Below are positions 1 through 64,000 of a stretch of DNA of 64,000 nucleotides, piece by piece. Source of the stretch: Megalonaias nervosa (Eukaryota > Mollusca > Bivalvia > Unionida > Unionidae); NCBI GenBank assembly GCA_016617855.1, contig JAECUM010003209.1, forward strand, positions 62,001 through 126,000. The letters run 5' to 3'. Positions within the stretch are counted from its first letter, which is position 1. Each line of letters opens with the position of its first letter. The notes beneath the pieces were generated by a model. The model searched no databases and was not told the origin of the DNA. It was given only the letters and a program-made list of their open reading frames with translations. The position numbers and the translations under genes were made by a program.

Positions 1-22
1 AACTATTTGATTCAAATTTCAG

Positions 23-180
23 AAATGCGGACACACCAGACAAGGAAAGAGAGTTCATCATGAGGATGCTTTCCTCAGACATCCCTGTGGATGTCCGGCC
101 TGTTGATCCAGAGGCGTATTTCCGCCAGCATTCATCTGAACCATTTCGCTATGTGTGGCTTAAAGCAGAAGGACACATAG
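23..180 (+). CDS. ACOT8: Acyl-CoA thioesterase 8, first copy, internal exon
   Basis: This exon encodes about 53 residues of a peroxisomal acyl-CoA thioesterase, which hydrolyses acyl-CoA to free acid and CoA. It opens after the acceptor TTCAAATTTCAG and closes at the donor GTTAGA. It starts with the last base of a split codon and ends with the first base of the next. The reading includes DIPVDVRPVDPEAYF and a YVWLKAEG segment, typical of the linker between the two hotdog halves of ACOT8/TesB proteins. Its incoming phase matches the outgoing phase of the exon at 62940-63165 of the second copy, so the two genes share exon structure. Upstream exons of this copy lie outside the window. The assignment rests on remembered family resemblance and exact phase agreement. 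Confidence 0.88.
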
Positions 181-190
181 GTTAGACCCC

Positions 191-234
<44 letters not shown>
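191..234. repeat. (CT)n-(TA)n microsatellite
   Basis: A run of CT dinucleotides passes into TA dinucleotides just inside the donor of the ACOT8 exon. Confidence 0.95.
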
Positions 235-411
235 CCACACCCACCCACATACACCACCCCACCCCACCCGATAGCTATTATGCAATATCCAAACAAGTAG
301 TTAACAAACAAAATATTAAATGTATATCATCTTAGCCATGCAGCAATGTGTGGGAGGTGTGCACAAAACTGAACTTCATTGATGCATTACAAACATAATG
401 CATATTAAACA

Positions 412-1015
412 AGAAATACTTTAAATGGTTATTATCTGTTTAATATTAAATTTTGGCAGAAACCATTCATAGGTACATGTACCATGTGCTATTTTTATAG
501 AAGTATAATGAAAATGGCAACTGAAGTATAAATGGCTAGAATGCATGTACTCGCCAGCTGATCTCATTGTATTCAAAAAAGTAATTTCATTGAAAATGTG
601 AAGCAAGTAGTGGGATAGGTATATTGGTGGTTTGTTGTTTTGCCTTAAATTGATATGTAAATTAACTGATTAAAAAAGAAATACTTAAAACAGTTATTAC
701 ATTTTTAATATTTATTTTTTGAGCAGAGAACCATTCATTGATACAAATGCAAGTATCATAATATTTGCAAATAAAGCATAAATTAGTTAGAAGATATTTA
801 CTCACCAGCTGATCTCATTGCATTCAAAAGAGTAATTCCATTGAAAATGTGCAGATATAAGTTGGTGGTGGTGGTATGTGGCAGTGAGCAAAACTGCTTC
901 TGACATTTCAGGAAATAAAATTGCTTCATTGGATGTGTATGACTGGTGATTGAGCAGGGATTGGTGGTCTGTTGTTTTGCCCTTAATTAAAAAGATATGT
1001 AAATTAACTGATTTA
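412..1015. repeat. Degenerate tandem duplication
   Basis: Two diverged copies of one block follow each other. Each has an AACCATTCAT segment, then CAGCTGATCTCATTG, then a TTGGTGGT-TGTTGTTTTGCC segment and ATATGTAAATTAACTGATT. The copies begin near 412 and 662. There is no coding potential. It is probably an old tandem repeat or an interspersed element inserted twice. Confidence 0.6.
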
Positions 1016-2940
1016 TAAATTTCTGTGAAAAACTTTTTTTAAACCACTAACTACTTCGTTGTGTATGCCAAACAACTGAACAAACATGTTGGCTATTAAG
1101 TATATTTATTTTTCATTGTTTGTTTGTTAGTTTTTTAAATATTTTTTTCTCTTTCATTATATGCTATGAATAATTGTATTTTAGACTTGACCTTGTCCAG
1201 AGTCAAGTTTATTTTCAGCCAGACCTGAATCGCTGATTTTTTAAATTCTGTAAACAACTAGCACGTAACTAATTTTTTCTCAGTGAGTAGGGTTTAACTA
1301 TTAGGATTATTATCTTTGCCTGAGTCAACGACATTGTGTTTATTACTATGTTCATTTTTAAGTTTTAGTAATAGACATTCTAATTATGGCAAAGATTTTT
1401 TCTTGTAAACATTGAGAACCTTCTAGAACCAAATTTTCCGTTAGATAATAGGTTTTTAGAACATGTTAATTGTGTTCAGTTAGGGGACTATATAATTCTG
1501 ATTTTCTAGAAATTATTAATTCATGATATAACATCTTGAGGCAGAATCATTGTTGTATCCAGAAGTTCATTTGGGCTGAAATTTATTTATCCAAATTATT
1601 TATTCACTGGAAATACAAAGTGCTAATCAAAATAACAATCTTGGAAATAGAGACTTGAATTTATAGTGAAATACAAATAAGGATATATTCATGGATTTTA
1701 TTATTGTAATTCAAATAAGGACTGCTGGCACATCACCGTGACATGGGCTTTCACAGGCACATCAACACTTCCAGCACTGGATTTATTTTGGATCATTATT
1801 AAAGTTTATTCAGAACTTTAATCTTTAGGACATTTGTCAGTAATTCTAGGATTATTTGGGATTTAATTCTCTCTACCATAAGTTATTTTTACATTTTTAA
1901 CTTTTTGCTATATGGAAATAAATTATTTTCTGAATTTTACGAAGCTTGTTACTTCTCACTCATTTCTATTACTTATTTTAAGACCGTAGAGTATAATAAT
2001 TGTTTACTGTGGATTGAGAAAAGATTGCAGACAAGATCCATCAATGACAAGCAGAGAGAAAACTATGGCTTTATTGTTGATGGTTCAATAATAATTAGAT
2101 TAACAAATTAACAGATTTTTAAGGAACTAATGTCTTTAAGAAAAAAGAAAGAAGCCATGAAATTTTTTTTTCAAAATACAACGCATATTACAGCATAAGA
2201 TTAAATCAATATCTTTTTGGGGGGGGGGGCATTATAGCTTTGCAGTACCTGTAGAAATTGGTGACATTTTGGTAAAATGTCTGGTGCCACAGGATAACAT
2301 TACCGTATTGCAAGCTATGGTGAGTTTTCTGCTCATTCATAAGCAAACCTTCAAGTGCCAATTGAGGAATTTTAACTTCACTATAGACATAAGAACTCAC
2401 TTTGTTCCTTTGCTGTCATTGATTACTGTTGTGAATGAGCATGATAAACTACTGATTAATGTTAAATAATTTAATCTTGTTACATATACTTATAGTGTTC
2501 TCAGTGTTCAGTTAGTCAGTTGAAATGAACTAATGCATTACAATGACTGCTAGCTCTTACACAGGTAGGATTTGCATGCCATTAAACTGCTTTTATTATC
2601 CTCCCTTAATTTGATACAAAAGACTAATTAATGTGACAATACAATACAGGTCAGCTTTTTATTGATACTTATAATGTAACCAACACTTCCACCAGTAGGA
2701 GATCAAAACATCATACAACGTGACCATGCAATAGCATGCTCTGTTACAACATGAATTTGGATATGGCACAATGTGGAATGGCTCTCAAAATTTTATTATT
2801 TAATTAGTATTTCTTAAAGTATTGTCACTAATATTTTAAGTGATTACTACTTCATCATATGTTGTTATTTACAATGTACAGAGAATTGTTTTCATTTTTT
2901 TTAAAAAAAGAAAATAAACAGGCTGTTTTCTTTTCCTATG

Positions 2941-3058
2941 TTAATACTGGATATATTTCATCATGTGGTACCAAAAACATGATATTTAATAAGTGGCAAA
3001 ACCACAAGTTAAAATATATAGTTTTTGGTACCATAAGATGAAATATATCAGGTATAAA
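2941..3058. repeat. Short inverted-repeat (foldback) element
   Basis: Arms at 2941-2978 and 3021-3058 are reverse complements with few mismatches. Both contain ATATATTTCATC and TGGTACCAAAAAC. A spacer of about 42 bases separates them. This is typical of a very short MITE. No clear target duplication was found. Confidence 0.65.
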
Positions 3059-3550
3059 CATTGAAAAAGAAAATTTTCTTTTTATCATTTACCAGACTTG
3101 CTCCTGAATCAACATTTAGAAGATTAAACTTACTGGCAGAACATGCTCACTCCACCCCCTTTTAGTAAATTCACCTCACTTTTATAGGCTGATCATATAC
3201 ATATACATCACTTCAGAAAGTGGTAGAATTTGGTTGACCTAATCTATCACAGTAAATGACCTTTTTGTCATTTGTAAACTATTTGATCCTGTCTGAAAAT
3301 GAAGCAAGTCTGATTCAGCAATGCATCACAGCAGGTTTTTCATTGTTGTCTAGGAAGTAGGGGGAAATGACTTCAGAGATGCGAACAGCATCTGATCAGA
3401 TTTCTTTATCAGAGATATATTTCCTTGTCTGAAATGTAAGGCAGTATCCATTTATTTGTTCTAGCTTACAAAGTACTCATATTGTTGCAGGTATAATTTT
3501 GTAGCCACACACACAATCAAGCATCCTATGCTATGATGGGAAATATTATA

Positions 3551-3627
3551 TTTTCACATGTGAAAATATAAGGATACATTTTTTCATTTGTGAAAATACA
3601 AGTTTATGTTTTTCACATGTGAAAGTA
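3551..3627. repeat. Cluster of CACATGTG palindromes
   Basis: The palindrome TTTTCACATGTGAAAA occurs at about 3551, a diverged TTTTCATTTGTGAAAA follows, and TTTTTCACATGTGAAAG comes next, spaced about 30-35 bases apart. It may be a remnant of a small tandem repeat. The CACATGTG core is also an E-box, but function is not implied. Confidence 0.5.
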
Positions 3628-4234
3628 AAGGAATTAAACAAAAGATGAAAATTGTTTCATAAATAAGTCTATATTTTTCACACTTAAGTACATAATAAAA
3701 CAAAATATTGGCCTTTTATTAACAGTTGTGAAATTTCTTGATTTTGAATAAACATTCCAGGCACAGATGATAAAATAAGCAATATATCAATCTTTAATTG
3801 CCAGTTTTTATTGCAGTTCTATTCACATTCAGCAAATAGGGGCCTATTGTGGGGTATTTCTTATAAGCAAAAATGTAGTCCACACCTACCACTGCATCAT
3901 ATGCAGGTCTGCAAATTTACTGGGCATGCTAAAAGAAGGGACTGGTGTATTAGCATTATTTTTGAACAATTTCTGGTTTCCTTCCAAATCATTTATATTA
4001 AAAAAATTAATTCTCTTTCAAAACACTATACTATGGAATTTCGCACAATTGCTTTTAAAATTAATTATTTTCAACAAACAGACATCCTACCTTGAAAAAA
4101 TGCAGCACCCAGTTGACAGAGTTGTATGATAAAGTTAGATGGTGAAGTTTTGTCTGAGTAGTTAATTTTCTAACTTTCGTTTGGTGGCTGTCACCAACAG
4201 GTTTGACTGTACATTATTTCTTTGTTTTGTCCAG

Positions 4235-4426
4235 GTGATGATAATAAAGTACACCAATGTGTGGCTGCTTACCTGTCTGATTACTCATTGCTTGGAGTTT
4301 CCCTGCAGCCAGGTGGCAAGAACTATGAAACGACTTTCATGACCTCCCTAGACCACACAATATGGTTTCATGCCCCATTTCGAGTAGATGAGTGGATGTT
4401 GTATGAAATCTTCAGTCCCCAATGTG
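4235..4426 (+). CDS. ACOT8: Acyl-CoA thioesterase 8, first copy, penultimate exon
   Basis: This exon follows the acceptor TTGTTTTGTCCAG and ends before the donor GTAGGT, with phase 1 at both ends. It encodes 64 residues from GDDNKVHQCVAAYLSDYSLL to the segment SLDHTIWFHAPFR and then MLYEIFSPQCG. The SLDH-WFHAPFR block is a hallmark of the second hotdog domain of TesB/ACOT8 thioesterases, and its Asp corresponds to the catalytic acid of the family. Length and phase fit the flanking exons exactly. A 51-bp minisatellite begins about 75 bases downstream. Confidence 0.92.
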
Positions 4427-4502
4427 GTAGGTAGAAAAGTGTAAAAGTCAACTCTCAGCTCCAGAACAAGTCTTTTAAGGATACAGCATTCCACATGCAA
4501 CA

Positions 4503-5112
4503 CTGTAATTCCCGTAGTAACTAGGGTTATATTCCATTGTAAGTATTAAAATAGTGTAATTCCCATAGTAACTAGGGTTATTGTAAGTATTAAAATAGTG
4601 TAATTCCCATAGTAACTAGGGTCATATTCCATTGTAAGCATTAAAATAGTGTAATTCCCATAGTAACTAGGGTCATATTCCATTGTAAGCATTAAAATAG
4701 TGTAATTCCCATAGTAACTAGGGTCATATTCCATTGTAAGCATTAAAATAGTGTAATTCCCATAGTAACTAGGGTCATATTCCATTGTAAGCATTAAAAT
4801 AGTGTAATTCCCATAGTAACTAGAGTCATATTCCATTGTAAGCATTAAAATAGTGTAATTCCCATAGTAACTAGAGTCATATTCCATTGTAAGCATTAAA
4901 ATAGTGTAATTCCCATAGTAACTAGGGTCATATTCCATTGTAAGCATTAAAATAGTGTAATTCCCATAGTAACATTCCCATAGTAACTAGGGTTATATTC
5001 CATTGTAAGTATTAAAATGGTGTAATTCCTGTAGTAACTAGGGTTATATTCCATTGTAAGTATTAAAATAGTGTAATTTCCTGTAGTAACTAGGGTTATA
5101 CTCCATTGTAAG
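4503..5112. repeat. 51-bp minisatellite, left part
   Basis: About twelve copies of a 51-bp unit lie in tandem, recognisable by GTGTAATTCCCATAGTAACT followed by AGGG(T/C)CATATTCCATTGTAAG and CATTAAAATA. Because 51 is a multiple of three, the array reads as a repeated 17-residue string on the minus strand, which is not evidence of a gene. Some units are short or carry CCTGTAG for CCCATAG. The array is interrupted at 5113 by a hAT element and resumes at 8704. Confidence 0.95.
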
Positions 5113-8100
5113 TAGGGGATAACCGATTAGCATTTTTCTACTGATTTCCGATTCCGGATTTTGGGCATGAAATTTTTCCAATTCCGGATACGATTCAATT
5201 AATCAGAAATGCTAAATTAAAAGGTTTTTCAAATTAACTTTTAAAACCATGTTACACACGTTTTGCACATCACACCGACGTCACAAGGGGAAGGATATGG
5301 TAGGACTATAGCAAAACGCAACGAAGTTCAAAGCCACAAAGAATCCATGAAATGTTTTTATTTTTGTAAAATGCACTGAAACATTAAAAACTTTTTTTCT
5401 ACGATCACATTGTTATACATAATAATTATAAAAACTTACGATTTTACAAATAAAACTCGCAAACTGAAATCCACGTGTTATGGCGCCCTCAGTATTTATT
5501 TTCCTGTGATATTGTTCTTGTTTTTTGGCAAAGATATTATAATATAATAAATTTAGAAATGCGAGTTAAAGAGTCTTGAATATTGATATATTTATGTAGC
5601 GCATAATATAATATAATATAACATAACATTAAAGTTAAGCAGTTTATTTCTGCCATGTTTCATCTACCTAAGTAAAAACATGCAGTTTAATAGATAATAA
5701 AGAAATTTAATAATCAAAATTTATAACTTCCAAGTTCTTTGCAAGAAATAATAGCATCTCCGTTTTTTCAGCGGACATGCTCGATCGTTTGTCACTGCAA
5801 ATAGCACCTGCGGTGCTAAAACTTCTTTCACTATCGACGCTAGAGGGCGGTATTGAACAAAAATGTTTAGCGACAGCTGCCAGAAGCTGGAACGTTTTTT
5901 CCCGGGATTTCCAGTATATAACTGGGTCCGTTGGTGGTGAAGTCCTCGGCTGATTTTTCTCAGCTAGATACGAATCCAATTCACGCTGGCACGTGAATTC
6001 AGATGACAGGGATGCAGAGGCGAGATTTTGGTCGGATGTGCTAGAGGCAAATAACTCCTGGTAGTAGGAATCTAGGCCAGTCGAAGTTGAAGGTCCTGGA
6101 TCCACTTCTGTTGAGACTGGAATGTTGACGGCGGTGATTGTTTTTTCATACTCGATCTGTAGTTCGTCCATTAACATGCGCTTTACAGCGTCATGCCCAT
6201 GCGCATTAAAAACCAACAATTTGTAAGTGGGATCCAAAACCGTTGCAAGTGCACACAACTCGTTTGTCTCCACTTCCTCATAACGTGTACGCAAATCTTT
6301 CAGCATGTCCGCCCGCATGGTCTGTATTCCGATGTCATCTCCGACTCTTGCAGGTTTTGTTAAAGTTGCCATGAGAACGCGAACACTGGGGATGATCATG
6401 CTTGCTGTTGCAGTAGACATACTGGCATTCCTGGTTTCCTGTTCGAATGGTTGAAGCGTAATCAAAACCCGTTCCATCAAATTCCACTCATGTGCCGTTA
6501 GATTTGTAACCACATCATTTTCCTGACAATAGAGGGCAATAGCTTTCTTTTGTTCTATGAGGCGCTCGAGCATGTAGAACGTAGAATTCCAGCGGGTTGT
6601 AACATCCTGGATAAGACGGTGTGTCAGGTATGGCGTGCCGTCCTCGCATGTCAAAGACTTCTGGATTCTGAGAAATTGTTCTGTGGCTTGAGTTGAATGC
6701 CGAAAACGCCCAACGATTGTACGAGCAGTGACAATAGCATCCATAACGGATCTTTGACTTAAAAGTCCAACTTTGACAACTAGCTGGATCGTGTGGGTGA
6801 AACATCCCAAGTGATCCAATCCAGATAACTCCGCCGCTTTTTTCATGCTCGCACCATTATCCCGCACAAGAACTCCACGTTTTTCATCTGGAATAGACCA
6901 TGCTGCTAACATTGCAAGGATGTTATCCGAAATAACTTGGCCCGTGTGTCGGTCTTCAAGATTTCGTAGTGACAGAACAATGGAAAGCCTGTTCCACTTG
7001 CTGTCAATCCAATGAGCGGTAAGCGAAATGAAAGCATTCAAATTATTTGTGCTCATCCACACGTCACTTGTAAAACTTATGTAGGCTGCTTGTTCTAGTA
7101 AAATAACAATTTTACTCTTCACGGCAGAATATAAGTCCGGAATAAGCGTTCTTGACAAATGGACTTCGGATGGAATAACGTAACGAGGTTCAAGTTCATT
7201 CAGAAAGCGAGTGAAGCCTACGTTGTTAATCATGCTGAAAGGCATAGCATCAGCCGCAATCATTTCTATGATCTTCTTAGTTATGATTAACTGGCGTGGG
7301 TTGTTAGCCTCAAACGGTTTTTTCTTTTCTAGCAGGAACTCTATTGTCTGTACTCTGTGTTTCTTTCCAGGCTGCATTACTTCTTCGGCTTTTCGTTTCT
7401 TTTCGATGTCACAGATATACTTTTTATATTCATCCTGATGTTTTGCACGCAGGTGATTGATAAGTCCGCTGGTTCCATATGAACGTGGATCATTACCTCC
7501 TCGTTTTAATTTATCCTTGCACTGTGGAACCAAACAATCTGCCTTTGACTTGTCTATGGCATTTATCTCAAAATAATCCCATATTTTGCTTTGTTGTTTT
7601 TGCGACATTTTAAAATAAAATTATTTTTTTACTTTTAACAGATTTTCATTTAATTTTATTGTCTGTAAAGGCTTAGAAATATTTTGTTATTGTGGCCAAT
7701 ACAACAAATTCTGTATCTAAATAGTGCATGAGAGGGATGTATGTCTAGAAACAAAGTGACAGTTTATGGAAAGTCGTATATCAAAACTCAAGATTATCTA
7801 CAACATAGCATCGCAGTATCTGTCAGAACTGTAATGTGAGATTAATGATGGTTGCAGCCGCAGAGTCTCAACAGTTCAGCACAATTTTTTCACACAGTAT
7901 GCTAATATAAATTTCATTTACATTATCATACAGTTCCAATACATCCACGCAGCATATATGCTTTAATTTTCCCGCCTAATCATTTATGTCGACCAGCTGC
8001 CAGTTCCGACCCATACTTTGTTCAACAATTAGTTGATCTTGCCGCCAGGCTAAAATTTTCCCGCCTTAATCATTTATGTCGGCAAGCGGCCAGTTCCATC

Positions 8101-8703
8101 CTGTACTTTATTCAATAAATACTTGATCTTGCCACTATGCTTTAATGTCGCGGTCAGATAAAAATGAAACAAGCTTTTGTTTGGTCCTATAAAGTTGGCC
8201 TCTTGCGGTGACTTAAATAAAAGCAATGAAATCTGATCGATTCTTGCATTTTCCAAAGTGATCGGTGATTGAAACAAGTTTATTGTGCTGTGAAAGTTTC
8301 CTTATTAACTTTATTTATATTTACGATTGTAAGAATCATTTTCTTTTAATACCTCATTAGCATGTGTCAATGTATTCAATATTATGCCTTCATTATTGAG
8401 GATGTTGACATAAACGGGTAGGAGTGTATTATATATTTTAATAAATTTAAATCTTTCGGTCTAACTCAAGTATTATCGTTTCACCCCGTTGTGTTGACCA
8501 TATTGGACTTTTCTGACTTCTTATTTAAATTTATTAACGCACTATCGAATGACACGCAGTGTTAGACACGGTGCTATAGAAATTCAACTTTATTATTTTT
8601 ATTATCCGAATCGGTCGTTCCTGCCTTGTCCAACTCCGATTAATCGGAAGTTCATACTATCCGGTGGAATCCGATTTCCGGATCAAAAGTTGGTTATGCC
8701 CTA
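5113..8703 (-). mobile_element. hAT DNA transposon, apparently complete
   Basis: The element is 3591 bp and is bounded by the 8-bp duplication ATTGTAAG at 5105-5112 and 8704-8711. Its termini are inverted: TAGGGGATAACC on the left and TAGGGCATAACC read inward from the right. Both subterminal regions carry repeated CCGATT/CCGGA motifs, plausible transposase binding sites. It contains one long minus-strand gene. The insertion splits a minisatellite, so the pre-insertion sequence is known. The perfect duplication and uninterrupted transposase suggest a fairly recent insertion. Confidence 0.95.
5707..7608 (-). CDS. hAT family transposase, BED zinc finger
   Basis: This 633-residue protein would excise and reinsert the surrounding element. 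Residues 1-60 form a BED zinc finger with C-x4-C (CLVPQC) and H-x4-H (HLRAKH) ligands. The middle has the hAT RNase H-like fold, including SFTSDVWMS and the VRDNGASMKKA segment. The C-terminal 80 residues hold the dimerisation region, with YWKSREKTFQLLAAVAKHF and SVDSERSFSTAG. The length fits an intact ZBED/Ac-type transposase, and there are no internal stops or frameshifts. The start chosen is the first ATG, directly before SQKQQSKIWDYF. Confidence 0.93.
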   Translation of the reverse strand: MSQKQQSKIWDYFEINAIDKSKADCLVPQCKDKLKRGGNDPRSYGTSGLINHLRAKHQDEYKKYICDIEKKRKAEEVMQPGKKHRVQTIEFLLEKKKPFEANNPRQLIITKKIIEMIAADAMPFSMINNVGFTRFLNELEPRYVIPSEVHLSRTLIPDLYSAVKSKIVILLEQAAYISFTSDVWMSTNNLNAFISLTAHWIDSKWNRLSIVLSLRNLEDRHTGQVISDNILAMLAAWSIPDEKRGVLVRDNGASMKKAAELSGLDHLGCFTHTIQLVVKVGLLSQRSVMDAIVTARTIVGRFRHSTQATEQFLRIQKSLTCEDGTPYLTHRLIQDVTTRWNSTFYMLERLIEQKKAIALYCQENDVVTNLTAHEWNLMERVLITLQPFEQETRNASMSTATASMIIPSVRVLMATLTKPARVGDDIGIQTMRADMLKDLRTRYEEVETNELCALATVLDPTYKLLVFNAHGHDAVKRMLMDELQIEYEKTITAVNIPVSTEVDPGPSTSTGLDSYYQELFASSTSDQNLASASLSSEFTCQRELDSYLAEKNQPRTSPPTDPVIYWKSREKTFQLLAAVAKHFCSIPPSSVDSERSFSTAGAICSDKRSSMSAEKTEMLLFLAKNLEVINFDY

Positions 8704-9131
8704 ATTGTAAGTATTAAAATAGTGTAATTCCCATAGTAACTAGGGTTATACTCCATTGTAAGTATTAAAATAGTGTAATTCCTGTAGTAACTAGGGTTAT
8801 ACTCCATTGTAAGTATTTAAATAGTGTAATTCCTGTAGTAACTAGGGTTATACTCCATTGTAAGTATTAAAATAGTGTAATTCCCATAGTAACTAGGGTT
8901 ATATTCCATTGTAAGTATTAAAATAGTGTAATTCCCATAGTAACTAGGGTCATATTCCATTGTAAGTATTAAAATAGTGTAATTCCCATAGTAACTAGGG
9001 TCATATTCCATTGTAAGTATTAAAATAGTGTAATTCCCATAGTAACTAGGGTCATATTCCATTGTAAGTATTAAAATAGTGTAATTCCCATAGTAACTAG
9101 GGTCATATTCCATTGTAAGTATTAAAATAGT
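8704..9131. repeat. 51-bp minisatellite, right part
   Basis: The 51-bp array continues directly after the hAT element with about eight more units, starting within a unit at ATTGTAAGTATT. The array ends near 9131, where ordinary AT-rich sequence begins. Confidence 0.93.
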
Positions 9132-9359
9132 CTCTAAAATATGCTTAAGGTTGGTCACTTTTGTAAAACCAATGTTTACTGAATGGCTTGTAATGACATG
9201 ATCATTACAATATGATGTCATTCACATGACATCCCTTTTTACCTTTGTGTATCATAATGCTATGAACTCTGGGAAAGATAGGACATAAAATGACATTGTG
9301 ACTTCTGTCTCACATTATATGCCTGCCATTTTGGAAGCACATAGAATGCTATGACTATG

Positions 9360-10400
9360 ATTATGTCCATCTTGCTGTGAACTTTTTTTGGGGCACAATG
9401 ACTTCAGTTCTATAGCGTTTACTGTCATGAAACTATGTGGACAGCTTACAATCCCAATAAGGAAAAAGTCTATAAGTGGTGGGGAGCAAAAGGTTAAAGG
9501 TGAAGGTCACTGTTACTGTAAGACGAACCATGGTTTCAGCACAATAACATAAATTCTACATCACATGCCTGGGTCAAATTGTGGGGATAGCTTGCACTTG
9601 GGTTAAGGAAGAGACCTATTGATTTGGGGGTAAAAAAGTGAAAGGTCAAGGTCACTGATTTAAAGAAGAGCATGGTTTCTTCATAGTAACATTATTTCTA
9701 CATACATACTGGTACCAAACATTAGTTCTACATCACTTACTGGAACCAAACTTTGCAGATAGTTTGCACATGGGGTTGATTTCAGACTCAAAAGGTTAGA
9801 TGTCATGGTTACAGTGATTGCAATAAGATAAATGTTTTTGCACAATAATATTAGTTGTTTATCAATTATCTGGACTAAACTAAGAAAATATCATTTGTAC
9901 ACCATAACAGTAGTTCAGCACAACAGAACAGGACCAAATGAAGATGACTTCCACACCATAACATTAATTTTAGAACACAGACCTGGAACACACATGGTGG
10001 ATGGCTTGCACTTGGGGCAAGAAAGAAAAAGTTGTGGAATGTCATAGGTCAGGTTCACTGTGACTCAAGGGAGAAAGATAGTTTTTGCGGTACAAATTTA
10101 GTTCGAGACAATGTACCTTAAATTTGTGGAGTGCATGCACTTGAGACATGAAAGAATTGATATTGGCATCAAAAGGTCAAAGGCTAGTGTCACTGTGGCT
10201 CAAAGTAAAAAATCGGTTTTGCTGTGTAACATTTATTCGTGAGTAAAAATTTTGACCAAACTTTCAATGTCCTGAACTTAGGATAGTAAAACAGACTTTT
10301 ATATTCTAGAGATCTAGAGGTCACAAGTCATGGACATGATAAATCTCATAAGAAAATAATAGTTTCTACACAGTAACTTGATCTCAGGACTGCATACCTG
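9360..10400. repeat. Degenerate tandem repeats with GGTCAAGGTCACTG
   Basis: Six or so diverged units of about 130-170 bp recur. Each has an AAAGGTCAAGGTCACTGT-like segment, then GGTTT(C/T)-GCACAATAACATTA, then TGGGGATAGCTTGCACTTGGG. This kind of repeat is familiar to me from bivalve genomes. No coding function is indicated. Confidence 0.65.
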
Positions 10401-11499
10401 AACAAATGTCCAAGTAATTGAGATCCATTGGCTTGTTCCTCTATGGATATCTGTTAAATATAGGGCAAGTGTGTAATCTGCTATTGATGGTATTCTTATT
10501 AAATAATAAAAAACAAAAATTCTTGTAGAAGTTCCATAATATGTTATGTATATCTATTGTGTCTGTGTATTTTTTGTTCATGACTATAAATTGTTAATGA
10601 TTGTTTATATTAGATAGCTAATTTTTGTATACAGGCATAAAATTCTGTTTTAAGATATTAAGAGTCTAGATTACATAGGGTCTATAAGTAGTTGCTGACA
10701 TAGGTGTCTACAATCAATAATAATAATATTAATGAAAAAAACCTGTTGAAAATTTTGGCATAATTTCTCATTAGCTGGTGGGGTCTGGTGGATTCTTAAA
10801 AGAATTAAGCTGTTTCTCATTGGATTGATTAGGTCAGGTGGGTTCTTTTATGATGTGGGATATTTGCAAATAGTCACGTAGATAGTAGTAGTAAGATGTG
10901 TTTCCCCCATGTGCTTGTATATTAACAAGTACATGGAGCTGGACATTTTTTGTCAGTTTTATTTCTTATATTCTTGCTGTAACATCAGTCTTCAGATGTA
11001 TGTAATGTTGTGTTTAGATATTATTTGAGAGGAAACATTTGTTTAGAGTATTCATTGGATTTACAAAGTGCTCATTAGTTTAAAATATTATTCCTGGACT
11101 AATGCTAATGATTCAAAGGAGTTCTGGACAATGCCATTTTGAAACTAATTCAAAATATTTTATTCTTTTGTACCTTAATAGAACTTTTTTGGATTATTTT
11201 GGATTCAGTTTGTAATACTGTAAGTTCCCTTAAATGTTCTTTTTAGAAGTTTGATAATTCAGTGATTTGTTAAGTTTTACAAAACTTGTTGGTTTTTCTT
11301 CTTTCTGTTGCTTAGTTTATGACCATAGAGTCATAACAAATAGCAATAATTGTTCTCTGAGAGAATATGATTAAGTCAGAAAAAGTAAGTGAGACAGATG
11401 AAATCTTTAAGGGTTTTTAACCTACCATAAATTGACCACCTTGGAGAACACTACTTATCATATATCAGAAGAGCTTATGTGATGATATGTATCAGTCAT

Positions 11500-12513
11500 C
11501 CATCCATCAGCACAAGTTTATTACCTTAACTCCATCTCAGCTACTTTGAGGATTGCCATGAAACATTATACACACATTCATGTCATAGTCTGATGGTCTA
11601 GGTGGTCCTAAATGAATGAGGTGCTGCTTGGAAAACCAATATGGCTGCTTGTTATTACTACCCTTCTGAATGCATTGTTATGTTGACATAGGATTTTCTT
11701 TAAAAGACTACTTATAAATGAAAACAGTACTGATCTGACATTCAGTTTGGCCACCACTGCAGCCATCTTGAAAATCTTATTGTTACTGCTTGTCACAACC
11801 CAGCTACGCATATTATAAATAATATTGCAGAAGGTGTGCATTAAATTAAATTACATTGAGCCTGCAGTCAGTAATGCTGACACTCTAGATACATAGAACA
11901 AGTTGGTCCTAAATGAAAATGGTGCCAATCTGACATCCAACATGACCACCATGGCAGCCATCTACAGATCATGTTATCACTATTCCTTCTAAATGGAAAG
12001 TCATGTCAGCACAAGGTTTCACTAAAAGACATCTTATGCTTTCGAGTTGGTCCTAAATGAAAATGGTACCACTAGGACATTTAATATGGCTGCCACAATG
12101 ACCATCATGAAAATCTTGTTATCACTACTCCTGAATGAAGGATCGTATCAACATGGGATTTTCACCTTTTTTTGGTCTGCTCGGTCCTAAATGAAAATGG
12201 TGCCACTCAAGCATCTAGTATTGCTGCCATAGTATCCATCTTGAAAATCATGTTGTCCTCCTGACTGGATAGTGAGATTGGCATAGTCTTTTCACTTAAA
12301 GACTTCTTATGATGTCTAGTTGGTCCAAAATGAAAACAGTACTGATCTGACATCCAGTTTGGCCACCACTGCAGCCATCTTGAAAATCTTATTGTTACTC
12401 TTTGTCACAACCCAACTACGCATATTATAAATAATACTGCAGAAGGTGTGCATTAAAATAAATTACTCTGAGCCCGCAGTCAGTAATGCTGACATTCTAG
12501 ATACATAGAACAA
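11500..12513. repeat. About 180-bp repeats with a recent 180-bp duplication
   Basis: Units recur with GGTCCTAAATGAAAATGGTG, GCCACCATGGCAGCCATCTT and GAAAATCTTGTTATCACTAC. Within this cluster, about 11714-11892 and 12334-12513 are almost identical. Both run from AACAGTACTGATCTGACAT through CTACGCATATTATAAATAAT to AGATACATAGAACAA. That indicates recent duplication or gene conversion between units. Confidence 0.7.
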
Positions 12514-15497
12514 CTCAAGGTTGAATAGATAAATATCAAATATGAAAGATCAATTCAAATAATTTCCTGGACATAAATCTTCAATCTCAAATTTCAATAA
12601 TAATTTGAACGTAAAGCTTCAGTTCAATACTATTTTGACACAATAATGGCCTTGTTAACCAAATGCCACTTTACATTTAATTCATCACATGGAAGTTAAT
12701 GTCCTAATGTGAGAGAGTCTCTGTTCAGTATATTGGCCCTAGTACTCATCTGTTATAATTTCTCTTCCTTCCTCCTGTATTTCATGCCTCTTGCATGCAC
12801 CCTGTGAGTTTACTTGGCTTCCTTCACCTTCTGCCTTCTTTCCTTCTCCTTCCATCTTACTGTGTCTTCACAGTGTACACCCAGGAATCTCTCAGTGCTA
12901 TCTCTTGCGAGCACCCTGGGATAGCTTCCTTTAGAAGCTTGTTTTACCCAGTTCAAATTTCTTTCTTTTTACAAGTTAAGTTGTGGAGTGACCTACTGCT
13001 AAAACTCCCTGTTCAGCAGAGGCTTTTCACTCTGCCTCAGATAACATGTCTGTACCGTTCAGGAGCTAGCAGCACACTAATATCATTCTGTGTATTATTT
13101 TTATGGACATTTGATAATAGGATACTTTTTCCACACTTTTCTATGTAATGACCCTTACATGGTATTTTTGTATTATTTTGGATTGCTTGGACTCTTAGCT
13201 ATATAAAAATAATTTTTTAAAACATGAAATGCTCCAACATATCAAAAACAATCATCCCACAGTATAATTTGTGATCAGTGTGTGGATAACCTGATGTCAT
13301 GATCACATAAATTTCAAAATGTTGAGAGATAATAAATTTTTAAAAAAAATTGTATCCTTTTGATGACTGAGAAATAAAATTGAAATTAATTCTTCACTAG
13401 TTTAGAATTCTAAATAGAGGATGTTATGAGTGATCATTTGGTGTCAAAAATTTAGACACGAGTTAAATTATATTATATACATGCCATAAAATGTTTGCAT
13501 TAAGTGGTTTTTGTATTACCGTATGAGTTTGAAAGGATAAATTTTCTTATCAAATGAACACATGTGTGAGATTCTGTTTATCAAATAACATTAATGACTC
13601 AGTCTATGATGTAAACTCATTAATATTATATATTAATATAATCATGAATATCAGTATCTCTGGAATTAAGTTCTTCCATCTGATCTCATGTAAATTTCTA
13701 TCAATTCAACAGCCATCAGGACTTTGATTGTATTTATCAGTTTAATAAATTTCATATCCATTGAACACAAGTTTGAAATTCTCTATATTTCACATCATAC
13801 TGATGGCTTTAATACAATCCAAGATGTTGTTAATTGGTGTTGCCCAAGGTATTACACACGTGCCAGCCATTAAAATTTTTTTCCTGCTGAAATGACCCTT
13901 AAAATACAAAAATACAGTAATCAGACTAATTATACAGCAGTAACTCTGATGTTTTAATCTTCCAGTGACTTTCACGCAGAGCACCTGCATGGCAGAACAT
14001 CTGCATGATCAAAGGTTTTGCCGATAGTATCATCCAAAAATATCCAGCAAATGAACAATGTTGTAGAAAGGGACAATCAGTTTCTGAAAAGAGAATTTAA
14101 AAAAAAACAATATTCAGATTCTTGGATATGCTTTTGAAAAAAAAAATCAGGAATGGCAGCAATTAGATTTAATGAACATTGTGTGTCGATTTTGAGGGTG
14201 ACCATGGGGTCTAAACCACTTGACTTCCACTTCACTGCCATCTCATCTCTGTCCGGGTTCAAGTCTCAGACTTGGCTAATGTGTGTGCGTGTGAGAAAAG
14301 CTGCCATTAGCTTCCCATAGGTTGGTGGTTCTTACTGGGGATTTCCTGGGTTCTTCCTCCACCAATTAATCTGGCTGCCATATACAGCCTATTTTTGTGC
14401 TGAGAAATGCTCTTAAACTCACCACAACAGCATTGATTTTGAGTATTGCTCATGGCACATAAGATGATTGCCACCACAATGTGTTATTGAAAAAAAGGAC
14501 AAAAAAGATTACACACAGTTGTGAGAACTAGCAAGAAAAAACCATTGACTTCCAAGGGCTTTGTAGTGCAGTGGTTGAAACTGAACTGGAAGTCATTATA
14601 GCACAAGTCTACTTTATAAATGTTTTATTTGAATATAATCTTGCCTTTGCAGCATTAGATAACTTTTTAATTTTTCAAATGCTCTAAGTTGACAATAGCA
14701 GTACAAGATATTTTAACTTATCGAATGCTCCAAGTTGACAATTTTAACTTTTCCAATGCCCTTTATCCAGGTTGACAATAGCAGTACATGGTATTTCATT
14801 ACACCTTGCTGAATATTGGTCTAACATACTGTAGAATACAGACTGCCTTACTGACAAGGTCTTATTTGAGTTGGCAAGTCTGTTACTGTAGTTTGGCAAA
14901 CTGTATTTATGATATTACATCATGATGCAAATTAAAGGTAAACATTATGTAATAAAGTTTGGTTTTGAAAAAAGTTCTAATTATGTGAATATTTCCTAGG
15001 AACCTTGGTTGGACATTTTACAGCATCAACATCAGAGTTCAGTTTTCTAGTTTTTATTTTTTAATTTCTACAACATGAAAGAAGTGTGAATCTGCCACAC
15101 TGTGTACTACAAAGTTAGATCATGGTATAATTATATAGATTTATAGAAAAGAATGAAAAAATAAAACACTTTGAGGCATTCTTCTACACATCCTTTACTG
15201 TGAAAAAAGTCATTAAATAGAAACAATCTTATTCCCATGCATGATCAGAGATCTAGAATAGACCCAATGCACTCTTCTTCATGTGGCTATATGGAAATAA
15301 TGGAGGCAATAGTCACTGTGGCTCAATGGTTTGTGTTCACAACTTTCAAGTGAAAGGGTTCAGATTTGAATCCTACTATTAGAAAAGTCTGGATTTTGTT
15401 GGAGAAGACATTTTGCTTTGACACTAATCATATGGTAATAAACCAAAATGAGTAGCAGTTCAATTTGTTTTTCTTTTTCTTTATTCTTTCTCCTTAG

Positions 15498-15616
15498 GTG
15501 GTGGTAGGGCTCTGTGCCACGGACGAGTGTGGAAAAGGGATGGAACTCTTGCCATGTCTGTTGCCCAGGAAGGTGTTGTGAGAAACAAACCAGTGGAGAC
15601 TGTATCCAAGTTGTAG
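15498..15616 (+). CDS. ACOT8: Acyl-CoA thioesterase 8, first copy, last exon with peroxisomal signal
   Basis: The exon begins after the acceptor TTTCTCCTTAG and completes the codon split at 4426. It encodes GGRALCHGRVWKRDGTLAMS, then VAQEGVVR, and ends in ETVSKL followed by TAG. The AQEG motif carries the conserved Gln of the TesB/ACOT8 active site. The C-terminal SKL is a canonical type 1 peroxisomal targeting signal, so the enzyme should act in the peroxisome matrix on products of fatty-acid and bile-acid-type beta-oxidation. A poly(A) signal lies 17 bases after the stop. Confidence 0.95.
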
Positions 15617-15632
15617 TGGAATTTTGTATTTA

Positions 15633-15638
15633 AATAAA
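15633..15638 (+). terminator. Poly(A) signal of ACOT8 copy 1
   Basis: AATAAA lies within TTTAAATAAATG, 17 bases after the stop codon, so the 3' untranslated region may be very short. Confidence 0.6.
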
Positions 15639-18600
15639 TGTTATTTGAATGTTTAATTAAGTTTTTGTAAAGAATCAAAATTAATTCCAGTATTCATTAC
15701 AAAGAGAGAGCTGGAAACAACACATCTGAATCTAGTCAACCCTCTTTTATCAGTGAATGGAATTTTTTAAATGCCCCACTGCTTGCAGATAACCTGTTCA
15801 ACTTTTGTTGGCCATTACTGCAAATTTTTTAAATTTGTACACCTTTTTTAACTTTTGGACAGATTCTTTTGACAAAACCCTTATTTGCATGATGAAGCAA
15901 GGAACATTTGATGTAGACAAACAAAATTTGATAGGATTTGTTGTATTCATAATTATGTAGATTACCTGATTAGATTTTCAGGCCATTACAGCAAGTTTTT
16001 AACAACTTTACTTTTTTCATAACTTTCTTTTACTTTGCCTTTTTTAATGGAAACTTTGTTGGCAGAATTAAGCAAAACCACTTGAGTTAGACAAATGAAG
16101 TTTGATATGCATATCTGTACTAGTATGTAGCTGAATAGATTTTCATGTCATTTTGGCAATATTTCAAATTTTTCTAAATCTTTTTAAATTTGGGGTCTGC
16201 AGTTTGGGAATATGTTTTACAAACTCAAACTATTACTCTTCTTATGCTGTGTGTCCATCTCTTATTAAACCATTTTAAAGTTTAGAGCAAATTTGTGTCT
16301 TGTCAGTGCTTCAGAGTGTAATCAAAGGAGCTTGTATAGATAACGTGCTTGTAAGTATGTATGTAAATTATCTCTGTTGTATATTTTTTTGTATGTATTT
16401 GGAATGTCCGAGAATATGGTGTTATATGGATATTTGAATACTGTTGTGCATATAAATTTGCTTTAGAAGCAGGTGCTTCCTTTCCTTATATACTCAGGAT
16501 GAAAAGTTTAATATCTACATATAATATATCTTTGAAAATATTACCGTATTATATGCATATACCAAGGATCTTGAAATCCGAATAGCTCTTGCCAGACATT
16601 TTTTCCCCAGCATTAAATTTGGCATCCAGATATTTGCACAATTTAATATAAAAATATTTAAATTGTTGTAAAAAATTAAGCTAATATTTAAATAATTATT
16701 AAATTGAATGGAAATTGTGTCATTTTCAGTTTTTGATTTTGCTGTTCCTTAAGTGTTAATCTGATCCTTCAGGCTTCTCTAGTTTTCTCTCAAACCATTT
16801 TTTTATATTAAAAAAAAATTCTATTTGAGATAACTATGCTGTTGAATTTCACCGAACAGCAGTATTTGAATCCGCTCTACTGTTTTTCAAAGTTAATAAT
16901 TCACAAGAAGGAAATGCATAACACTTAGGTCATTGAGACCTAGTGTTGCATGAATCAATCAGTAAGAATGTACCTTTCAAAACACTAGTGACTTCATAAT
17001 ATGGCATATTGAAGATGCTCCTGAATAAAAGTGACTTTAAAATTCATTGATCACAACTGAAAGCCCACCCACAAGTAACACAAAAACACATAAATAAAAG
17101 GACCTATAATTGGGTAGAATGCTTTGCAGACATCTGGGTTATTTAGTGATATTCAGCTAGAGTTAGAGATTTTGCAAAAGAACACAAATCAAAAGGAGCT
17201 TGTTAGTTAGGTCATCATTCAGTACTTTGCACATGAAGTAAAGCACATGCATTGTCCAATGTGTATCCCAAAGGAAGTTTAGACAGTGAAAGAATTGAGG
17301 AGGGTTGAGGGATTGAATCACTAGCTGCTCAGTCTGAATATGAGGATAGTGACATTAATCTTAGCAACCATTCATCCGACAAATTGAAGGAAAATGAGTT
17401 GGAAGATAAGTCAGAGGATGAAACGTTAGGTCCGTTACTGTAGACTGAGATTCTGTGACATATGACAAAGCATGTATTTATTAGCCCACAGGAGAGTCTA
17501 TCAAGATGCTACTGATTATATGGTTTGCACTTTTTACCCGATTTTGATTAGTACACATTTATGTGTTTTCTATCTATAGATTATAGTATCTTTTTTCTTT
17601 TCAATTAGGGTCTAGGTTTCACAAATCATTTTGTTCTAAAGGTCTGATATGTGATGCCATACTGCCACACATAAAAAGCAGATGGTGTGTTAAGTTAGTG
17701 TAATGTATATAGTACAGACCCTTGGGCAAATGCAGCCATTTTGAGATATCTGGATTATGCATTAGTGTGACACAATATCTTAAAAATCATCCAAGTGTCA
17801 AAAAGAATTACTATTATATGGGGTGAATAGTACTTTAAAATTTTTGGGGTGAATACATGTACATTTGTATTACTCTTTAAGTATATGATATATTCAAAAG
17901 AAGCATACATAAAGATGTTATGTATTACCCAGCTTCACTTCCTGTCTTTAATACCTGTAAATTATATAATATTAAGATCCATTGAAGTCCTTATATTAAG
18001 GACAACACTTTTGATTCTTCTTGTTGTTAGGCAATTTTTGTAAAACTGGCCTTTTCAGCAGCTTGACATAGCAGTCGCTTTGGTGTCTGTATGCATATCC
18101 ATATATCCTTTCTTATGTCTGTCCATATGTCAATCTATAGTCTTAATTAATCTCAGTGGTAAAGTTGTTTTCTTTATGGGCCAGTTTCTCAAGATACACC
18201 ACAGAGTCATGTTACCTAATAGGTAGACACATCTTTTGTATTTTACTAAAACGCTTGCAGGTTGGCTGGATATACAATCCTTGACCAGCTTCTTGTCTCC
18301 TCACAAATTTTGCAACATTGGTTTCTGTTTCATGTTTTATTGTTGATTTTATTATTGACTAGGGTCATAAGAATTTATCTTCATCTGATGCAGTAACATC
18401 TTTATATGCAAATTGACGCAAGCTTTCTATGACTGGCCAATTTTGTAATAATTGTGTTGATTGTTGTTTTATCACAGACATGGCAAATGTCATGGATATC
18501 TTGGGACAGAGAGTAAGGGTGGGCCTTCTACTTTTGGAGGATGTGACTTAAACATTTTCTTGTAGTTTATTGAGCGTTTTAAACTTATGATAATCTTGTT

Positions 18601-19364
18601 TGATGGATAGTGTAACTTTAGAACCTGCAGCTTTGACAGTGCTAATAATATAGCAGGAAAATGTAAAGACTTCAGTATTTTGTGCTACAGAGTTTTTACA
18701 GGCCTTAGAACCACCTGTGTATCATTTGGTCTAATATAAATTAATTGAATTTCAATGCATAAGTCAATGTATGTAGCCAGAATATAGAATTTGTGAAAAA
18801 GTTTCTTGTAAGAGAGATTATAATACATGACTGAGGACATTTAGTTTGTCAATAATTTGTGCAAGTTTTATATCCTTTATATGCTGCCATTGTTTAACTC
18901 ACAGAAATTTAATCCTGCTACAATATTAGGAGTTGCAGTATTTCATCATTCTGCATGGTGCAGAAACAACAGGCCTGCATTCACTCATAGTTTTCATGGG
19001 TATGTATTGCAATGCTTGTCAGCCATATAAAAATTAGAAACTTTAATCTGCGAGATTGAGTACTTGTTTAGCAAAATCAGTGTGTGTCTCCATGTAATCA
19101 TTGGTTTAACAGGTGTCATTAACTTCTCTAAGTAATGAAAATGTATTCATAAAAATAGTGAGTTAACAGTGCTACCTTCACTTGCAAAGCAAGCCATTAT
19201 GAATGGTCATATGCCACTGAAACCTGTTTAGTATAACTCTTGTATTTGAAATTTATTCATGCAGTCATTACATTTAGGAGCTTGTTTAATTGTAATTGTA
19301 ATTGTTGTTCAACATACTATTTAATGATTTATATTATCACATAGTCAGTACACTTGATCTATAG

Positions 19365-20165
19365 TGTGTGCAGCTTAATATTTTTTATATTATAAGATGT
19401 TAACATATCACTTTATGTGATTTTTATTGGTCCAAATAATTCTATGAAATTCTTGCACAGTATTCTCTTTACTGATTGGCTCTGACTGTGGGAAAATTTC
19501 ATTACCTCACCTGCTGGAACTTTTTGTTTTTATTTTTACTACTATCATTTTGGCAGCCATTTTTTCAAATCGACTGTCCAAAAGGAATTGTGGCAAAAAG
19601 TCACATCTGTCTGAATATGGGGGCTCTTTATGCCATGTATGGATTATCATGTACCGAAAAATGGCATTAAACCCCAACAACAACGACAACAACAACAAAT
19701 AAAATTAAGGGGATTGGTCAATTGATAGCATGCATGTGAAAAGGGGCTGGAGTATATCCACCCTATATACAAGAGCAGTTTAAATGTTAACTTATAGGAG
19801 TAAATGAACTCACCTCTGTTCACAGAAGAATGTGGACATAAACCACCCTCCAAACTGAAAGAATGTTAGCCAAGCACAGTATGTTTATGCTGTAAAAATA
19901 ATAGCTCTTATCATGTGACACAATTCTGAATTTGTCAGTATGGTCTACTGTTCCAAATCGAATAATGCAAATATCCAGTCACAAATACATTACTGTAAAT
20001 CTGGAATAACTGCATCCATAATTATCCCATCACCTATCCAACAATCTAAATACTTAGAAGTGAAACTGAGTGATACACTGTCACTGTTAAAACGTTTCTC
20101 TATGTGACATCATACTGAACTTGCATGTAATTCTGTGTTGAAAAATTATGTTGTTTGAGTCAAAT
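19365..20165 (+). repeat. Dispersed repeat, copy 1
   Basis: This roughly 800-bp block has a diverged copy in the same orientation at about 52905-53775. Shared landmarks include GAAATTCTTGCACAGTATT, TTTACTGATTGGCT, GCATTAAAC followed by CAACAACAACAA, ATTGATAGCATGCATG, and AACTCACCTCTGTTCACAGA. No coding frame is conserved between copies. It behaves as an uncharacterised interspersed element. Confidence 0.75.
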
Positions 20166-20725
20166 ATTCTGTGTATTCGGAAGGACAGTCGCTCCTTGAA
20201 TTATAATTGGTAAAAATTAAACAAATAAAGATTACTAGTTATAGTACAGTGCAAAAAATTCCAGGGACTATTTTTTTACAAACAACAAATGAAAGGTGCT
20301 ACGTCTGAGTCAAAATGAATGAAATTATTTCTTCTTTCACTCCTATTTACATTCAAATAAAAACTATGTGATAAACAGAATCTCAGATGGGTAATGATTT
20401 AATGTTAAATTATTAAACTTGTTTCATAAATTCAATATTAAATCATTATCCATTTGAGATCCTTTATATATGTTCTTTTTTTGGAAAGAAACAATGAACA
20501 AATTAACAAGTCAATGAAGAAATGAATGAATGAATGAATGTGTAACCGTATCAGTTTTTTGTTTTTTTTACAAAATGTTTGAATGATTTGTTGAATTTGT
20601 TATTATAATAAAATGTTTTTGAATTAGATGAATAAGTTTTTTTTTTGTTTTTTTTAATTTCATTTATCTAGATGAATTCTTTGTATTCTTTGTCAGTATA
20701 ATCAACTCTCTTCTTCTCATACATG

Positions 20726-20727
<2 letters not shown>

Positions 20728-20774
<47 letters not shown>
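20728..20774. repeat. (AC)n microsatellite
   Basis: An uninterrupted AC dinucleotide run is followed by TATA-rich sequence. Confidence 0.95.
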
Positions 20775-20776
<2 letters not shown>

Positions 20777-22546
20777 TATAATATATAATTGTCACAGAAT
20801 CAAGATTGTAAATGCTAGATCATACTGAGTTGCCAGCATGCAAAATTCCAGATTATTTTGAGATGCGAAGAATCAAGTCATTATCTGGATTTTGATCTGA
20901 CGAGATGAGATCTGGCAGTCAGACTGCTTTACTGTGATGGTCGTATTTTTTGCTATACACCTATCAATTTTGAAATAATTATAACACTGACAATTTCAAA
21001 TTCATTATTCTGGAAACTGACAAACATTACCAAAGATGAACTTTCATAAATGGGTTGTACTGCACAGTACATTATTGCCTGATTCCCAGACCATTGGTAA
21101 CTACTGCTCATATGTGGGCTCGGTGTGTGCAAATCCACTATTTCAAAATGGTGGCAGTCTGGTGTACAGTTTCTATCACTATCTTGAAATTAAAATCTGG
21201 TAAGAGAACCAGTACAATATGATTGTCTTTGGTACTATTAAAGATGTTTCCAGTAGAATTTTGTTCATATAATCTGAATAAAAATTAAATTCAGATTGCC
21301 CAGATTTCAGATTATGAATTATAAAACTACACATAAATTTCAAATTTAGAATGCACATATTGGATCAACAGTGTAATGTGGGCTGCATCTTGTGTGACAA
21401 CTTTGCTTCTTTAGTCAACAATTTCTTTTTTTGCTTACTGTGTATACAGACATAAATTCTTATAAACATTGGATGTTTTTACATGCATTAAATGACAGTA
21501 ATATAGTGAATAAGTGCAACAATGGTAACATTCTTCAAACCATGTGCTGTGTTTTGATAATTAAGCAAGTTCAAGACATTGCTAAATGGTGCTTTTTTAA
21601 ACCCAAAGAATCTATCTGAATCTTGTGCAAATGAAAGTACTTAAAAGTATATTCTTGTTTCTTTAATTTCATTTGCAGATTTATAAGTTTTAATCAATGC
21701 CCACAAATGGGCAGCACTTTATCACCAACTACCCTGACCACCTGAACTGTCCTGTTAATTGAATTCACATTTACCCTAAAGTTGAAAGCTTTAAATATTC
21801 TACATCTGTGTCAGCACTGTTTGCATTATTTCAACATCGTTTAATTATATTCGATCTATGATCTGCATGATCAGTTGCATCTTTCATAGATATCATTGTT
21901 GGGCCAGCTGTTCTTGTGTAATCATCACTCTATCTGAAGAGTCCAAGAATTGTTGTTGCCACGTTAAACATTGTCTAGAATTGATTTGATTTCCTTTCCA
22001 TTGATGGAATAATGTGTATTGTTAAATAACGCCATTGATAAACAATCCCACTAGGGTATTTGCATCTCACATGGCATTGTTCTCACGCATCAGTTTTCCC
22101 TCCACTTTTAAGAATGCCTCACATGGAAGAAAAATCTAGATGTGTCTTGTACTTGCAATTCCATTTTTAATTGGTTTGAGTCTCTGGATGGATATGAGTA
22201 ATACTGAAAATCTCTCTTGCTTCGATCCACTGACACAGGCGTTCCCATGTTAAATGCTGGATAAAATACATCTTTGAACTGTGCCTTTGCGAAACTATAC
22301 ATTATTTTCTTTAATTCCACTGCGTGACGGCTTTACCACTCACGTCCAAACCCACTTCCCATTGCCAGATTTGCAGTAGCTAAATCTGACAATCTCTCTT
22401 AAGCGGCCTCATTAATGATTTTACTAACTGTAGGTGACATTGGTTTTGTCGATGGTATTGTAACTAGAAATTTTGTTGCTGATGTTCGTGTTACTAATCG
22501 TCGTATTCGATCTCGACAAAGCTGCCTGCAAGCACAGTTGTTTTAA

Positions 22547-22768
22547 TCAATCCACAGTAGCACTTCTAATACTATCCACAACTCGCGTTGTAACGTATTT
22601 AGCGGCGGGTGTAGCGTGGGATGATAAAGCTGTGAGTGCTTTTGGTGCGATCGCAAATAATCCACTAACAACATCACTAAGCCCGTAATATGTCATGTAT
22701 ACAGGTTTTCTAGCGTTAACTACACGAATGGCTTTCACACGTCGACACACGACTGTCGCGACTGTCAT
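22547..22768 (-). pseudogene. Possible pVI-like minor virion protein remnant
   Basis: This 73-residue frame lies immediately downstream of the minor capsid remnant and contains YYGLSDVVSGLFAIAPKAL, a Gly-Leu-rich amphipathic segment. The protein at 36427-36867 in the other Polinton has a similar segment and the same position next to the minor capsid gene. The match is short, so the assignment is mostly by position. Confidence 0.4.
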
Positions 22769-22773
22769 TGTTA

Positions 22774-23416
22774 TTAGTAAATGTCAGATCGATCTCTGAT
22801 GTACACGCGTATCTTGGATATTACACCACGCAGATCAACAACGTGCCCATCTTGATCTGCAAGGGAAAAACGATAATGTGTAAGCCGAGTATTATGGCTT
22901 GGAAGATAAACGTGCTGCGGGCGTAATTGATATCAAATCCTCTGGTTCCATGGTTGGTGAAAATCCAAACGGTATGTAACTCTGTACAACTACGCCCGTT
23001 GTGTCAAACTTGTTTTCATAACTGCCGCTGATAGCATCACAAGTTAAATTAACCTGGGTCGTTGAGGTCATTCTCACAATGTTAGGCCCGATATGATATC
23101 CAGTCCTTTTAGGTCCTGCACTCAAAATGTGCATACTTTCAGGAAGATCTTTGAGCCAACTAAGAACTGTTCTCAACGATGCCTTTCCAATGTTAGCCAG
23201 ATATTTTGGAGATTCAACGGCAATAACGGAGCTGAGTGTGGGCTCATGTTCATGAATAGAAATTTTGGAGTCTTTTCCAATCAACACCGAAATTCTTCGT
23301 CGAACCTCGTCATTGATTGAGGCAATATCGTACGCGCCTGTAGGAAGTTCAATAGTATGCCAGGTGTCACCTCTATCTGGTGAAAACACGCGTTTTATTT
23401 GCGGGCAGACCACCAA
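22774..23416 (-). pseudogene. Polinton penton-like minor capsid protein, frameshifted
   Basis: The main frame (22892-23416) has TWHTIELPTGAYDIASINDE near its start, then LSSVIAV, and QVNLTCDAISGSYENK with VQSYIPFGFSP near its end. These follow the order of the C-terminal two thirds of Polinton minor capsid (penton-type jelly-roll) proteins. Just after 22892 the frame shifts and the expected tail continues as VYLPSHNT, SLADQDGHVVDLRG and IRVYI, ending at a TAA at 22774-22776. The N-terminal portion is not recognisable beyond 23416. It would have formed capsid vertices. Confidence 0.72.
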
Positions 23417-23501
23417 AACGGTTGGGCTCGAATATTAGGCCAATTGTATTACCCTCGTAACAATGCAAGTGCGATTTAAAGTGTGCGTGAGTCATCAACG
23501 G

Positions 23502-23850
23502 TCACAGGTGCAGAAAAAGTCGCACTGAAGTTTGGTTTTGTGGATGAGGTATCGAGGTAACGCTCTGAGCTGTATTTACAACCACCTGTTGCATCGCAGC
23601 ATAGATTTCACGTACGACGCTGAGCGTCTCCCTACGAAGCGTTTTAACCGCCTCACAACTCGTCATCGGTGAACGAACTATGTTCATCATATATATCATA
23701 AATATCTTCAACAAGTTCATGCATCAACGCACGATACGTATCTCTATCCACAAAATCATTAGTGAGCAATCGCTGACAAATCGATGTAGTTACATTAATG
23801 ACTTCGCGTGCCTTTTTGCCTGCACGAACTGATCCCACTAGAATTTCCAA
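23502..23850 (-). pseudogene. Unidentified Polinton protein remnant, frameshifted
   Basis: Two overlapping frames look like one broken gene. The first is 65 residues (23653-23850), with SVRAGKKAREVINVTTS and DIYDIYDE. The second is 72 residues (23502-23720), with CEAVKTLRRETLSVVREIYA. Predicted helical, otherwise unrecognised. It lies between minor capsid and ATPase remnants, where small virion proteins are expected. Confidence 0.4.
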
Positions 23851-23864
23851 TCAATCAGCATTAG

Positions 23865-24237
23865 ATCGTTAGGGTCACACAGTCCACCAAGGCTGTTTCC
23901 TTTCTTTTCATATAACTGGTACCACCTATCTATTTGCTCGTTTAACCACGCATAGTATTCTTCCGGTGAGTCAAATCTGGGTATATGTTTTTGACCTCGC
24001 CACTTTCTAAATTGTTCTTTCTTTTCCTCTTGTATATGTAATTAGTCTTTCTTGTTCATTAATCCACCTTTGCATTTTTTCTTCCTGTGTATGTGTGCAG
24101 GTGTAGGAACAGGTGCTGGTTTTTGTTTTGATTGTTTTCTCCGCAGCTTTGGGTTTTGCTACACGCTGGCTAAGACGTTTAGATTCTTCTTTAAACCCTT
24201 TTATTTTCCCCACTTTTTTACTTATTCGCCTATCCAT
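23865..24237 (-). pseudogene. Unidentified small Polinton protein remnant
   Basis: An N-terminal frame at 24007-24237 is Lys-rich (KKVGKIKGFKEESKRLSQRV). After a break, a conserved-looking segment follows: FRKWRGQKHIPRFDSPEEYY, then AWLNEQIDRWYQLYEKKGNS and GLCDPNDLMLIDW. The Trp/Tyr-rich part resembles a structured domain, but I do not recognise the family. Confidence 0.4.
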
Positions 24238-24467
24238 TTGGATGGTTCTTCTGAGCGAAATTGAGGTACAGTTTGTTTCTCTATCCAGCTGTTTAACTTT
24301 TCCCTTTCATCTTTTACCGGTGAAAGTTCACACGTTTATAGAAAATAAACCCACCATTCACCAGAAGCTTGTTTGTTTCCAGTAAGCTCCCTGAATAATA
24401 ATTTAGGCCCATTCAACATTCATGTATTTATCATGTGTCTTTCATGCTATTTTTTTTTTTTTTTTTT

Positions 24468-25080
24468 TTATGTACTCTTTCCATTTGGAGGTCTCTCAAG
24501 AGCAACGAGAAGAGGCCTTGTAAAGATTAGCTGGTGCATATGGTCATTACAAAACTGAGGCAGTGTTCGCATCTGTGACTTGTACTCGGGCGGCACGTTT
24601 GGTATCCTGGCAAGTGTCTGTAATGTTTTCATCAAGTGCACGGGCACATATTCAACTTCCCTAACGGCTTCTCTCATTTCATCTTTGAATTCAACAATTG
24701 CCTCTGGCAAACGCGCAATAGTTTCTGCAATTGCTCTTGTGGTTTTTTATATCCTCGGTGCGTTTGGCTATCTTACGAACTGTACCAGGCGTTGCTTCTG
24801 TTCCCGTCAGCGCTTCCACTTGTTGTGTGGTTGCTCTGGGGGCCCTTTTAATATCCTCGGCACGTTCGGCAATTTCTTGTATGGGTCTAAACAGCTCTCA
24901 AATGTTTGTACAATCCCGGCTCTGATATCTTCTCGTGCAGTCTGTCGCGACTGTAACATATTTTTGACTTCTTTGCGGCCTTCTATCATATTTTGAATCA
25001 ATTCTCGCTGTTCTTGAGCAGCCTTGCGACGTCACTTCTCATACTCCTCAGTGACATCACTGCCGGACACTTTTTCATTT
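24468..25080 (-). pseudogene. Helical, charged Polinton protein remnant
   Basis: Broken frames at 24468-24710 and 24807-25001 carry related segments: LARIPNVPPEYKSQMRTLPQ in one and LPNVPRILKGPPEQPHNKW in the other. This suggests an internal repeat in one gene. The segment before them is acidic and helical. Function unknown. Confidence 0.35.
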
Positions 25081-25191
25081 GATTGTTTTCTTATTGTTTA
25101 TTTGACTCATCACCATGAGACAAGTTTGTGTGAGACGTGTCCGCATCTAAACCCTCACGATATTTGCCCCAGTTGGAACTAGGCGTTCCAG

Positions 25192-25700
25192 TTAATTCAG
25201 TGGTGAGAAAACTATATTGATCGCTTGTGATCCGCGTAAACATATCACGAAATTGATTCCATTGTGGTCGGCGGCACACCAAATCCATCGAATGTTTCCA
25301 AGGCCATGCGCGTCAATACTACGAAATATCATCAACATGTTACATTTGTCGGGGATTACTTTTGGTACATGTGCGTATCGCTGAGTAAGATATATGACGT
25401 CAATAGGTTTTATGTGCTGGCATCGTGAAAATGTTTGATTTTCAAGCATCACATCGTCGTACACAGCAAGATTGTTTTTGTTGGCATCCAAGTCGTTAAT
25501 TAATGGTAGGGGCTTCATCGATAGTGGCAAAGAAATCGACGAAAGCGTTGTTACCACTTCTCAACGATCTTTGCTTACTGAACTCTTTTCGAACATTTTT
25601 AAACATCATAGCACGGTTGATCACCAACAGATGGTGCGATCACATACAACAGATCACAGGTTAACCATCTTACAACAATAGTCAGCAACAGTTGAGTTTT
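25192..25700 (-). pseudogene. Polinton FtsK/HerA-type packaging ATPase, C-terminal part
   Basis: The 121-residue frame carries NLAVYDDVMLENQ, a Walker B strand of the A32-like genome-packaging ATPase family, followed by FSRCQHIKPIDVIYLTQRY and VIPDKCNMLMIF. Upstream, after frameshifts, the segment LLYVIAPSVGDQP fits the region between Walker A and Walker B. The Walker A loop is not visible. The enzyme would have pumped the genome into capsids. Confidence 0.65.
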
Positions 25701-26331
25701 CCTGATGAGGCATGGCCAATGATTATTGCACAAACTGAGTTTGGAAACATGGTTCCATCACCATGCTTGGACGGTTTAGATTTTGCTTGTGTGGAGAAGT
25801 TAATGACATTGAAATCATATTATATGCGATGTCGCACGAAAACACGCACCGCAAATTCGAGTTCAAACACGTAATGGAAGAGCAGAGATTGCTGAAACTT
25901 GTGTTCGATGTGAAGCGAAAAAGTTCACGTTCACCAGGAACTCTGCAAACGGTTTTTAAAAATAGTCTGTGGCGGTGATATCCGAGCTGCATTAACAAAG
26001 TTACCAGGAACACCATGGAGTAAGTATCTAGGTTAAAAGCATCTTCCGAGATACAATTACTTTGGGCCTGGTACACGGCTTGATATACGACTTGATTCTA
26101 GCAACCAACGAAGGCCTGGTGAAACACCTGTCAACCCTGTTGATGCTGCATGTTAACGACATGAACTTGCATATAAAGCGTCCAATGATATCAGTGGGTG
26201 TAAACGTGCAGATGTGGATCTGACCCATGACTTGAATTCGATTAATCCAACATTGCGAAAACGAATCGCACAATGGGTCGTCAAAGGAGATATGAAAGCA
26301 AAGATTGAATTGGGAGGCAAAGTCACTCAGT
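25700..26331 (+). pseudogene. Unidentified plus-strand Polinton frames
   Basis: Several broken plus-strand frames precede the integrase, including HENTHRKFEFKHVMEEQRLL and, at the end, NPTLRKRIAQWVVKGDMKAK followed by a TAA at about 26331. They may be one decayed gene upstream of the integrase. I do not recognise the family. Confidence 0.3.
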
Positions 26332-26399
26332 AAAAGTAAAAATTATACCAATATAAACAAACAAACAATGGACACAAAGAGCCGGATATTATCCAAAAC

Positions 26400-27390
26400 A
26401 TATTACACTGCGCACGGGTACTAGAGAGGTGAAGACGCCGTGGAACAGGTAGCCAGTGCAGCCAAGACCACTCATGGGATTGCCCGAACATGGTTGGCCA
26501 AACAAGCGCAGTGGCAAATTTATTGACCGGTACCAAGACAAATTTCACATGGTTGGTTTGTCGTCCAAACACCAAATGAAGTTCTTCAGGCTGATTTGTT
26601 ATTTCTTCTACATGATCGTGTCCGTGATCGACAAGGTCAATTAGGAATCAACATGTGCGCGATAACCATTGTCGATGTGGTCAGGTGATACACAGAAGCG
26701 GAGCCGTTGACTTGAAAAGATTATGCAAGTGTTAAATATGCACTCGAGTGTATTAATGCACTCGGACGGCTCGCATGGTAACGATTCTTAGAAATAGATC
26801 CTGGCAAAGAATTTCTCGGATCTGTGGCTGTGATGTTGGCCAAACACTATGTGCGAGTACGTGTCGGACATGTCAAGGTACACCGTGACCAAGCTATTGT
26901 GGAATGATTTAATCGCATTGTTGCAGAACGGTTATTCGGTCATCAGTACGCACAGGAATTGTTGATTAGGTCAGAGCGGTCTCGGGATTAGGTAGCATGA
27001 CTTCCATTGGTCATAGCAGCGCTAAATAATGAAGCCACACGCAAAACGGGATATAAAAAAACCCAGCCAATGCGATTTGACCGTCAAGGTTACTCTAAAA
27101 ATGATTTCATAGCCAGCACCGTTATAAACACTCGAGGACAAGATTGTTTGGTATTGTGCACCTGGAGAGTTGGAAGGCGGGCAACAACGTCGTGCAACTG
27201 ACCAGGTATGTTCCGTGGATGTATTCACGATTTCGGAACGGACTGTTACTCCAAGACAACCAACACGTTATCGATTGGGGCCATCATTACCTGGTGGACC
27301 AAGCCTCCCAGCCCAGCATTTGTGCCAGAGGAATTGCAAGTCGTTCCAGCAAATATGGAACAGCCACCAAGATTTGTTTTAACACGTTGA
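26400..27390 (+). pseudogene. Polinton retrovirus-type (rve) integrase, decayed
   Basis: The three acidic catalytic residues of an rve integrase are still visible. The first Asp is in VLQADLLFLLHDRV, the second in DPGKEFLGS, and the Glu in DQAIVE, followed by a stop and then FNRIVAERLFGHQYA. A C-terminal chromo-like tail follows in another frame: GELEGGQQRRATDQV, then FVPEELQVVPANMEQPP, ending at about 27390. At least three in-frame stops plus frameshifts interrupt it. TGA after AIVE and TGA before LPLVIAAL are each one C-to-T change from CGA, consistent with CpG decay. The enzyme would have inserted the element into the genome. Confidence 0.8.
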
Positions 27391-27404
27391 CATGTTAACC
27401 AGTA

Positions 27405-28191
27405 TTAATCGCAAAGTTGGCTTGCAACAGCATGATGACCAAAAGTATAAGTGGCGATTCCATCGGAGAGTATCCTTAGCTTGGTATCGAGCGAAGACAA
27501 ACTCACTTTAGTGCATCGGTACAAACCCATGCGATGTTTTTTTGATCGGAGCATACTTGTGGTATGTGCAAATTCACGTCGGTCTCGAAGACATTCCATG
27601 CATAGTTCTTGCTTCAGATCTTTTTCTACAATCACCTTTGGAACACTTTTGGTCTTTTAATGTTTTGGGTTCGACTACAATCGAGTACATTTTGGATCGC
27701 AGTCCCAATACTCTTCAATTAGTTTACCCAAGCATTCGTCTTTGAACTTGCCAACCACATCGGCGTTGCTAAACAGCAGATGTTTTTTCGGATACTTGCT
27801 GTTATCAAATTCGTTGACCAAGCTTGGCTATGCCATTTCCGCGTACACATCATCGGTGGTGATATGCATCAGCAGCGAGTCATTGTCAGTGTATAGCACC
27901 TTGACCCGATCCTGATAAAACGATTTGATCTTGTCATAGTAGAACTTGTTCATTAGCAGCTTCAACAAATCCGGCATGGACGAACCAACATAGCTTGGTT
28001 TTAACAGCGTTAGTCTTGATTTTTTTTTTTACTGGAACGGCAGTAAGTCCACCATCAAAGATTTGTCTGGATTCAAAGACTGGGTCCGCAATAAACCTTC
28101 GAAGTTTGTCTTGCTTACTATCACGAACAAGATCGCCTCGAATTCGTTTACGCATATTCTCCATGTTCTTCCCAAACACAGAATTGTTCAT
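27405..28191 (-). pseudogene. Polinton protein-primed DNA polymerase B, C-terminal fragment
   Basis: The 85-residue frame 27934-28191 begins NNSVFGKNMENMRKRIRGDL, the fingers/palm region after motif B of Polinton PolB. Downstream, VLYTDNDSLLM is the motif C palm signature with the second acidic neighbourhood altered (an N where T is usual). The final frame (27405-27635) ends with KVSLSSLDTKLRILSDGIAT and YTFGHHA, the usual extreme C-terminus. The exonuclease and most of the palm are missing, so the element is truncated here. Confidence 0.75.
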
Positions 28192-28451
28192 TATTACTCA
28201 CTTGTTTTTGCTTCGTTCGCTTGACAATTGCGTCTGAAAATTGTTTCAGTTGCTTGCACTGCTGTTCACCTTGCGTCCTCATAATACCATTCGTATATCC
28301 ACTGAAGAGAAGTGAGTTTGGATGCCACTCTTCTGTTTAATGCCAAAAGCAACTGTTCCATCAGCCTGCTTTTCTTAGTCACTGACCTCATAAAAAATGT
28401 CATTCGCTTCAGACGTAGTGGGCGAGTTGTTTCTTTTGAGGATGCACTCTT

Positions 28452-28775
28452 TCACGTACAATATTCTGCAATTCTTTTTAGTTTTATTTGCCTCAAAACT
28501 CTGCCTAAGTTTCTTTTTCGTTCTATTTCTAAGGTCGCTCTCAGATTAACTAACTTACCGGAGAATGTGTACAACATTTTTTGTGCTTCTTTAATAGACC
28601 AGTTTAATGCATTCAAACGATACAGCGATCTCAGTTTATCCGCCACATTTTTGATATTCCAATCATTTGGCAGGTATATGCCACTATTACAAACGTCCAT
28701 AATTTCCTTCGGTATACTTTGGCAGTCAATTGCCTTGTTATTTCTTGACATTTGTATATAAACAGCCACACGCAT
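28452..28775 (-). CDS. Unidentified 107-residue helical protein
   Basis: This open frame is Lys/Arg/Leu-rich, with NVADKLRSLYRLNALNWSIK and ERKRNLGRVLRQIKLKR. It sits upstream of the PolB fragment on the same strand, where variable Polinton genes are common. I do not recognise it, and it may be a fragment. Confidence 0.3.
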   Translation of the reverse strand: MRVAVYIQMSRNNKAIDCQSIPKEIMDVCNSGIYLPNDWNIKNVADKLRSLYRLNALNWSIKEAQKMLYTFSGKLVNLRATLEIERKRNLGRVLRQIKLKRIAEYCT

Positions 28776-28799
28776 TTTTTCAATATAGGAATATTAACA

Positions 28800-29700
28800 A
28801 CTCAATTAATATATCAAGGTGCAAGCATAGCTTTGGAAAAAAAATCAATACAGAACTTTTTGTTGATATAGTAATACAAGTCTGTCTGTATGCAGTAGAT
28901 TCATTGATTGTGTATATTGATCGCTACCATAGGCTTCCCTGAATATGTACACTCTGCGGGATTTCGTTTCTACAATCAAAACAGAGTATTACCAAAAGCT
29001 GGGGTTTAGCCCTTTTTTAATAACCCTTCGGGGACACTTCCATCCGGACGAGACTCTACGTGACGTGAGTGTGTACGTTTGTGTATGCGGACAAAATTAG
29101 AAGTGTTCAAGCCACCGCATCCAATCAAAATTAAGCTGTTAAAATTTGAACGCTGTTCCTACATGATCAAGACAAGGGGAGCACACAACTTTAATAGACT
29201 GATAAATAGGCAATTTTCCACTGCCGGTCCGTGTTTGTACAAATACCTTTCACTCAAATACAACTGTAATGGCTTCCCTCTGATACGTAGTCATACTTTC
29301 GGTGTTAAATTTACAATGTATCCTTTTTAAATCAATTGCCTCGACCATTTTCGGCGATGTGCACCGCTGTTACACCTGTTGATTATTTGGCATTATATAC
29401 TAAGGGAGGCAACTCATGACATCCAATAGATGTCGCTAGGACAAAACACTAAAATGTATGTTCGATCCGCCAAGGTGTAGATAAGGTTGTCATATCAGAA
29501 CCTTGGCTAGCGAAGATGATAGGAACCTTGCCTAACGAAGATGCTGGTGATGTAGAACTAGTAACGGAAGGTCATGTGGTGTATATAGGACAGTACATTA
29601 TAGCTGGAGCTGTGCAAACAAATACCGAAAACTTCCGAGTACCACGATATCGTAGAACCCGCTATATTGTAGGAAGCTGCTATACTTTTCGTAATTATAT
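28800..29700. other. No supported gene
   Basis: Mixed-composition sequence without recognisable domains lies between the decayed Polinton and the SINE. It may include the eroded end of the fossil element. Confidence 0.4.
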
Positions 29701-29709
29701 CTAGAAGTA

Positions 29710-29935
29710 CGATAGATGACCCGGATGCGTGAGGTCGCGGGTTCGAACCCCGGCTGAGTCATAACAAAGACTTTAAAAAATGGTAATAGCAGCTGCCTCT
29801 CTCGGCGCTTAGCATTAACAAGTTAGGGCTGGTCGGCCTGGTGTCAGAATAATTTGACTGGGTGAGATATGATGTTAAATGTCTGCTGCATGCTAGACAT
29901 CACTATAAACTGCCACATTGCAAACATCGTAGCAA
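29710..29935 (+). mobile_element. tRNA-type SINE fragment with conserved molluscan tail
   Basis: A Pol III B box with its stem, GCGGGTTCGAACCCCGGC, is followed by a body with GGTAATAGCAGCTGCCTCTC, GGCGCTTAGCATTAACAAG and GGGCTGGTCGGCCTGGTGTC, then AATTTGACTGGGTG. The body matches, from memory, the conserved central domain of SINEs widespread in bivalves (MetaSINE-like). The A box is not recognisable, so the 5' end is truncated or diverged. A CA microsatellite begins near its 3' end. Confidence 0.65.
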
Positions 29936-29968
29936 TTTGACTCAGATTGTTAATGCTACATTAAAAAT

Positions 29969-29970
<2 letters not shown>

Positions 29971-30016
<46 letters not shown>
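29971..30016. repeat. (CA)n microsatellite
   Basis: A run of CA dinucleotides follows the SINE tail. Confidence 0.95.
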
Positions 30017-30020
<4 letters not shown>

Positions 30021-30180
30021 GCGCCCGCAGGATTTTTTGCGGGGGGGGGGGTCAGTCAGCAGTCACGGCCAGGAGAGTTAGTAAAAAAAGCAGTCTGAAA
30101 CTAAAGCTAATATTTACTAAGCGTTTTGAACAGAATCTTGTGACATATTTTCAGCTTCATTTGCAAGATTAAACTTGTCG

Positions 30181-30183
<3 letters not shown>

Positions 30184-30246
<63 letters not shown>

Positions 30247-30257
30247 CATAACTATGC

Positions 30258-30287
<30 letters not shown>
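30184..30287. repeat. (AT)n microsatellite with palindromic centre
   Basis: A long TA run is interrupted by AGCATAACTATGCTATATA and then resumes. The whole stretch can fold on itself. Confidence 0.95.
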
Positions 30288-30291
<4 letters not shown>

Positions 30292-30966
30292 GTACGATTT
30301 CCAGTGGGGTCACGTGACCCCCCTTGACCCATGCACACACATACAGCACGAGCGACAGTTGACCAGTCTAAAGTACAGCAATTGTTTTCTTTAGACTGGT
30401 ACTCTGCCGTGCCTACACATAAAGGCCAGAAACGACTTTTTTGTACCCAATTTCCGAATGTGATCTTTAAAAAATCCACCCCCACCCCCCAGCAGCAACA
30501 CATGAATAACTGCTTTTTATTGTTGTATTGACAAAATCATGGTTTGGAAAATTTACAGGCATAGAATAAGTCCATATATTCTCCTACAACGTACTTGGTA
30601 AAATCTGCACATTTTGCACTAAACCTACAATCTAAGACGCCTCCCCTGTGTCACAGAATAAGGCAACAAATAACTTGGTTTCGCCTTAGAACGATTCGAT
30701 CATTTTTTGTCGTACATGCGTACAACACTATCTAGGGTGGATAATTGTTTTTTTTTTTTTTTTGCTAAGCGACTGAACTAGCATGTATCTCGTCGTAGAT
30801 CGCTTGCGGCGAGAGACACTACAAGCACGGCATGCACGGGTATTTACCCTTACTAAGACTCATTCCCCTGGAGATTTAAGACAAGTTTCTTATCTAATTG
30901 ACACATTGGTCTTTTGGATTTTGTCAAGGAGTGTACGTTCTCCATTTTTGTTCTACTGTCATATGG

Positions 30967-30972
30967 GTAAGT
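30967..30972. repeat. 6-bp target site duplication, left
   Basis: GTAAGT immediately precedes the left inverted repeat and recurs at 49076-49081 immediately after the right one. Six bases is the duplication length known for Polintons. Confidence 0.85.
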
Positions 30973-31514
30973 AGTAGTATATGGGGGCGATGTACGGACA
31001 ATGGGAATTAACAATACAGACCCCCCTGGGGGGATATACGGACAAGATTTATACGGACAAATGGAACACCCTGGGGGGATATACGGACAATGGGAGTTAT
31101 CATTTAAAACATGGGCACCATACGGACAAGATTTATACGGACAAATGGCACACCCTGGGGTATATACGGACAATGGGAATTTTGTATAGGGACAATAGGA
31201 ATGGAACAGGTGGGATGACGTCATGGTACTGGACACTTGTAACAATCTGGCAAGGGGTTGACCTGAATACGCGCAGCTACTCTAGGGAGGGACAAACACA
31301 AGAGACATATACAACACAACCATAAATTGATGAACATCAATCTATCATACCTAAATTATACAATCGACTAAAAAAAATTTTAGGCAAGAGAAAGTAAATC
31401 TTTTCTAGGCAATAGATTTACCCATTACATATATATTATACAACAAGTAAAAACATTTTTAGGCAAGAAAGAATAAATCTTTTCGAGGCATAGGAAGTGG
31501 CCCTGAAAAGGGCG
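30973..31514. repeat. Left terminal inverted repeat of the Polinton
   Basis: About 540 bp match the reverse complement of 48550-49075 with few differences. The main length difference is a 15-bp unit (GATTTATACGGACAA) present here and absent on the right. The outer 190 bp carry about seven copies of TAYACGGACAA in blocks with CACCCTGGGG. The inner end carries the histone-like 3' stem-loop. Such repeats are probable origins for protein-primed replication. Confidence 0.95.
31475..31514 (-). terminator. Histone-type 3' processing signal in left TIR
   Basis: On the minus strand the sequence reads CGCCCTTTTCAGGGCC (31499-31514), then 14 bases, then GAAAAGATTTA. The 16-nt block has a six-base-pair stem (outer pair C-C mismatched here) and a TTTC loop. 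It is positioned downstream of the minus-strand gene at 31668-32102. The form and spacing match the stem-loop plus downstream element of replication-dependent histone mRNAs. Confidence 0.75.
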
Positions 31515-31667
31515 TTTGGGTTTTTCTATTTTCTTCAGTTCTTACACCAGCTTCGTAATTTTCAAATTATTCCTTTCTTCTTCTTCTTTTCTTCTTCTGC
31601 TATCCAGTCTGGATGTCCCATGGCTCTAAATTTTTGCTGTATTTTCATCCAGTTTTTATTCAGTCTG

Positions 31668-32102
31668 TCAAAGCCCTCTTTCTTTTGTTTTTTGGTTTTC
31701 CTTCTCCTTTCTCTCTTTTGTCCATTTCTCTTTGATTTTCTTCACCTCTTCTCCCATTACCTTTTTCATAATGTCTTCTCCTTTCTTTAAACCGTCAAAG
31801 CCGTTTTTGACAGAAGGCCACTCGGTTAAATGGAATGTCTTCCAGAAAAACACCTGTCTTCTATAACAATATCAATAAACTGTTTCAAGGTTCCCACTCT
31901 TACATATGTTAGGTCTATTAAGCCTCTCAACTTCTCCGCTTCCTCAACTATCATCCCTTGTAATTCATAACTGGCTACTTTCAGTCTGGTCACCAAGTCT
32001 TGGCTGCCCGGGAACCTCCATTCTTTTTCAAGCCTATCCAGTAGAGTATGATCCATCCATCATCCAGTACCAACTGTCTTTTAATTGGTTAAATGCATCC
32101 AT
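31668..32102 (-). pseudogene. TIR-proximal gene L1, unknown, frameshifted
   Basis: An ATG at 32100-32102 starts MDAFNQLKDSWYWMMDG just after the promoter block. The frame closes after about 20 codons, but a neighbouring frame (31826-32056) continues DRLEKEWRFPGSQDLVTRLK and later VEEAEKLRGLIDLTYVRVG. A second shift leads to a Lys/Glu-rich tail ending at 31668 (KKVMGEEVKKIKEKWTKE). It is helical and unlike known families. It reads outward into the left inverted repeat and its stem-loop terminator. Confidence 0.5.
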
Positions 32103-32104
32103 CT

Positions 32105-32195
32105 TGATAGGTGTTGACTAGTCAACATGGGTAGCCAGACTGACGAGCGTTCCACGTTATATACGTCAAGCACGGACGTGAACGAAAACATCCCT
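32105..32195 (-). promoter_or_regulatory. Shared promoter block, gene L1
   Basis: Read on the minus strand, AGGGATGTTTTCGTTCACG and TCCGTGCTTGACG precede a TATA box (TATATAA, 32158-32164), followed by CAGTCTGGCTACCCAT and then the start region. The same order occurs before genes L2 and L3. CACGTC resembles a CRE-type site. Confidence 0.6.
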
Positions 32196-32384
32196 TACAC
32201 TCACTTCACATATTATCTACTATCCACACAAACGAACGGGAAAGCATAAAACATACCATATCTACTATCCACACAAACGGACGCGAACGCAAAACACACA
32301 AACACATACACACACATATCAGTAAAGGAGTGAGTGTTTATAGTCACACTACTATACATTTACACAAATTGGCAAATTGAATAG

Positions 32385-32424
32385 CATCTCTTTTCTAGAG
32401 ATCTGGTTAGCCCTGAGAAGGGCT
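32385..32424 (-). terminator. Histone-type 3' processing signal of gene L2
   Basis: On the minus strand AGCCCTTCTCAGGGCT (32409-32424) forms a perfect six-base-pair stem with a TCTC loop. It is followed by AACCA, and 13 bases after the stem comes GAAAAGAGATG. AAAAGAG is complementary to CUCUUUU, the kind of sequence at the 5' end of U7 snRNA. It lies about 230 bases after the stop of gene L2. Confidence 0.8.
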
Positions 32425-32656
32425 GTTTTTAGAACTTCAGATGCACCTGGCTAATGGTGACATCTCCCAGGCCGGGCACAACACACACAACGACGGCTCC
32501 AGACCTGCTCCCAACTGATGTTTTTCCTGTGAGTGCAGAGGGAGGTTGACTGGCTTCAGATCCCCAATCTTCAGTTTCTGGGATTCTGAAGACTACCCTC
32601 TGTCTTTTTCTGTTCTGTAGCCGGGGATGATGTTGCTGACGCTGTGGCTCCCATTC

Positions 32657-33010
32657 TTACCGCTGTCTCTCCAAGTCCTCCAAGACCTCCTCCCAGTTTT
32701 CCATCTGAGGGACAGCGACTCTTGGTACTGGTGGAAGTGGTTGTGGTTGTGGCTGTGGCTGTCTTTGTTGTGGTGCTGCTACTGTCTGTGGAGGCGTCCT
32801 CACCTCAGGCTTGACCTCACGCACAGGTCTTACCATGAGGTGAGGCAGGATCCCTCGCTTCTTTTCCTTCTCCTCTTCTTTCTTTTTCTCTTCCTCTTCC
32901 TCTATCCTGGCTTCTTCTGCAATGGCCTCCATGGCCAGCTCGTCCAGGAGGCGTCTGGCATACTCCAGGTGCATCTGAAGTTTTAAAAGTTTTGCGATTC
33001 TGCTACTCAA
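32657..33010 (-). CDS. TIR-proximal gene L2, coiled-coil protein of unknown function
   Basis: By alignment with gene L3 the start should be the TTG at 33008-33010 (SSRIAKLLKL, matching MPSRLAKLNE of L3). The ATG may have been lost, or translation may begin at MHLEYARRLL nine codons later. The frame is open further upstream, but that part lies in the promoter block. The protein has a helical N-terminus, a Glu/Lys coiled coil, a Pro/Gln-rich linker and a C-terminal NWEEVLEDLERQR. Function unknown. Confidence 0.55.
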   Translation of the reverse strand: MSSRIAKLLKLQMHLEYARRLLDELAMEAIAEEARIEEEEEKKKEEEKEKKRGILPHLMVRPVREVKPEVRTPPQTVAAPQQRQPQPQPQPLPPVPRVAVPQMENWEEVLEDLERQR

Positions 33011-33011
33011 G

Positions 33012-33105
33012 TTCAGTGTTGATACGTCAACGATGGGTAGCCAGACTAACGATCGCATCGGTTTATACACTTGAAGCACGGACGTGAAGGTAAACATTCC
33101 CTGAC
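33012..33105 (-). promoter_or_regulatory. Shared promoter block, gene L2
   Basis: The minus strand reads CACGTCCGTGCTTCAAG, then TATAAACCG as TATA box, then AGTCTGGCTACCCATCG. It corresponds step by step to the blocks before L1 and L3. Confidence 0.6.
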
Positions 33106-33318
33106 ACCAAAACTTACCATCACATTAAACGCGCGGACCTAAAAGAAAGACTCACGTTGACTTTTTTACTTACAAACACAGACAAGCACTATTCGACAAG
33201 ACAGAGAAACAAAGGGTGGATTTGTTTTACTGACAAAAGAAACGAAGTTCTTATAGACACACTTCTATTTTTTTTTTAAACATGCAAACACACAATTTTT
33301 TTTTTGGCAATTGAATTA

Positions 33319-33360
33319 GTATGTCTTTTCGAAAGTATTGAGGTAGTGATGGCAATCTTT
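33319..33360 (-). terminator. Decayed histone-type 3' signal of gene L3
   Basis: The downstream element survives (CTTTCGAAAAGACATAC on the minus strand, followed by TTCAATTGCC as in the other copies). The position where the stem-loop belongs reads AGATTGCCATCACTAC and no longer pairs. It lies about 130 bases after the stop of gene L3. Confidence 0.4.
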
Positions 33361-33490
33361 TTTACTGTCTAAGATTGCGTCTCCGTCTGGCGGCAGGCTT
33401 TCCTTTACGATACGGCCTGCTTCTGCGGAAAGAGAAGGAGAACTCCTTGGTGTCTACTCGACAGTCAACAAAACCTCTGTCTGGTTTTTG

Positions 33491-33730
33491 CTACTGCTGC
33501 TGTTGCTGCTGTTGTTGTTGTTGCTGTTCTCTCTGCTTCTGAAGTCTGTTCTTCTCTGTCCATTCTTCTTGTTCTATCTTGATTTCCTCTCTGAAGACCT
33601 CTTCTATCAGGTCTTGGGCTATTGATAACATCCTGACATTCTCTATCTCGTCAGGATTCGGTATCAGGTTTAGCCTGACACGATGTAAATTGACGTAAGC
33701 TTCGTTCAGCTTGGCTAGTCTGGAAGGCAT
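33491..33730 (-). CDS. TIR-proximal gene L3, coiled coil with polyglutamine tail
   Basis: The 79-residue protein starts MPSRLAKLNEAYVNLHRV. It has a middle helix (MLSIAQDLIEEVFREEIKI) and a Glu/Lys/Gln-rich end that finishes in eleven glutamines. The ATG at 33728-33730 was chosen because it sits at the same place after the promoter block as in L1 and L2; the frame is open about 22 codons further upstream. The N-terminus resembles L2, so the two are probably paralogues. Function unknown. Confidence 0.6.
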   Translation of the reverse strand: MPSRLAKLNEAYVNLHRVRLNLIPNPDEIENVRMLSIAQDLIEEVFREEIKIEQEEWTEKNRLQKQREQQQQQQQQQQQ

Positions 33731-33734
33731 CTTC

Positions 33735-33830
33735 ATAGGTTCACGACTCAGCAGTGGATGGCCACACTGGAGTCCGACTCGCTTGATATGGTTCAAACGC
33801 GGACGCGATAGAAAACATCCCTACTAGGGT
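33735..33830 (-). promoter_or_regulatory. Shared promoter block, gene L3
   Basis: The minus strand reads AGGGATGTTTTCTATCGCG, TCCGCGTTTGAAC, then CATATCAAG in place of the TATA box, and GTGTGGCCATCCA before the start. It is the most diverged of the three blocks. Confidence 0.5.
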
Positions 33831-33962
33831 TTTTTTTGTTGGGTCGAAACGTTATGATAGCGAAGTGTCATGGTGAGGGATAGAGAGAAGTCAAAGGGCA
33901 TATATTCACAGACTTTTTTGAAAACAAACGACAGACACATGTTTTTCAAAACACAACATTTT

Positions 33963-33968
33963 TATTCA
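33963..33968 (-). terminator. Poly(A) signal after the protease gene
   Basis: AATAAA on the minus strand lies about 170 bases after the protease stop, so the structural gene cluster appears to use ordinary polyadenylation, unlike the terminal genes. Confidence 0.5.
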
Positions 33969-34137
33969 ACAAACAATGAACCACTAACAATTAACAATGA
34001 CATCAAATAAACTATTTTTGACTAGGTTGACAACGTTGTGAAATCATGTGAGATTTCCATTGATGGAAGTCATGAGGCCATTGATGTACACTACGTTTCC
34101 TAGCTAAATACAAAAGATATCCATAATGGTCATATAA

Positions 34138-34569
34138 CTATCGATCTACTTTCTCATCGTTTCTAGAAGAGTTACTATCAAAATAAGTCACTAAATGTTC
34201 TAAAGGATATCCAAGACTGCGTTGATGAAGAAAATACACACAATATTGTCCACACACCATGGAATCTGTGCCTTGTAATTTCACATTATTGTATCGTGTC
34301 GTCTGGACATTTCTTCTAATAGAGTCAATGATGTCGTCTTCCAAAGGGGGTAATCCATACGAATCAAAATATTCCACACAATCCTCTTGAGGGAAGTAGA
34401 CGGCGACCCAGTGAGTTCCTGGGAGATGACTGTTGTCCGTGTTGATGACATAAGCTTGATGGTCTTGAGGTTTGCGATGAGGTAGTTCATCTTTAGCGCA
34501 CACGACAGGATTCCAAGAAGCAGTATACGAACTGTTATTCAAAAGGTAATAAAGTTCCCAGGTATCCAT
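34138..34569 (-). CDS. Adenain-like cysteine protease
   Basis: The 143-residue protein is an adenovirus-type (C5/ULP-like) protease that would mature virion proteins. Catalytic positions are visible in order: His in LPGTHWVAVYF, Asp in VEYFDSYGLPP, Gln in VKLQGTDSMVCGQYC, and the nucleophile Cys in VCGQYC. An ATG at 34567-34569 (MDTWELYYLLNN) fits the short N-terminus of the family better than the upstream non-ATG start. The gene is intact. It is downstream of the major capsid gene on the same strand. Confidence 0.9.
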   Translation of the reverse strand: MDTWELYYLLNNSSYTASWNPVVCAKDELPHRKPQDHQAYVINTDNSHLPGTHWVAVYFPQEDCVEYFDSYGLPPLEDDIIDSIRRNVQTTRYNNVKLQGTDSMVCGQYCVYFLHQRSLGYPLEHLVTYFDSNSSRNDEKVDR

Positions 34570-34708
34570 TTTTTCTTGGTTTTTTTTCACAGGTAATAAT
34601 AAGTCATCAATTCAATCCTGACGTTTTGCTTGAAAAGCTCTGTCAAGTAGCCGTTTCTTAGCTTCGTCTCCCAGCTCTGGGCTAAGAGAGCTTCGATGCG
34701 ATAGATCT

Positions 34709-35068
34709 CTAGAGAGTCAATGGAGGGCAGGAATGATCACGCAAGCCTTTATACCACTCATGCAACACTGTTTCTTCTGAGATGACACTCCAAGCTTCAT
34801 CCAGATACTCGTCTAATTTCTCTTCTTGACTCATCATCAAACATTTATCGGGTTGAATTTGACTGGGATGATCGTTTTGACATCCACAGCAATCTTTCTT
34901 ACTCAATTCCATAATTTTATCGGCCAGGTGTTTGGCAAAACAGGACACTAAATGTTGTTCTTGTTCTGGCCATCTGGACGTGACCACTACGTCCTCTTTG
35001 TCTTGGTCTTGGGGTTCTGTTTTTACGCTATCCTCCCATTCCATTTCCAAAGATTCTCTACCGTTCAA
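34709..35068 (-). CDS. Small Cys-rich Polinton protein (CxxCQNDHPSQ)
   Basis: The frame encodes an acidic N-terminus (VKTEPQDQDKEDVV) and a domain HLADKIMELSKKDCCGCQND, HPSQIQPDKCLM, with a helical end (EEKLDEYLDEAWSVI). I associate the Cys-Gly-Cys and HPSQ combination with small proteins in other animal Polintons, but function is unknown. The true start is uncertain: no ATG precedes residue 9 and the frame is open back into the end of the capsid gene. Confidence 0.6.
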   Translation of the reverse strand: MNGRESLEMEWEDSVKTEPQDQDKEDVVVTSRWPEQEQHLVSCFAKHLADKIMELSKKDCCGCQNDHPSQIQPDKCLMMSQEEKLDEYLDEAWSVISEETVLHEWYKGLRDHSCPPLTL

Positions 35069-35094
35069 TGAGGGATAAGTGTCTTCCTTTGTTT

Positions 35095-36414
35095 CTAATA
35101 GTCTAGAATGACTTCCCTCAAACTGTTGATTTCTATGGTATTATCGAATTCGGCATACAAGATGACATTGACCGTCTCGGTGAGAGCTTCTGCAAACTGA
35201 AGGTCCACACGTAGTTGACCGGATTTTATAGGGTGGAAATGTCCCTCGTTGCTGCCTTAGTCTAGAGTGAAATCAAAGGCCCACAAAGTGTAACCTCCTA
35301 CATAATCTTCGTACGAAATACCGTGACTGGTGTTGGTTCCTAGTTGTCCGGTAGCTTCGTACAGAGACAAGAACAATCTCAAGTAATTCTTCTGGGCAAA
35401 GTTAGGTTCAAAGGGTCTGGTACACAAGGTCTTGGCATCGCGACTGACTTCGATCTTGGACACTCTGTAGTGCTGAAACTGGAAAGGATTTTGATCGTGG
35501 GCTCCGCTGAGGGCTGCATTACTGATGATGCCAACGATTAAACGTTTGGGTAACTGTCCTTCGAACAGATGATCTTCGATCTTGGATCGGAGTCCAGCAG
35601 CAATGGTGAAAGTTTTCACTTCTACATGTCGTATCGGATACTTGGCGGTCGTTCTGCTCAGTGTGTGACTGATGTCGTTTCCCGCTTTAGGTAACACTTC
35701 TACGCGGCGCACGTAAAGTCTGGCTTCTTGGATGATAGTTTTTTACTCGTTGGCATGAGCCATCAAATGGAAAGCGACACTGCTGAGATTTAATCTCAGG
35801 CGAATATCCACTCCGTTGAGCAAATTCTTGTCTTGCAACCACATCTCCAAATGCAAGCGATCCATCAGTTCTAAACTACGACCTTGCAGGATTTTATTTC
35901 GACGGTCGTTAAAACCCATATTGTGAGGATTGTCATCGGCTGTCAGGGCTCTGTCGTTAAACGTGTCTTCACCTGCGGTGTCAGGTTTCCATACCGCGCA
36001 AGCATCGAGATGAGTGTTCTTGGCCTCTTTTCCGTACGTCAAGAGATTTTCCAGGTGCGCTCGGTAAGGGTAAGTATCCATGCTACTGCTGACCAGTTTG
36101 TTATTCAAGTACAAATCCACTTCGCTGAATAAGGAATGCATGAAATTGTTGACGGGAGCTACTCTGGCATCGGCACCAGGATTGGTGTTGTCGGTTTTGA
36201 TCACTTTCAGTTTCAGGTACAAGTAACTGCTATTCAGATCGATGTAATCTTCGGGTTGTCTTTTGATTTCAAACTCGATGGGAACTGAATCCGTCAAAGA
36301 GGAGACGGGATGAAATTCGACCCATTGGGATTCTTGCATTGTCATCATGGTGGGTGGCATGGCAAACAGATCCAGTTCTGACTTGGAACAGGCGCAAGAC
36401 TCTCGATGCATCAT
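35095..36414 (-). pseudogene. Polinton major capsid protein (double jelly roll), two premature stops
   Basis: A single reading frame of 439 codons covers the gene, from MMHRESCACSKSELDLFAMP to DNTIEINSLREVILDY and a TAG at 35095-35097. It is the double-jelly-roll hexon-like protein of Polintons (the F54H12.2-like family of invertebrate annotations). Recognisable segments are QWVEFHPVSSLTDS, INDLNSSYLYLKLK-type strands, NNFMHSLFSEVDLYLN, and KYPIRHVEVKTFTI in the second jelly roll. Two in-frame TAA codons (35743-35745 and 35257-35259) interrupt it without any frameshift. The protein forms the capsid faces. The stops argue for inactivation. Confidence 0.9.
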
Positions 36415-36426
36415 TTTCTTTTTTTG

Positions 36427-36867
36427 TTAATACTCAAAAACGTCTAACTCTCGGACGGTTTTTCTGTTCTTAGTCTTTCTAGCTCTAGGGGTGTGAAGTC
36501 CTCTGAAGATGTGTTTTCGTCGTCTTCTTTTACCTTGTCCTTGCTGTGGCGTCAGGGAAGCAAGAATGCCTGACTCGGCATTGCCCAGGGCATTTATAGG
36601 AGTTTCTCGTCGGCCCAACATGTCTTTGCCTGTTTGAAGCAAGATATTTTTGCCTGCTCTCAAGAATGCTTCTTTAGGATTTTGTTTATCAATGATGACA
36701 TTTTGGAGAAATTCTTTACCTTGCGTCAAAGCGGCATCTTTCAAGGCGTGCAATCCCCGTGTCACCATCGGTTTCAAAACGGGAGCCACCGAACGAAAGG
36801 CTGATTTTAGCATATCTCCTAAACCATGTCCTCGCTGTCGAGCGACTCCTTGGTACACAGGATACAT
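36427..36867 (-). CDS. pVI/pX-like minor virion protein
   Basis: The 146-residue basic protein begins at MYPVYQGVARQRGHGLGDML and continues into an amphipathic helix (KSAFRSVAPVLKPM). It has a second Gly/Lys segment and a C-terminal basic stretch (GKRRRRKHIFRGLHTPRARK). HGLG and similar Gly-rich sites are plausible protease cleavage sites. By position between minor and major capsid genes and by composition it corresponds to adenovirus pVI/pVII-type internal proteins. The ATG at 36865-36867 is the first in frame. Intact. Confidence 0.7.
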   Translation of the reverse strand: MYPVYQGVARQRGHGLGDMLKSAFRSVAPVLKPMVTRGLHALKDAALTQGKEFLQNVIIDKQNPKEAFLRAGKNILLQTGKDMLGRRETPINALGNAESGILASLTPQQGQGKRRRRKHIFRGLHTPRARKTKNRKTVRELDVFEY

Positions 36868-36880
36868 GACTGACAAAGGG

Positions 36881-37741
36881 TTAGAGTAATCGTTTTTGAA
36901 AATGGACTGTGACTTTTCCTTTGGTGAATGGAATATTTTGTCCCAGATCTCCTTTTATAGTAATGTTTACAGTGTCTAAATACGACTTACGGACGGGTAA
37001 ATAGTGGGGATGTACAAATTCTCGGTGAACGTGATAGGTGTTTCCACCTTCCTCGTCAGCGTTCGTGGCAGAATCCACTTTGAAAGGAATGACACGCAGT
37101 AACGGTACTGAGGTGTGTCCCACCACGATGTGCTCCGCCACATCGAAGTACACAAAGATCAAATTCAGTCCTTGGTTCATTTCTACAGGGAATCGAAAAT
37201 ATTTCGCAAAATCCGAGTTACCGGTCACGGCTGGTATTTCGTTTGTAGTCGTGATCAACTTGGGGTCTCCACCCAAAATGTCATACAATTCAGGACAAAA
37301 TGTAATGGCCAATACTTTGTCCTCAGAAAATTTCATCATTAGGCGACGAGCTATTTTGTGGTATTCAATCGTGACACTTTTTCTGGTTTTCTCCAAGACT
37401 TTGCCAAACACGTTATTGAACCTGTCAGCAATGGCGTTCACCAAATGTTGACCACTAAAATAATAGCCTGAGGGAATTTTCAATCGATAAGTGGTTCGTA
37501 TAGTTTTGGGATCTTGTGATTTCATAGAGTCACCTATCGTGCATTCATCCAAGTGTTGTTGCACTTGCTCGTCATGAACTTCTACCGTAAAAGTGTTTTG
37601 ATTTTCGACGATGTTTTTGATTTGTGTAGGGTGAATCATTTCCACCAAAGCCACTTCCCAATGGGCTTCTTGATCCAATTGGATGGTCTGAGGTAATTTG
37701 GCAGTGTAACAACATAAGGTGTTATTGGGAAACACCTCCAT
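36881..37741 (-). CDS. Penton-like minor capsid protein
   Basis: The 286-residue frame is intact. It starts MEVFPNNTLCCYTAKLPQTI, then HWEVALVEMIHPTQI. The middle has RLKIPSGYYFSGQHLVNAIA and ITFCPELYDILGG. The end has VHREFVHPHYLPVRK and VNITIKGDLGQNIPFTKGKV. This order of strands matches the single-jelly-roll vertex protein of Polintons. It is clearly different in sequence from the fossil copy at 22774-23416. The ATG is 14 bases upstream of the next gene in the direction of transcription. Confidence 0.85.
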   Translation of the reverse strand: MEVFPNNTLCCYTAKLPQTIQLDQEAHWEVALVEMIHPTQIKNIVENQNTFTVEVHDEQVQQHLDECTIGDSMKSQDPKTIRTTYRLKIPSGYYFSGQHLVNAIADRFNNVFGKVLEKTRKSVTIEYHKIARRLMMKFSEDKVLAITFCPELYDILGGDPKLITTTNEIPAVTGNSDFAKYFRFPVEMNQGLNLIFVYFDVAEHIVVGHTSVPLLRVIPFKVDSATNADEEGGNTYHVHREFVHPHYLPVRKSYLDTVNITIKGDLGQNIPFTKGKVTVHFQKRLL

Positions 37742-37833
37742 GGAACTGTCACTGGGTAACGTTCAGTAAAATTGGTTATTCATAATTCCAGAGTTCTAGT
37801 GTCCGAGGGGTCGCTGGAAGTCAGAGGAGTGTC

Positions 37834-38184
37834 TCAAAGAGGATGGTTAGGATGACTGTTGGAAGGGGGACCAACGTTGGACACAAGACTCCCGTTGTTG
37901 TTCCCGTTAGAGGAATATTTCAGAGACGGATTGGGAAGAAGGTAACCGATGCAACTGCTGAGTAAAATGGTCCACAAATGTTTGTCTCCTTGTTGTAAAC
38001 TCAAATTGGCAATGGCAGCACCAATGACACAATACACCACAAAGATTTGGCAGAAAAAGACGATTTGCGTTTTAGGCACACGTTCTCCACACCACACCCA
38101 CAAGGGTTGCTTTTGTAGATCTTGTAGAGAAGAACTGGGGGAAGGAGTGGTTACTGCGGTAGCTGAGGCTGTGTTGAATGGCAT
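37834..38184 (-). CDS. Two-helix membrane protein conserved in Polintons
   Basis: The 116-residue protein has a Ser/Thr-rich N-terminus and two hydrophobic segments: QIVFFCQIFVVYCVIGAAIA and LWTILLSSCIGYLLPNP. They are joined by a short polar loop (NLSLQQGDKH), so a hairpin in the membrane is likely. I recall similar LWTxLLSSxxGYLLPNP proteins beside capsid genes of other animal Polintons. Function unknown; a virion membrane or egress role is possible. A TATA-like ATAAAAAG lies about 15 bases upstream of the ATG at 38182-38184. Confidence 0.65.
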   Translation of the reverse strand: MPFNTASATAVTTPSPSSSLQDLQKQPLWVWCGERVPKTQIVFFCQIFVVYCVIGAAIANLSLQQGDKHLWTILLSSCIGYLLPNPSLKYSSNGNNNGSLVSNVGPPSNSHPNHPL

Positions 38185-38407
38185 AATGGTCACTTCTTTT
38201 TATAGTCGATGAGTTGCGAAGCGTCGATCCAAGAGTCAAAACTGGGCGGATATCCTTTCCAACGTGCTTCGACTTCTTTGACACGTTTTTTTTTCCACTT
38301 TTCGGGTTCTTCGATCGAGAATGCTTTCGATCTCGTACACGTCGTCTTCTTTTTTGGTCACACGTTGTAACTCGGGCAAGTAAAACGTTCTTTTAAGACT
38401 TCCTCAT

Positions 38408-38605
38408 TCATGTCTCCCAAGTTGTAGACGTGAGGATGACGCCAAAATCGCCAAAGAATCCTCCTCTTTGGTGACTCCTCTTTTTCTTTGGAGGAGTGTG
38501 TCTTTTCTGGGGGTGACGTCTATGTTTGGCTAAGCGTTTTTTCCGATCACGAAACTGTCCTTTTCTTTCTCCTTTCTGGACGGGAGAACGACGATGAGGG
38601 GACAT
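38408..38605 (-). CDS. Small basic core-like protein, paralogue 1
   Basis: This 65-residue protein is about one third Arg, Lys and His: MSPHRRSPVQKGERKGQFRD, then RKKRLAKHRRHPQKRHTPPK and SHQRGG. Its neighbour at 38705-38896 has the same layout, so the two arose by tandem duplication. Composition is like protamines and adenovirus core proteins, suggesting genome condensation in the virion. The ATG is the one matching the start of the paralogue. Confidence 0.65.
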   Translation of the reverse strand: MSPHRRSPVQKGERKGQFRDRKKRLAKHRRHPQKRHTPPKKKRSHQRGGFFGDFGVILTSTTWET

Positions 38606-38704
38606 CTTTTGGTGCACAACATACACTAAAATCCATGGCTTCACATTCGTCCTTTCATCTTATTTTTTTTTCATACCGTATTGAGTATTGAGTATCTGTC
38701 CTAC

Positions 38705-38896
38705 CTATTCCCTGTCAAACATTCCTCCTCTTTGGTGACTTCTTCTTTTCTTTGGACGAGTGTGTCTTTTCCGGGGGTGACGTCGATGTTTGGCGATGCG
38801 CTTTGTCGGATGACGAGACTGTTCTTTTCTTTTTCCTTTTCCTTTTTGGACAGAAGAACGACGATGGTGACGGTGTGCACTTCTTGGAGGGGACAT
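38705..38896 (-). CDS. Small basic core-like protein, paralogue 2
   Basis: The 63-residue protein begins MSPPRSAHRHHRRSSVQKGK and contains RIAKHRRHPRKRHTRPKKRR, then SHQRGGMFDRE. It aligns with the neighbouring paralogue over most of its length. A TATA box (AGTATAAAAAG, 38949-38957) lies about 50 bases upstream of the ATG. A role in DNA packaging within the capsid is inferred from composition only. Confidence 0.65.
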   Translation of the reverse strand: MSPPRSAHRHHRRSSVQKGKGKRKEQSRHPTKRIAKHRRHPRKRHTRPKKRRSHQRGGMFDRE

Positions 38897-38951
38897 CTTT
38901 GGGCGTTCAGGAGCACAGCAACTCTAAACCTATCGTTTGCCTCAGGTCTTT

Positions 38952-39851
38952 TTATACTGGACTGCATCGCCACTGATTGTCGGCTCGTCGTATCATTTTC
39001 ATGGCAGGCGTCACACGTCGTGGAGGGGTTCGGAAGGAACTCAATCGGGACAGTTCTTCCTTGGACAAATCCAGTAGACTCTTCAACATGCCTGATTTCT
39101 CTTGGACTTTGATTTGGGGGCAGGTATTTTGTGAGCAGCGGCCACTCCTGCTAAAGAGGAAGAGGGTGTCACCGCTGGAGGAGACGTTTTTGGAGACACG
39201 GGTTTCCAATGTTTCATCAAATTAGGACAGACGCGTGTCAAATCGGGTTTGGCAGGCATCACCAACAACGGAGAAGTGGAAGATGTTGAGGCTACTGGAG
39301 ACGCAGTCACCATTGTTGTTGTGGCAGATCGTGGTTTTCGAATGTAAGGTTGCGTCCTGGCGGTAGTACCTCTCTTGTGGGTAGACGCTGTTTTCTGTGG
39401 GCTTTTCTTTTTCTTTAATTGTGGCTGTGACCTAGTCTTGACACCGTTACTCTTTTCCTTTTTCTTCTGGGTACGTTTGGGCGTGGTTTTTTTTCTTGAG
39501 GATGACTTTGGGAGCGTTAGGATCCCATTTTAAGAGGGAGCGAATGGTGACACCTATTAGAGAACCGCTTCCTCCAGGTTTCAAAATGATTTCCTTTTTG
39601 GTTTGAATGTCAATGAGAGGATCGGCTGGTTGCGTCAAGGCTACTTTGTTTCTCTCAAAACAACGTTTGGTTTGATGTGGAATGTGAATGATGCCTTGCA
39701 GTAATTGACGTGCTGTCACCGTAAACCATCGTAAGACTTCTTTAAGACTGGCTTCTAAGACACGAGCACGTATTTGTGGATTTTTTTCGCGACTGATACC
39801 ATACAAGGCACGAATCAGTTTGACGGAAAAATGAGACTGAAGGGACGTCAT
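38952..39851 (-). pseudogene. Basic Polinton protein with ARQLLQG domain, frameshifted
   Basis: A TATA box (39889-39896) precedes the ATG at 39849-39851. The N-terminal part has VKLIRALYGISREK, VTARQLLQGIIHIP and KPGGSGSLIGV, which resembles a small protein often found next to capsid genes in animal Polintons. At a run of eight T (39487-39494, A8 on the coding strand) the frame shifts. A Lys/Thr/Pro-rich tail then stays open to about 39083, and a further shift near 39.1-39.2 kb leads to LLDLSKEELSRLSSFRTPPR and a stop at 38952. It is probably a DNA-binding virion protein. The homopolymer break could also be a sequencing error. Confidence 0.55.
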
Positions 39852-40649
39852 GTTGACGCTGTGTGAGACACACCCCAAGTGACCGAGGTTTTTATAGATT
39901 TTTTTTGGTGGTTGTGGTTGTGGTTAAGTGGATGAAGGGGAGTGTACACGACAGGCCCTCCGTCTTGGCACCAGTGGTGAAACAGATGGGCACGAAATCG
40001 CAAATAATCGGGAGTGGTGGGTTTTAAATCCACGAGTAAATAAGCGCGTGGGGTTTAAGTGGCATCGTCGTACGCATGAGTCAGCCACGGCGTTCCTACT
40101 GTTTGGCTAACACTTGCACTTGAAATTTATCTCTAGGGCTTTTAAACAACACCACGTAATGAGCATTGAGACTGATGGTGCGATGGGCTTTACTTTGTTG
40201 AAACAAATTTTGAGTGATGTAAATGACACTGGCATTACGATGATGCCCTTTGCGCGTAAACCAGAGTTTAATTTCTTCTTCATCTTCTCCTAACATGTCG
40301 TCAAAAATAACCAAATGGGTTTGACTAGGGTCAGACACGATCCCGTCGTCTTCGCCAGGAATGCCTTCCACAAACACGATGGAATCGCCTGACTTTCTCG
40401 CAGAAGGCTGTACGCTGATTGCCACTGTTTGTAACACCACACTATTCGTTGAGGTGGACGATCAATCAAATGATGTTTATGTTCAATCAAACGTTTGACA
40501 AATTCGGTTTTGCCTGAACCGCTAGGCCCGGCAATGAGCATGTTAAAGGGATGGAGAATATACATGGCCTCCCAACTAGTTCGATCTACGTGTTCGTCGA
40601 TGACTTTGAAAGTGGAGGAAGAGGGAGCAGAGACAGTAGAGGTAGCCAT
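39848..40649 (-). pseudogene. A32-like packaging ATPase (FtsK/HerA), broken
   Basis: From the ATG at 40647-40649 the frame gives a linker and Walker A (MLIAGPSGSGKTEFVKRLIE). A frameshift near 40.39 kb leads to the frame with Walker B (THLVIFDDMLGEDEEEI) and the sensor VIYITQNLFQQ. At 40096 that frame stops, while another frame carries the expected C-terminal segment AYLLVDLKPTTPDYLRFRAH and PVVYTPL. One in-frame TAA lies just before it. The protein would translocate the genome into capsids. At least two indels and one stop make it inactive. Confidence 0.85.
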
Positions 40650-40732
40650 AGTAGTAGTAGTAGTGTAAGGAATGTCACTTTTGACAGGAAGACAGACAAG
40701 ACAAGAGTTTTTACACTTTTTTTCAGGACACG

Positions 40733-40738
40733 TTTATT
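40733..40738 (-). terminator. Poly(A) signal after the membrane protein gene
   Basis: AATAAA on the minus strand lies a few bases after the stop at 40746 of the upstream gene. Confidence 0.45.
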
Positions 40739-40745
40739 GTCATCT

Positions 40746-41051
40746 TTAAAAGTGAACAACACGAAAGACAAAAATACATAAAACCCAAATGGCTAAGTAC
40801 ATGAATAAAAGACACATCAAAACGATCGTAGTGTAATATGAACAAGTCTCTGTACAACATTTGTGGTGATCAAGAGGTGGAATTGTAGGGACAGTGTGTA
40901 ATGTTCTTAGAGTCTCTACACTCCTTGACACAGTCACACAAGGGTCCTCCCGGAATGGTCTTTCGGGGGTGTCGATAACGGTTCTGTCCTGAAGAGGGTG
41001 GTTTTCCTCGGTCACAACTTCTTCTTCTTCTTCTGGCACTATCACTAGCAC
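40746..41051 (-). CDS. Single-pass membrane protein, unknown
   Basis: About 100 residues: an acidic N-terminus (VIVPEEEEEVVTEE), a Cys-containing segment (HHKCCTETCSYY) and a C-terminal hydrophobic helix (TIVLMCLLFMYLAIWVLCIF). The topology suggests a tail-anchored protein. A TATA-like TTATAAACC lies directly upstream, and no ATG is in frame before it, so the start codon may be mutated or non-ATG. No family recognised. Confidence 0.5.
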   Translation of the reverse strand: MLVIVPEEEEEVVTEENHPLQDRTVIDTPERPFREDPCVTVSRSVETLRTLHTVPTIPPLDHHKCCTETCSYYTTIVLMCLLFMYLAIWVLCIFVFRVVHF

Positions 41052-41090
41052 TGGTTTATAAGTTACTTTTTCACTGAATGTTTTAATTTT

Positions 41091-41566
41091 TTAGGATGAC
41101 AAATCTTGGGCATAGTGTACCACTTCTTTTGTCCAAACCTCGAAACCCCAACTTTTCCAGTCACGTACATCTTTCCAGTGAGGGTGTAAGTCACAAGCTA
41201 CACACACATCATCGTACACATCTTCAGTACCTAAAAGTTGACGAATCTCTCTTTCCTGTAGAGGTTGTCGAGAAGTATCGAAATGAAATCGTAAAGCTTT
41301 GAGCAGAATGAGTTCTTCGTGTACATTTAAAGGAACCACTTTCATGCTTTTTGGAGTGGTAAGCACTGATCGTAAAGAGTCCACAAAGAATCGGCTGGTA
41401 AACGAAATCCCAGAAAGCAATTCAGTAAGACACACACCACACGTCGACCCAAATTCAATGGGTACAGTTCTCGTAATAGGCAATCTTAATCCTCCACCGT
41501 TTGAATAGTGTCATTGATTTCCTTCCACGGAATCTGTCGTATCACGAATGATAAAGGTCGTGGCAT
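41091..41566 (-). pseudogene. Unknown Polinton protein, one frameshift
   Basis: A TATA box (TATAAAAA, 41576-41583) precedes the ATG at 41564-41566, which starts MPRPLSFVIRQIPWKEINDT. That frame closes after about 26 codons. A neighbouring frame continues from about 41.5 kb with RTVPIEFGSTCGVCLTELLS, then LNVHEELILLKALRFHF and DVRDWKSWGFEVWTKE. One indel near 41.5 kb explains the break. Function unknown. Confidence 0.5.
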
Positions 41567-41844
41567 GGTAGCCCGTTTTTATACCTCTTTTTGTCGGAGA
41601 CAATAAGTATACTTTCTGCACAGAGATGATAGTACTCCAGTGGCGAATCTAAATTGTTTAGTCACTAACTTGCAGATCACACACCGTTCAGAAGTGTCCT
41701 TTTGAACTAAGTTTACATTGTGTAAAAGATTTTGGTAACTTCTAACTCTTCTTCTGGAATTCGTTGCAGTATGTTTACCTTGTAGTAAAAAGAATCAGTA
41801 ACAAACCAATCCTTCTCGCCCAGGGGTACTCGAACAATGTCTGA

Positions 41845-42027
41845 TCATTGGAACGCTTTCATCAGAATCAGTCTTTTTATAGCATTCCGGTACCAGTGGT
41901 TCAAACATCGGTGACGTAACGGATGCAATTGTTCTTTGCGTTTCACTTGTATTTTCACCAACTCGCGGTAAATGCTTTCTCTCAACTCCACAGGCAAACC
42001 ACGAATGTTCTCTTGCAAAGTATCCAT
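41845..42027 (-). CDS. F-box-like small protein, paralogue 1
   Basis: The 60-residue protein begins MDTLQENIRGLPVELRESIY and continues RELVKIQVKRKEQLHPL. The LPxELxxxIYxxL pattern is the core of the F-box, the motif that recruits Skp1 of SCF ubiquitin ligases. The next gene (42084-42428) has the same motif, so the pair may be paralogous. The ATG chosen is the first in frame. A small viral F-box protein could redirect host protein turnover; this is inference from a short motif. Confidence 0.45.
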   Translation of the reverse strand: MDTLQENIRGLPVELRESIYRELVKIQVKRKEQLHPLRHRCLNHWYRNAIKRLILMKAFQ

Positions 42028-42083
42028 GATTATGTCAGTCAAATACTTCTCCTAGAGCGAAAGTAACGAATGTAGTGAGTAAT

Positions 42084-42428
42084 TTATGGCCACTGCCATT
42101 CCAGGAAACGGCCAAGAATGTCAATAAAATCTTCAAATGTAAATGGTCTAAAGCGGAATATATGGAAGAACGCACACTTGATCCAGAGAAATCTGACTTG
42201 TTTGTTGACTTTTTTCAATATCCTCTTGTGAATTTCTCGACATAAAAGTTCCTCAGTCACCCATCGAGATTTTGCTCTGGCAAGTCCCAGCCAAATGTTC
42301 TTGTAGATCTTCTCTTGCAATTCGTTTGGTAATGTTTGAAGATTATTTTTCCAATGGGGTTTAAATGCTTGTCTAGGTGTTGTCCAACGTTTAACTCCTA
42401 GCCAAGCAGCTGGTTTCTTAAACGACAT
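42084..42428 (-). CDS. F-box-like small protein, paralogue 2
   Basis: The 114-residue protein has NLQTLPNELQEKIYKNIWLG at residues 30-49, followed by a basic and aromatic region (KQVRFLWIKCAFFHIFRF). The F-box-like core matches that of the downstream gene at 41845-42027. It starts 12 bases after the stop of the BIR gene. No substrate-binding domain is recognisable. Confidence 0.45.
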   Translation of the reverse strand: MSFKKPAAWLGVKRWTTPRQAFKPHWKNNLQTLPNELQEKIYKNIWLGLARAKSRWVTEELLCREIHKRILKKVNKQVRFLWIKCAFFHIFRFRPFTFEDFIDILGRFLEWQWP

Positions 42429-42440
42429 GGTATGCCCACT

Positions 42441-42790
42441 TCAATGACGAGGTCCCACTAAAGGTAGGTAATGACAATCTGGAGACCATCGAGCATGTTC
42501 CAGGTAAGCGCAATCTTTCTTCTCCCACTCGTGAAGTGACACACTGCAACTGAAGCACTTGACTTTATCCCCTTCGCCCAAGTAGATAAATCCGGCTCTA
42601 GCTAATTCCTCGTGGGTATCTCCTCACAGATATTTTGGCCATTTTCCTCGGAAGGTTTGGATCCGACTTTCAAAGTCGCAGTATTCAGGCAAACGCACAG
42701 GGAACGAATATTCGTCTTTCACAGGTTCATCTCGATGAGGGTACGGTGAAATACGTAGGAGTGTGCTCAATTTGGGATGACATCCGTAGG
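42441..42790 (-). pseudogene. BIR-domain (IAP-like) protein with one in-frame stop
   Basis: A complete BIR zinc-binding fold is encoded. The N-terminal arm is CDFESRIQTFRGKWPKY, followed by an in-frame TGA (42624-42626), then HEELARAGFIYLGEGDKVKC, CFSC and EHARWSPDC. The spacing C-x2-C-x16-H-x6-C is exact. The frame ends at 42441-42443 (LPLVGPRH). No start codon is obvious; the frame is open upstream into the 3' end of PolB at about 42790. BIR proteins bind caspases or their regulators and block apoptosis. As a viral accessory gene it would delay host cell death. Without the stop it would be about 110 residues with a single BIR and no RING. Confidence 0.88.
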
Positions 42791-45700
42791 GTGGTAGCCG
42801 TCCATGATGACATCACCATGAAAGCCAGTAAAACTTAGAATCTTGTCGTCTGGATGCTCGTCCGCCCAGGCTCCTAAATGGTCTCCTTCGATGTTAGGGT
42901 GTTGTTGACCCAGACAGTCGATGTAGATGCAACTGTCCGTGTCAAAATACAGCACACGATCTCCTAACAGTTCTAAAGCTTCTTACAGTTTTAAACGAGT
43001 ATGGGCTGTCACGTAAGCCGCAATGATGACATTTCCAAAATTCGTCGGCTTCTACAAAGTCCAGTTCTTCTTCGTAATTGACTAAGATCAAGTCCTCACG
43101 AACGACGTCCACGTGTTTCGTGTATTTGGTTTTGTCGTGAATCATCTGGAAGTAGCGGGAAGGTTCTGTCAAATACTCCGTCTTGGGTAATCACGGTCGT
43201 TGTGCCCCACAAACAATTTAACATCACTTTGGCAAACGATCGCCTTCCTTCGTTTTCTCGACGTTGTCTAAGGTGATGCCTTCCTGCTCCCAGTATTTCT
43301 CTTTGAATTTCTTTTGGATTTCGGGAGTGTGGCACCAGGAAGGATAGCCGCTGGCTTCTTGTTTCAGTTTCAAAAGGGCATTCACGTAGTCTGCGAAAAT
43401 GCATTTTTATGTCTCGTCGCCCTTGTGGTATTTTTCTGTCTTGGTAAATTTCGTACACTTCTAACAATTGGTATCCCAGGTCCAGAGCTTTGAACAATTC
43501 CACGCTGACCCACGTTCCCGTTAAGGCGCGTTCTTCCTGGCTATGCTGACAAAGTCGGTCTTGGTTGCACGTTTCGGCACAAGTACAACACAAGGGAAAC
43601 ATCCGTTTTCCTTGGAAATGATGTGGCAAAACGGGATGGTATAAGTTCGTGGGAGGCAAGACTTTGCACTTGATCCTTCGTATTGTCGAATATTTTCCAG
43701 ATCGATGTGTTCCGTCAGCAATTGCGGGTGCCCTGCGGGAAAGTGACAATATTTGCAGACGTACGGACACATCGAACACAGGTCTAAGTATTTGATTTCT
43801 TCTCCTTTCTCCTCGTCGGCTTGGTACAGCAAACAGGTGGCATTCGTCCGTCCTCCGTACAAACTGTCCCGCGGGTTCAGTGGGTCCACCAGCTTGTAAC
43901 TTTCCACGATGCGATTAAACTCGGGATCGGTCTTCAATCGGTAATCGTACTCATGTTCCCACATTTCCACCAGTTGGTATCCTTGCTCTTATAACTTCAA
44001 GCGTCTCTGACAAGTGGCCTGGTACAAGTCTTCCATAGTCCGTTGTAAAAACTGATTTGTAGTTTCACGTTGAGGGTAACAGATGGGACATCCGTGAAAT
44101 AAGCACCCATTAAACTGGTACACGATCTTGGGGTTTTCTAAGTCCCAGCCATCAACCGAACACCTTCCGATGGCTTTTTCGCCTCCTCCGTTGCGAGCGT
44201 GATGTATCCATTTGTCTTCCTTGTCGCACTAATAATGTAACCAGAGTAGGGTTTTGACCGAGTATTGACGTTTGACAAAATTGGTCGTTTGAGGACTGAT
44301 GACAGCTAGGTTTTTTACTTCGGGCATGAATCTTTGGCGGTAAACTAAGGAACACGCTTTGGCAATGGTGCAGGCTTCTTTCAAAGGGTCGATCCCTCCG
44401 TGCTCCATGAACAGTTCTCGAAATTTTCCACAACAACGCCGTAAAATGTCCACGTCGGAACGACAATATTTTAACATATCTTCCTGAAAGTCGAAAGGGT
44501 CCGAGGCGTGAGTGTGATATCAAGCGTAGAAAGCGACTCGTTGTTCGGTACGCATGTTGTCGGGGTCGTAGTAGTGAGCTTCAGGCAAATGGGGTAGAAC
44601 GGCGTGTTGATTGGCTTCGGTGTTGAAAAAGTGTGGAAAATAGACTTTGGCCATTTCTGTCATTCCAAACGTTTTAGGCATGCGATTCAAAGGCATGACC
44701 AAGTAACTCATCGAATCTTTAAACTGCACTTGTCCCACTTGCATGGAAATGATTTTGGCTCCGTTCAAAGTCACTTTAGGACGTTTGGTACTTTGTTCCG
44801 TATAGTATCTGAGGAGAAATTGCCCGTCGTATCCCGAGAAATTGTGAGCCATCACCGTGGCATAGCGATGACAATCTCCGTAACGTTCGATGTCTTCTTG
44901 TCTCCACGTCTCGTTGATGGGGTCTAAGATCCATTGGGCGAAATCGGTCAGCGTGTTCGGTCCCCGAGAGATTTTTTTCACGACCTCCAGGAATCTTGCT
45001 GCAGTGAGGGCAATGAGTAAAGGTAGGCTCTTGGATGCACTTATCGCACGCTCGGTGAGCCACGAAGAAATTAGGAATGTGAATGCCAGTCTCTTGCATG
45101 CATTCGAAATCGAAAAAGATGAAGCTGCCTTTCTTCTGGTCATTATCTTCTTCTTCTTCATGTTTGGATTGGTATTTTTGAATGTAGCATTGGTGTTCCA
45201 AGTCCACGATTTGGCGACAAATGTGACGTCGCTTCTTTCCTGAACATTCGTGCGCCTTGGCACAATTGGTACGTATGCCTTATCCACAAGTAGGGCACAA
45301 TTTCCACAAGTAGGGCACAATTTCAGGAGTTGACAAGCACATTTCTGCTGTGAACCTTGCGCCTTTAGATGTTGCTGGTAACAGGCAGGGCTGACAAACG
45401 TGCGCTGACAAACTGGGCAATGCACTCGTTCTTGTCCTTCGTCCAGACAGGGCTTAGAGGCTAAACATCCTGAGCATTTCGATCCACAATGCTTGTGTTG
45501 CTCTCGATTGTTATAGCCATAGTCACATTTCTCACAGTAATAACCGTATCCCAGGAATCCAGTAATACTAGTAATGGCATCGAAATGTTTATCGTGATGA
45601 TAGACGTGAATGTATTTTCCGTCTTTGAAATCTTTGCCTCGAAACAACAGAGGTCCGCGCACTTCTTGAGGGTGCACTTTCTATGTGTAGCGTGGAGCCA

Positions 45701-46563
45701 AGACGTCTTGCAATTTTTGCATTTCAGGAATGCCACAGGGTGTGTCTTTGGATATCCCCGCTTGCTGTAACAGGAGTTCTGCTTCACTTCGTTGTTTGGC
45801 TCGGCTAGATTTTTGAATAGTTTGCCAGGTTCTTTTCCATTCTGCAGGGTCGTTCTTGTCGGCATACGTTCGTCCCACCACGATGGCTCGGGTTAAGCAC
45901 ATCTGGTCTTGAGGGTTGTTAATTTGAACGATGCTGCGCTTGACGCTGCGAAGGTCGTCTACCAATAACACCTTTTTGCGCTCTCCATTTCCTTGGGGAA
46001 GAAACACGTGGATCATGAACAGTGTCGCTTTTCCGTCGGTGATGTGAAACTTGTCGTTGGATTGTTGCACGTGTTGAATCTTGTCCATGATTTTGGAAGG
46101 TGTCAGTTCTGCCGGACTGCTAAACTCGATCCAAACGGGGGACTTCAAACTGTCGTGATGAATGGAAAGTCTCAAGCGATCGTCTTCTTTGGCTTCACAT
46201 TGCTGTTTCAGTGTGGTTAACAAAGAATCCCACACATCAGTGATGAACCCTTCTGCTTTCTCCAGCGGTACGTCTGACTTGAAATCTTTAAACTTTACTG
46301 TGTACGTGTAAGCCGTAGTTCTAAATTTTCTAGAGGAGCGTTTGTCGGTCTCTCGAATGTGAAAGTACTTTTCAGGGTTTACTGGTGGTGATGGCAGACT
46401 TTGGCTGGGTGTAGACTCTCTGGGTCTGGATTCTGGTTCACTTATCTCCAAAATCACTGGTATGAATTTGAGCCAAGGCTTCAGCAACTGTGCGAGGCGA
46501 TAAATCACGTTTGTGTCTCTTACTTTCTTCTCCTTTCTTTACGAAATGATGCGATCGTTTCAT
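42767..46563 (-). pseudogene. Protein-primed DNA polymerase B, heavily broken
   Basis: The gene starts at the ATG 46561-46563 (MKRSHHFVKKGEESKRHKR) and covers about 3.8 kb. Recognisable parts in order are: an N-terminal domain ending CGIPEMQKLQDVLAPRY; zinc-finger pairs (CEKCDYGYNN, CPVCQRTFVSPACYQQH); Exo I (FIFFDFECMQE); Exo II (VMAHNFSGYDGQFLLRYY); motif A (KYLDLCSMCPYV); motif B (FAKVMLNCLWG); and motif C (LYFDTDSCIYID). In-frame stops occur at 45681-45683, about 44520, about 44229 and near 43.99 kb. Several frameshifts also occur, one explained by a 20-bp tandem duplication at about 45282-45323. The palm Tyr of motif A is Cys. It would replicate the element. Confidence 0.9.
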
Positions 46564-46697
46564 CTTGACTGCAAAAAGTCAAATGACTACATTTGATACG
46601 CCATGGACCCTATATATCCATGTCAGGCTCAGTGTATATATAAAGGGCTGGTGCCTTCCCTCTCAGTATTGATTTCGCTCTCAAGCCGACGAACACG
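46564..46697. promoter_or_regulatory. Divergent promoter between PolB and zinc-knuckle gene
   Basis: Two TATA boxes point away from each other: TATATAGGG read on the minus strand (about 46608-46617), about 45 bases before the PolB ATG, and TATATATAAA on the plus strand (46635-46644), about 55 bases before the ATG at 46698. The 134-bp gap leaves no room for other genes. Confidence 0.7.
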
Positions 46698-47156
46698 ATG
46701 GAAGAAACCACACAGATCGAACTTCTGATTAGAGCCTTGCGAGGTGTCATACGAAAGTTTTCTTCGGACAAGCCGATGGACTACTCCCCCTCCTTTCAAG
46801 ATAAAAGTCAAGATAACTGCTATATCTGTCAGAAGAAAGGGCATTGGGCTACAGAATGTCCAGACCGTCAAAAAAGCAAGACCAGTGTCAAAAGAGACAG
46901 TCAAGATACCTGTTATCATTGTCAAGAGAAAGGACATTGGTCTTCAGACTGCCCTAAGAAACAAAAGGAGCAGGAGGAGGAAGAAGAAGAGGTGCCCTCG
47001 GCAAAGGAAAAACTCCGAAATGTTCCGAAAGAGAAGACAGAAAAGAAAAGAAGACGAGAAAAAAGTGAGGAAGAAGAGGAGGAAAAAACTGTGAAAGTGA
47101 AGAAATTTTTAAAAAAAACAGAGAGTGAAAGGAAAAAAGACACAGAAGAAGTATAG
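46698..47156 (+). CDS. Double CCHC zinc-knuckle protein
   Basis: The 152-residue protein has two zinc knuckles of the C-x2-C-x4-H-x4-C type (CYICQKKGHWATEC at about 41-54 and CYHCQEKGHWSSDC at about 72-85). A long Glu/Lys-rich tail contains nuclear-localisation-like KKRRREK. The knuckles are near-identical, so they arose by internal duplication. Such domains bind single-stranded nucleic acid. It is transcribed divergently from PolB and may act in replication or RNA binding. Its downstream region lacks a histone-like stem-loop and carries AATAAAATAAAA near 47315. Intact. Confidence 0.85.
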   Translation: MEETTQIELLIRALRGVIRKFSSDKPMDYSPSFQDKSQDNCYICQKKGHWATECPDRQKSKTSVKRDSQDTCYHCQEKGHWSSDCPKKQKEQEEEEEEVPSAKEKLRNVPKEKTEKKRRREKSEEEEEEKTVKVKKFLKKTESERKKDTEEV

Positions 47157-47363
47157 TGAACTGTTTTAAAAGTGTTGTGTTGTGCTGTGAATTGTTTTGT
47201 AAATATTTGTACCAGAATAGACCAGACTGAGAAAAGTAAGTGTCTCTTTTTTTTATTTTTTATAATAAGGGCCTACACTCACGCACTCACGCACGTACAT
47301 CATAATGTTAAAATAAAATAAAAGGGATTTTGAGTTTTAATTTATTTTTGGCAAAATGAATAG

Positions 47364-47403
47364 TATCTCTTTTCGAAAGAAGTGAGTGGCCTTGAAAAGG
47401 ACC
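47364..47403 (-). terminator. Histone-type 3' processing signal of the 47599-48078 gene
   Basis: On the minus strand AACGGTCCTTTTCAAGGCCAC (stem-loop at 47388-47403) is followed after 13 bases by GAAAAGAGATAC. The stem keeps the outer G-C pairs with a wobble and one imperfect pair. It lies about 195 bases after the stop of the coiled-coil gene. Confidence 0.72.
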
Positions 47404-47598
47404 GTTTGGTGTTTTGTTTTCTTTTTTTCAAAAACAACAAACTCAGGAACGAGAAGCAATCAGCTTTAACTGCCTTAAGTATTTGCCACAGCCAAGGCCT
47501 ACTTCTGGACTTGCTCCCGTCGATGGTTTGGTAGAAATCACTAAGGGTAGTATCTCCGGTGTACTAACAGGGTTAGACTGTTTGGCTGGGGAAGGTCT

Positions 47599-48078
47599 TT
47601 ATCTCTTTGGTCGTAATAAAGAAGTCTGATACATTTGTTTCAGACTTCTTAACTCTGCCAAAATGTCTAAGAGTACCATTACCATTTGACTTTTACTGTT
47701 CTCCTTCTCTCCTAGACCTTGTTTCTTCTCTACTGCTTCTTCTTCTTCCTGTCGTTTCCTTCTTGCCTCTTCTTCTTCTCGCTGTTGCTGTTCAAGGAGA
47801 AAAGCTTGTTCTGCCTCTTTCTGCTGTTGTAAAAATTTCTCCAGTTCTTCTTTCTGTCTCTGTTTAAAATCCTCGACCTGTGGTAAAGAAGAAGAAAGTG
47901 GTGAAGGTACTGGCACCGGAACAAATTCTTGCGAAGAGAGAAAATCTACTAAATCCCACTTGAAATCGGTCTCTTCTGGAAGTAGCGCTGTGTTAACTTT
48001 GGTAGCCACTGCTATGCAATTGCTTCTCGTCTCCACAGGCGGTGCACCCCAATTCATTGTCTTCTTAGTTTCCGTCAT
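47599..48078 (-). CDS. Coiled-coil protein near right end, unknown
   Basis: The 159-residue protein starts MTETKKTMNWGAPPVETRSN. It has a Pro/Ser-rich linker (FVPVPVPSPLSSSLPQ), then a long Gln/Glu/Arg coiled coil (EELEKFLQQQKEAEQ and following) and a final helix (MVMVLLDILAELRSLKQMYQ). It resembles the left-end L2/L3 genes in layout (coiled coil plus low-complexity segment) and shares their 3' signal. Intact; function unknown. Confidence 0.65.
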   Translation of the reverse strand: MTETKKTMNWGAPPVETRSNCIAVATKVNTALLPEETDFKWDLVDFLSSQEFVPVPVPSPLSSSLPQVEDFKQRQKEELEKFLQQQKEAEQAFLLEQQQREEEEARRKRQEEEEAVEKKQGLGEKENSKSQMVMVLLDILAELRSLKQMYQTSLLRPKR

Positions 48079-48129
48079 GTTTCACAAAACAATGTCTCAT
48101 CGATTCACTGCGCAGGGAATGTGACGTCA

Positions 48130-48288
48130 CAGGTAACTCTCTTTGGATTGGAAGACAGGCTCCGCGAAGTGACTGAATTTTGTAAGGCGTGTTGGGATTG
48201 GTGAACAATTTCAAGCCGTTTCGATCCGGTCTTCCACTATAAATAAACGCGATTCACTTCATTCCCTTCACCTGTTCCTTGTCACAAG
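48130..48288 (+). promoter_or_regulatory. Histone-gene-like promoter of the right-end gene
   Basis: Two inverted CCAAT boxes (TTGGATTGGAAG and GGATTGGTGAAC) lie upstream of TATAAATA (48238-48245), which is about 45 bases before the ATG at 48289. CCAAT pairs plus TATA are typical of replication-dependent histone promoters, and this gene also has a histone-type 3' end. Confidence 0.5.
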
Positions 48289-48522
48289 ATGTGGACCAAC
48301 GTTGAATCCTCTACTTTCGTATCGTCGTTGTTTTTCCGTACGGACTTACCCATGTATGTGAGATCATCATGGAGAATCATCAGGATCACCGAGACAAGCG
48401 TTTGGATAAGAAGGACTTATGTGGATAGACAAGGTTGTCTGAAGTGGACTCTCATCTACGGACCAGAGGTTAGACAAAGTTTGAGGAAGAGAAGAAGACC
48501 TATGCGATGTCCTCTATGTTAA
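48289..48522 (+). CDS. Right-end small basic protein, unknown
   Basis: The 77-residue intact frame starts MWTNVESSTFVSSLFFRTDL and ends in a basic tail with CPLC (RKRRRPMRCPLC). No family is recognised. It has a TATA box, CCAAT boxes and a histone-like stem-loop that begins 27 bases after the stop codon, the usual distance in histone genes. It points outward into the right inverted repeat, mirroring gene L1 on the left. Confidence 0.65.
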   Translation: MWTNVESSTFVSSLFFRTDLPMYVRSSWRIIRITETSVWIRRTYVDRQGCLKWTLIYGPEVRQSLRKRRRPMRCPLC

Positions 48523-48549
48523 CGGAATGGTGCTAACATAACAAACAAC

Positions 48550-48590
48550 GGCCCTTTTCAGGGCCACTTCCTATGCCTCGAAAAGATTTA
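48550..48590 (+). terminator. Histone-type 3' processing signal in right TIR
   Basis: GGCCCTTTTCAGGGCC (48550-48565) has a perfect six-base-pair stem and the loop TTTC, preceded by CAAAC-AAC and followed by ACTTCC. After 14 bases comes GAAAAGATTTATTC. This matches the consensus GGYYCTTTTCAGRRCC of metazoan histone mRNA stem-loops base for base. Confidence 0.85.
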
Positions 48591-49075
48591 TTCTTTCTTG
48601 CCTAAAAATGTTTTTACTTGTTGTATAATATATATGTAATGGGTAAATCTATTGCCTAGAAAAAATTTACTTTCTCTTGTCTAAAATTTTTTTTAGTCGA
48701 TTGTATAATTTAGGTATGATAGATTGATGTTCATCAATCTATGGTTGTGTTGTATATGTCTCTTGTGTTTGTCCCTCCCTAGAGTAGCTGCGCGTATTCA
48801 GGTCAACCCCTTGCCAAATTGTTACAAGTGTCCAGTACCATGACGTCATCCCACCTGTTCCATTCCTATTGTCCCTATACAAAATTCCCATTGTCCGTAT
48901 ATACCCCAGGGTGTGCCATTTGTCCGTATAAATCTTGTCCGTATAGTGCCCATGTTTTTAATGATAACTCCCATAGTCCGTATATCCCCCCAGGGTGTTC
49001 CATTTGTCCGTATATCCCCCCGGGGGGTCTGTAATGTTAATTCCCATTGTCCGTATATCGCCCCCATATACTACC
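48550..49075. repeat. Right terminal inverted repeat of the Polinton
   Basis: About 526 bp, reverse complement of 30973-31514. It begins with the stem-loop and ends CCCCCATATACTACC next to GTAAGT. It carries the same TACGGACAA repeats, minus one 15-bp unit. Confidence 0.95.
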
Positions 49076-49081
49076 GTAAGT
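49076..49081. repeat. 6-bp target site duplication, right
   Basis: GTAAGT directly follows the right inverted repeat and equals 30967-30972. Confidence 0.85.
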
Positions 49082-49533
49082 GTTACATTTTTATTTTATT
49101 TGATATGCGAAGCATATTCAGTTTTAATGTCGTAGCGTGAAATGTTGTCTTTACCACTACGCGGATTTGAAACGTTGTGAACTTTTGAATTGTTACAAGT
49201 TGCTATAGATATTAATTCCGTACCTGTTATTATGACCAGTTGGGTGTTATTTTAGCTGTGCGTGTGTGGGTGCGGGTATAGCAGGCTGTCGGTCTGGCCG
49301 TCTGTATGTCTGTATGGGGATGGAAGCAGGTGTGACCATCAAGGCCATACAAGGACGGAACTGCTGATTTGTAAACTTGTGCGCATGGTGGATCCATGAA
49401 GGGTGTGTATCGCCAAGTGTAGGCCAACCCAAGAATTCACGAGAACTGTATGGTCTGACAATGGACACGTAAACCAGGTCAAAAGATTTCGTTTGCAAGT
49501 TTTTACAAATATTTACAAATCGAATACAATTGT

Positions 49534-49640
49534 TACCTTCATTACATAAGATTATTTAAATCTCACTTTCATTACATGATATTATTTGAATCTCACTTTC
49601 ATTACATGAGATTATATGAATGTTACCTTCATTTTTGAAT
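49534..49640. repeat. Short tandem repeat with TTTCATTACATGA
   Basis: Three to four units of about 35 bp contain CACTTTCATTACATGA followed by ATTATTTGAATC. No coding meaning. Confidence 0.75.
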
Positions 49641-49706
49641 ATATGAATCACATTTTTGTTTTCTCATTTGTGAATGTTTGTGTTAAGTAATCGAATGAGT
49701 CGTGTT

Positions 49707-49918
49707 CAGTGGCGTAGCGAGGGTACTTAGCGTCCGGGGACAAAACATAAACTTGGCGCCCCCTTACTTAGCGCCCGGGGACAAAACATAAACTTGGCGC
49801 CCCCTTCGAGTGCATCTGAGATAACGAATAGTTGTATTTTCCTCATTTTGTCGCCCCTGGCACATGGCTCCCGGGGACAACTGCCCCCCCCCCCCGCCCT
49901 CCCCAAGCTACGCCACTG
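49707..49918. mobile_element. Non-autonomous hAT-type element, 212 bp
   Basis: Ends CAGTGGCGTAGCGAGG and CCAAGCTACGCCACTG are inverted repeats, flanked by the perfect 8-bp duplication GTCGTGTT (49699-49706 and 49919-49926). The inside has two direct copies of ACTTAGCG-CCGGGGACAAAA with CATAAACTTGGCGCCCCCTT. No coding sequence. The 8-bp duplication and CAG termini place it with hAT elements. Confidence 0.9.
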
Positions 49919-50512
49919 GTCGTGTTTGGAGCGTGAAAGAATGACGCTGTATATGTTATAGAGGATATACATATTTTTTTTATCAATTCATTTCATAAAC
50001 TTCCATCTTTCATCACATTGTGCTATGTTGTCATTTAATCCAAGCATCCATTCAGGTCAAATCCTGTTACACCCTGATATTTGTGTTTTGGGGCGACTTT
50101 TACATTATAGGACTAATTTTGCACTAAAGCCATTGTATAATACCGCAGAAAAAGCATAAGAGTTCTGATGCAGCAGTAATCAAAGCGCGTATGCTTTTTC
50201 TCACTTGACATCACGACCATATTTACATTGCTGTGGCAGTGGTACTGATGGCGCTCAAGTTTTGTATTTTGGATAGGGGTTAGATTTTTAAAGAGAATTT
50301 TCCAGGTTTTCCTCACAGGTTATACTGGCTATTTTAAAAATAAAAAAGACCGTATATATGGAAGCTATTTTTCAAAAAACTTTTAATTTTCTTTATTTTG
50401 GTGTATTATTGATGGTTGTAATTTTGGGTGATATAGTATACAGTTTGGTTAGACCAACAAGTAGATATCCGCATTTTTTTTGTTGTTGACATTTCTGGTA
50501 TTTACCAGAGAA

Positions 50513-50667
50513 CAGTAGCGTACTAACAGTGGGGCTGAAGGGGAGGTTGCTCCATTTGCCTGAGGTCATGGGGCGCCAAAACGACGGATTCCAGAGATCT
50601 TCGGGCGCCAAAACCCCTTTGGGACATCATCATCGCCCCAGACGCCATTACCCTTAATACACCACTG
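50513..50667. mobile_element. Degenerate hAT-like MITE
   Basis: The left end CAGTAGCGTACTAA and the right end TTAATACACCACTG are imperfect inverted repeats. The flanks (CCAGAGAA and CCTGAAGG) match only partly, so an eroded 8-bp duplication is possible but not proven. Confidence 0.4.
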
Positions 50668-51280
50668 CCTGAAGGGTCAGAAAAACTAAGCGCAGATCTT
50701 GTTGGTCTAACAGCCGGGCCTTGCTTCAGATCTGCACCTTTAAAAAAGCCCGCCAAAACAGCTAGCTCATTTACGCTTCCTGGTCTTAAGAAATAAAGTG
50801 TTAAAGTTGTAAATAAGACGCAGTAACTTTTTTTTACATTTTATATACTTGGTATATTCACTGAACATTCATATACTGGTAATGTATAGTCAGGCAAAAT
50901 TCATCTTTCCTATTTTAATAACTATTAAAGATTTTGTAGGAGGTGGGGGCACCATAATATTTTCAGTACTAAGGGCACTGGAATGCCTTAATCTAGCACT
51001 ATTCGTTGTGCTTAGTTCATGTACAATTTCCACAAGTACAATATGAAAGTAACATAGAGGTATGCCAACATTCTCTCAAATGTGCATGTTGCAAAAGCAA
51101 ACAACTTCACGTTACACCTGTCACTCTCTCATAATTTAATATTATCTGCGAGTTTGTGTTAAGGGAGGTAACCCAGTATGGGTTGAAAGGCAATTGGGAC
51201 CACCTCGGCTAATTCTGCGATACAAAAATATCTTTCACGGTATGATCCGTAGTGTTGATCTCGGAAGTCGGTATGGAAAA

Positions 51281-51465
51281 ATGGCAACACTAATGAATTA
51301 CTTCCGAAAGACGTTCTCGCGTGTACTTAAATCAAAAATAGTAAAAAAGATAGTTTTTCAGCCGAATAGTTCAATGTCAACAACAGCTTCAGGACAACCA
51401 GACTTAGAAAGTCAGCTAATTAAATCCTTTTTGGCTTTGGAGCGGATTGATGTCAATATATTCAG
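51281..51465 (+). CDS. ACOT8: Acyl-CoA thioesterase 8, second copy, first coding exon
   Basis: The exon ends AGCGGATTGATGTCAATATA-TTCAG before the donor GTTTGT and leaves a codon two bases full. This joins exactly with the single base opening exon 2. It encodes an N-terminus that finishes LIKSFLALERIDVNIF, the usual lead into the first hotdog domain. The ATG at 51281 has a good context (GGAAAAATGG) and gives 31 extra residues (MATLMNYFRKTFSRVLKSKI), basic and amphipathic like a mitochondrial leader. A second in-frame ATG at 51374 (MSTTASGQPDLE) would give a protein nearer the usual ACOT8 length. Dual targeting by alternative starts is possible. Confidence 0.82.
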
Positions 51466-51748
51466 GTTTGTTTTTATGTTGACAAAAGTGGTATTACTAC
51501 ACTGCGCACTGTACTGTAACTGCGTTCTACTTTATGACCCAGCGGTATCTTAAGTTTTGAGCTGACCCTTTCAGCTCTGACTACTCACCCACCCCAACTT
51601 TGCTATCATTTGGATGAAAATTATTAAATTCTTTAAAACATTTAAAATTTTAACATGATTAAACAAATTCCATTCTTTGAAGAAAAAAATTTAAAAAAAT
51701 TAGGTTAGTACTCTCTGTGCCATGGGCAGCAATTGGTTAACTCCAAGC

Positions 51749-52451
51749 TACAGGGACTCGTATCGTTGCTTACAATTTACCGTCATACATGTACTATATG
51801 ATAACTACAAGGGAGAACACTTCTCTCCTTTCTCGCGCGACCTATTTAAGAATAAACGCTGATATTTCAAGCTACATTTCGCGTAGTGTAATAAATTTGG
51901 TACCGATGTTTAGCTCAGGCATTCGACTTTGTATGCGCGACCGAAGTTTGGCTTACTATCATACCTTTAAGGAATGCCAGACCATTTTCCCACGGTACTG
52001 CCCGACATGGCCCTGATCGCATCCGTTTAATATGCAAGTGAAATCCCGCTGAATGGAATACTGTCCTCTCATTAGTTAAAAGAAAATGACGTCCTGCATT
52101 TGTTTATAACTTATTTTCAGTTGGCCAATGAGAAGGGAGCATTCCATTCAGCTCGTTGTGCTTGCATATTAAGTGGGCGCGATCAGGGCCATGTCGGGCA
52201 GTACCGTGGGAAAATGGTCTGGCATTCCATAAAGATATAATAGTAAGCCAAACTTCGGTTACGCATACAAAGTCGAATGCCTGAGCTAAACATCGGTACC
52301 AAATTTATTACACTACGCGAAATGTAGCTTGAAATATCAGCGTTTATTCTTAAATAGGTCGCGCGAGAAAGGAGAGAAGTGTTCTCCCTTGTAGTTATTA
52401 TATAGTACATGTATGACAGGTAAATTGTAAGCAACGATACGAGCCCCTGTG
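51749..52451. mobile_element. Foldback DNA transposon, 703 bp
   Basis: Two arms of about 270 bp (51749-52016 and 52183-52451) are near-perfect reverse complements around a spacer of about 165 bp. Ends are TACAGGGACTCGTATCG and, inverted, CACAGGGGCTCGTATCG. The 8-bp duplication CTCCAAGC flanks both sides (51741-51748, 52452-52459). Similar open frames in both arms are only a result of symmetry. It is a non-autonomous element, hAT-like by duplication length, and can form a large cruciform. Confidence 0.92.
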
Positions 52452-52537
52452 CTCCAAGCCAAATGCCAGATGTCATCCGTTCTCGCACAGGTGCTCTTGA
52501 TGCTAAAAAAGCAATAAGCTGAAGGAAAAAAAAAAAA

Positions 52538-52700
52538 TCATACCAAGTGACAAAATTAGCTCAGATTACCCTCATGACCCATCCTGACATAGGACCCTGT
52601 CTATTATACTAGACTATTGTTTTATAGTATGATTATGATAGGGTCCTATGTCAGAATGGGTCATTGGGGTAATCTGAGGTAATTTTGTCACTCAGTATGA
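52538..52700. mobile_element. Hairpin MITE, about 163 bp
   Basis: The first 70 bases (TCATACCAAGTGACAAAATT, CAGATTACCC, TGACATAGGACCCT) are repeated inverted at the end, with a loop of about 30 bases. It lies about 80 bp after the foldback element. No clear target duplication. Confidence 0.75.
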
Positions 52701-52904
52701 TATTTTCCCCATCAAATTATTGCAGTTTTTCAACATCAAGCTTGCGTTCTTTTGTGATATGTAATTGAGATTCTCAGTGGTCAATTAAGCACTAATATCA
52801 GAGACAAAGCATATCTGTCTACACTGAATACAGGTTGACATCACCTGTTACAGTTTTTCTGTTGGAAAACAATTTTTATCACTTAGTCTGTAGACTTTAC
52901 GTAT

Positions 52905-53775
52905 AGCGTGTGCAGCTTTTTATAGTTTTTAAATTACATGTTAATATATAACTTTATGTGATTTTGATTGGGCTTTTTAGCCCATGAAATTCTTGCACAG
53001 TATTTTCTTTACTGATTGGCTGCGATCATGGGAAAACTTTCTCCTCGCTCTTTGAAACTTTTTCTTTTTACTAATACTATAAATATTTTGGTGGCCATTT
53101 TTCGAATCGACTGACCAAAGTATTTGAGAAAAAAATGTCATGTCTTTCTACTTCTGGTGAATTTACCCCACTGGGGCTTGTTATATCATGAATTATCATG
53201 CACTGAAAAAAATGACATTAAACTACAAACAACAACAACAACAAAAAATAAAATTAAGAGTATTTGTCCATTGATAGCATGCATGAGGGGAGGGGTGGGC
53301 GGTAATCCTGTGACAAGTAAACCGCCCTGTATAAAAAGTGGTTTTAATGTTAACCTCTGGAAGCAGATAAACTCACCTCTGTTCACAGAAGAATGTAAAC
53401 ATAAACCAGTCTCTCAACTGACAAAACGTTAGGCCAATAAAAAAAACAGTATTTTTATGTGGTAAAATAGCTCAAACAATCCAATGTCTTTTATGTGATG
53501 CAATTCCCACTGTCTCTAGTTCCAAATTAACCAATGCAAATATCTGGTCACATATACATTACAGTAGATATGGAATTTCTTCATCCAGTAATAATCTTTT
53601 CACATTAATACCCAACAACTTCCATTACAGAAAGTGACATACCTTACTTATCGACATTGTTACATTGTTCGTCTAAACTCAATGAATCAAACTATGTGAC
53701 ATCACAAGGAACTTCCATACACATTCTGTGTTGAGAAATAATGCTCCGAGTCAATTGTTCCATTCATTCTGAAAG
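52905..53775 (+). repeat. Dispersed repeat, copy 2
   Basis: Diverged copy of the block at 19365-20165 in the same orientation, with shared TGAAATTCTTGCACAGTATT, TACTGATTGGCT, ATTGATAGCATGCATG and AACTCACCTCTGTTCACAGA. Confidence 0.75.
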
Positions 53776-56700
53776 ACAATTACTCTTTCAATTCTAATTT
53801 TGAAAGAAAATCTGTTTTTATATTGGTTTAAAATCTGCCAAAAAAATTGACAATAATAATACAAATTGTGTAAAGTGGTTTACAAATGCCATTATCCAAA
53901 TTTTCTGTGCAAAAGCAAAATTCATACTTTACCTCTAAATTTATTAAAATTGTGCTTAAATGTCTAAATAAATTACAAAGATGCCAGTAATAGGATACCT
54001 TTATTTATTATGGTAATGATGAAAATATATATAAATGTGTATGTTGTAACATTCTTTGACTTGGTTGGTTGGTTAGGCTTCAGTGACATATTCAGCACTT
54101 TATTGGCTATATCATGTCAAGAAAATGGGAACTAAGTTTCTTTCTGAGGATATGCAGAGGCAGCTGATCTGGACTGAACTGGGTGAATATAAAATCCATT
54201 GTGATATAGATGTCAGTTTGGTCTCCTATAATTTGCCAAGTTCTGTATTAGATCCCTAACCTAAACAGATGTCTATTCCAACATTAAGAGAAAACAACTT
54301 TATTCTTGCAATATATAGTTTTTTCGATATTAAAATGATGCTGATTTAAGCCCCAAAATGGCTGCCTTGACTAACAAAAATGAAAATGTTTATATGGTTA
54401 CTACTTCTAAATGTATGTTCTTATTAAGATGAGGTTTTCACTAAAATGCTATTATACCTGTAGCAATATGTACATGCAGCAGGTTTTGAATAACAATGGT
54501 GTTCATCAGAGCTCCAACATAGTATGATAGTATATGATAGTGACCATTTTGAAAATCTTACGACTGCTTCTCTTGTATGAATGTTGGCATTGACAAGGGA
54601 TTTCATTTTAAAACACTTTGTTTTTTTACAATATTTAATTGGTTCTAAGTGAAAATGTTGTAGATCTGACCACCAAAAGTATCCACACATTTGTGAAAGA
54701 GTTTTGAAAACCAGATTTGAAAGGTCATTGCTTCACCAGGTATATAAATGCAGTGACTTTTACACGTACAAGTGAATTTTGCTTTGCAATTAACAAATTT
54801 ATAGTCAGCACCCTGACATTGATTATAAGGTCAAATGTCCTGACTGTGGTTTTTAGCTGTACTGTCTTGTGAGCATAATTACACAAAGAAATAAGAATGG
54901 ATCTTAATCAAAATCCAGGATGCAGATATATCCCATGAACAACTTGAATGATGCCACTTCAGTAACATCCTTTTCCCATAAATTAGTTTAAATAAAACCA
55001 AATATAGATCATGGATATATCTTGACTTTGATACAAGTTGAATGAATTTCTATCCATGATATCAAATTCTTGATCAATGGCCCTGACAAAAAATTTGGTC
55101 TGCACTTAGGGGTATCTTGTGAACATGTTAAATCAAATGGATAATGTTATGTATATTTCATGTATTTTGTTTGCTTGACCTATGTCCATGATTCAGAATA
55201 GAATTTTGGTGTGCACCTGGTCTTTGTCTTGTTTGTAAGCTATAAATAAGTTGTTTACTTGAGTCTGAGTTCAAGACCTAGCTCGATTATGACCTTAAGA
55301 GGTTGTAGAAATGAATTTGTTTACAGCTTGGGGTAATTTTCCATTAAGATAAAGTTTTTTTTAGAAAAGGTCATTGCAACATAGGTCAGGTGGGGATGTA
55401 TATAAGGATGTTTGGATTGTCATTTCTTTACTGTAAAGTCTCTAACTGGTTTTTCATTTTTTTATTGTAATGTCTTTGACCGGTTTGTCATTTCTTACTG
55501 TTATGTCTTTGCCTGATTTCTTTACTGTAATGCCTTTGGCTGGCTATTCTTGATTATCTTGATCCGTTTCTGATGGCTTGTTGACTTTCAGTGCTAAGAT
55601 ATCCTGTGATGTTATCATAATGTTTAACATAACCATCATGGAAGTGTAAGTTAAGACTAAAAGAAGCTCAATAATGAAATTAAATAGAGACAAAACAATT
55701 ATTTTTCTTTCTTTTTGAAGAATAGAATGTGAGTAATGTTAATCATTGTAAAGATTGACATAAAGAAAGGAAATCCCAGTGAGATGTTTTAGTATGTTTT
55801 GTGCATGTCAATGCAAGTTTCCTTGTCACAGCTTATAACAAGACAAATAATGCAACTCCAGCCAAGGTGGAGAAATTCACAGGAAGCACTTATTGAGAGG
55901 TAAATAAATATATGATCAACATGAACTGTTTTCTATATTTAGATATAAACATGAAAACACTTTTATATCCCAGTAGTATCTTACTTTCTTAATAAATACT
56001 AGTAGGCATCATCCTTACATGGCAATTTAATGTCACAACATAAATGCAGCAAAACCTCAACCACAACAAAGTGATCTGTCTATATATCTATTTTTTATCT
56101 AGTGATAAAAGAATTAATAATCATAAACAACACATGACTGTATACCCTTTTGAAAAAAGAAATCTCATTTAACTTTGAATGAACAATAACACTAGAATGT
56201 ATCCAATTCAATGCAAAAGCAGTGATGTAATAAACAATGTGTTCACTGGTACATATGTAATGTTTACTGAAACGCCTTCTAATACTTCATTAATAATTTT
56301 TGCAAAATCATTTATTATGAAATTAAAAGAAATTTATAAAGGAAAATGAACAACTCGATTATAAAATGCTTTTTATTCCCAATTATTCTCAACACAATTA
56401 TAAAATGAATATTGAACAGTGTTACCTGCCCCCCCCATCCTACTTTTTCCTGTCTGTTAATCTCCATTCCTTTCTTAGTTTATCAAAGGTCCCTCAGTAA
56501 GTCATGCCCTCAGTTATATAATGACTAATATTTTTTGGACCCTGTTGTGGATGACTTGTCGAGAAGAGGTTGTTATGATATATTTCGGTACTGCTAATCA
56601 CATACTATTTTTTATATTAAGTCCTAAAGACAACAAATTTTGTTATATGGTTGATACATATAAAAAGGATATTAGTTTTTTAAATTATGGATGCTGGAAC

Positions 56701-58115
56701 ATTTACAAGATTTCTTGCCTGTGTTAAATTATGAATTCTAGTTGCTGCTACTTCACTTTTTATAAAGCAAGAACTTTTTTCACAATATTTGTTTACCTTC
56801 TTACGACATATTCAGTACATTTTTTTTTTGTGGAGAAATCTCAGCAGAGAATTCATTTATCACAGATCTTTAAAAAAAAAATAAAATGTTCTACACTATA
56901 TATGCATGTATTTCCTTAGAGGATGACAAATAAATATCTCTAACAATTTAAGATGCCATTAAACTAAATCCATAGGTTTAAAATATTATGACAATGTCAA
57001 GTTCAAGCACAGTAAATTATAATAAGCAAAACTTTTTAAAAAAATACATTTACATCTTGGTGCCAGAGTTCAGAAATGTCTATTAAAATGCACTCGTCGT
57101 AAATAAATAAACTTAACATATAACAAACTAAAAAATGAACAACTAAACTGACTTGGTATCAGAAACCTTTCTCAAAACAGGCAAACAACAACAAATAAAA
57201 AATTAAAACCAAATTAACAACTGGAGATGCCGATAAGGGTATATGTCACTCAGTTATGAGCAACTACCAAGGGAATATGGAAGAAGGAAACCTGACTGAC
57301 AGGGTAATTTCCTGAAGGGAGAGGAGTATTGATCCAGAAACCCTAGGACAAAAACTTGGAAAACAGGAGATAAAGGGAGAAAGAAACCCCCCCCAAAAAA
57401 CTGAAATATAAAATTCAAAATCCAAAGCTTAAAGTTATCATAATATCAAAACTAATATTCTTAGATATATTCTTAAAAAGAACACAAATAAAAGATCTAA
57501 ATCCAATAATTAAAGATCTAAATGGTATAATTAAAGATCTAAATGGTATAATTAAAGTTTAGAGATTACTAAAAAAAACACTTATGATAATTTTACAATA
57601 AATGCAGAAGTTTTGTTTTTTCCTTTGGCAGTAGAAAATAAACCTTCAGTTATATAGAACAGTTTGAGGGGTTATCTGAAATGACCTAACCAGCCATATA
57701 TGTTTGGAAGGGCTTAGAGCTGTCCACAAAAAGATTGAAACTAGGCAATTTTCCTTATATATCAAGCAACAGATCCCCATTTTCAATGAGACCATAAATC
57801 TTAGGAATGCTGTATACACATTTTTTGGACCCCACTACATGCAGGGGTGCATTTTGTTTTTTATTCTTGGTATCCATACTTCCATCTATCCATTCAAAGC
57901 AGCTGGTTTGCTCCAATCCTCCAGTTGTCAAAAGCATGTAGTCTATGTTTAGACCTCACAGTCATTTCCTATTTGAAAATCATTTATCTATCTTCTTTTT
58001 TCAAAATTATACAAAGAGGGCCAGTAATCAAACTGTTTTATTTTTATTTTCCAGTATAAAAAGGAATTTGTTTTCAGATCAGATTGTTTAACCAATTAAA
58101 TGGTTTTACTTGCAG

Positions 58116-58261
58116 AGCTAATGAAAAAAACTTGTGGCGGCATCCCTTAGGTCGTTTTGTATTTGGAGGTCAGGTGGTTGGCCAGGCACTTGTGGCAGCA
58201 TGTGAAACTGTTACAGATGATCAACACATACACAGTCTTCATTGCTACTTCTTACAGGGAG
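58116..58261 (+). CDS. ACOT8: Acyl-CoA thioesterase 8, second copy, exon 2
   Basis: The exon follows the acceptor TTTTACTTGCAG and ends at the donor GTAAAT, entering in phase 2 and leaving in phase 1. It encodes ANEKNLWRHPLGRFVFGGQV, then VGQALVAACETVTDDQHIHS and LHCYFLQGG. The FGGQVVGQALVAA and HSLHCYFL segments are signatures of the first hotdog domain. An alternative acceptor 36 bases upstream would insert twelve residues, but the phase match to exon 1 favours the one given. Confidence 0.93.
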
Positions 58262-61200
58262 GTAAATATATCATGAAAACTTTAAGACAAACATTAAAAA
58301 TATTAGATCATTTACATTTATGCTTTTGCTTGATCAGTCATTTCCATCTGTGACTGCATCTGTCAGTCAGTTTTTCAGAAAGTGTTATATGTGGAATATT
58401 TTGTTTGAAAATGCACCTTCTTCTATAATTTCAAAATAGCTTGAATTATTTATTGAGATAACCTTTGTTTTATTTAGAGCCATTTGTAAGAACATATGAA
58501 TTAGTCAATGAATTTTAATAGCAGCAACAATTTACCTGTCACTATTGTGCAGCTTTACTTATTCAGCTCACAAAATCTTATCCATTTGCTGTGACTACAA
58601 CTACATCCTCCCACAGAGTTGAGAATTGTCAATAAGACATGGTACACTTATGTACCTTGCATGTGCCTGTGGAGAACAGTGATCTTTTTCAAGGAATGTT
58701 GATGGTTGTGATGCAAATAATATGACAGAAAATCATTGGTTGTTGTGAGTTTAAACCATATTACATTCTCCCTTCAGCAGTGTTTCATCTGTGGATACAT
58801 TCATCTGTTTTTATGCCAGTAACCCTAGCCTATTTTCACTAATTAGTTCTGGAAAGGTCCTCTTGGATTACCACATTGTTTTCCACCCTTTAGTGCTTAG
58901 GGCACATCCCTCTTATTTTCAAGATACAACTAGTTCACGAGTAAGTCTTATGTGTTAAGTTATATGCCACAGAGCTCCTACCACAATAGGAATTGAAATT
59001 TCTCTTAATGAAATAAATTAATTAAACATCAATTTGGTGTTTCTTCACCATTGTATTTTATTGTTTGTGTTCTGCATTGCTCATAGAGGACAATAACTGA
59101 TTATCTTCCTTATTGAAAAAGAATAGGAGAGTGAGAAGACAGGAAATTCCTAATGAAGGAATCATTGTTTACCATGTGCAAATACACTCAAATGTATATA
59201 GCATGCAGTACATATGAACATGCAAATTTCATGTGTGAAAATTATCAAATAGTGTTACTATTATTGCTCTCTCTCAGATAACTTTTATTTCAAAGAACAA
59301 CCTTGGGATACTCACTCAGAATGTCTTGCATATTCAAAGTGCACACATAAGAATTATTGTACATTTTGCACCACATGAACTAAATGAATTCTGGTATCTA
59401 ACTGATTCCATATGTACATATAGAGGACAGAAGAAACATCAATCCTCCTCATCATTAGAATTGTCAGGTTTTTCTTTTGCAGAACTGCAAGAAGAAGCCC
59501 CCCCCCCCCGTAAGAATACTAGTTTTTCAGTTTGGAAGAACGTAGGTCCCAGGAGCCAATGGAACCAGTCTCTTCAGAGATAGTTAAGATAGTCTGGACT
59601 TCATCCTGGAACATCTAGAACATGTAGAGCCCCTACTCATCATGATGAACAAGTACAAGTAATGGTACAGAGTACTGCTATTTCAGTTCCTCTGAAGGAC
59701 ATAGTGATGCCCAGACACTATCCTACTCAGGGCATTCTAGATGCTGTGTTATTTATCCTCATTGACTCCAATGATTTTGAGATGCTTTCTGTAATGACCA
59801 ACAGCTCAGTTGGATGAAGAAGAGTAGATCTGGTCTTTTGATGAGGCAGTAAATGAAGGTTATTGCTGTCTACCCATGGACTTGGGCCCAAAACCATCTG
59901 GTGAACAGCTCAGTAAGATCCTTTCCATTCTGGAACAGATCTCTGGGACTCAACCACAGCCAGATCTTACGAGGAAATATCACAAAGGTTCTCTACAGAC
60001 CAAGACATCGTTCAGTGTATAGAAGGTGGTTTGTTCTTCCCTCAACCTTGAAACCTATGGTCTCTGTCTCTAGTCACTAGGTACATTCCCTGAATTGCCC
60101 TGTTAAACCTCCCCAGCTGGATGCAGTTGTGTCCCTAGTAGGTATTACAACTGGAGCCGAGGCATGCCTTCCAGTTAAAACAATTAAGTCACTAATCACA
60201 AAGTCTGTCTGCTGGTCACCATAGCTTGCAATACTGACCTCTTCACTGCTTCTTTCTTATGTTGAAGGAGGCTGCTCTGAACCCAGCCGCATTAGAACAG
60301 ATGCTGAAAGCTGTGGCCAAGACATCCCAGCATTGACTTTCTGTCACAATGGCTTTATTGGCAGAACTTCTGCCCATCTGCCATGACATTGTACTGGACT
60401 CGCGGCAAGTCTTATTTAGCCAAAATAAAGACCTTCTAAGGGCTGCTCTATCAGAAGCTAAGACCCTCTTCGAAGGACTCATACCCACCATGGCTTCACA
60501 AGATTTGATCATCAACATAGATCTTTCACAACCATTCCTATGCCCATTGCAATCAGCCAGGAAGCATACCAATGCAAACCCTCTAAATTCTTCAACAAAA
60601 ATGCAGCCCATCAAATGCACAACTTCAGATGAAACCTCTTCATCAGCTGGGACCTCAGTGTGGATGTCACCAAAGAACCTCTATGAGGAAGTTCTCAAAC
60701 CTGCCTTCCTTTTTCAGAGGTGGCAGCCATATGGACTACCACCCTCTCTTGCTTGCTTGCCTCTTTTTGGAGGCTTGGGCAAGCATCATGGATGATAGGA
60801 TGATCCTTTCATTTGTGAGCAATGCTTACCAACTTTATTTTCTGGAACAACCCCCTCTATCATGGATTCCATGTTATTTAACCAGTCCATTTGGGTGAAA
60901 TTAAGGGAAGAGGTGCACACCCTTTGGCAGAAAGGGGCAATCAAGAGGGTCCTGAATGATCAGTCTCCTGCATTTTAATCCCAAATCTTTCTGGTCACCA
61001 AGAACAGCAGGAAATGTTATATATTATCAATCTCTCCTGTTAAATTGGCTTCTTCTTGAGGAGTATTTCAACATGGAGACACATCCTCAATCCAGAACAC
61101 AATGTTTCCATCAGATTGAGCAGTCTCCATTGACCTTCAAGGACTTATTTGCCCTTCCCAATTTTTCCTCCACATAAAAAATACCTGTTGTTTTGCTTGT

Positions 61201-62939
61201 ACCAGGAAGTGTGTCAATTCGATGTTCTTCCATTCAGAATAGATTCTGTACCCAGAGTCTTCAAACAATTTATGAAAGTAGTAGGATCCTATATCTGATT
61301 ACTGGGAACCCCAATTCTCCAATATTTCAATAACTGTGAATCGCTTAGTAAGGCTTCCTTTCAGGACCTCAAACTCAAGACTGCATTTTTACTTGCTTTA
61401 GCATATGTGAGTAGATGCAGTGAGATTCATGTATTGTCTGTTGACAAGGGCTATCTCTGGTTTATTTGCAATTATGATACCATATTCTCCCTTTTGACAG
61501 ACTGGACTTTTAGCCAAAAAGTCAGTTACCTTCCATAGCTCCATAATGTATAGAGATTCCCAATCACAGTTCAATCTGTGCTGGAGGTGATCAGGATAGG
61601 CATTTATGCTTCACTTTGGCACTATTTTTAAATGTTTTAAAATTAATTGAAAGGGTAGGAAATGTCTTTTTCTTCCTCTTAAGGGCCCTGTTGATATTTT
61701 GGCCTCCACTATCTCACAGTGGATTATCAACATAATCAAAAGAGCTTATCATTTCCTTACAGATGGAAACATTTCTTTTATGAAACTAAAACCCTGTGAG
61801 GTTTGAGGTGTCATTGTTAATTGGGCCAATATAAGTCACTCTTTTTCAAAGGATATCATGAAGGTAGCTTATTGGTAAACCAATACTACCTTCTCTTCCT
61901 TATGTCTCCATTAATTAGTATGCAAGGAGCAGACATTTTTTTTTCTGGGACCCATAGTTGCAGTACAAATGGCTGAGAGGGACCCTAACAATTTGTATAG
62001 TGGTGAGTGCATTGAATTTTCTGTTTTTGATACGCAGCCTACCCACCTATCTAAACAGCCTATCCATTTAAAGAATTTTCTACCCGCACAATAGTGAAGA
62101 GTAAGTTATTGCTGCTATTAAAATGTAGGGCTTTTTTTGGGAGGGAGGGAGGTAAAACTAATGAAAAAAGTGCAAATAAGTAATACTTACCTATCACTAT
62201 TGTCCATTGCCCCCCCCCCCCCTTCAGATGTCCTGGCATGTCTTCCATGAAAATAATGACTGGTCTGTGCAGGCACATGTGAGGTGCAAGAGTGAACCTT
62301 GCCTCACTGACAGTTCTCCACTCTGTGGATGAGATTTTTCAACACCAAAAAACTGTGTAACAGTGGTGAGTAGGTATTGTGTAATTTAAAAATTTTTTCC
62401 CACACTCAAAAAATAATAATCTCACATTATCATGTTACACTGTTATGTAATTAATATGGAAAGTAACTGTTTTGAAAAACAGAAAGGGCTGACTTAAAAC
62501 AAAGACAAAAAAATAATTGTATAGATTGAGATTCAGTACTGTAGAAAAATGGAATTTCCTGAACTAAAAATTTGTTTCACTTCTCAGCAGTGTGGAACTG
62601 TCATGACAAATTTATAAACATGTTCTCTGTGCTCCAATAATGAACTGTTTAACAACTTCTAGACTACCATTGAAGTGTACCCTTCATCTATGCTCAGTAT
62701 CACTTGGATGCTTGATGGCATCATAGTTATTTTGAACCAAATCACTTATGTGACATCATTAGGGGAACATTTTCCCATCATTCTTAGGCAATGTATTAAT
62801 GGTCCATTAATTAAATATGCACTGTCTTGCTAATTTTATTAATCTAATTCCTGGAAAACTGTAAGAAAAAGATTATTTTAAAAATCAAAGCATTCACTAC
62901 AAAATCATGTCAAATCATTGACACTACCAGTACTTCTAG
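58262..62939 (+). other. Intron 2 of ACOT8 copy 2
   Basis: It contains a decayed DIRS retrotransposon between about 59.27 and 61.99 kb. The remainder is AT-rich sequence with poly(C/G) tracts and no supported gene. Confidence 0.7.
59270..61990 (+). mobile_element. Decayed DIRS-type tyrosine-recombinase retrotransposon
   Basis: Fragments appear in DIRS order. A gag-like part has LKAVAKTSQH, then LAELLPICHDIVLDSRQVLF and RAALSEAKTLFEG (60.3-60.5 kb). A reverse transcriptase part has LREEVHTLWQKGAIKRVLND, SQIFLVTK and AVSIDLQG (60.9-61.2 kb). A tyrosine recombinase part has KTAFLLALAYVSRCSEIHVL (61.38-61.43 kb), with the catalytic Arg in SRCSE, and a remnant of the C-terminal box near 61.8 kb. 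Stops such as TGA for Trp and frameshifts are frequent. Terminal repeats were not identified. Confidence 0.72.
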
Positions 62940-63165
62940 GTAATTCTCAAAAGCCAGTCCTGTATATGGTTGACAGGACTCGTGATGGAAAGACTTTCTC
63001 CAATCGCTCTGTAAAGGCCACCCAGATGGGAATTACCATTTTCACCATGCAGGCATCCTTTAAACTGGATGAGGCACAGGTCTACAAATATCAAATGCAG
63101 ATGCCAAAGGTTACAGGACCTGAGGAATTAATGGACACCACAGAAGTGTTGCAGTTGCAGTTAAA
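62940..63165 (+). CDS. ACOT8: Acyl-CoA thioesterase 8, second copy, exon 3
   Basis: The exon begins after TACTTCTAG and ends at the donor GTGAGC, phase 1 in and phase 2 out. It encodes KPVLYMVDRTRDGKTFSNRS, VKATQMGITIFTMQASFKLD and a linker ending TTEVLQLQLK. The VDRTRDGKTFSNRSVKA block is the conserved end of the first hotdog domain. Its outgoing phase fits the exon type seen at 23-180, expected next beyond the window. Confidence 0.94.
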
Positions 63166-64000
63166 GTGAGCTTTTGTCCTTATTATCAGGTTTTTTGTTA
63201 AGCCATGAGCTAAGGAGATTCTGTCATGTTATGCTTGGGTGCATGCTTTTTGTTCATGGGGTGGTATCACACACTTCATCTCTAATGTTTCAAGACCATG
63301 AATGCAAACTTTTGAACGTGTTTTAAGTGTAAGTACACTTGCAGAACAGTCATAAAAGTTCGAAGTAACAACAACGCAGACTTCAAATATTTTCTCTCAC
63401 TCCCATTTCAACCACTGTTGAGTGTGAATGGGGGAGGAGATATACATTTTATTTATTTTGTGCTAATTGGACAACAATTCATAACAAATTATCTGACATG
63501 CTTTTGATGACTCAGATCTATGGCTGCAATTTGTTCACATGTGGAAATGGATTAATTGTATTTACTGCCTGTAAACATTTGCTAAGATTGTAAACATGTA
63601 AATCAGTGCAGGAACTACCCATTCCATTCAAATTATATATTTCCACATATTTGCATAAGAGGATTGCATAGTAGATATTTTGTGTTATTTCTTTTTTTAT
63701 TTTAAAGTTTGTACTGTATCTGTGAATATGGCATCTCAGGTGAAGAAGAATGTCAGTAATTGTACGTTAATGTACACATTACACCCTGTTGCTATCAGGT
63801 TGATTTACTGTCACTGCTGATAAAAAAATTCTTTGAACTACAATATTTTCCTATGAGCAACATTTTGTTAACATAACCATTGATAAGTAGCATCATATTT
63901 TAAAGAAACAGTTTAAAGTTTGTAATCCACTGCTTACTTTCTCATTGTGAATCCTACAAAAGTATCCCATGTGCATGTCCAGGCAGTTCCATTATCAATT
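63166..64000 (+). other. Start of intron 3 of ACOT8 copy 2
   Basis: AT-rich sequence with no recognisable gene, repeat or structured element up to the window end. Confidence 0.7.

Follow-up and report, generated by a model that had tools for sequence, protein, structure and literature searches.

Histone-type mRNA 3' ends on the terminal genes of a Polinton family in the Megalonaias nervosa genome

Introduction

In the textbook view, replication-dependent histone mRNAs are alone among metazoan mRNAs in lacking poly(A). They end in a stem-loop (Rfam family RF00032) that is bound by SLBP, and a purine-rich downstream element pairs with the RNA of the U7 snRNP. Viral messages can also end at hairpins, as in mimiviruses and virophages, and in this they resemble the messages proposed here. 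However, the mimivirus and virophage hairpins are not known to have a fixed histone sequence or an accompanying U7-type element, and they give polyadenylated ends. To our knowledge, no mobile element or virus family has been described that employs the histone 3'-end machinery for non-histone genes of its own. Polinton/Maverick elements are characterized by a 6-bp target duplication. PMC4028283 gives a size range of 15-20 kb and a gene set comparable to that of the element described below. In the literature that was searched, as far as its text was accessible, we found no description of histone-type 3' ends on Polinton genes.

Here, we argue that the end genes of a Polinton family, referred to as A, B, and C, probably use functional host SLBP/U7 histone-type 3' ends. 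This view is based on the signals themselves, their position and strand, their recurrence across the host genome, the degree to which they are conserved, and their agreement with the signal of a host H2A gene. A preliminary description had proposed histone-type 3' ends on Polinton genes; genome-wide recurrence, the match to the host histone signal, and conservation in copies that were not selected by their loops all bear the proposal out.

A decayed Polinton and its end genes

Judged by its sequence features, the 18.1-kb element at 30973-49075 of the window (the whole 64-kb stretch of DNA analysed), whose first letters are AG, is a decayed copy of the Polinton/Maverick type. First, it is flanked by 6-bp target-site duplications, GTAAGT, at 30967-30972 and 49076-49081. 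Second, it is bounded by terminal inverted repeats (30973-31518 and 48546-49075), with arms of ~0.5 kb (31050-31518 and 48546-49014) that are 98% complementary. Third, it has domain matches to PolB, ATPase, protease, BIR, and chromo families, several of them weak. PolB (PF03175) is matched in three pieces with E-values of 1.4e-05, 3e-05, and 1.3e-04, all of them a little short of the curated cut-off, and its reading frame is broken in this copy. The ATPase matches (FtsK with E 7e-04 and A32 with E 9e-04, alongside many other P-loop families), the C5 protease match (E 0.0055), and the capsid N-terminus match (E 0.14) are weak and below cut-off. A putative penton-like gene, whose relatives are unnamed proteins, occupies 36881-37741. 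A chromodomain fragment lies at 38193-38357 (E 8e-04), and it was found without an RVE integrase core in the element pieces scanned. Size, target duplication, inverted repeats, PolB pieces, and weak ATPase and protease matches liken the element to known Polintons; what sets it apart is that its end genes have histone-type 3' ends.

Three gene types bear loops: A at the right end, B, which is convergent, and C at the left end. None matches a histone. Gene A (48289-48522, plus strand) encodes 77 amino acids in an intact frame, with the C-terminus RCPLC. Its dN/dS of 0.28 (11 copies) indicates that it is a real gene. A search of the host genome with its protein gave 150 scored matches; no homologues were found in the protein database, and an AlphaFold model was set aside (mean pLDDT 48.5). 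Upstream lies a predicted promoter (48122-48243, plus strand) in which a TATA box accompanies inverted CCAAT boxes; it comprises TGACGTCA at 48122-48129, ATTGG at 48147-48151 and 48197-48201, and TATAAA at 48238-48243. Gene B (47599-48078, minus strand) is coiled-coil-like; its frame stops early in this copy, and similarity to the family tail extends to 47446. Type C is represented on the minus strand by C1 (32657-33097), which is also coiled-coil-like, by C2 (33491-33796), and by the remains of C0 (31530-32120), which is interrupted in this copy.

Histone-type signals in the window

The four 16-nt stem-loops noted in the preliminary description are present where it placed them, all in the sense of their genes, and each is followed by GAAAAGA at the spacing it gave. 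The gene A stem-loop, GGCCCTTTTCAGGGCC, lies at 48550-48565 (plus strand) and begins 27 nt past the stop codon, as had been claimed; its downstream element is at 48580-48586, 14 nt after the loop. The other three are on the minus strand: gene C0 at the left repeat (loop 31499-31514, downstream element 31478-31484, spacing 14 nt), gene C1 (32409-32424 and 32389-32395, 13 nt), and gene B (47388-47403 and 47368-47374, 13 nt). Gene C2 has the downstream element alone (33324-33330, minus strand), in keeping with the loopless site reported near 33.32-33.36 kb. Counting G-U as a pair, all six stem pairs form at 48550 and 32409, where the outer pair is A-U rather than G-C. Five of six form at 31499, which has a C-C mismatch as its outer pair, and at 47388, which has one mismatch in this copy. 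A covariance search with RF00032 placed only the best loop above the gathering score of 34 bits (48545-48591, plus strand, 35.5 bits, E-value 4e-07). The other three, all on the minus strand, scored below it: 25.7 bits at 32385-32429, 25.0 bits at 31473-31519, and 20.3 bits at 47364-47408.

Could these signals be chance resemblances? The three sub-threshold scores speak for it, the E-value of the best loop against it. Moreover, the pattern of stem, loop, and GAAAAGA has exactly four matches in the window, none of them outside the element, whereas 100 Markov copies of the window gave 14, or 0.14 expected per window. Recurrence across the genome, described below, also counts against chance, and we rejected this explanation as extremely improbable on the strength of the Markov-copy counts and the presence of the loop in every gene A copy picked by protein.

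The loops at 48550 and 31499 each mark the inner edge of a terminal inverted repeat, a placement absent from the preliminary description, and are therefore two copies of one repeat. This location invites the idea that the palindrome functions at the DNA level, perhaps in replication or in resolving the inverted repeats, and owes its likeness to a histone signal to descent alone. However, the loops at 47388 and 32409 are away from the repeats, making a purely repeat-bound function unlikely; neither the loop letters nor GAAAAGA is palindromic, and in the aligned copies both are found on the 3' side relative to the sense of the gene; and forms with G-U wobble, GGTCC..GGGCC among them, recur in gene B, although they would not be favoured in a DNA palindrome. 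We regard a role as DNA as very improbable. As a 3'-end signal for RNA, on the other hand, the position has a ready consequence: with a signal at the repeat's inner edge at both tips, outward transcripts would end before the repeat and the host DNA.

Recurrence and conservation

The 2.19-Gb host genome contains 75 scored RF00032 matches, of which 66 exceed the cut-off, the best at 44.1 bits. Among the 72 loci read (all but C22427, C15191, and C4408), 68 have gene types or ends of this element, with assignment to gene C resting in part on low-complexity coiled-coil sequence. The other four were given no gene type. For L022 and L076, the match to the element is confined to the loop stretch; L043 has that match and, in addition, two weak pieces of the penton-like gene; and L019 has no match to the element. 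Viral contigs and prokaryote genomes that were scanned yielded no relatives with DNA context.

Since these loci were chosen by the loop, copies chosen in other ways are more telling. Among gene A copies selected solely by their protein, the loop is present in 20 of 20, 26-31 nt past the stop codon. It is identical at 16 of 16 positions in 13 copies, at 15 in six, and at 14 in one; all six stem pairs form in 15 copies and five in the remaining 5; and GAAAAGA is found in 18. Similarly, at loci found via another loop, gene A has a loop with at least 15 of 16 positions identical in 11 of 13 cases among the matches listed (35 of 40 tblastn hits), and gene B in 7 of 11. Both counts leave out tblastn pieces short of the protein end, six of them for gene B, and L010, a near duplicate of L009, is also left out.

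In copies not selected by their loops, conservation is 0.94 for the loop and 0.89 for the downstream element, versus 0.78 for third codon positions (column permutation 0.001, for copies that share ancestry and with no correction for phylogeny). For gene A, loop and downstream element are also better kept than the downstream flank. These values bear on the possibility that a histone gene 3' end was captured once, spread with the element, and is now idle, its transcripts being polyadenylated further downstream. In favour of this view, the loop is identical to that of host H2A, which makes such a capture plausible, and some copies have decayed loops. However, an idle module would not be expected to outlast third codon positions or, for gene A, the flank, to stand in sense on three gene types, or to persist in all 20 protein-selected copies. 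We consider an idle captured end improbable.

Polyadenylation signals

The preliminary description had also proposed that the structural gene cluster uses AATAAA. This is borne out only in part. Two genes have AATAAA downstream and no loop: the zinc-knuckle gene (46698-47156, plus strand), which is convergent with gene B and is followed by two AATAAA signals (47312-47322, plus strand), and the protease-like gene (34138-34590, minus strand; AATAAA at 33961-33966). For capsid, penton, ATPase, and PolB, no poly(A) site was established.

Might the end genes be processed in both ways, by the loop in S phase and at a downstream poly(A) site otherwise? Gene B has AATAAA on its own strand (47341-47346, minus strand), ~20 nt after GAAAAGA, and in alignment A1 ATTAAA is found at the same place in L012, L015, L021, and L030, although not in L029. 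Gene B may thus have a second, polyadenylated end. The host H2A protein ends in SQEY, an H2A.X-like tail, which fits the same idea. There is also precedent, in that a human H2A pre-mRNA is reported to be processed either way (PMC9756948). On the other side, neither AATAAA nor ATTAAA occurs on the plus strand from the gene A loop to 49100 or on the minus strand from the gene C0 loop to 30900. Dual use is compatible with functional histone-type ends; as a description of the end genes it is possible but rather doubtful.

Host machinery and functional implications

An intact host H2A gene has a loop identical to that of the element, followed 12 nt later by GAAAAGA, and scores 37.8 bits with RF00032, a value exceeded by the best element loops. 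The loop is found at 2 of 11 host histone-profile loci, the other being a damaged H2B (L078) below the Rfam cut-off. In addition to the shared 16-nt loop, the element's signals resemble histone 3' ends in lying close to the stop codon and in the 13-14 nt to GAAAAGA; they differ in being on non-histone-like genes of a mobile, virus-like element. The host encodes SLBP (PF15247, matched twice on contig C954, with E 1.9e-15 for the better match). A search of the host genome for U7 snRNA with RF00066 gave five weak matches, none convincing; the candidate sites of pairing are GAAAAGA and a shared TTGCC further downstream.

From these signals we infer that SLBP binds, that U7 pairs, and that cleavage yields messages without poly(A) timed to S phase, as follows. 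Host RNA polymerase II would transcribe the end genes into short, apparently intronless messages. Host SLBP would bind the stem-loop and the host U7 snRNP would pair with GAAAAGA, allowing the histone cleavage complex to cut between the two. The product would be an mRNA ending in the loop, without poly(A), made and retained mainly in S phase. End-gene proteins would then be made during host DNA replication. Ordinary AATAAA ends are present on the protease and zinc-knuckle genes, if not on others.

What are the functional implications? First, histone-type ends suggest that the proteins of these genes are mainly produced while the cell copies its DNA; if so, this would be a mechanism coupling Polinton gene expression to host DNA replication. 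Second, animal Polintons may follow a split programme, with end genes tied to S phase via SLBP/U7 and virion genes expressed via polyadenylation, a generalization for which we hold the balance to be even. By analogy with adenovirus genome tips, the end genes are possibly early regulators. Third, if the interpretation is true, the class of non-poly(A), histone-type mRNAs extends beyond histones to a high-copy virus-like element, and poly(A) RNA-seq could overlook the end genes.

Finally, the copies differ among themselves. Loops have decayed in gene A at L015 and L029, and in gene B at L007, L013, L047, and L017. An argument from pairing asymmetry (G-U kept versus C-A broken), judged by eye, was dropped because both kinds occur and because loci chosen with RF00032 are biased. 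The family offers, within one genome, many natural variants of a putative SLBP/U7 site.

Histone-type stem-loops in the element

The element occupies 30973–49075, is flanked by two GTAAGT duplications, begins with AG and is taken as a decayed Polinton copy. It carries four histone-type stem-loops, each followed by the downstream element GAAAAGA: at 48550–48565 (+) after gene A, a 77-aa gene at the right end (48289–48522), with GAAAAGA 14 nt on; at 47388–47403 (−) after the convergent gene B, 13 nt on; and, after the left-end genes C1 and C0, at 32409–32424 (−), 13 nt on, and 31499–31514 (−), 14 nt on. Positions and strands are as the preliminary description gave them, and the fifth site, at 33.32 kb, indeed has the downstream element without a loop. 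When scored with the Rfam model RF00032, only the gene A loop (35.5 bits) exceeds the gathering score of 34 bits; the loops of C1 (25.7 bits), C0 (25.0 bits) and gene B (20.3 bits) fall below it. A pattern scan of the 64-kb window, requiring at least 5 of 6 pairs in a histone-type loop and GAAAAGA within 8–20 nt, returned exactly these four, and 100 Markov copies together gave 14. The scan found no further loop of at least 13/16 anywhere else in the window. The terminal inverted repeats (31050–31518 and 48546–49014; 98% complementary, with outer pieces besides) have their inner edges 4–5 nt from the loops at 31499 and 48550. Within the repeat, the downstream-element stretch occurs twice, at 31369–31411 and 31448–31490, 79 nt apart, and only one of these follows a loop.

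Recurrence across the host genome

RF00032 has at least 75 scored matches in the 2.19-Gb host genome, at least 66 of them over the cut-off. The 75 are a lower bound, as is borne out by the absence among them of a host H2A loop scoring 37.8 bits, compared with up to 44.1 bits for element loops. We read 72 of the 75 loci, and 68 of these contain gene A or B, C genes of the left end, or that end itself (one, L075, assigned by eye); the other four (L019, L022, L043 and L076) are unassigned. L019 has a 42-bit loop at 1506–1521 with GAAAGA, matches no part of the element and has upstream none of the short histone motifs looked for. Across L036–L077, none of these motifs was found within 900 nt upstream of the loops. 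Genes A, B and C have no evident mutual likeness. What they have in common is the loop, a spacing of mostly 13–15 nt, GAAAAGA and then, ~18–21 nt on from where GAAAAGA starts, TTGCC. This TTGCC, noted at that distance for genes A and B as well as for host H2A, might extend pairing with U7. A search by gene A protein alone gave 6898 first-look candidates, and all 150 that were scored matched, the window's own included, which suggests a very high abundance of the element family in the host genome.

Conservation of the loop and downstream element

Because most loci had been chosen by their loop, conservation was assessed on copies not chosen in this way. At loci found via another loop, gene A has a loop of at least 15/16 in 11 of 13 copies (exceptions L029 and L015) and gene B in 7 of 11 (exceptions L007, L013, L017 and L047; L010, a near duplicate of L009, is omitted); both counts omit matches short of the protein end. 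Among gene A copies picked by protein alone, all 20 fetched have the loop (13 at 16/16, six at 15/16 and one at 14/16), 26–31 nt from the stop codon, with GAAAAGA in 18 and TTGCC in 19. These 20 are 87–95% identical to the window's protein with no internal stop, and are thus near relatives rather than independent copies.

For gene A, mean pairwise identity among the another-loop copies and the window, gaps excluded, is 0.94 in the loop, 0.89 in the downstream element, 0.84 in the 3′ UTR and 0.54 in the downstream flank; first and second codon positions stand at 0.88 and third positions at 0.78. With gaps counted, the values are 0.89 (loop), 0.83 (coding) and 0.74 (UTR). Column permutation of loop plus element, on copies that are related, gave 0.001 against third positions and 0.03 against the 3′ UTR. 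The gene itself has a dN/dS of 0.28 over 11 copies, with dN below dS in 52 of 55 pairs. The corresponding identities for gene B are 0.87 (loop), 0.86 (element), 0.78 (coding), 0.56 (UTR) and 0.72 (downstream flank). In alignment A1, paired changes in the stem exceed those in shuffles, for copies that are related and with a count inflated by one loopless row of the 29 (33262).

Histone machinery and processing

In the histone pathway as described in PMC9756948, SLBP binds the stem-loop and U7 pairs with the downstream element; the message is cleaved and receives no poly(A). Messages of the element's genes would be processed in the same way via SLBP and U7, and the S-phase expression proposed in the preliminary description would follow from that pathway. 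By analogy, these end genes may be likened to the early adenovirus genes at the genome tips. The host genome encodes SLBP (profile match); a search of it found no U7. PF00125 has 11 matches in the host genome, with a loop by pattern at two of the loci. L081 is an intact H2A with GGCCCTTTTCAGGGCC 41 nt past the stop, GAAAAGATG 12 nt further and then ATTGCC; its protein ends in SQEY, presumably an H2A.X-like tail, so it may not be typical bulk H2A. The second locus, L078, holds a damaged copy of H2B whose loop is the same and scores under the Rfam cut-off. No description of a Polinton with a histone-type stem-loop was found in the literature searched, a scope outside which most subscription papers lay.

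The promoter of gene A was surveyed at 30 starts, which a short motif had located. Of these, 24 have a TATA box 50–51 nt ahead of the start codon, 26 have one or more copies of ATTGG within 260 nt upstream (mostly near −91 and −141), and 23 have a CRE-like site. The host H2A promoter likewise has GATTGG and TATAAA. This resemblance to histone promoters is only a hint, given how common boxes of this kind are and that the copies are related.

Other 3′ ends

The structural gene cluster had been said to use AATAAA. The motif does follow the zinc-knuckle gene (46698–47156, +), twice, at 47312 and 47317 (+), with 66 bp separating it from the opposite-strand loop of gene B, and the protease-like gene (34138–34590, −), at 33966 (−); the statement is supported in part, for these two among the structural and replication genes. 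Past the loops of genes A and C0, neither AATAAA nor ATTAAA occurs within the element. Gene B has AATAAA on its own strand at 47346 (−), ~20 nt past its GAAAAGA, which counts against a clean split between loop genes and AATAAA genes. ATTAAA stands at this place in L012, L015, L021 and L030, and not in L029. PMC9756948 reports one human H2A pre-mRNA that can be processed either at the loop or by polyadenylation.

Other features of the element

The element contains PolB pieces, a zinc knuckle, a BIR domain, a chromodomain fragment and weak ATPase and protease matches. Several genes are broken, most Pfam matches are under the cut-off (BIR and zinc knuckle excepted), and profile scans of translated pieces found no integrase core. 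The chromodomain fragment (38193–38357, −; E = 8e-04) may be the remaining tail of an integrase that has been lost. The BIR (inhibitor of apoptosis) domain lies inside the element (42444–42623, −; E = 4.3e-19) and marks an IAP-like gene carried by the Polinton. A 68-nt block occurs three times between the left-end C genes (32127–32194, 33033–33100 and 33754–33821), which are putative tandem units with an upstream region in common. The penton-like protein has relatives on short contigs, at 56–80% identity.
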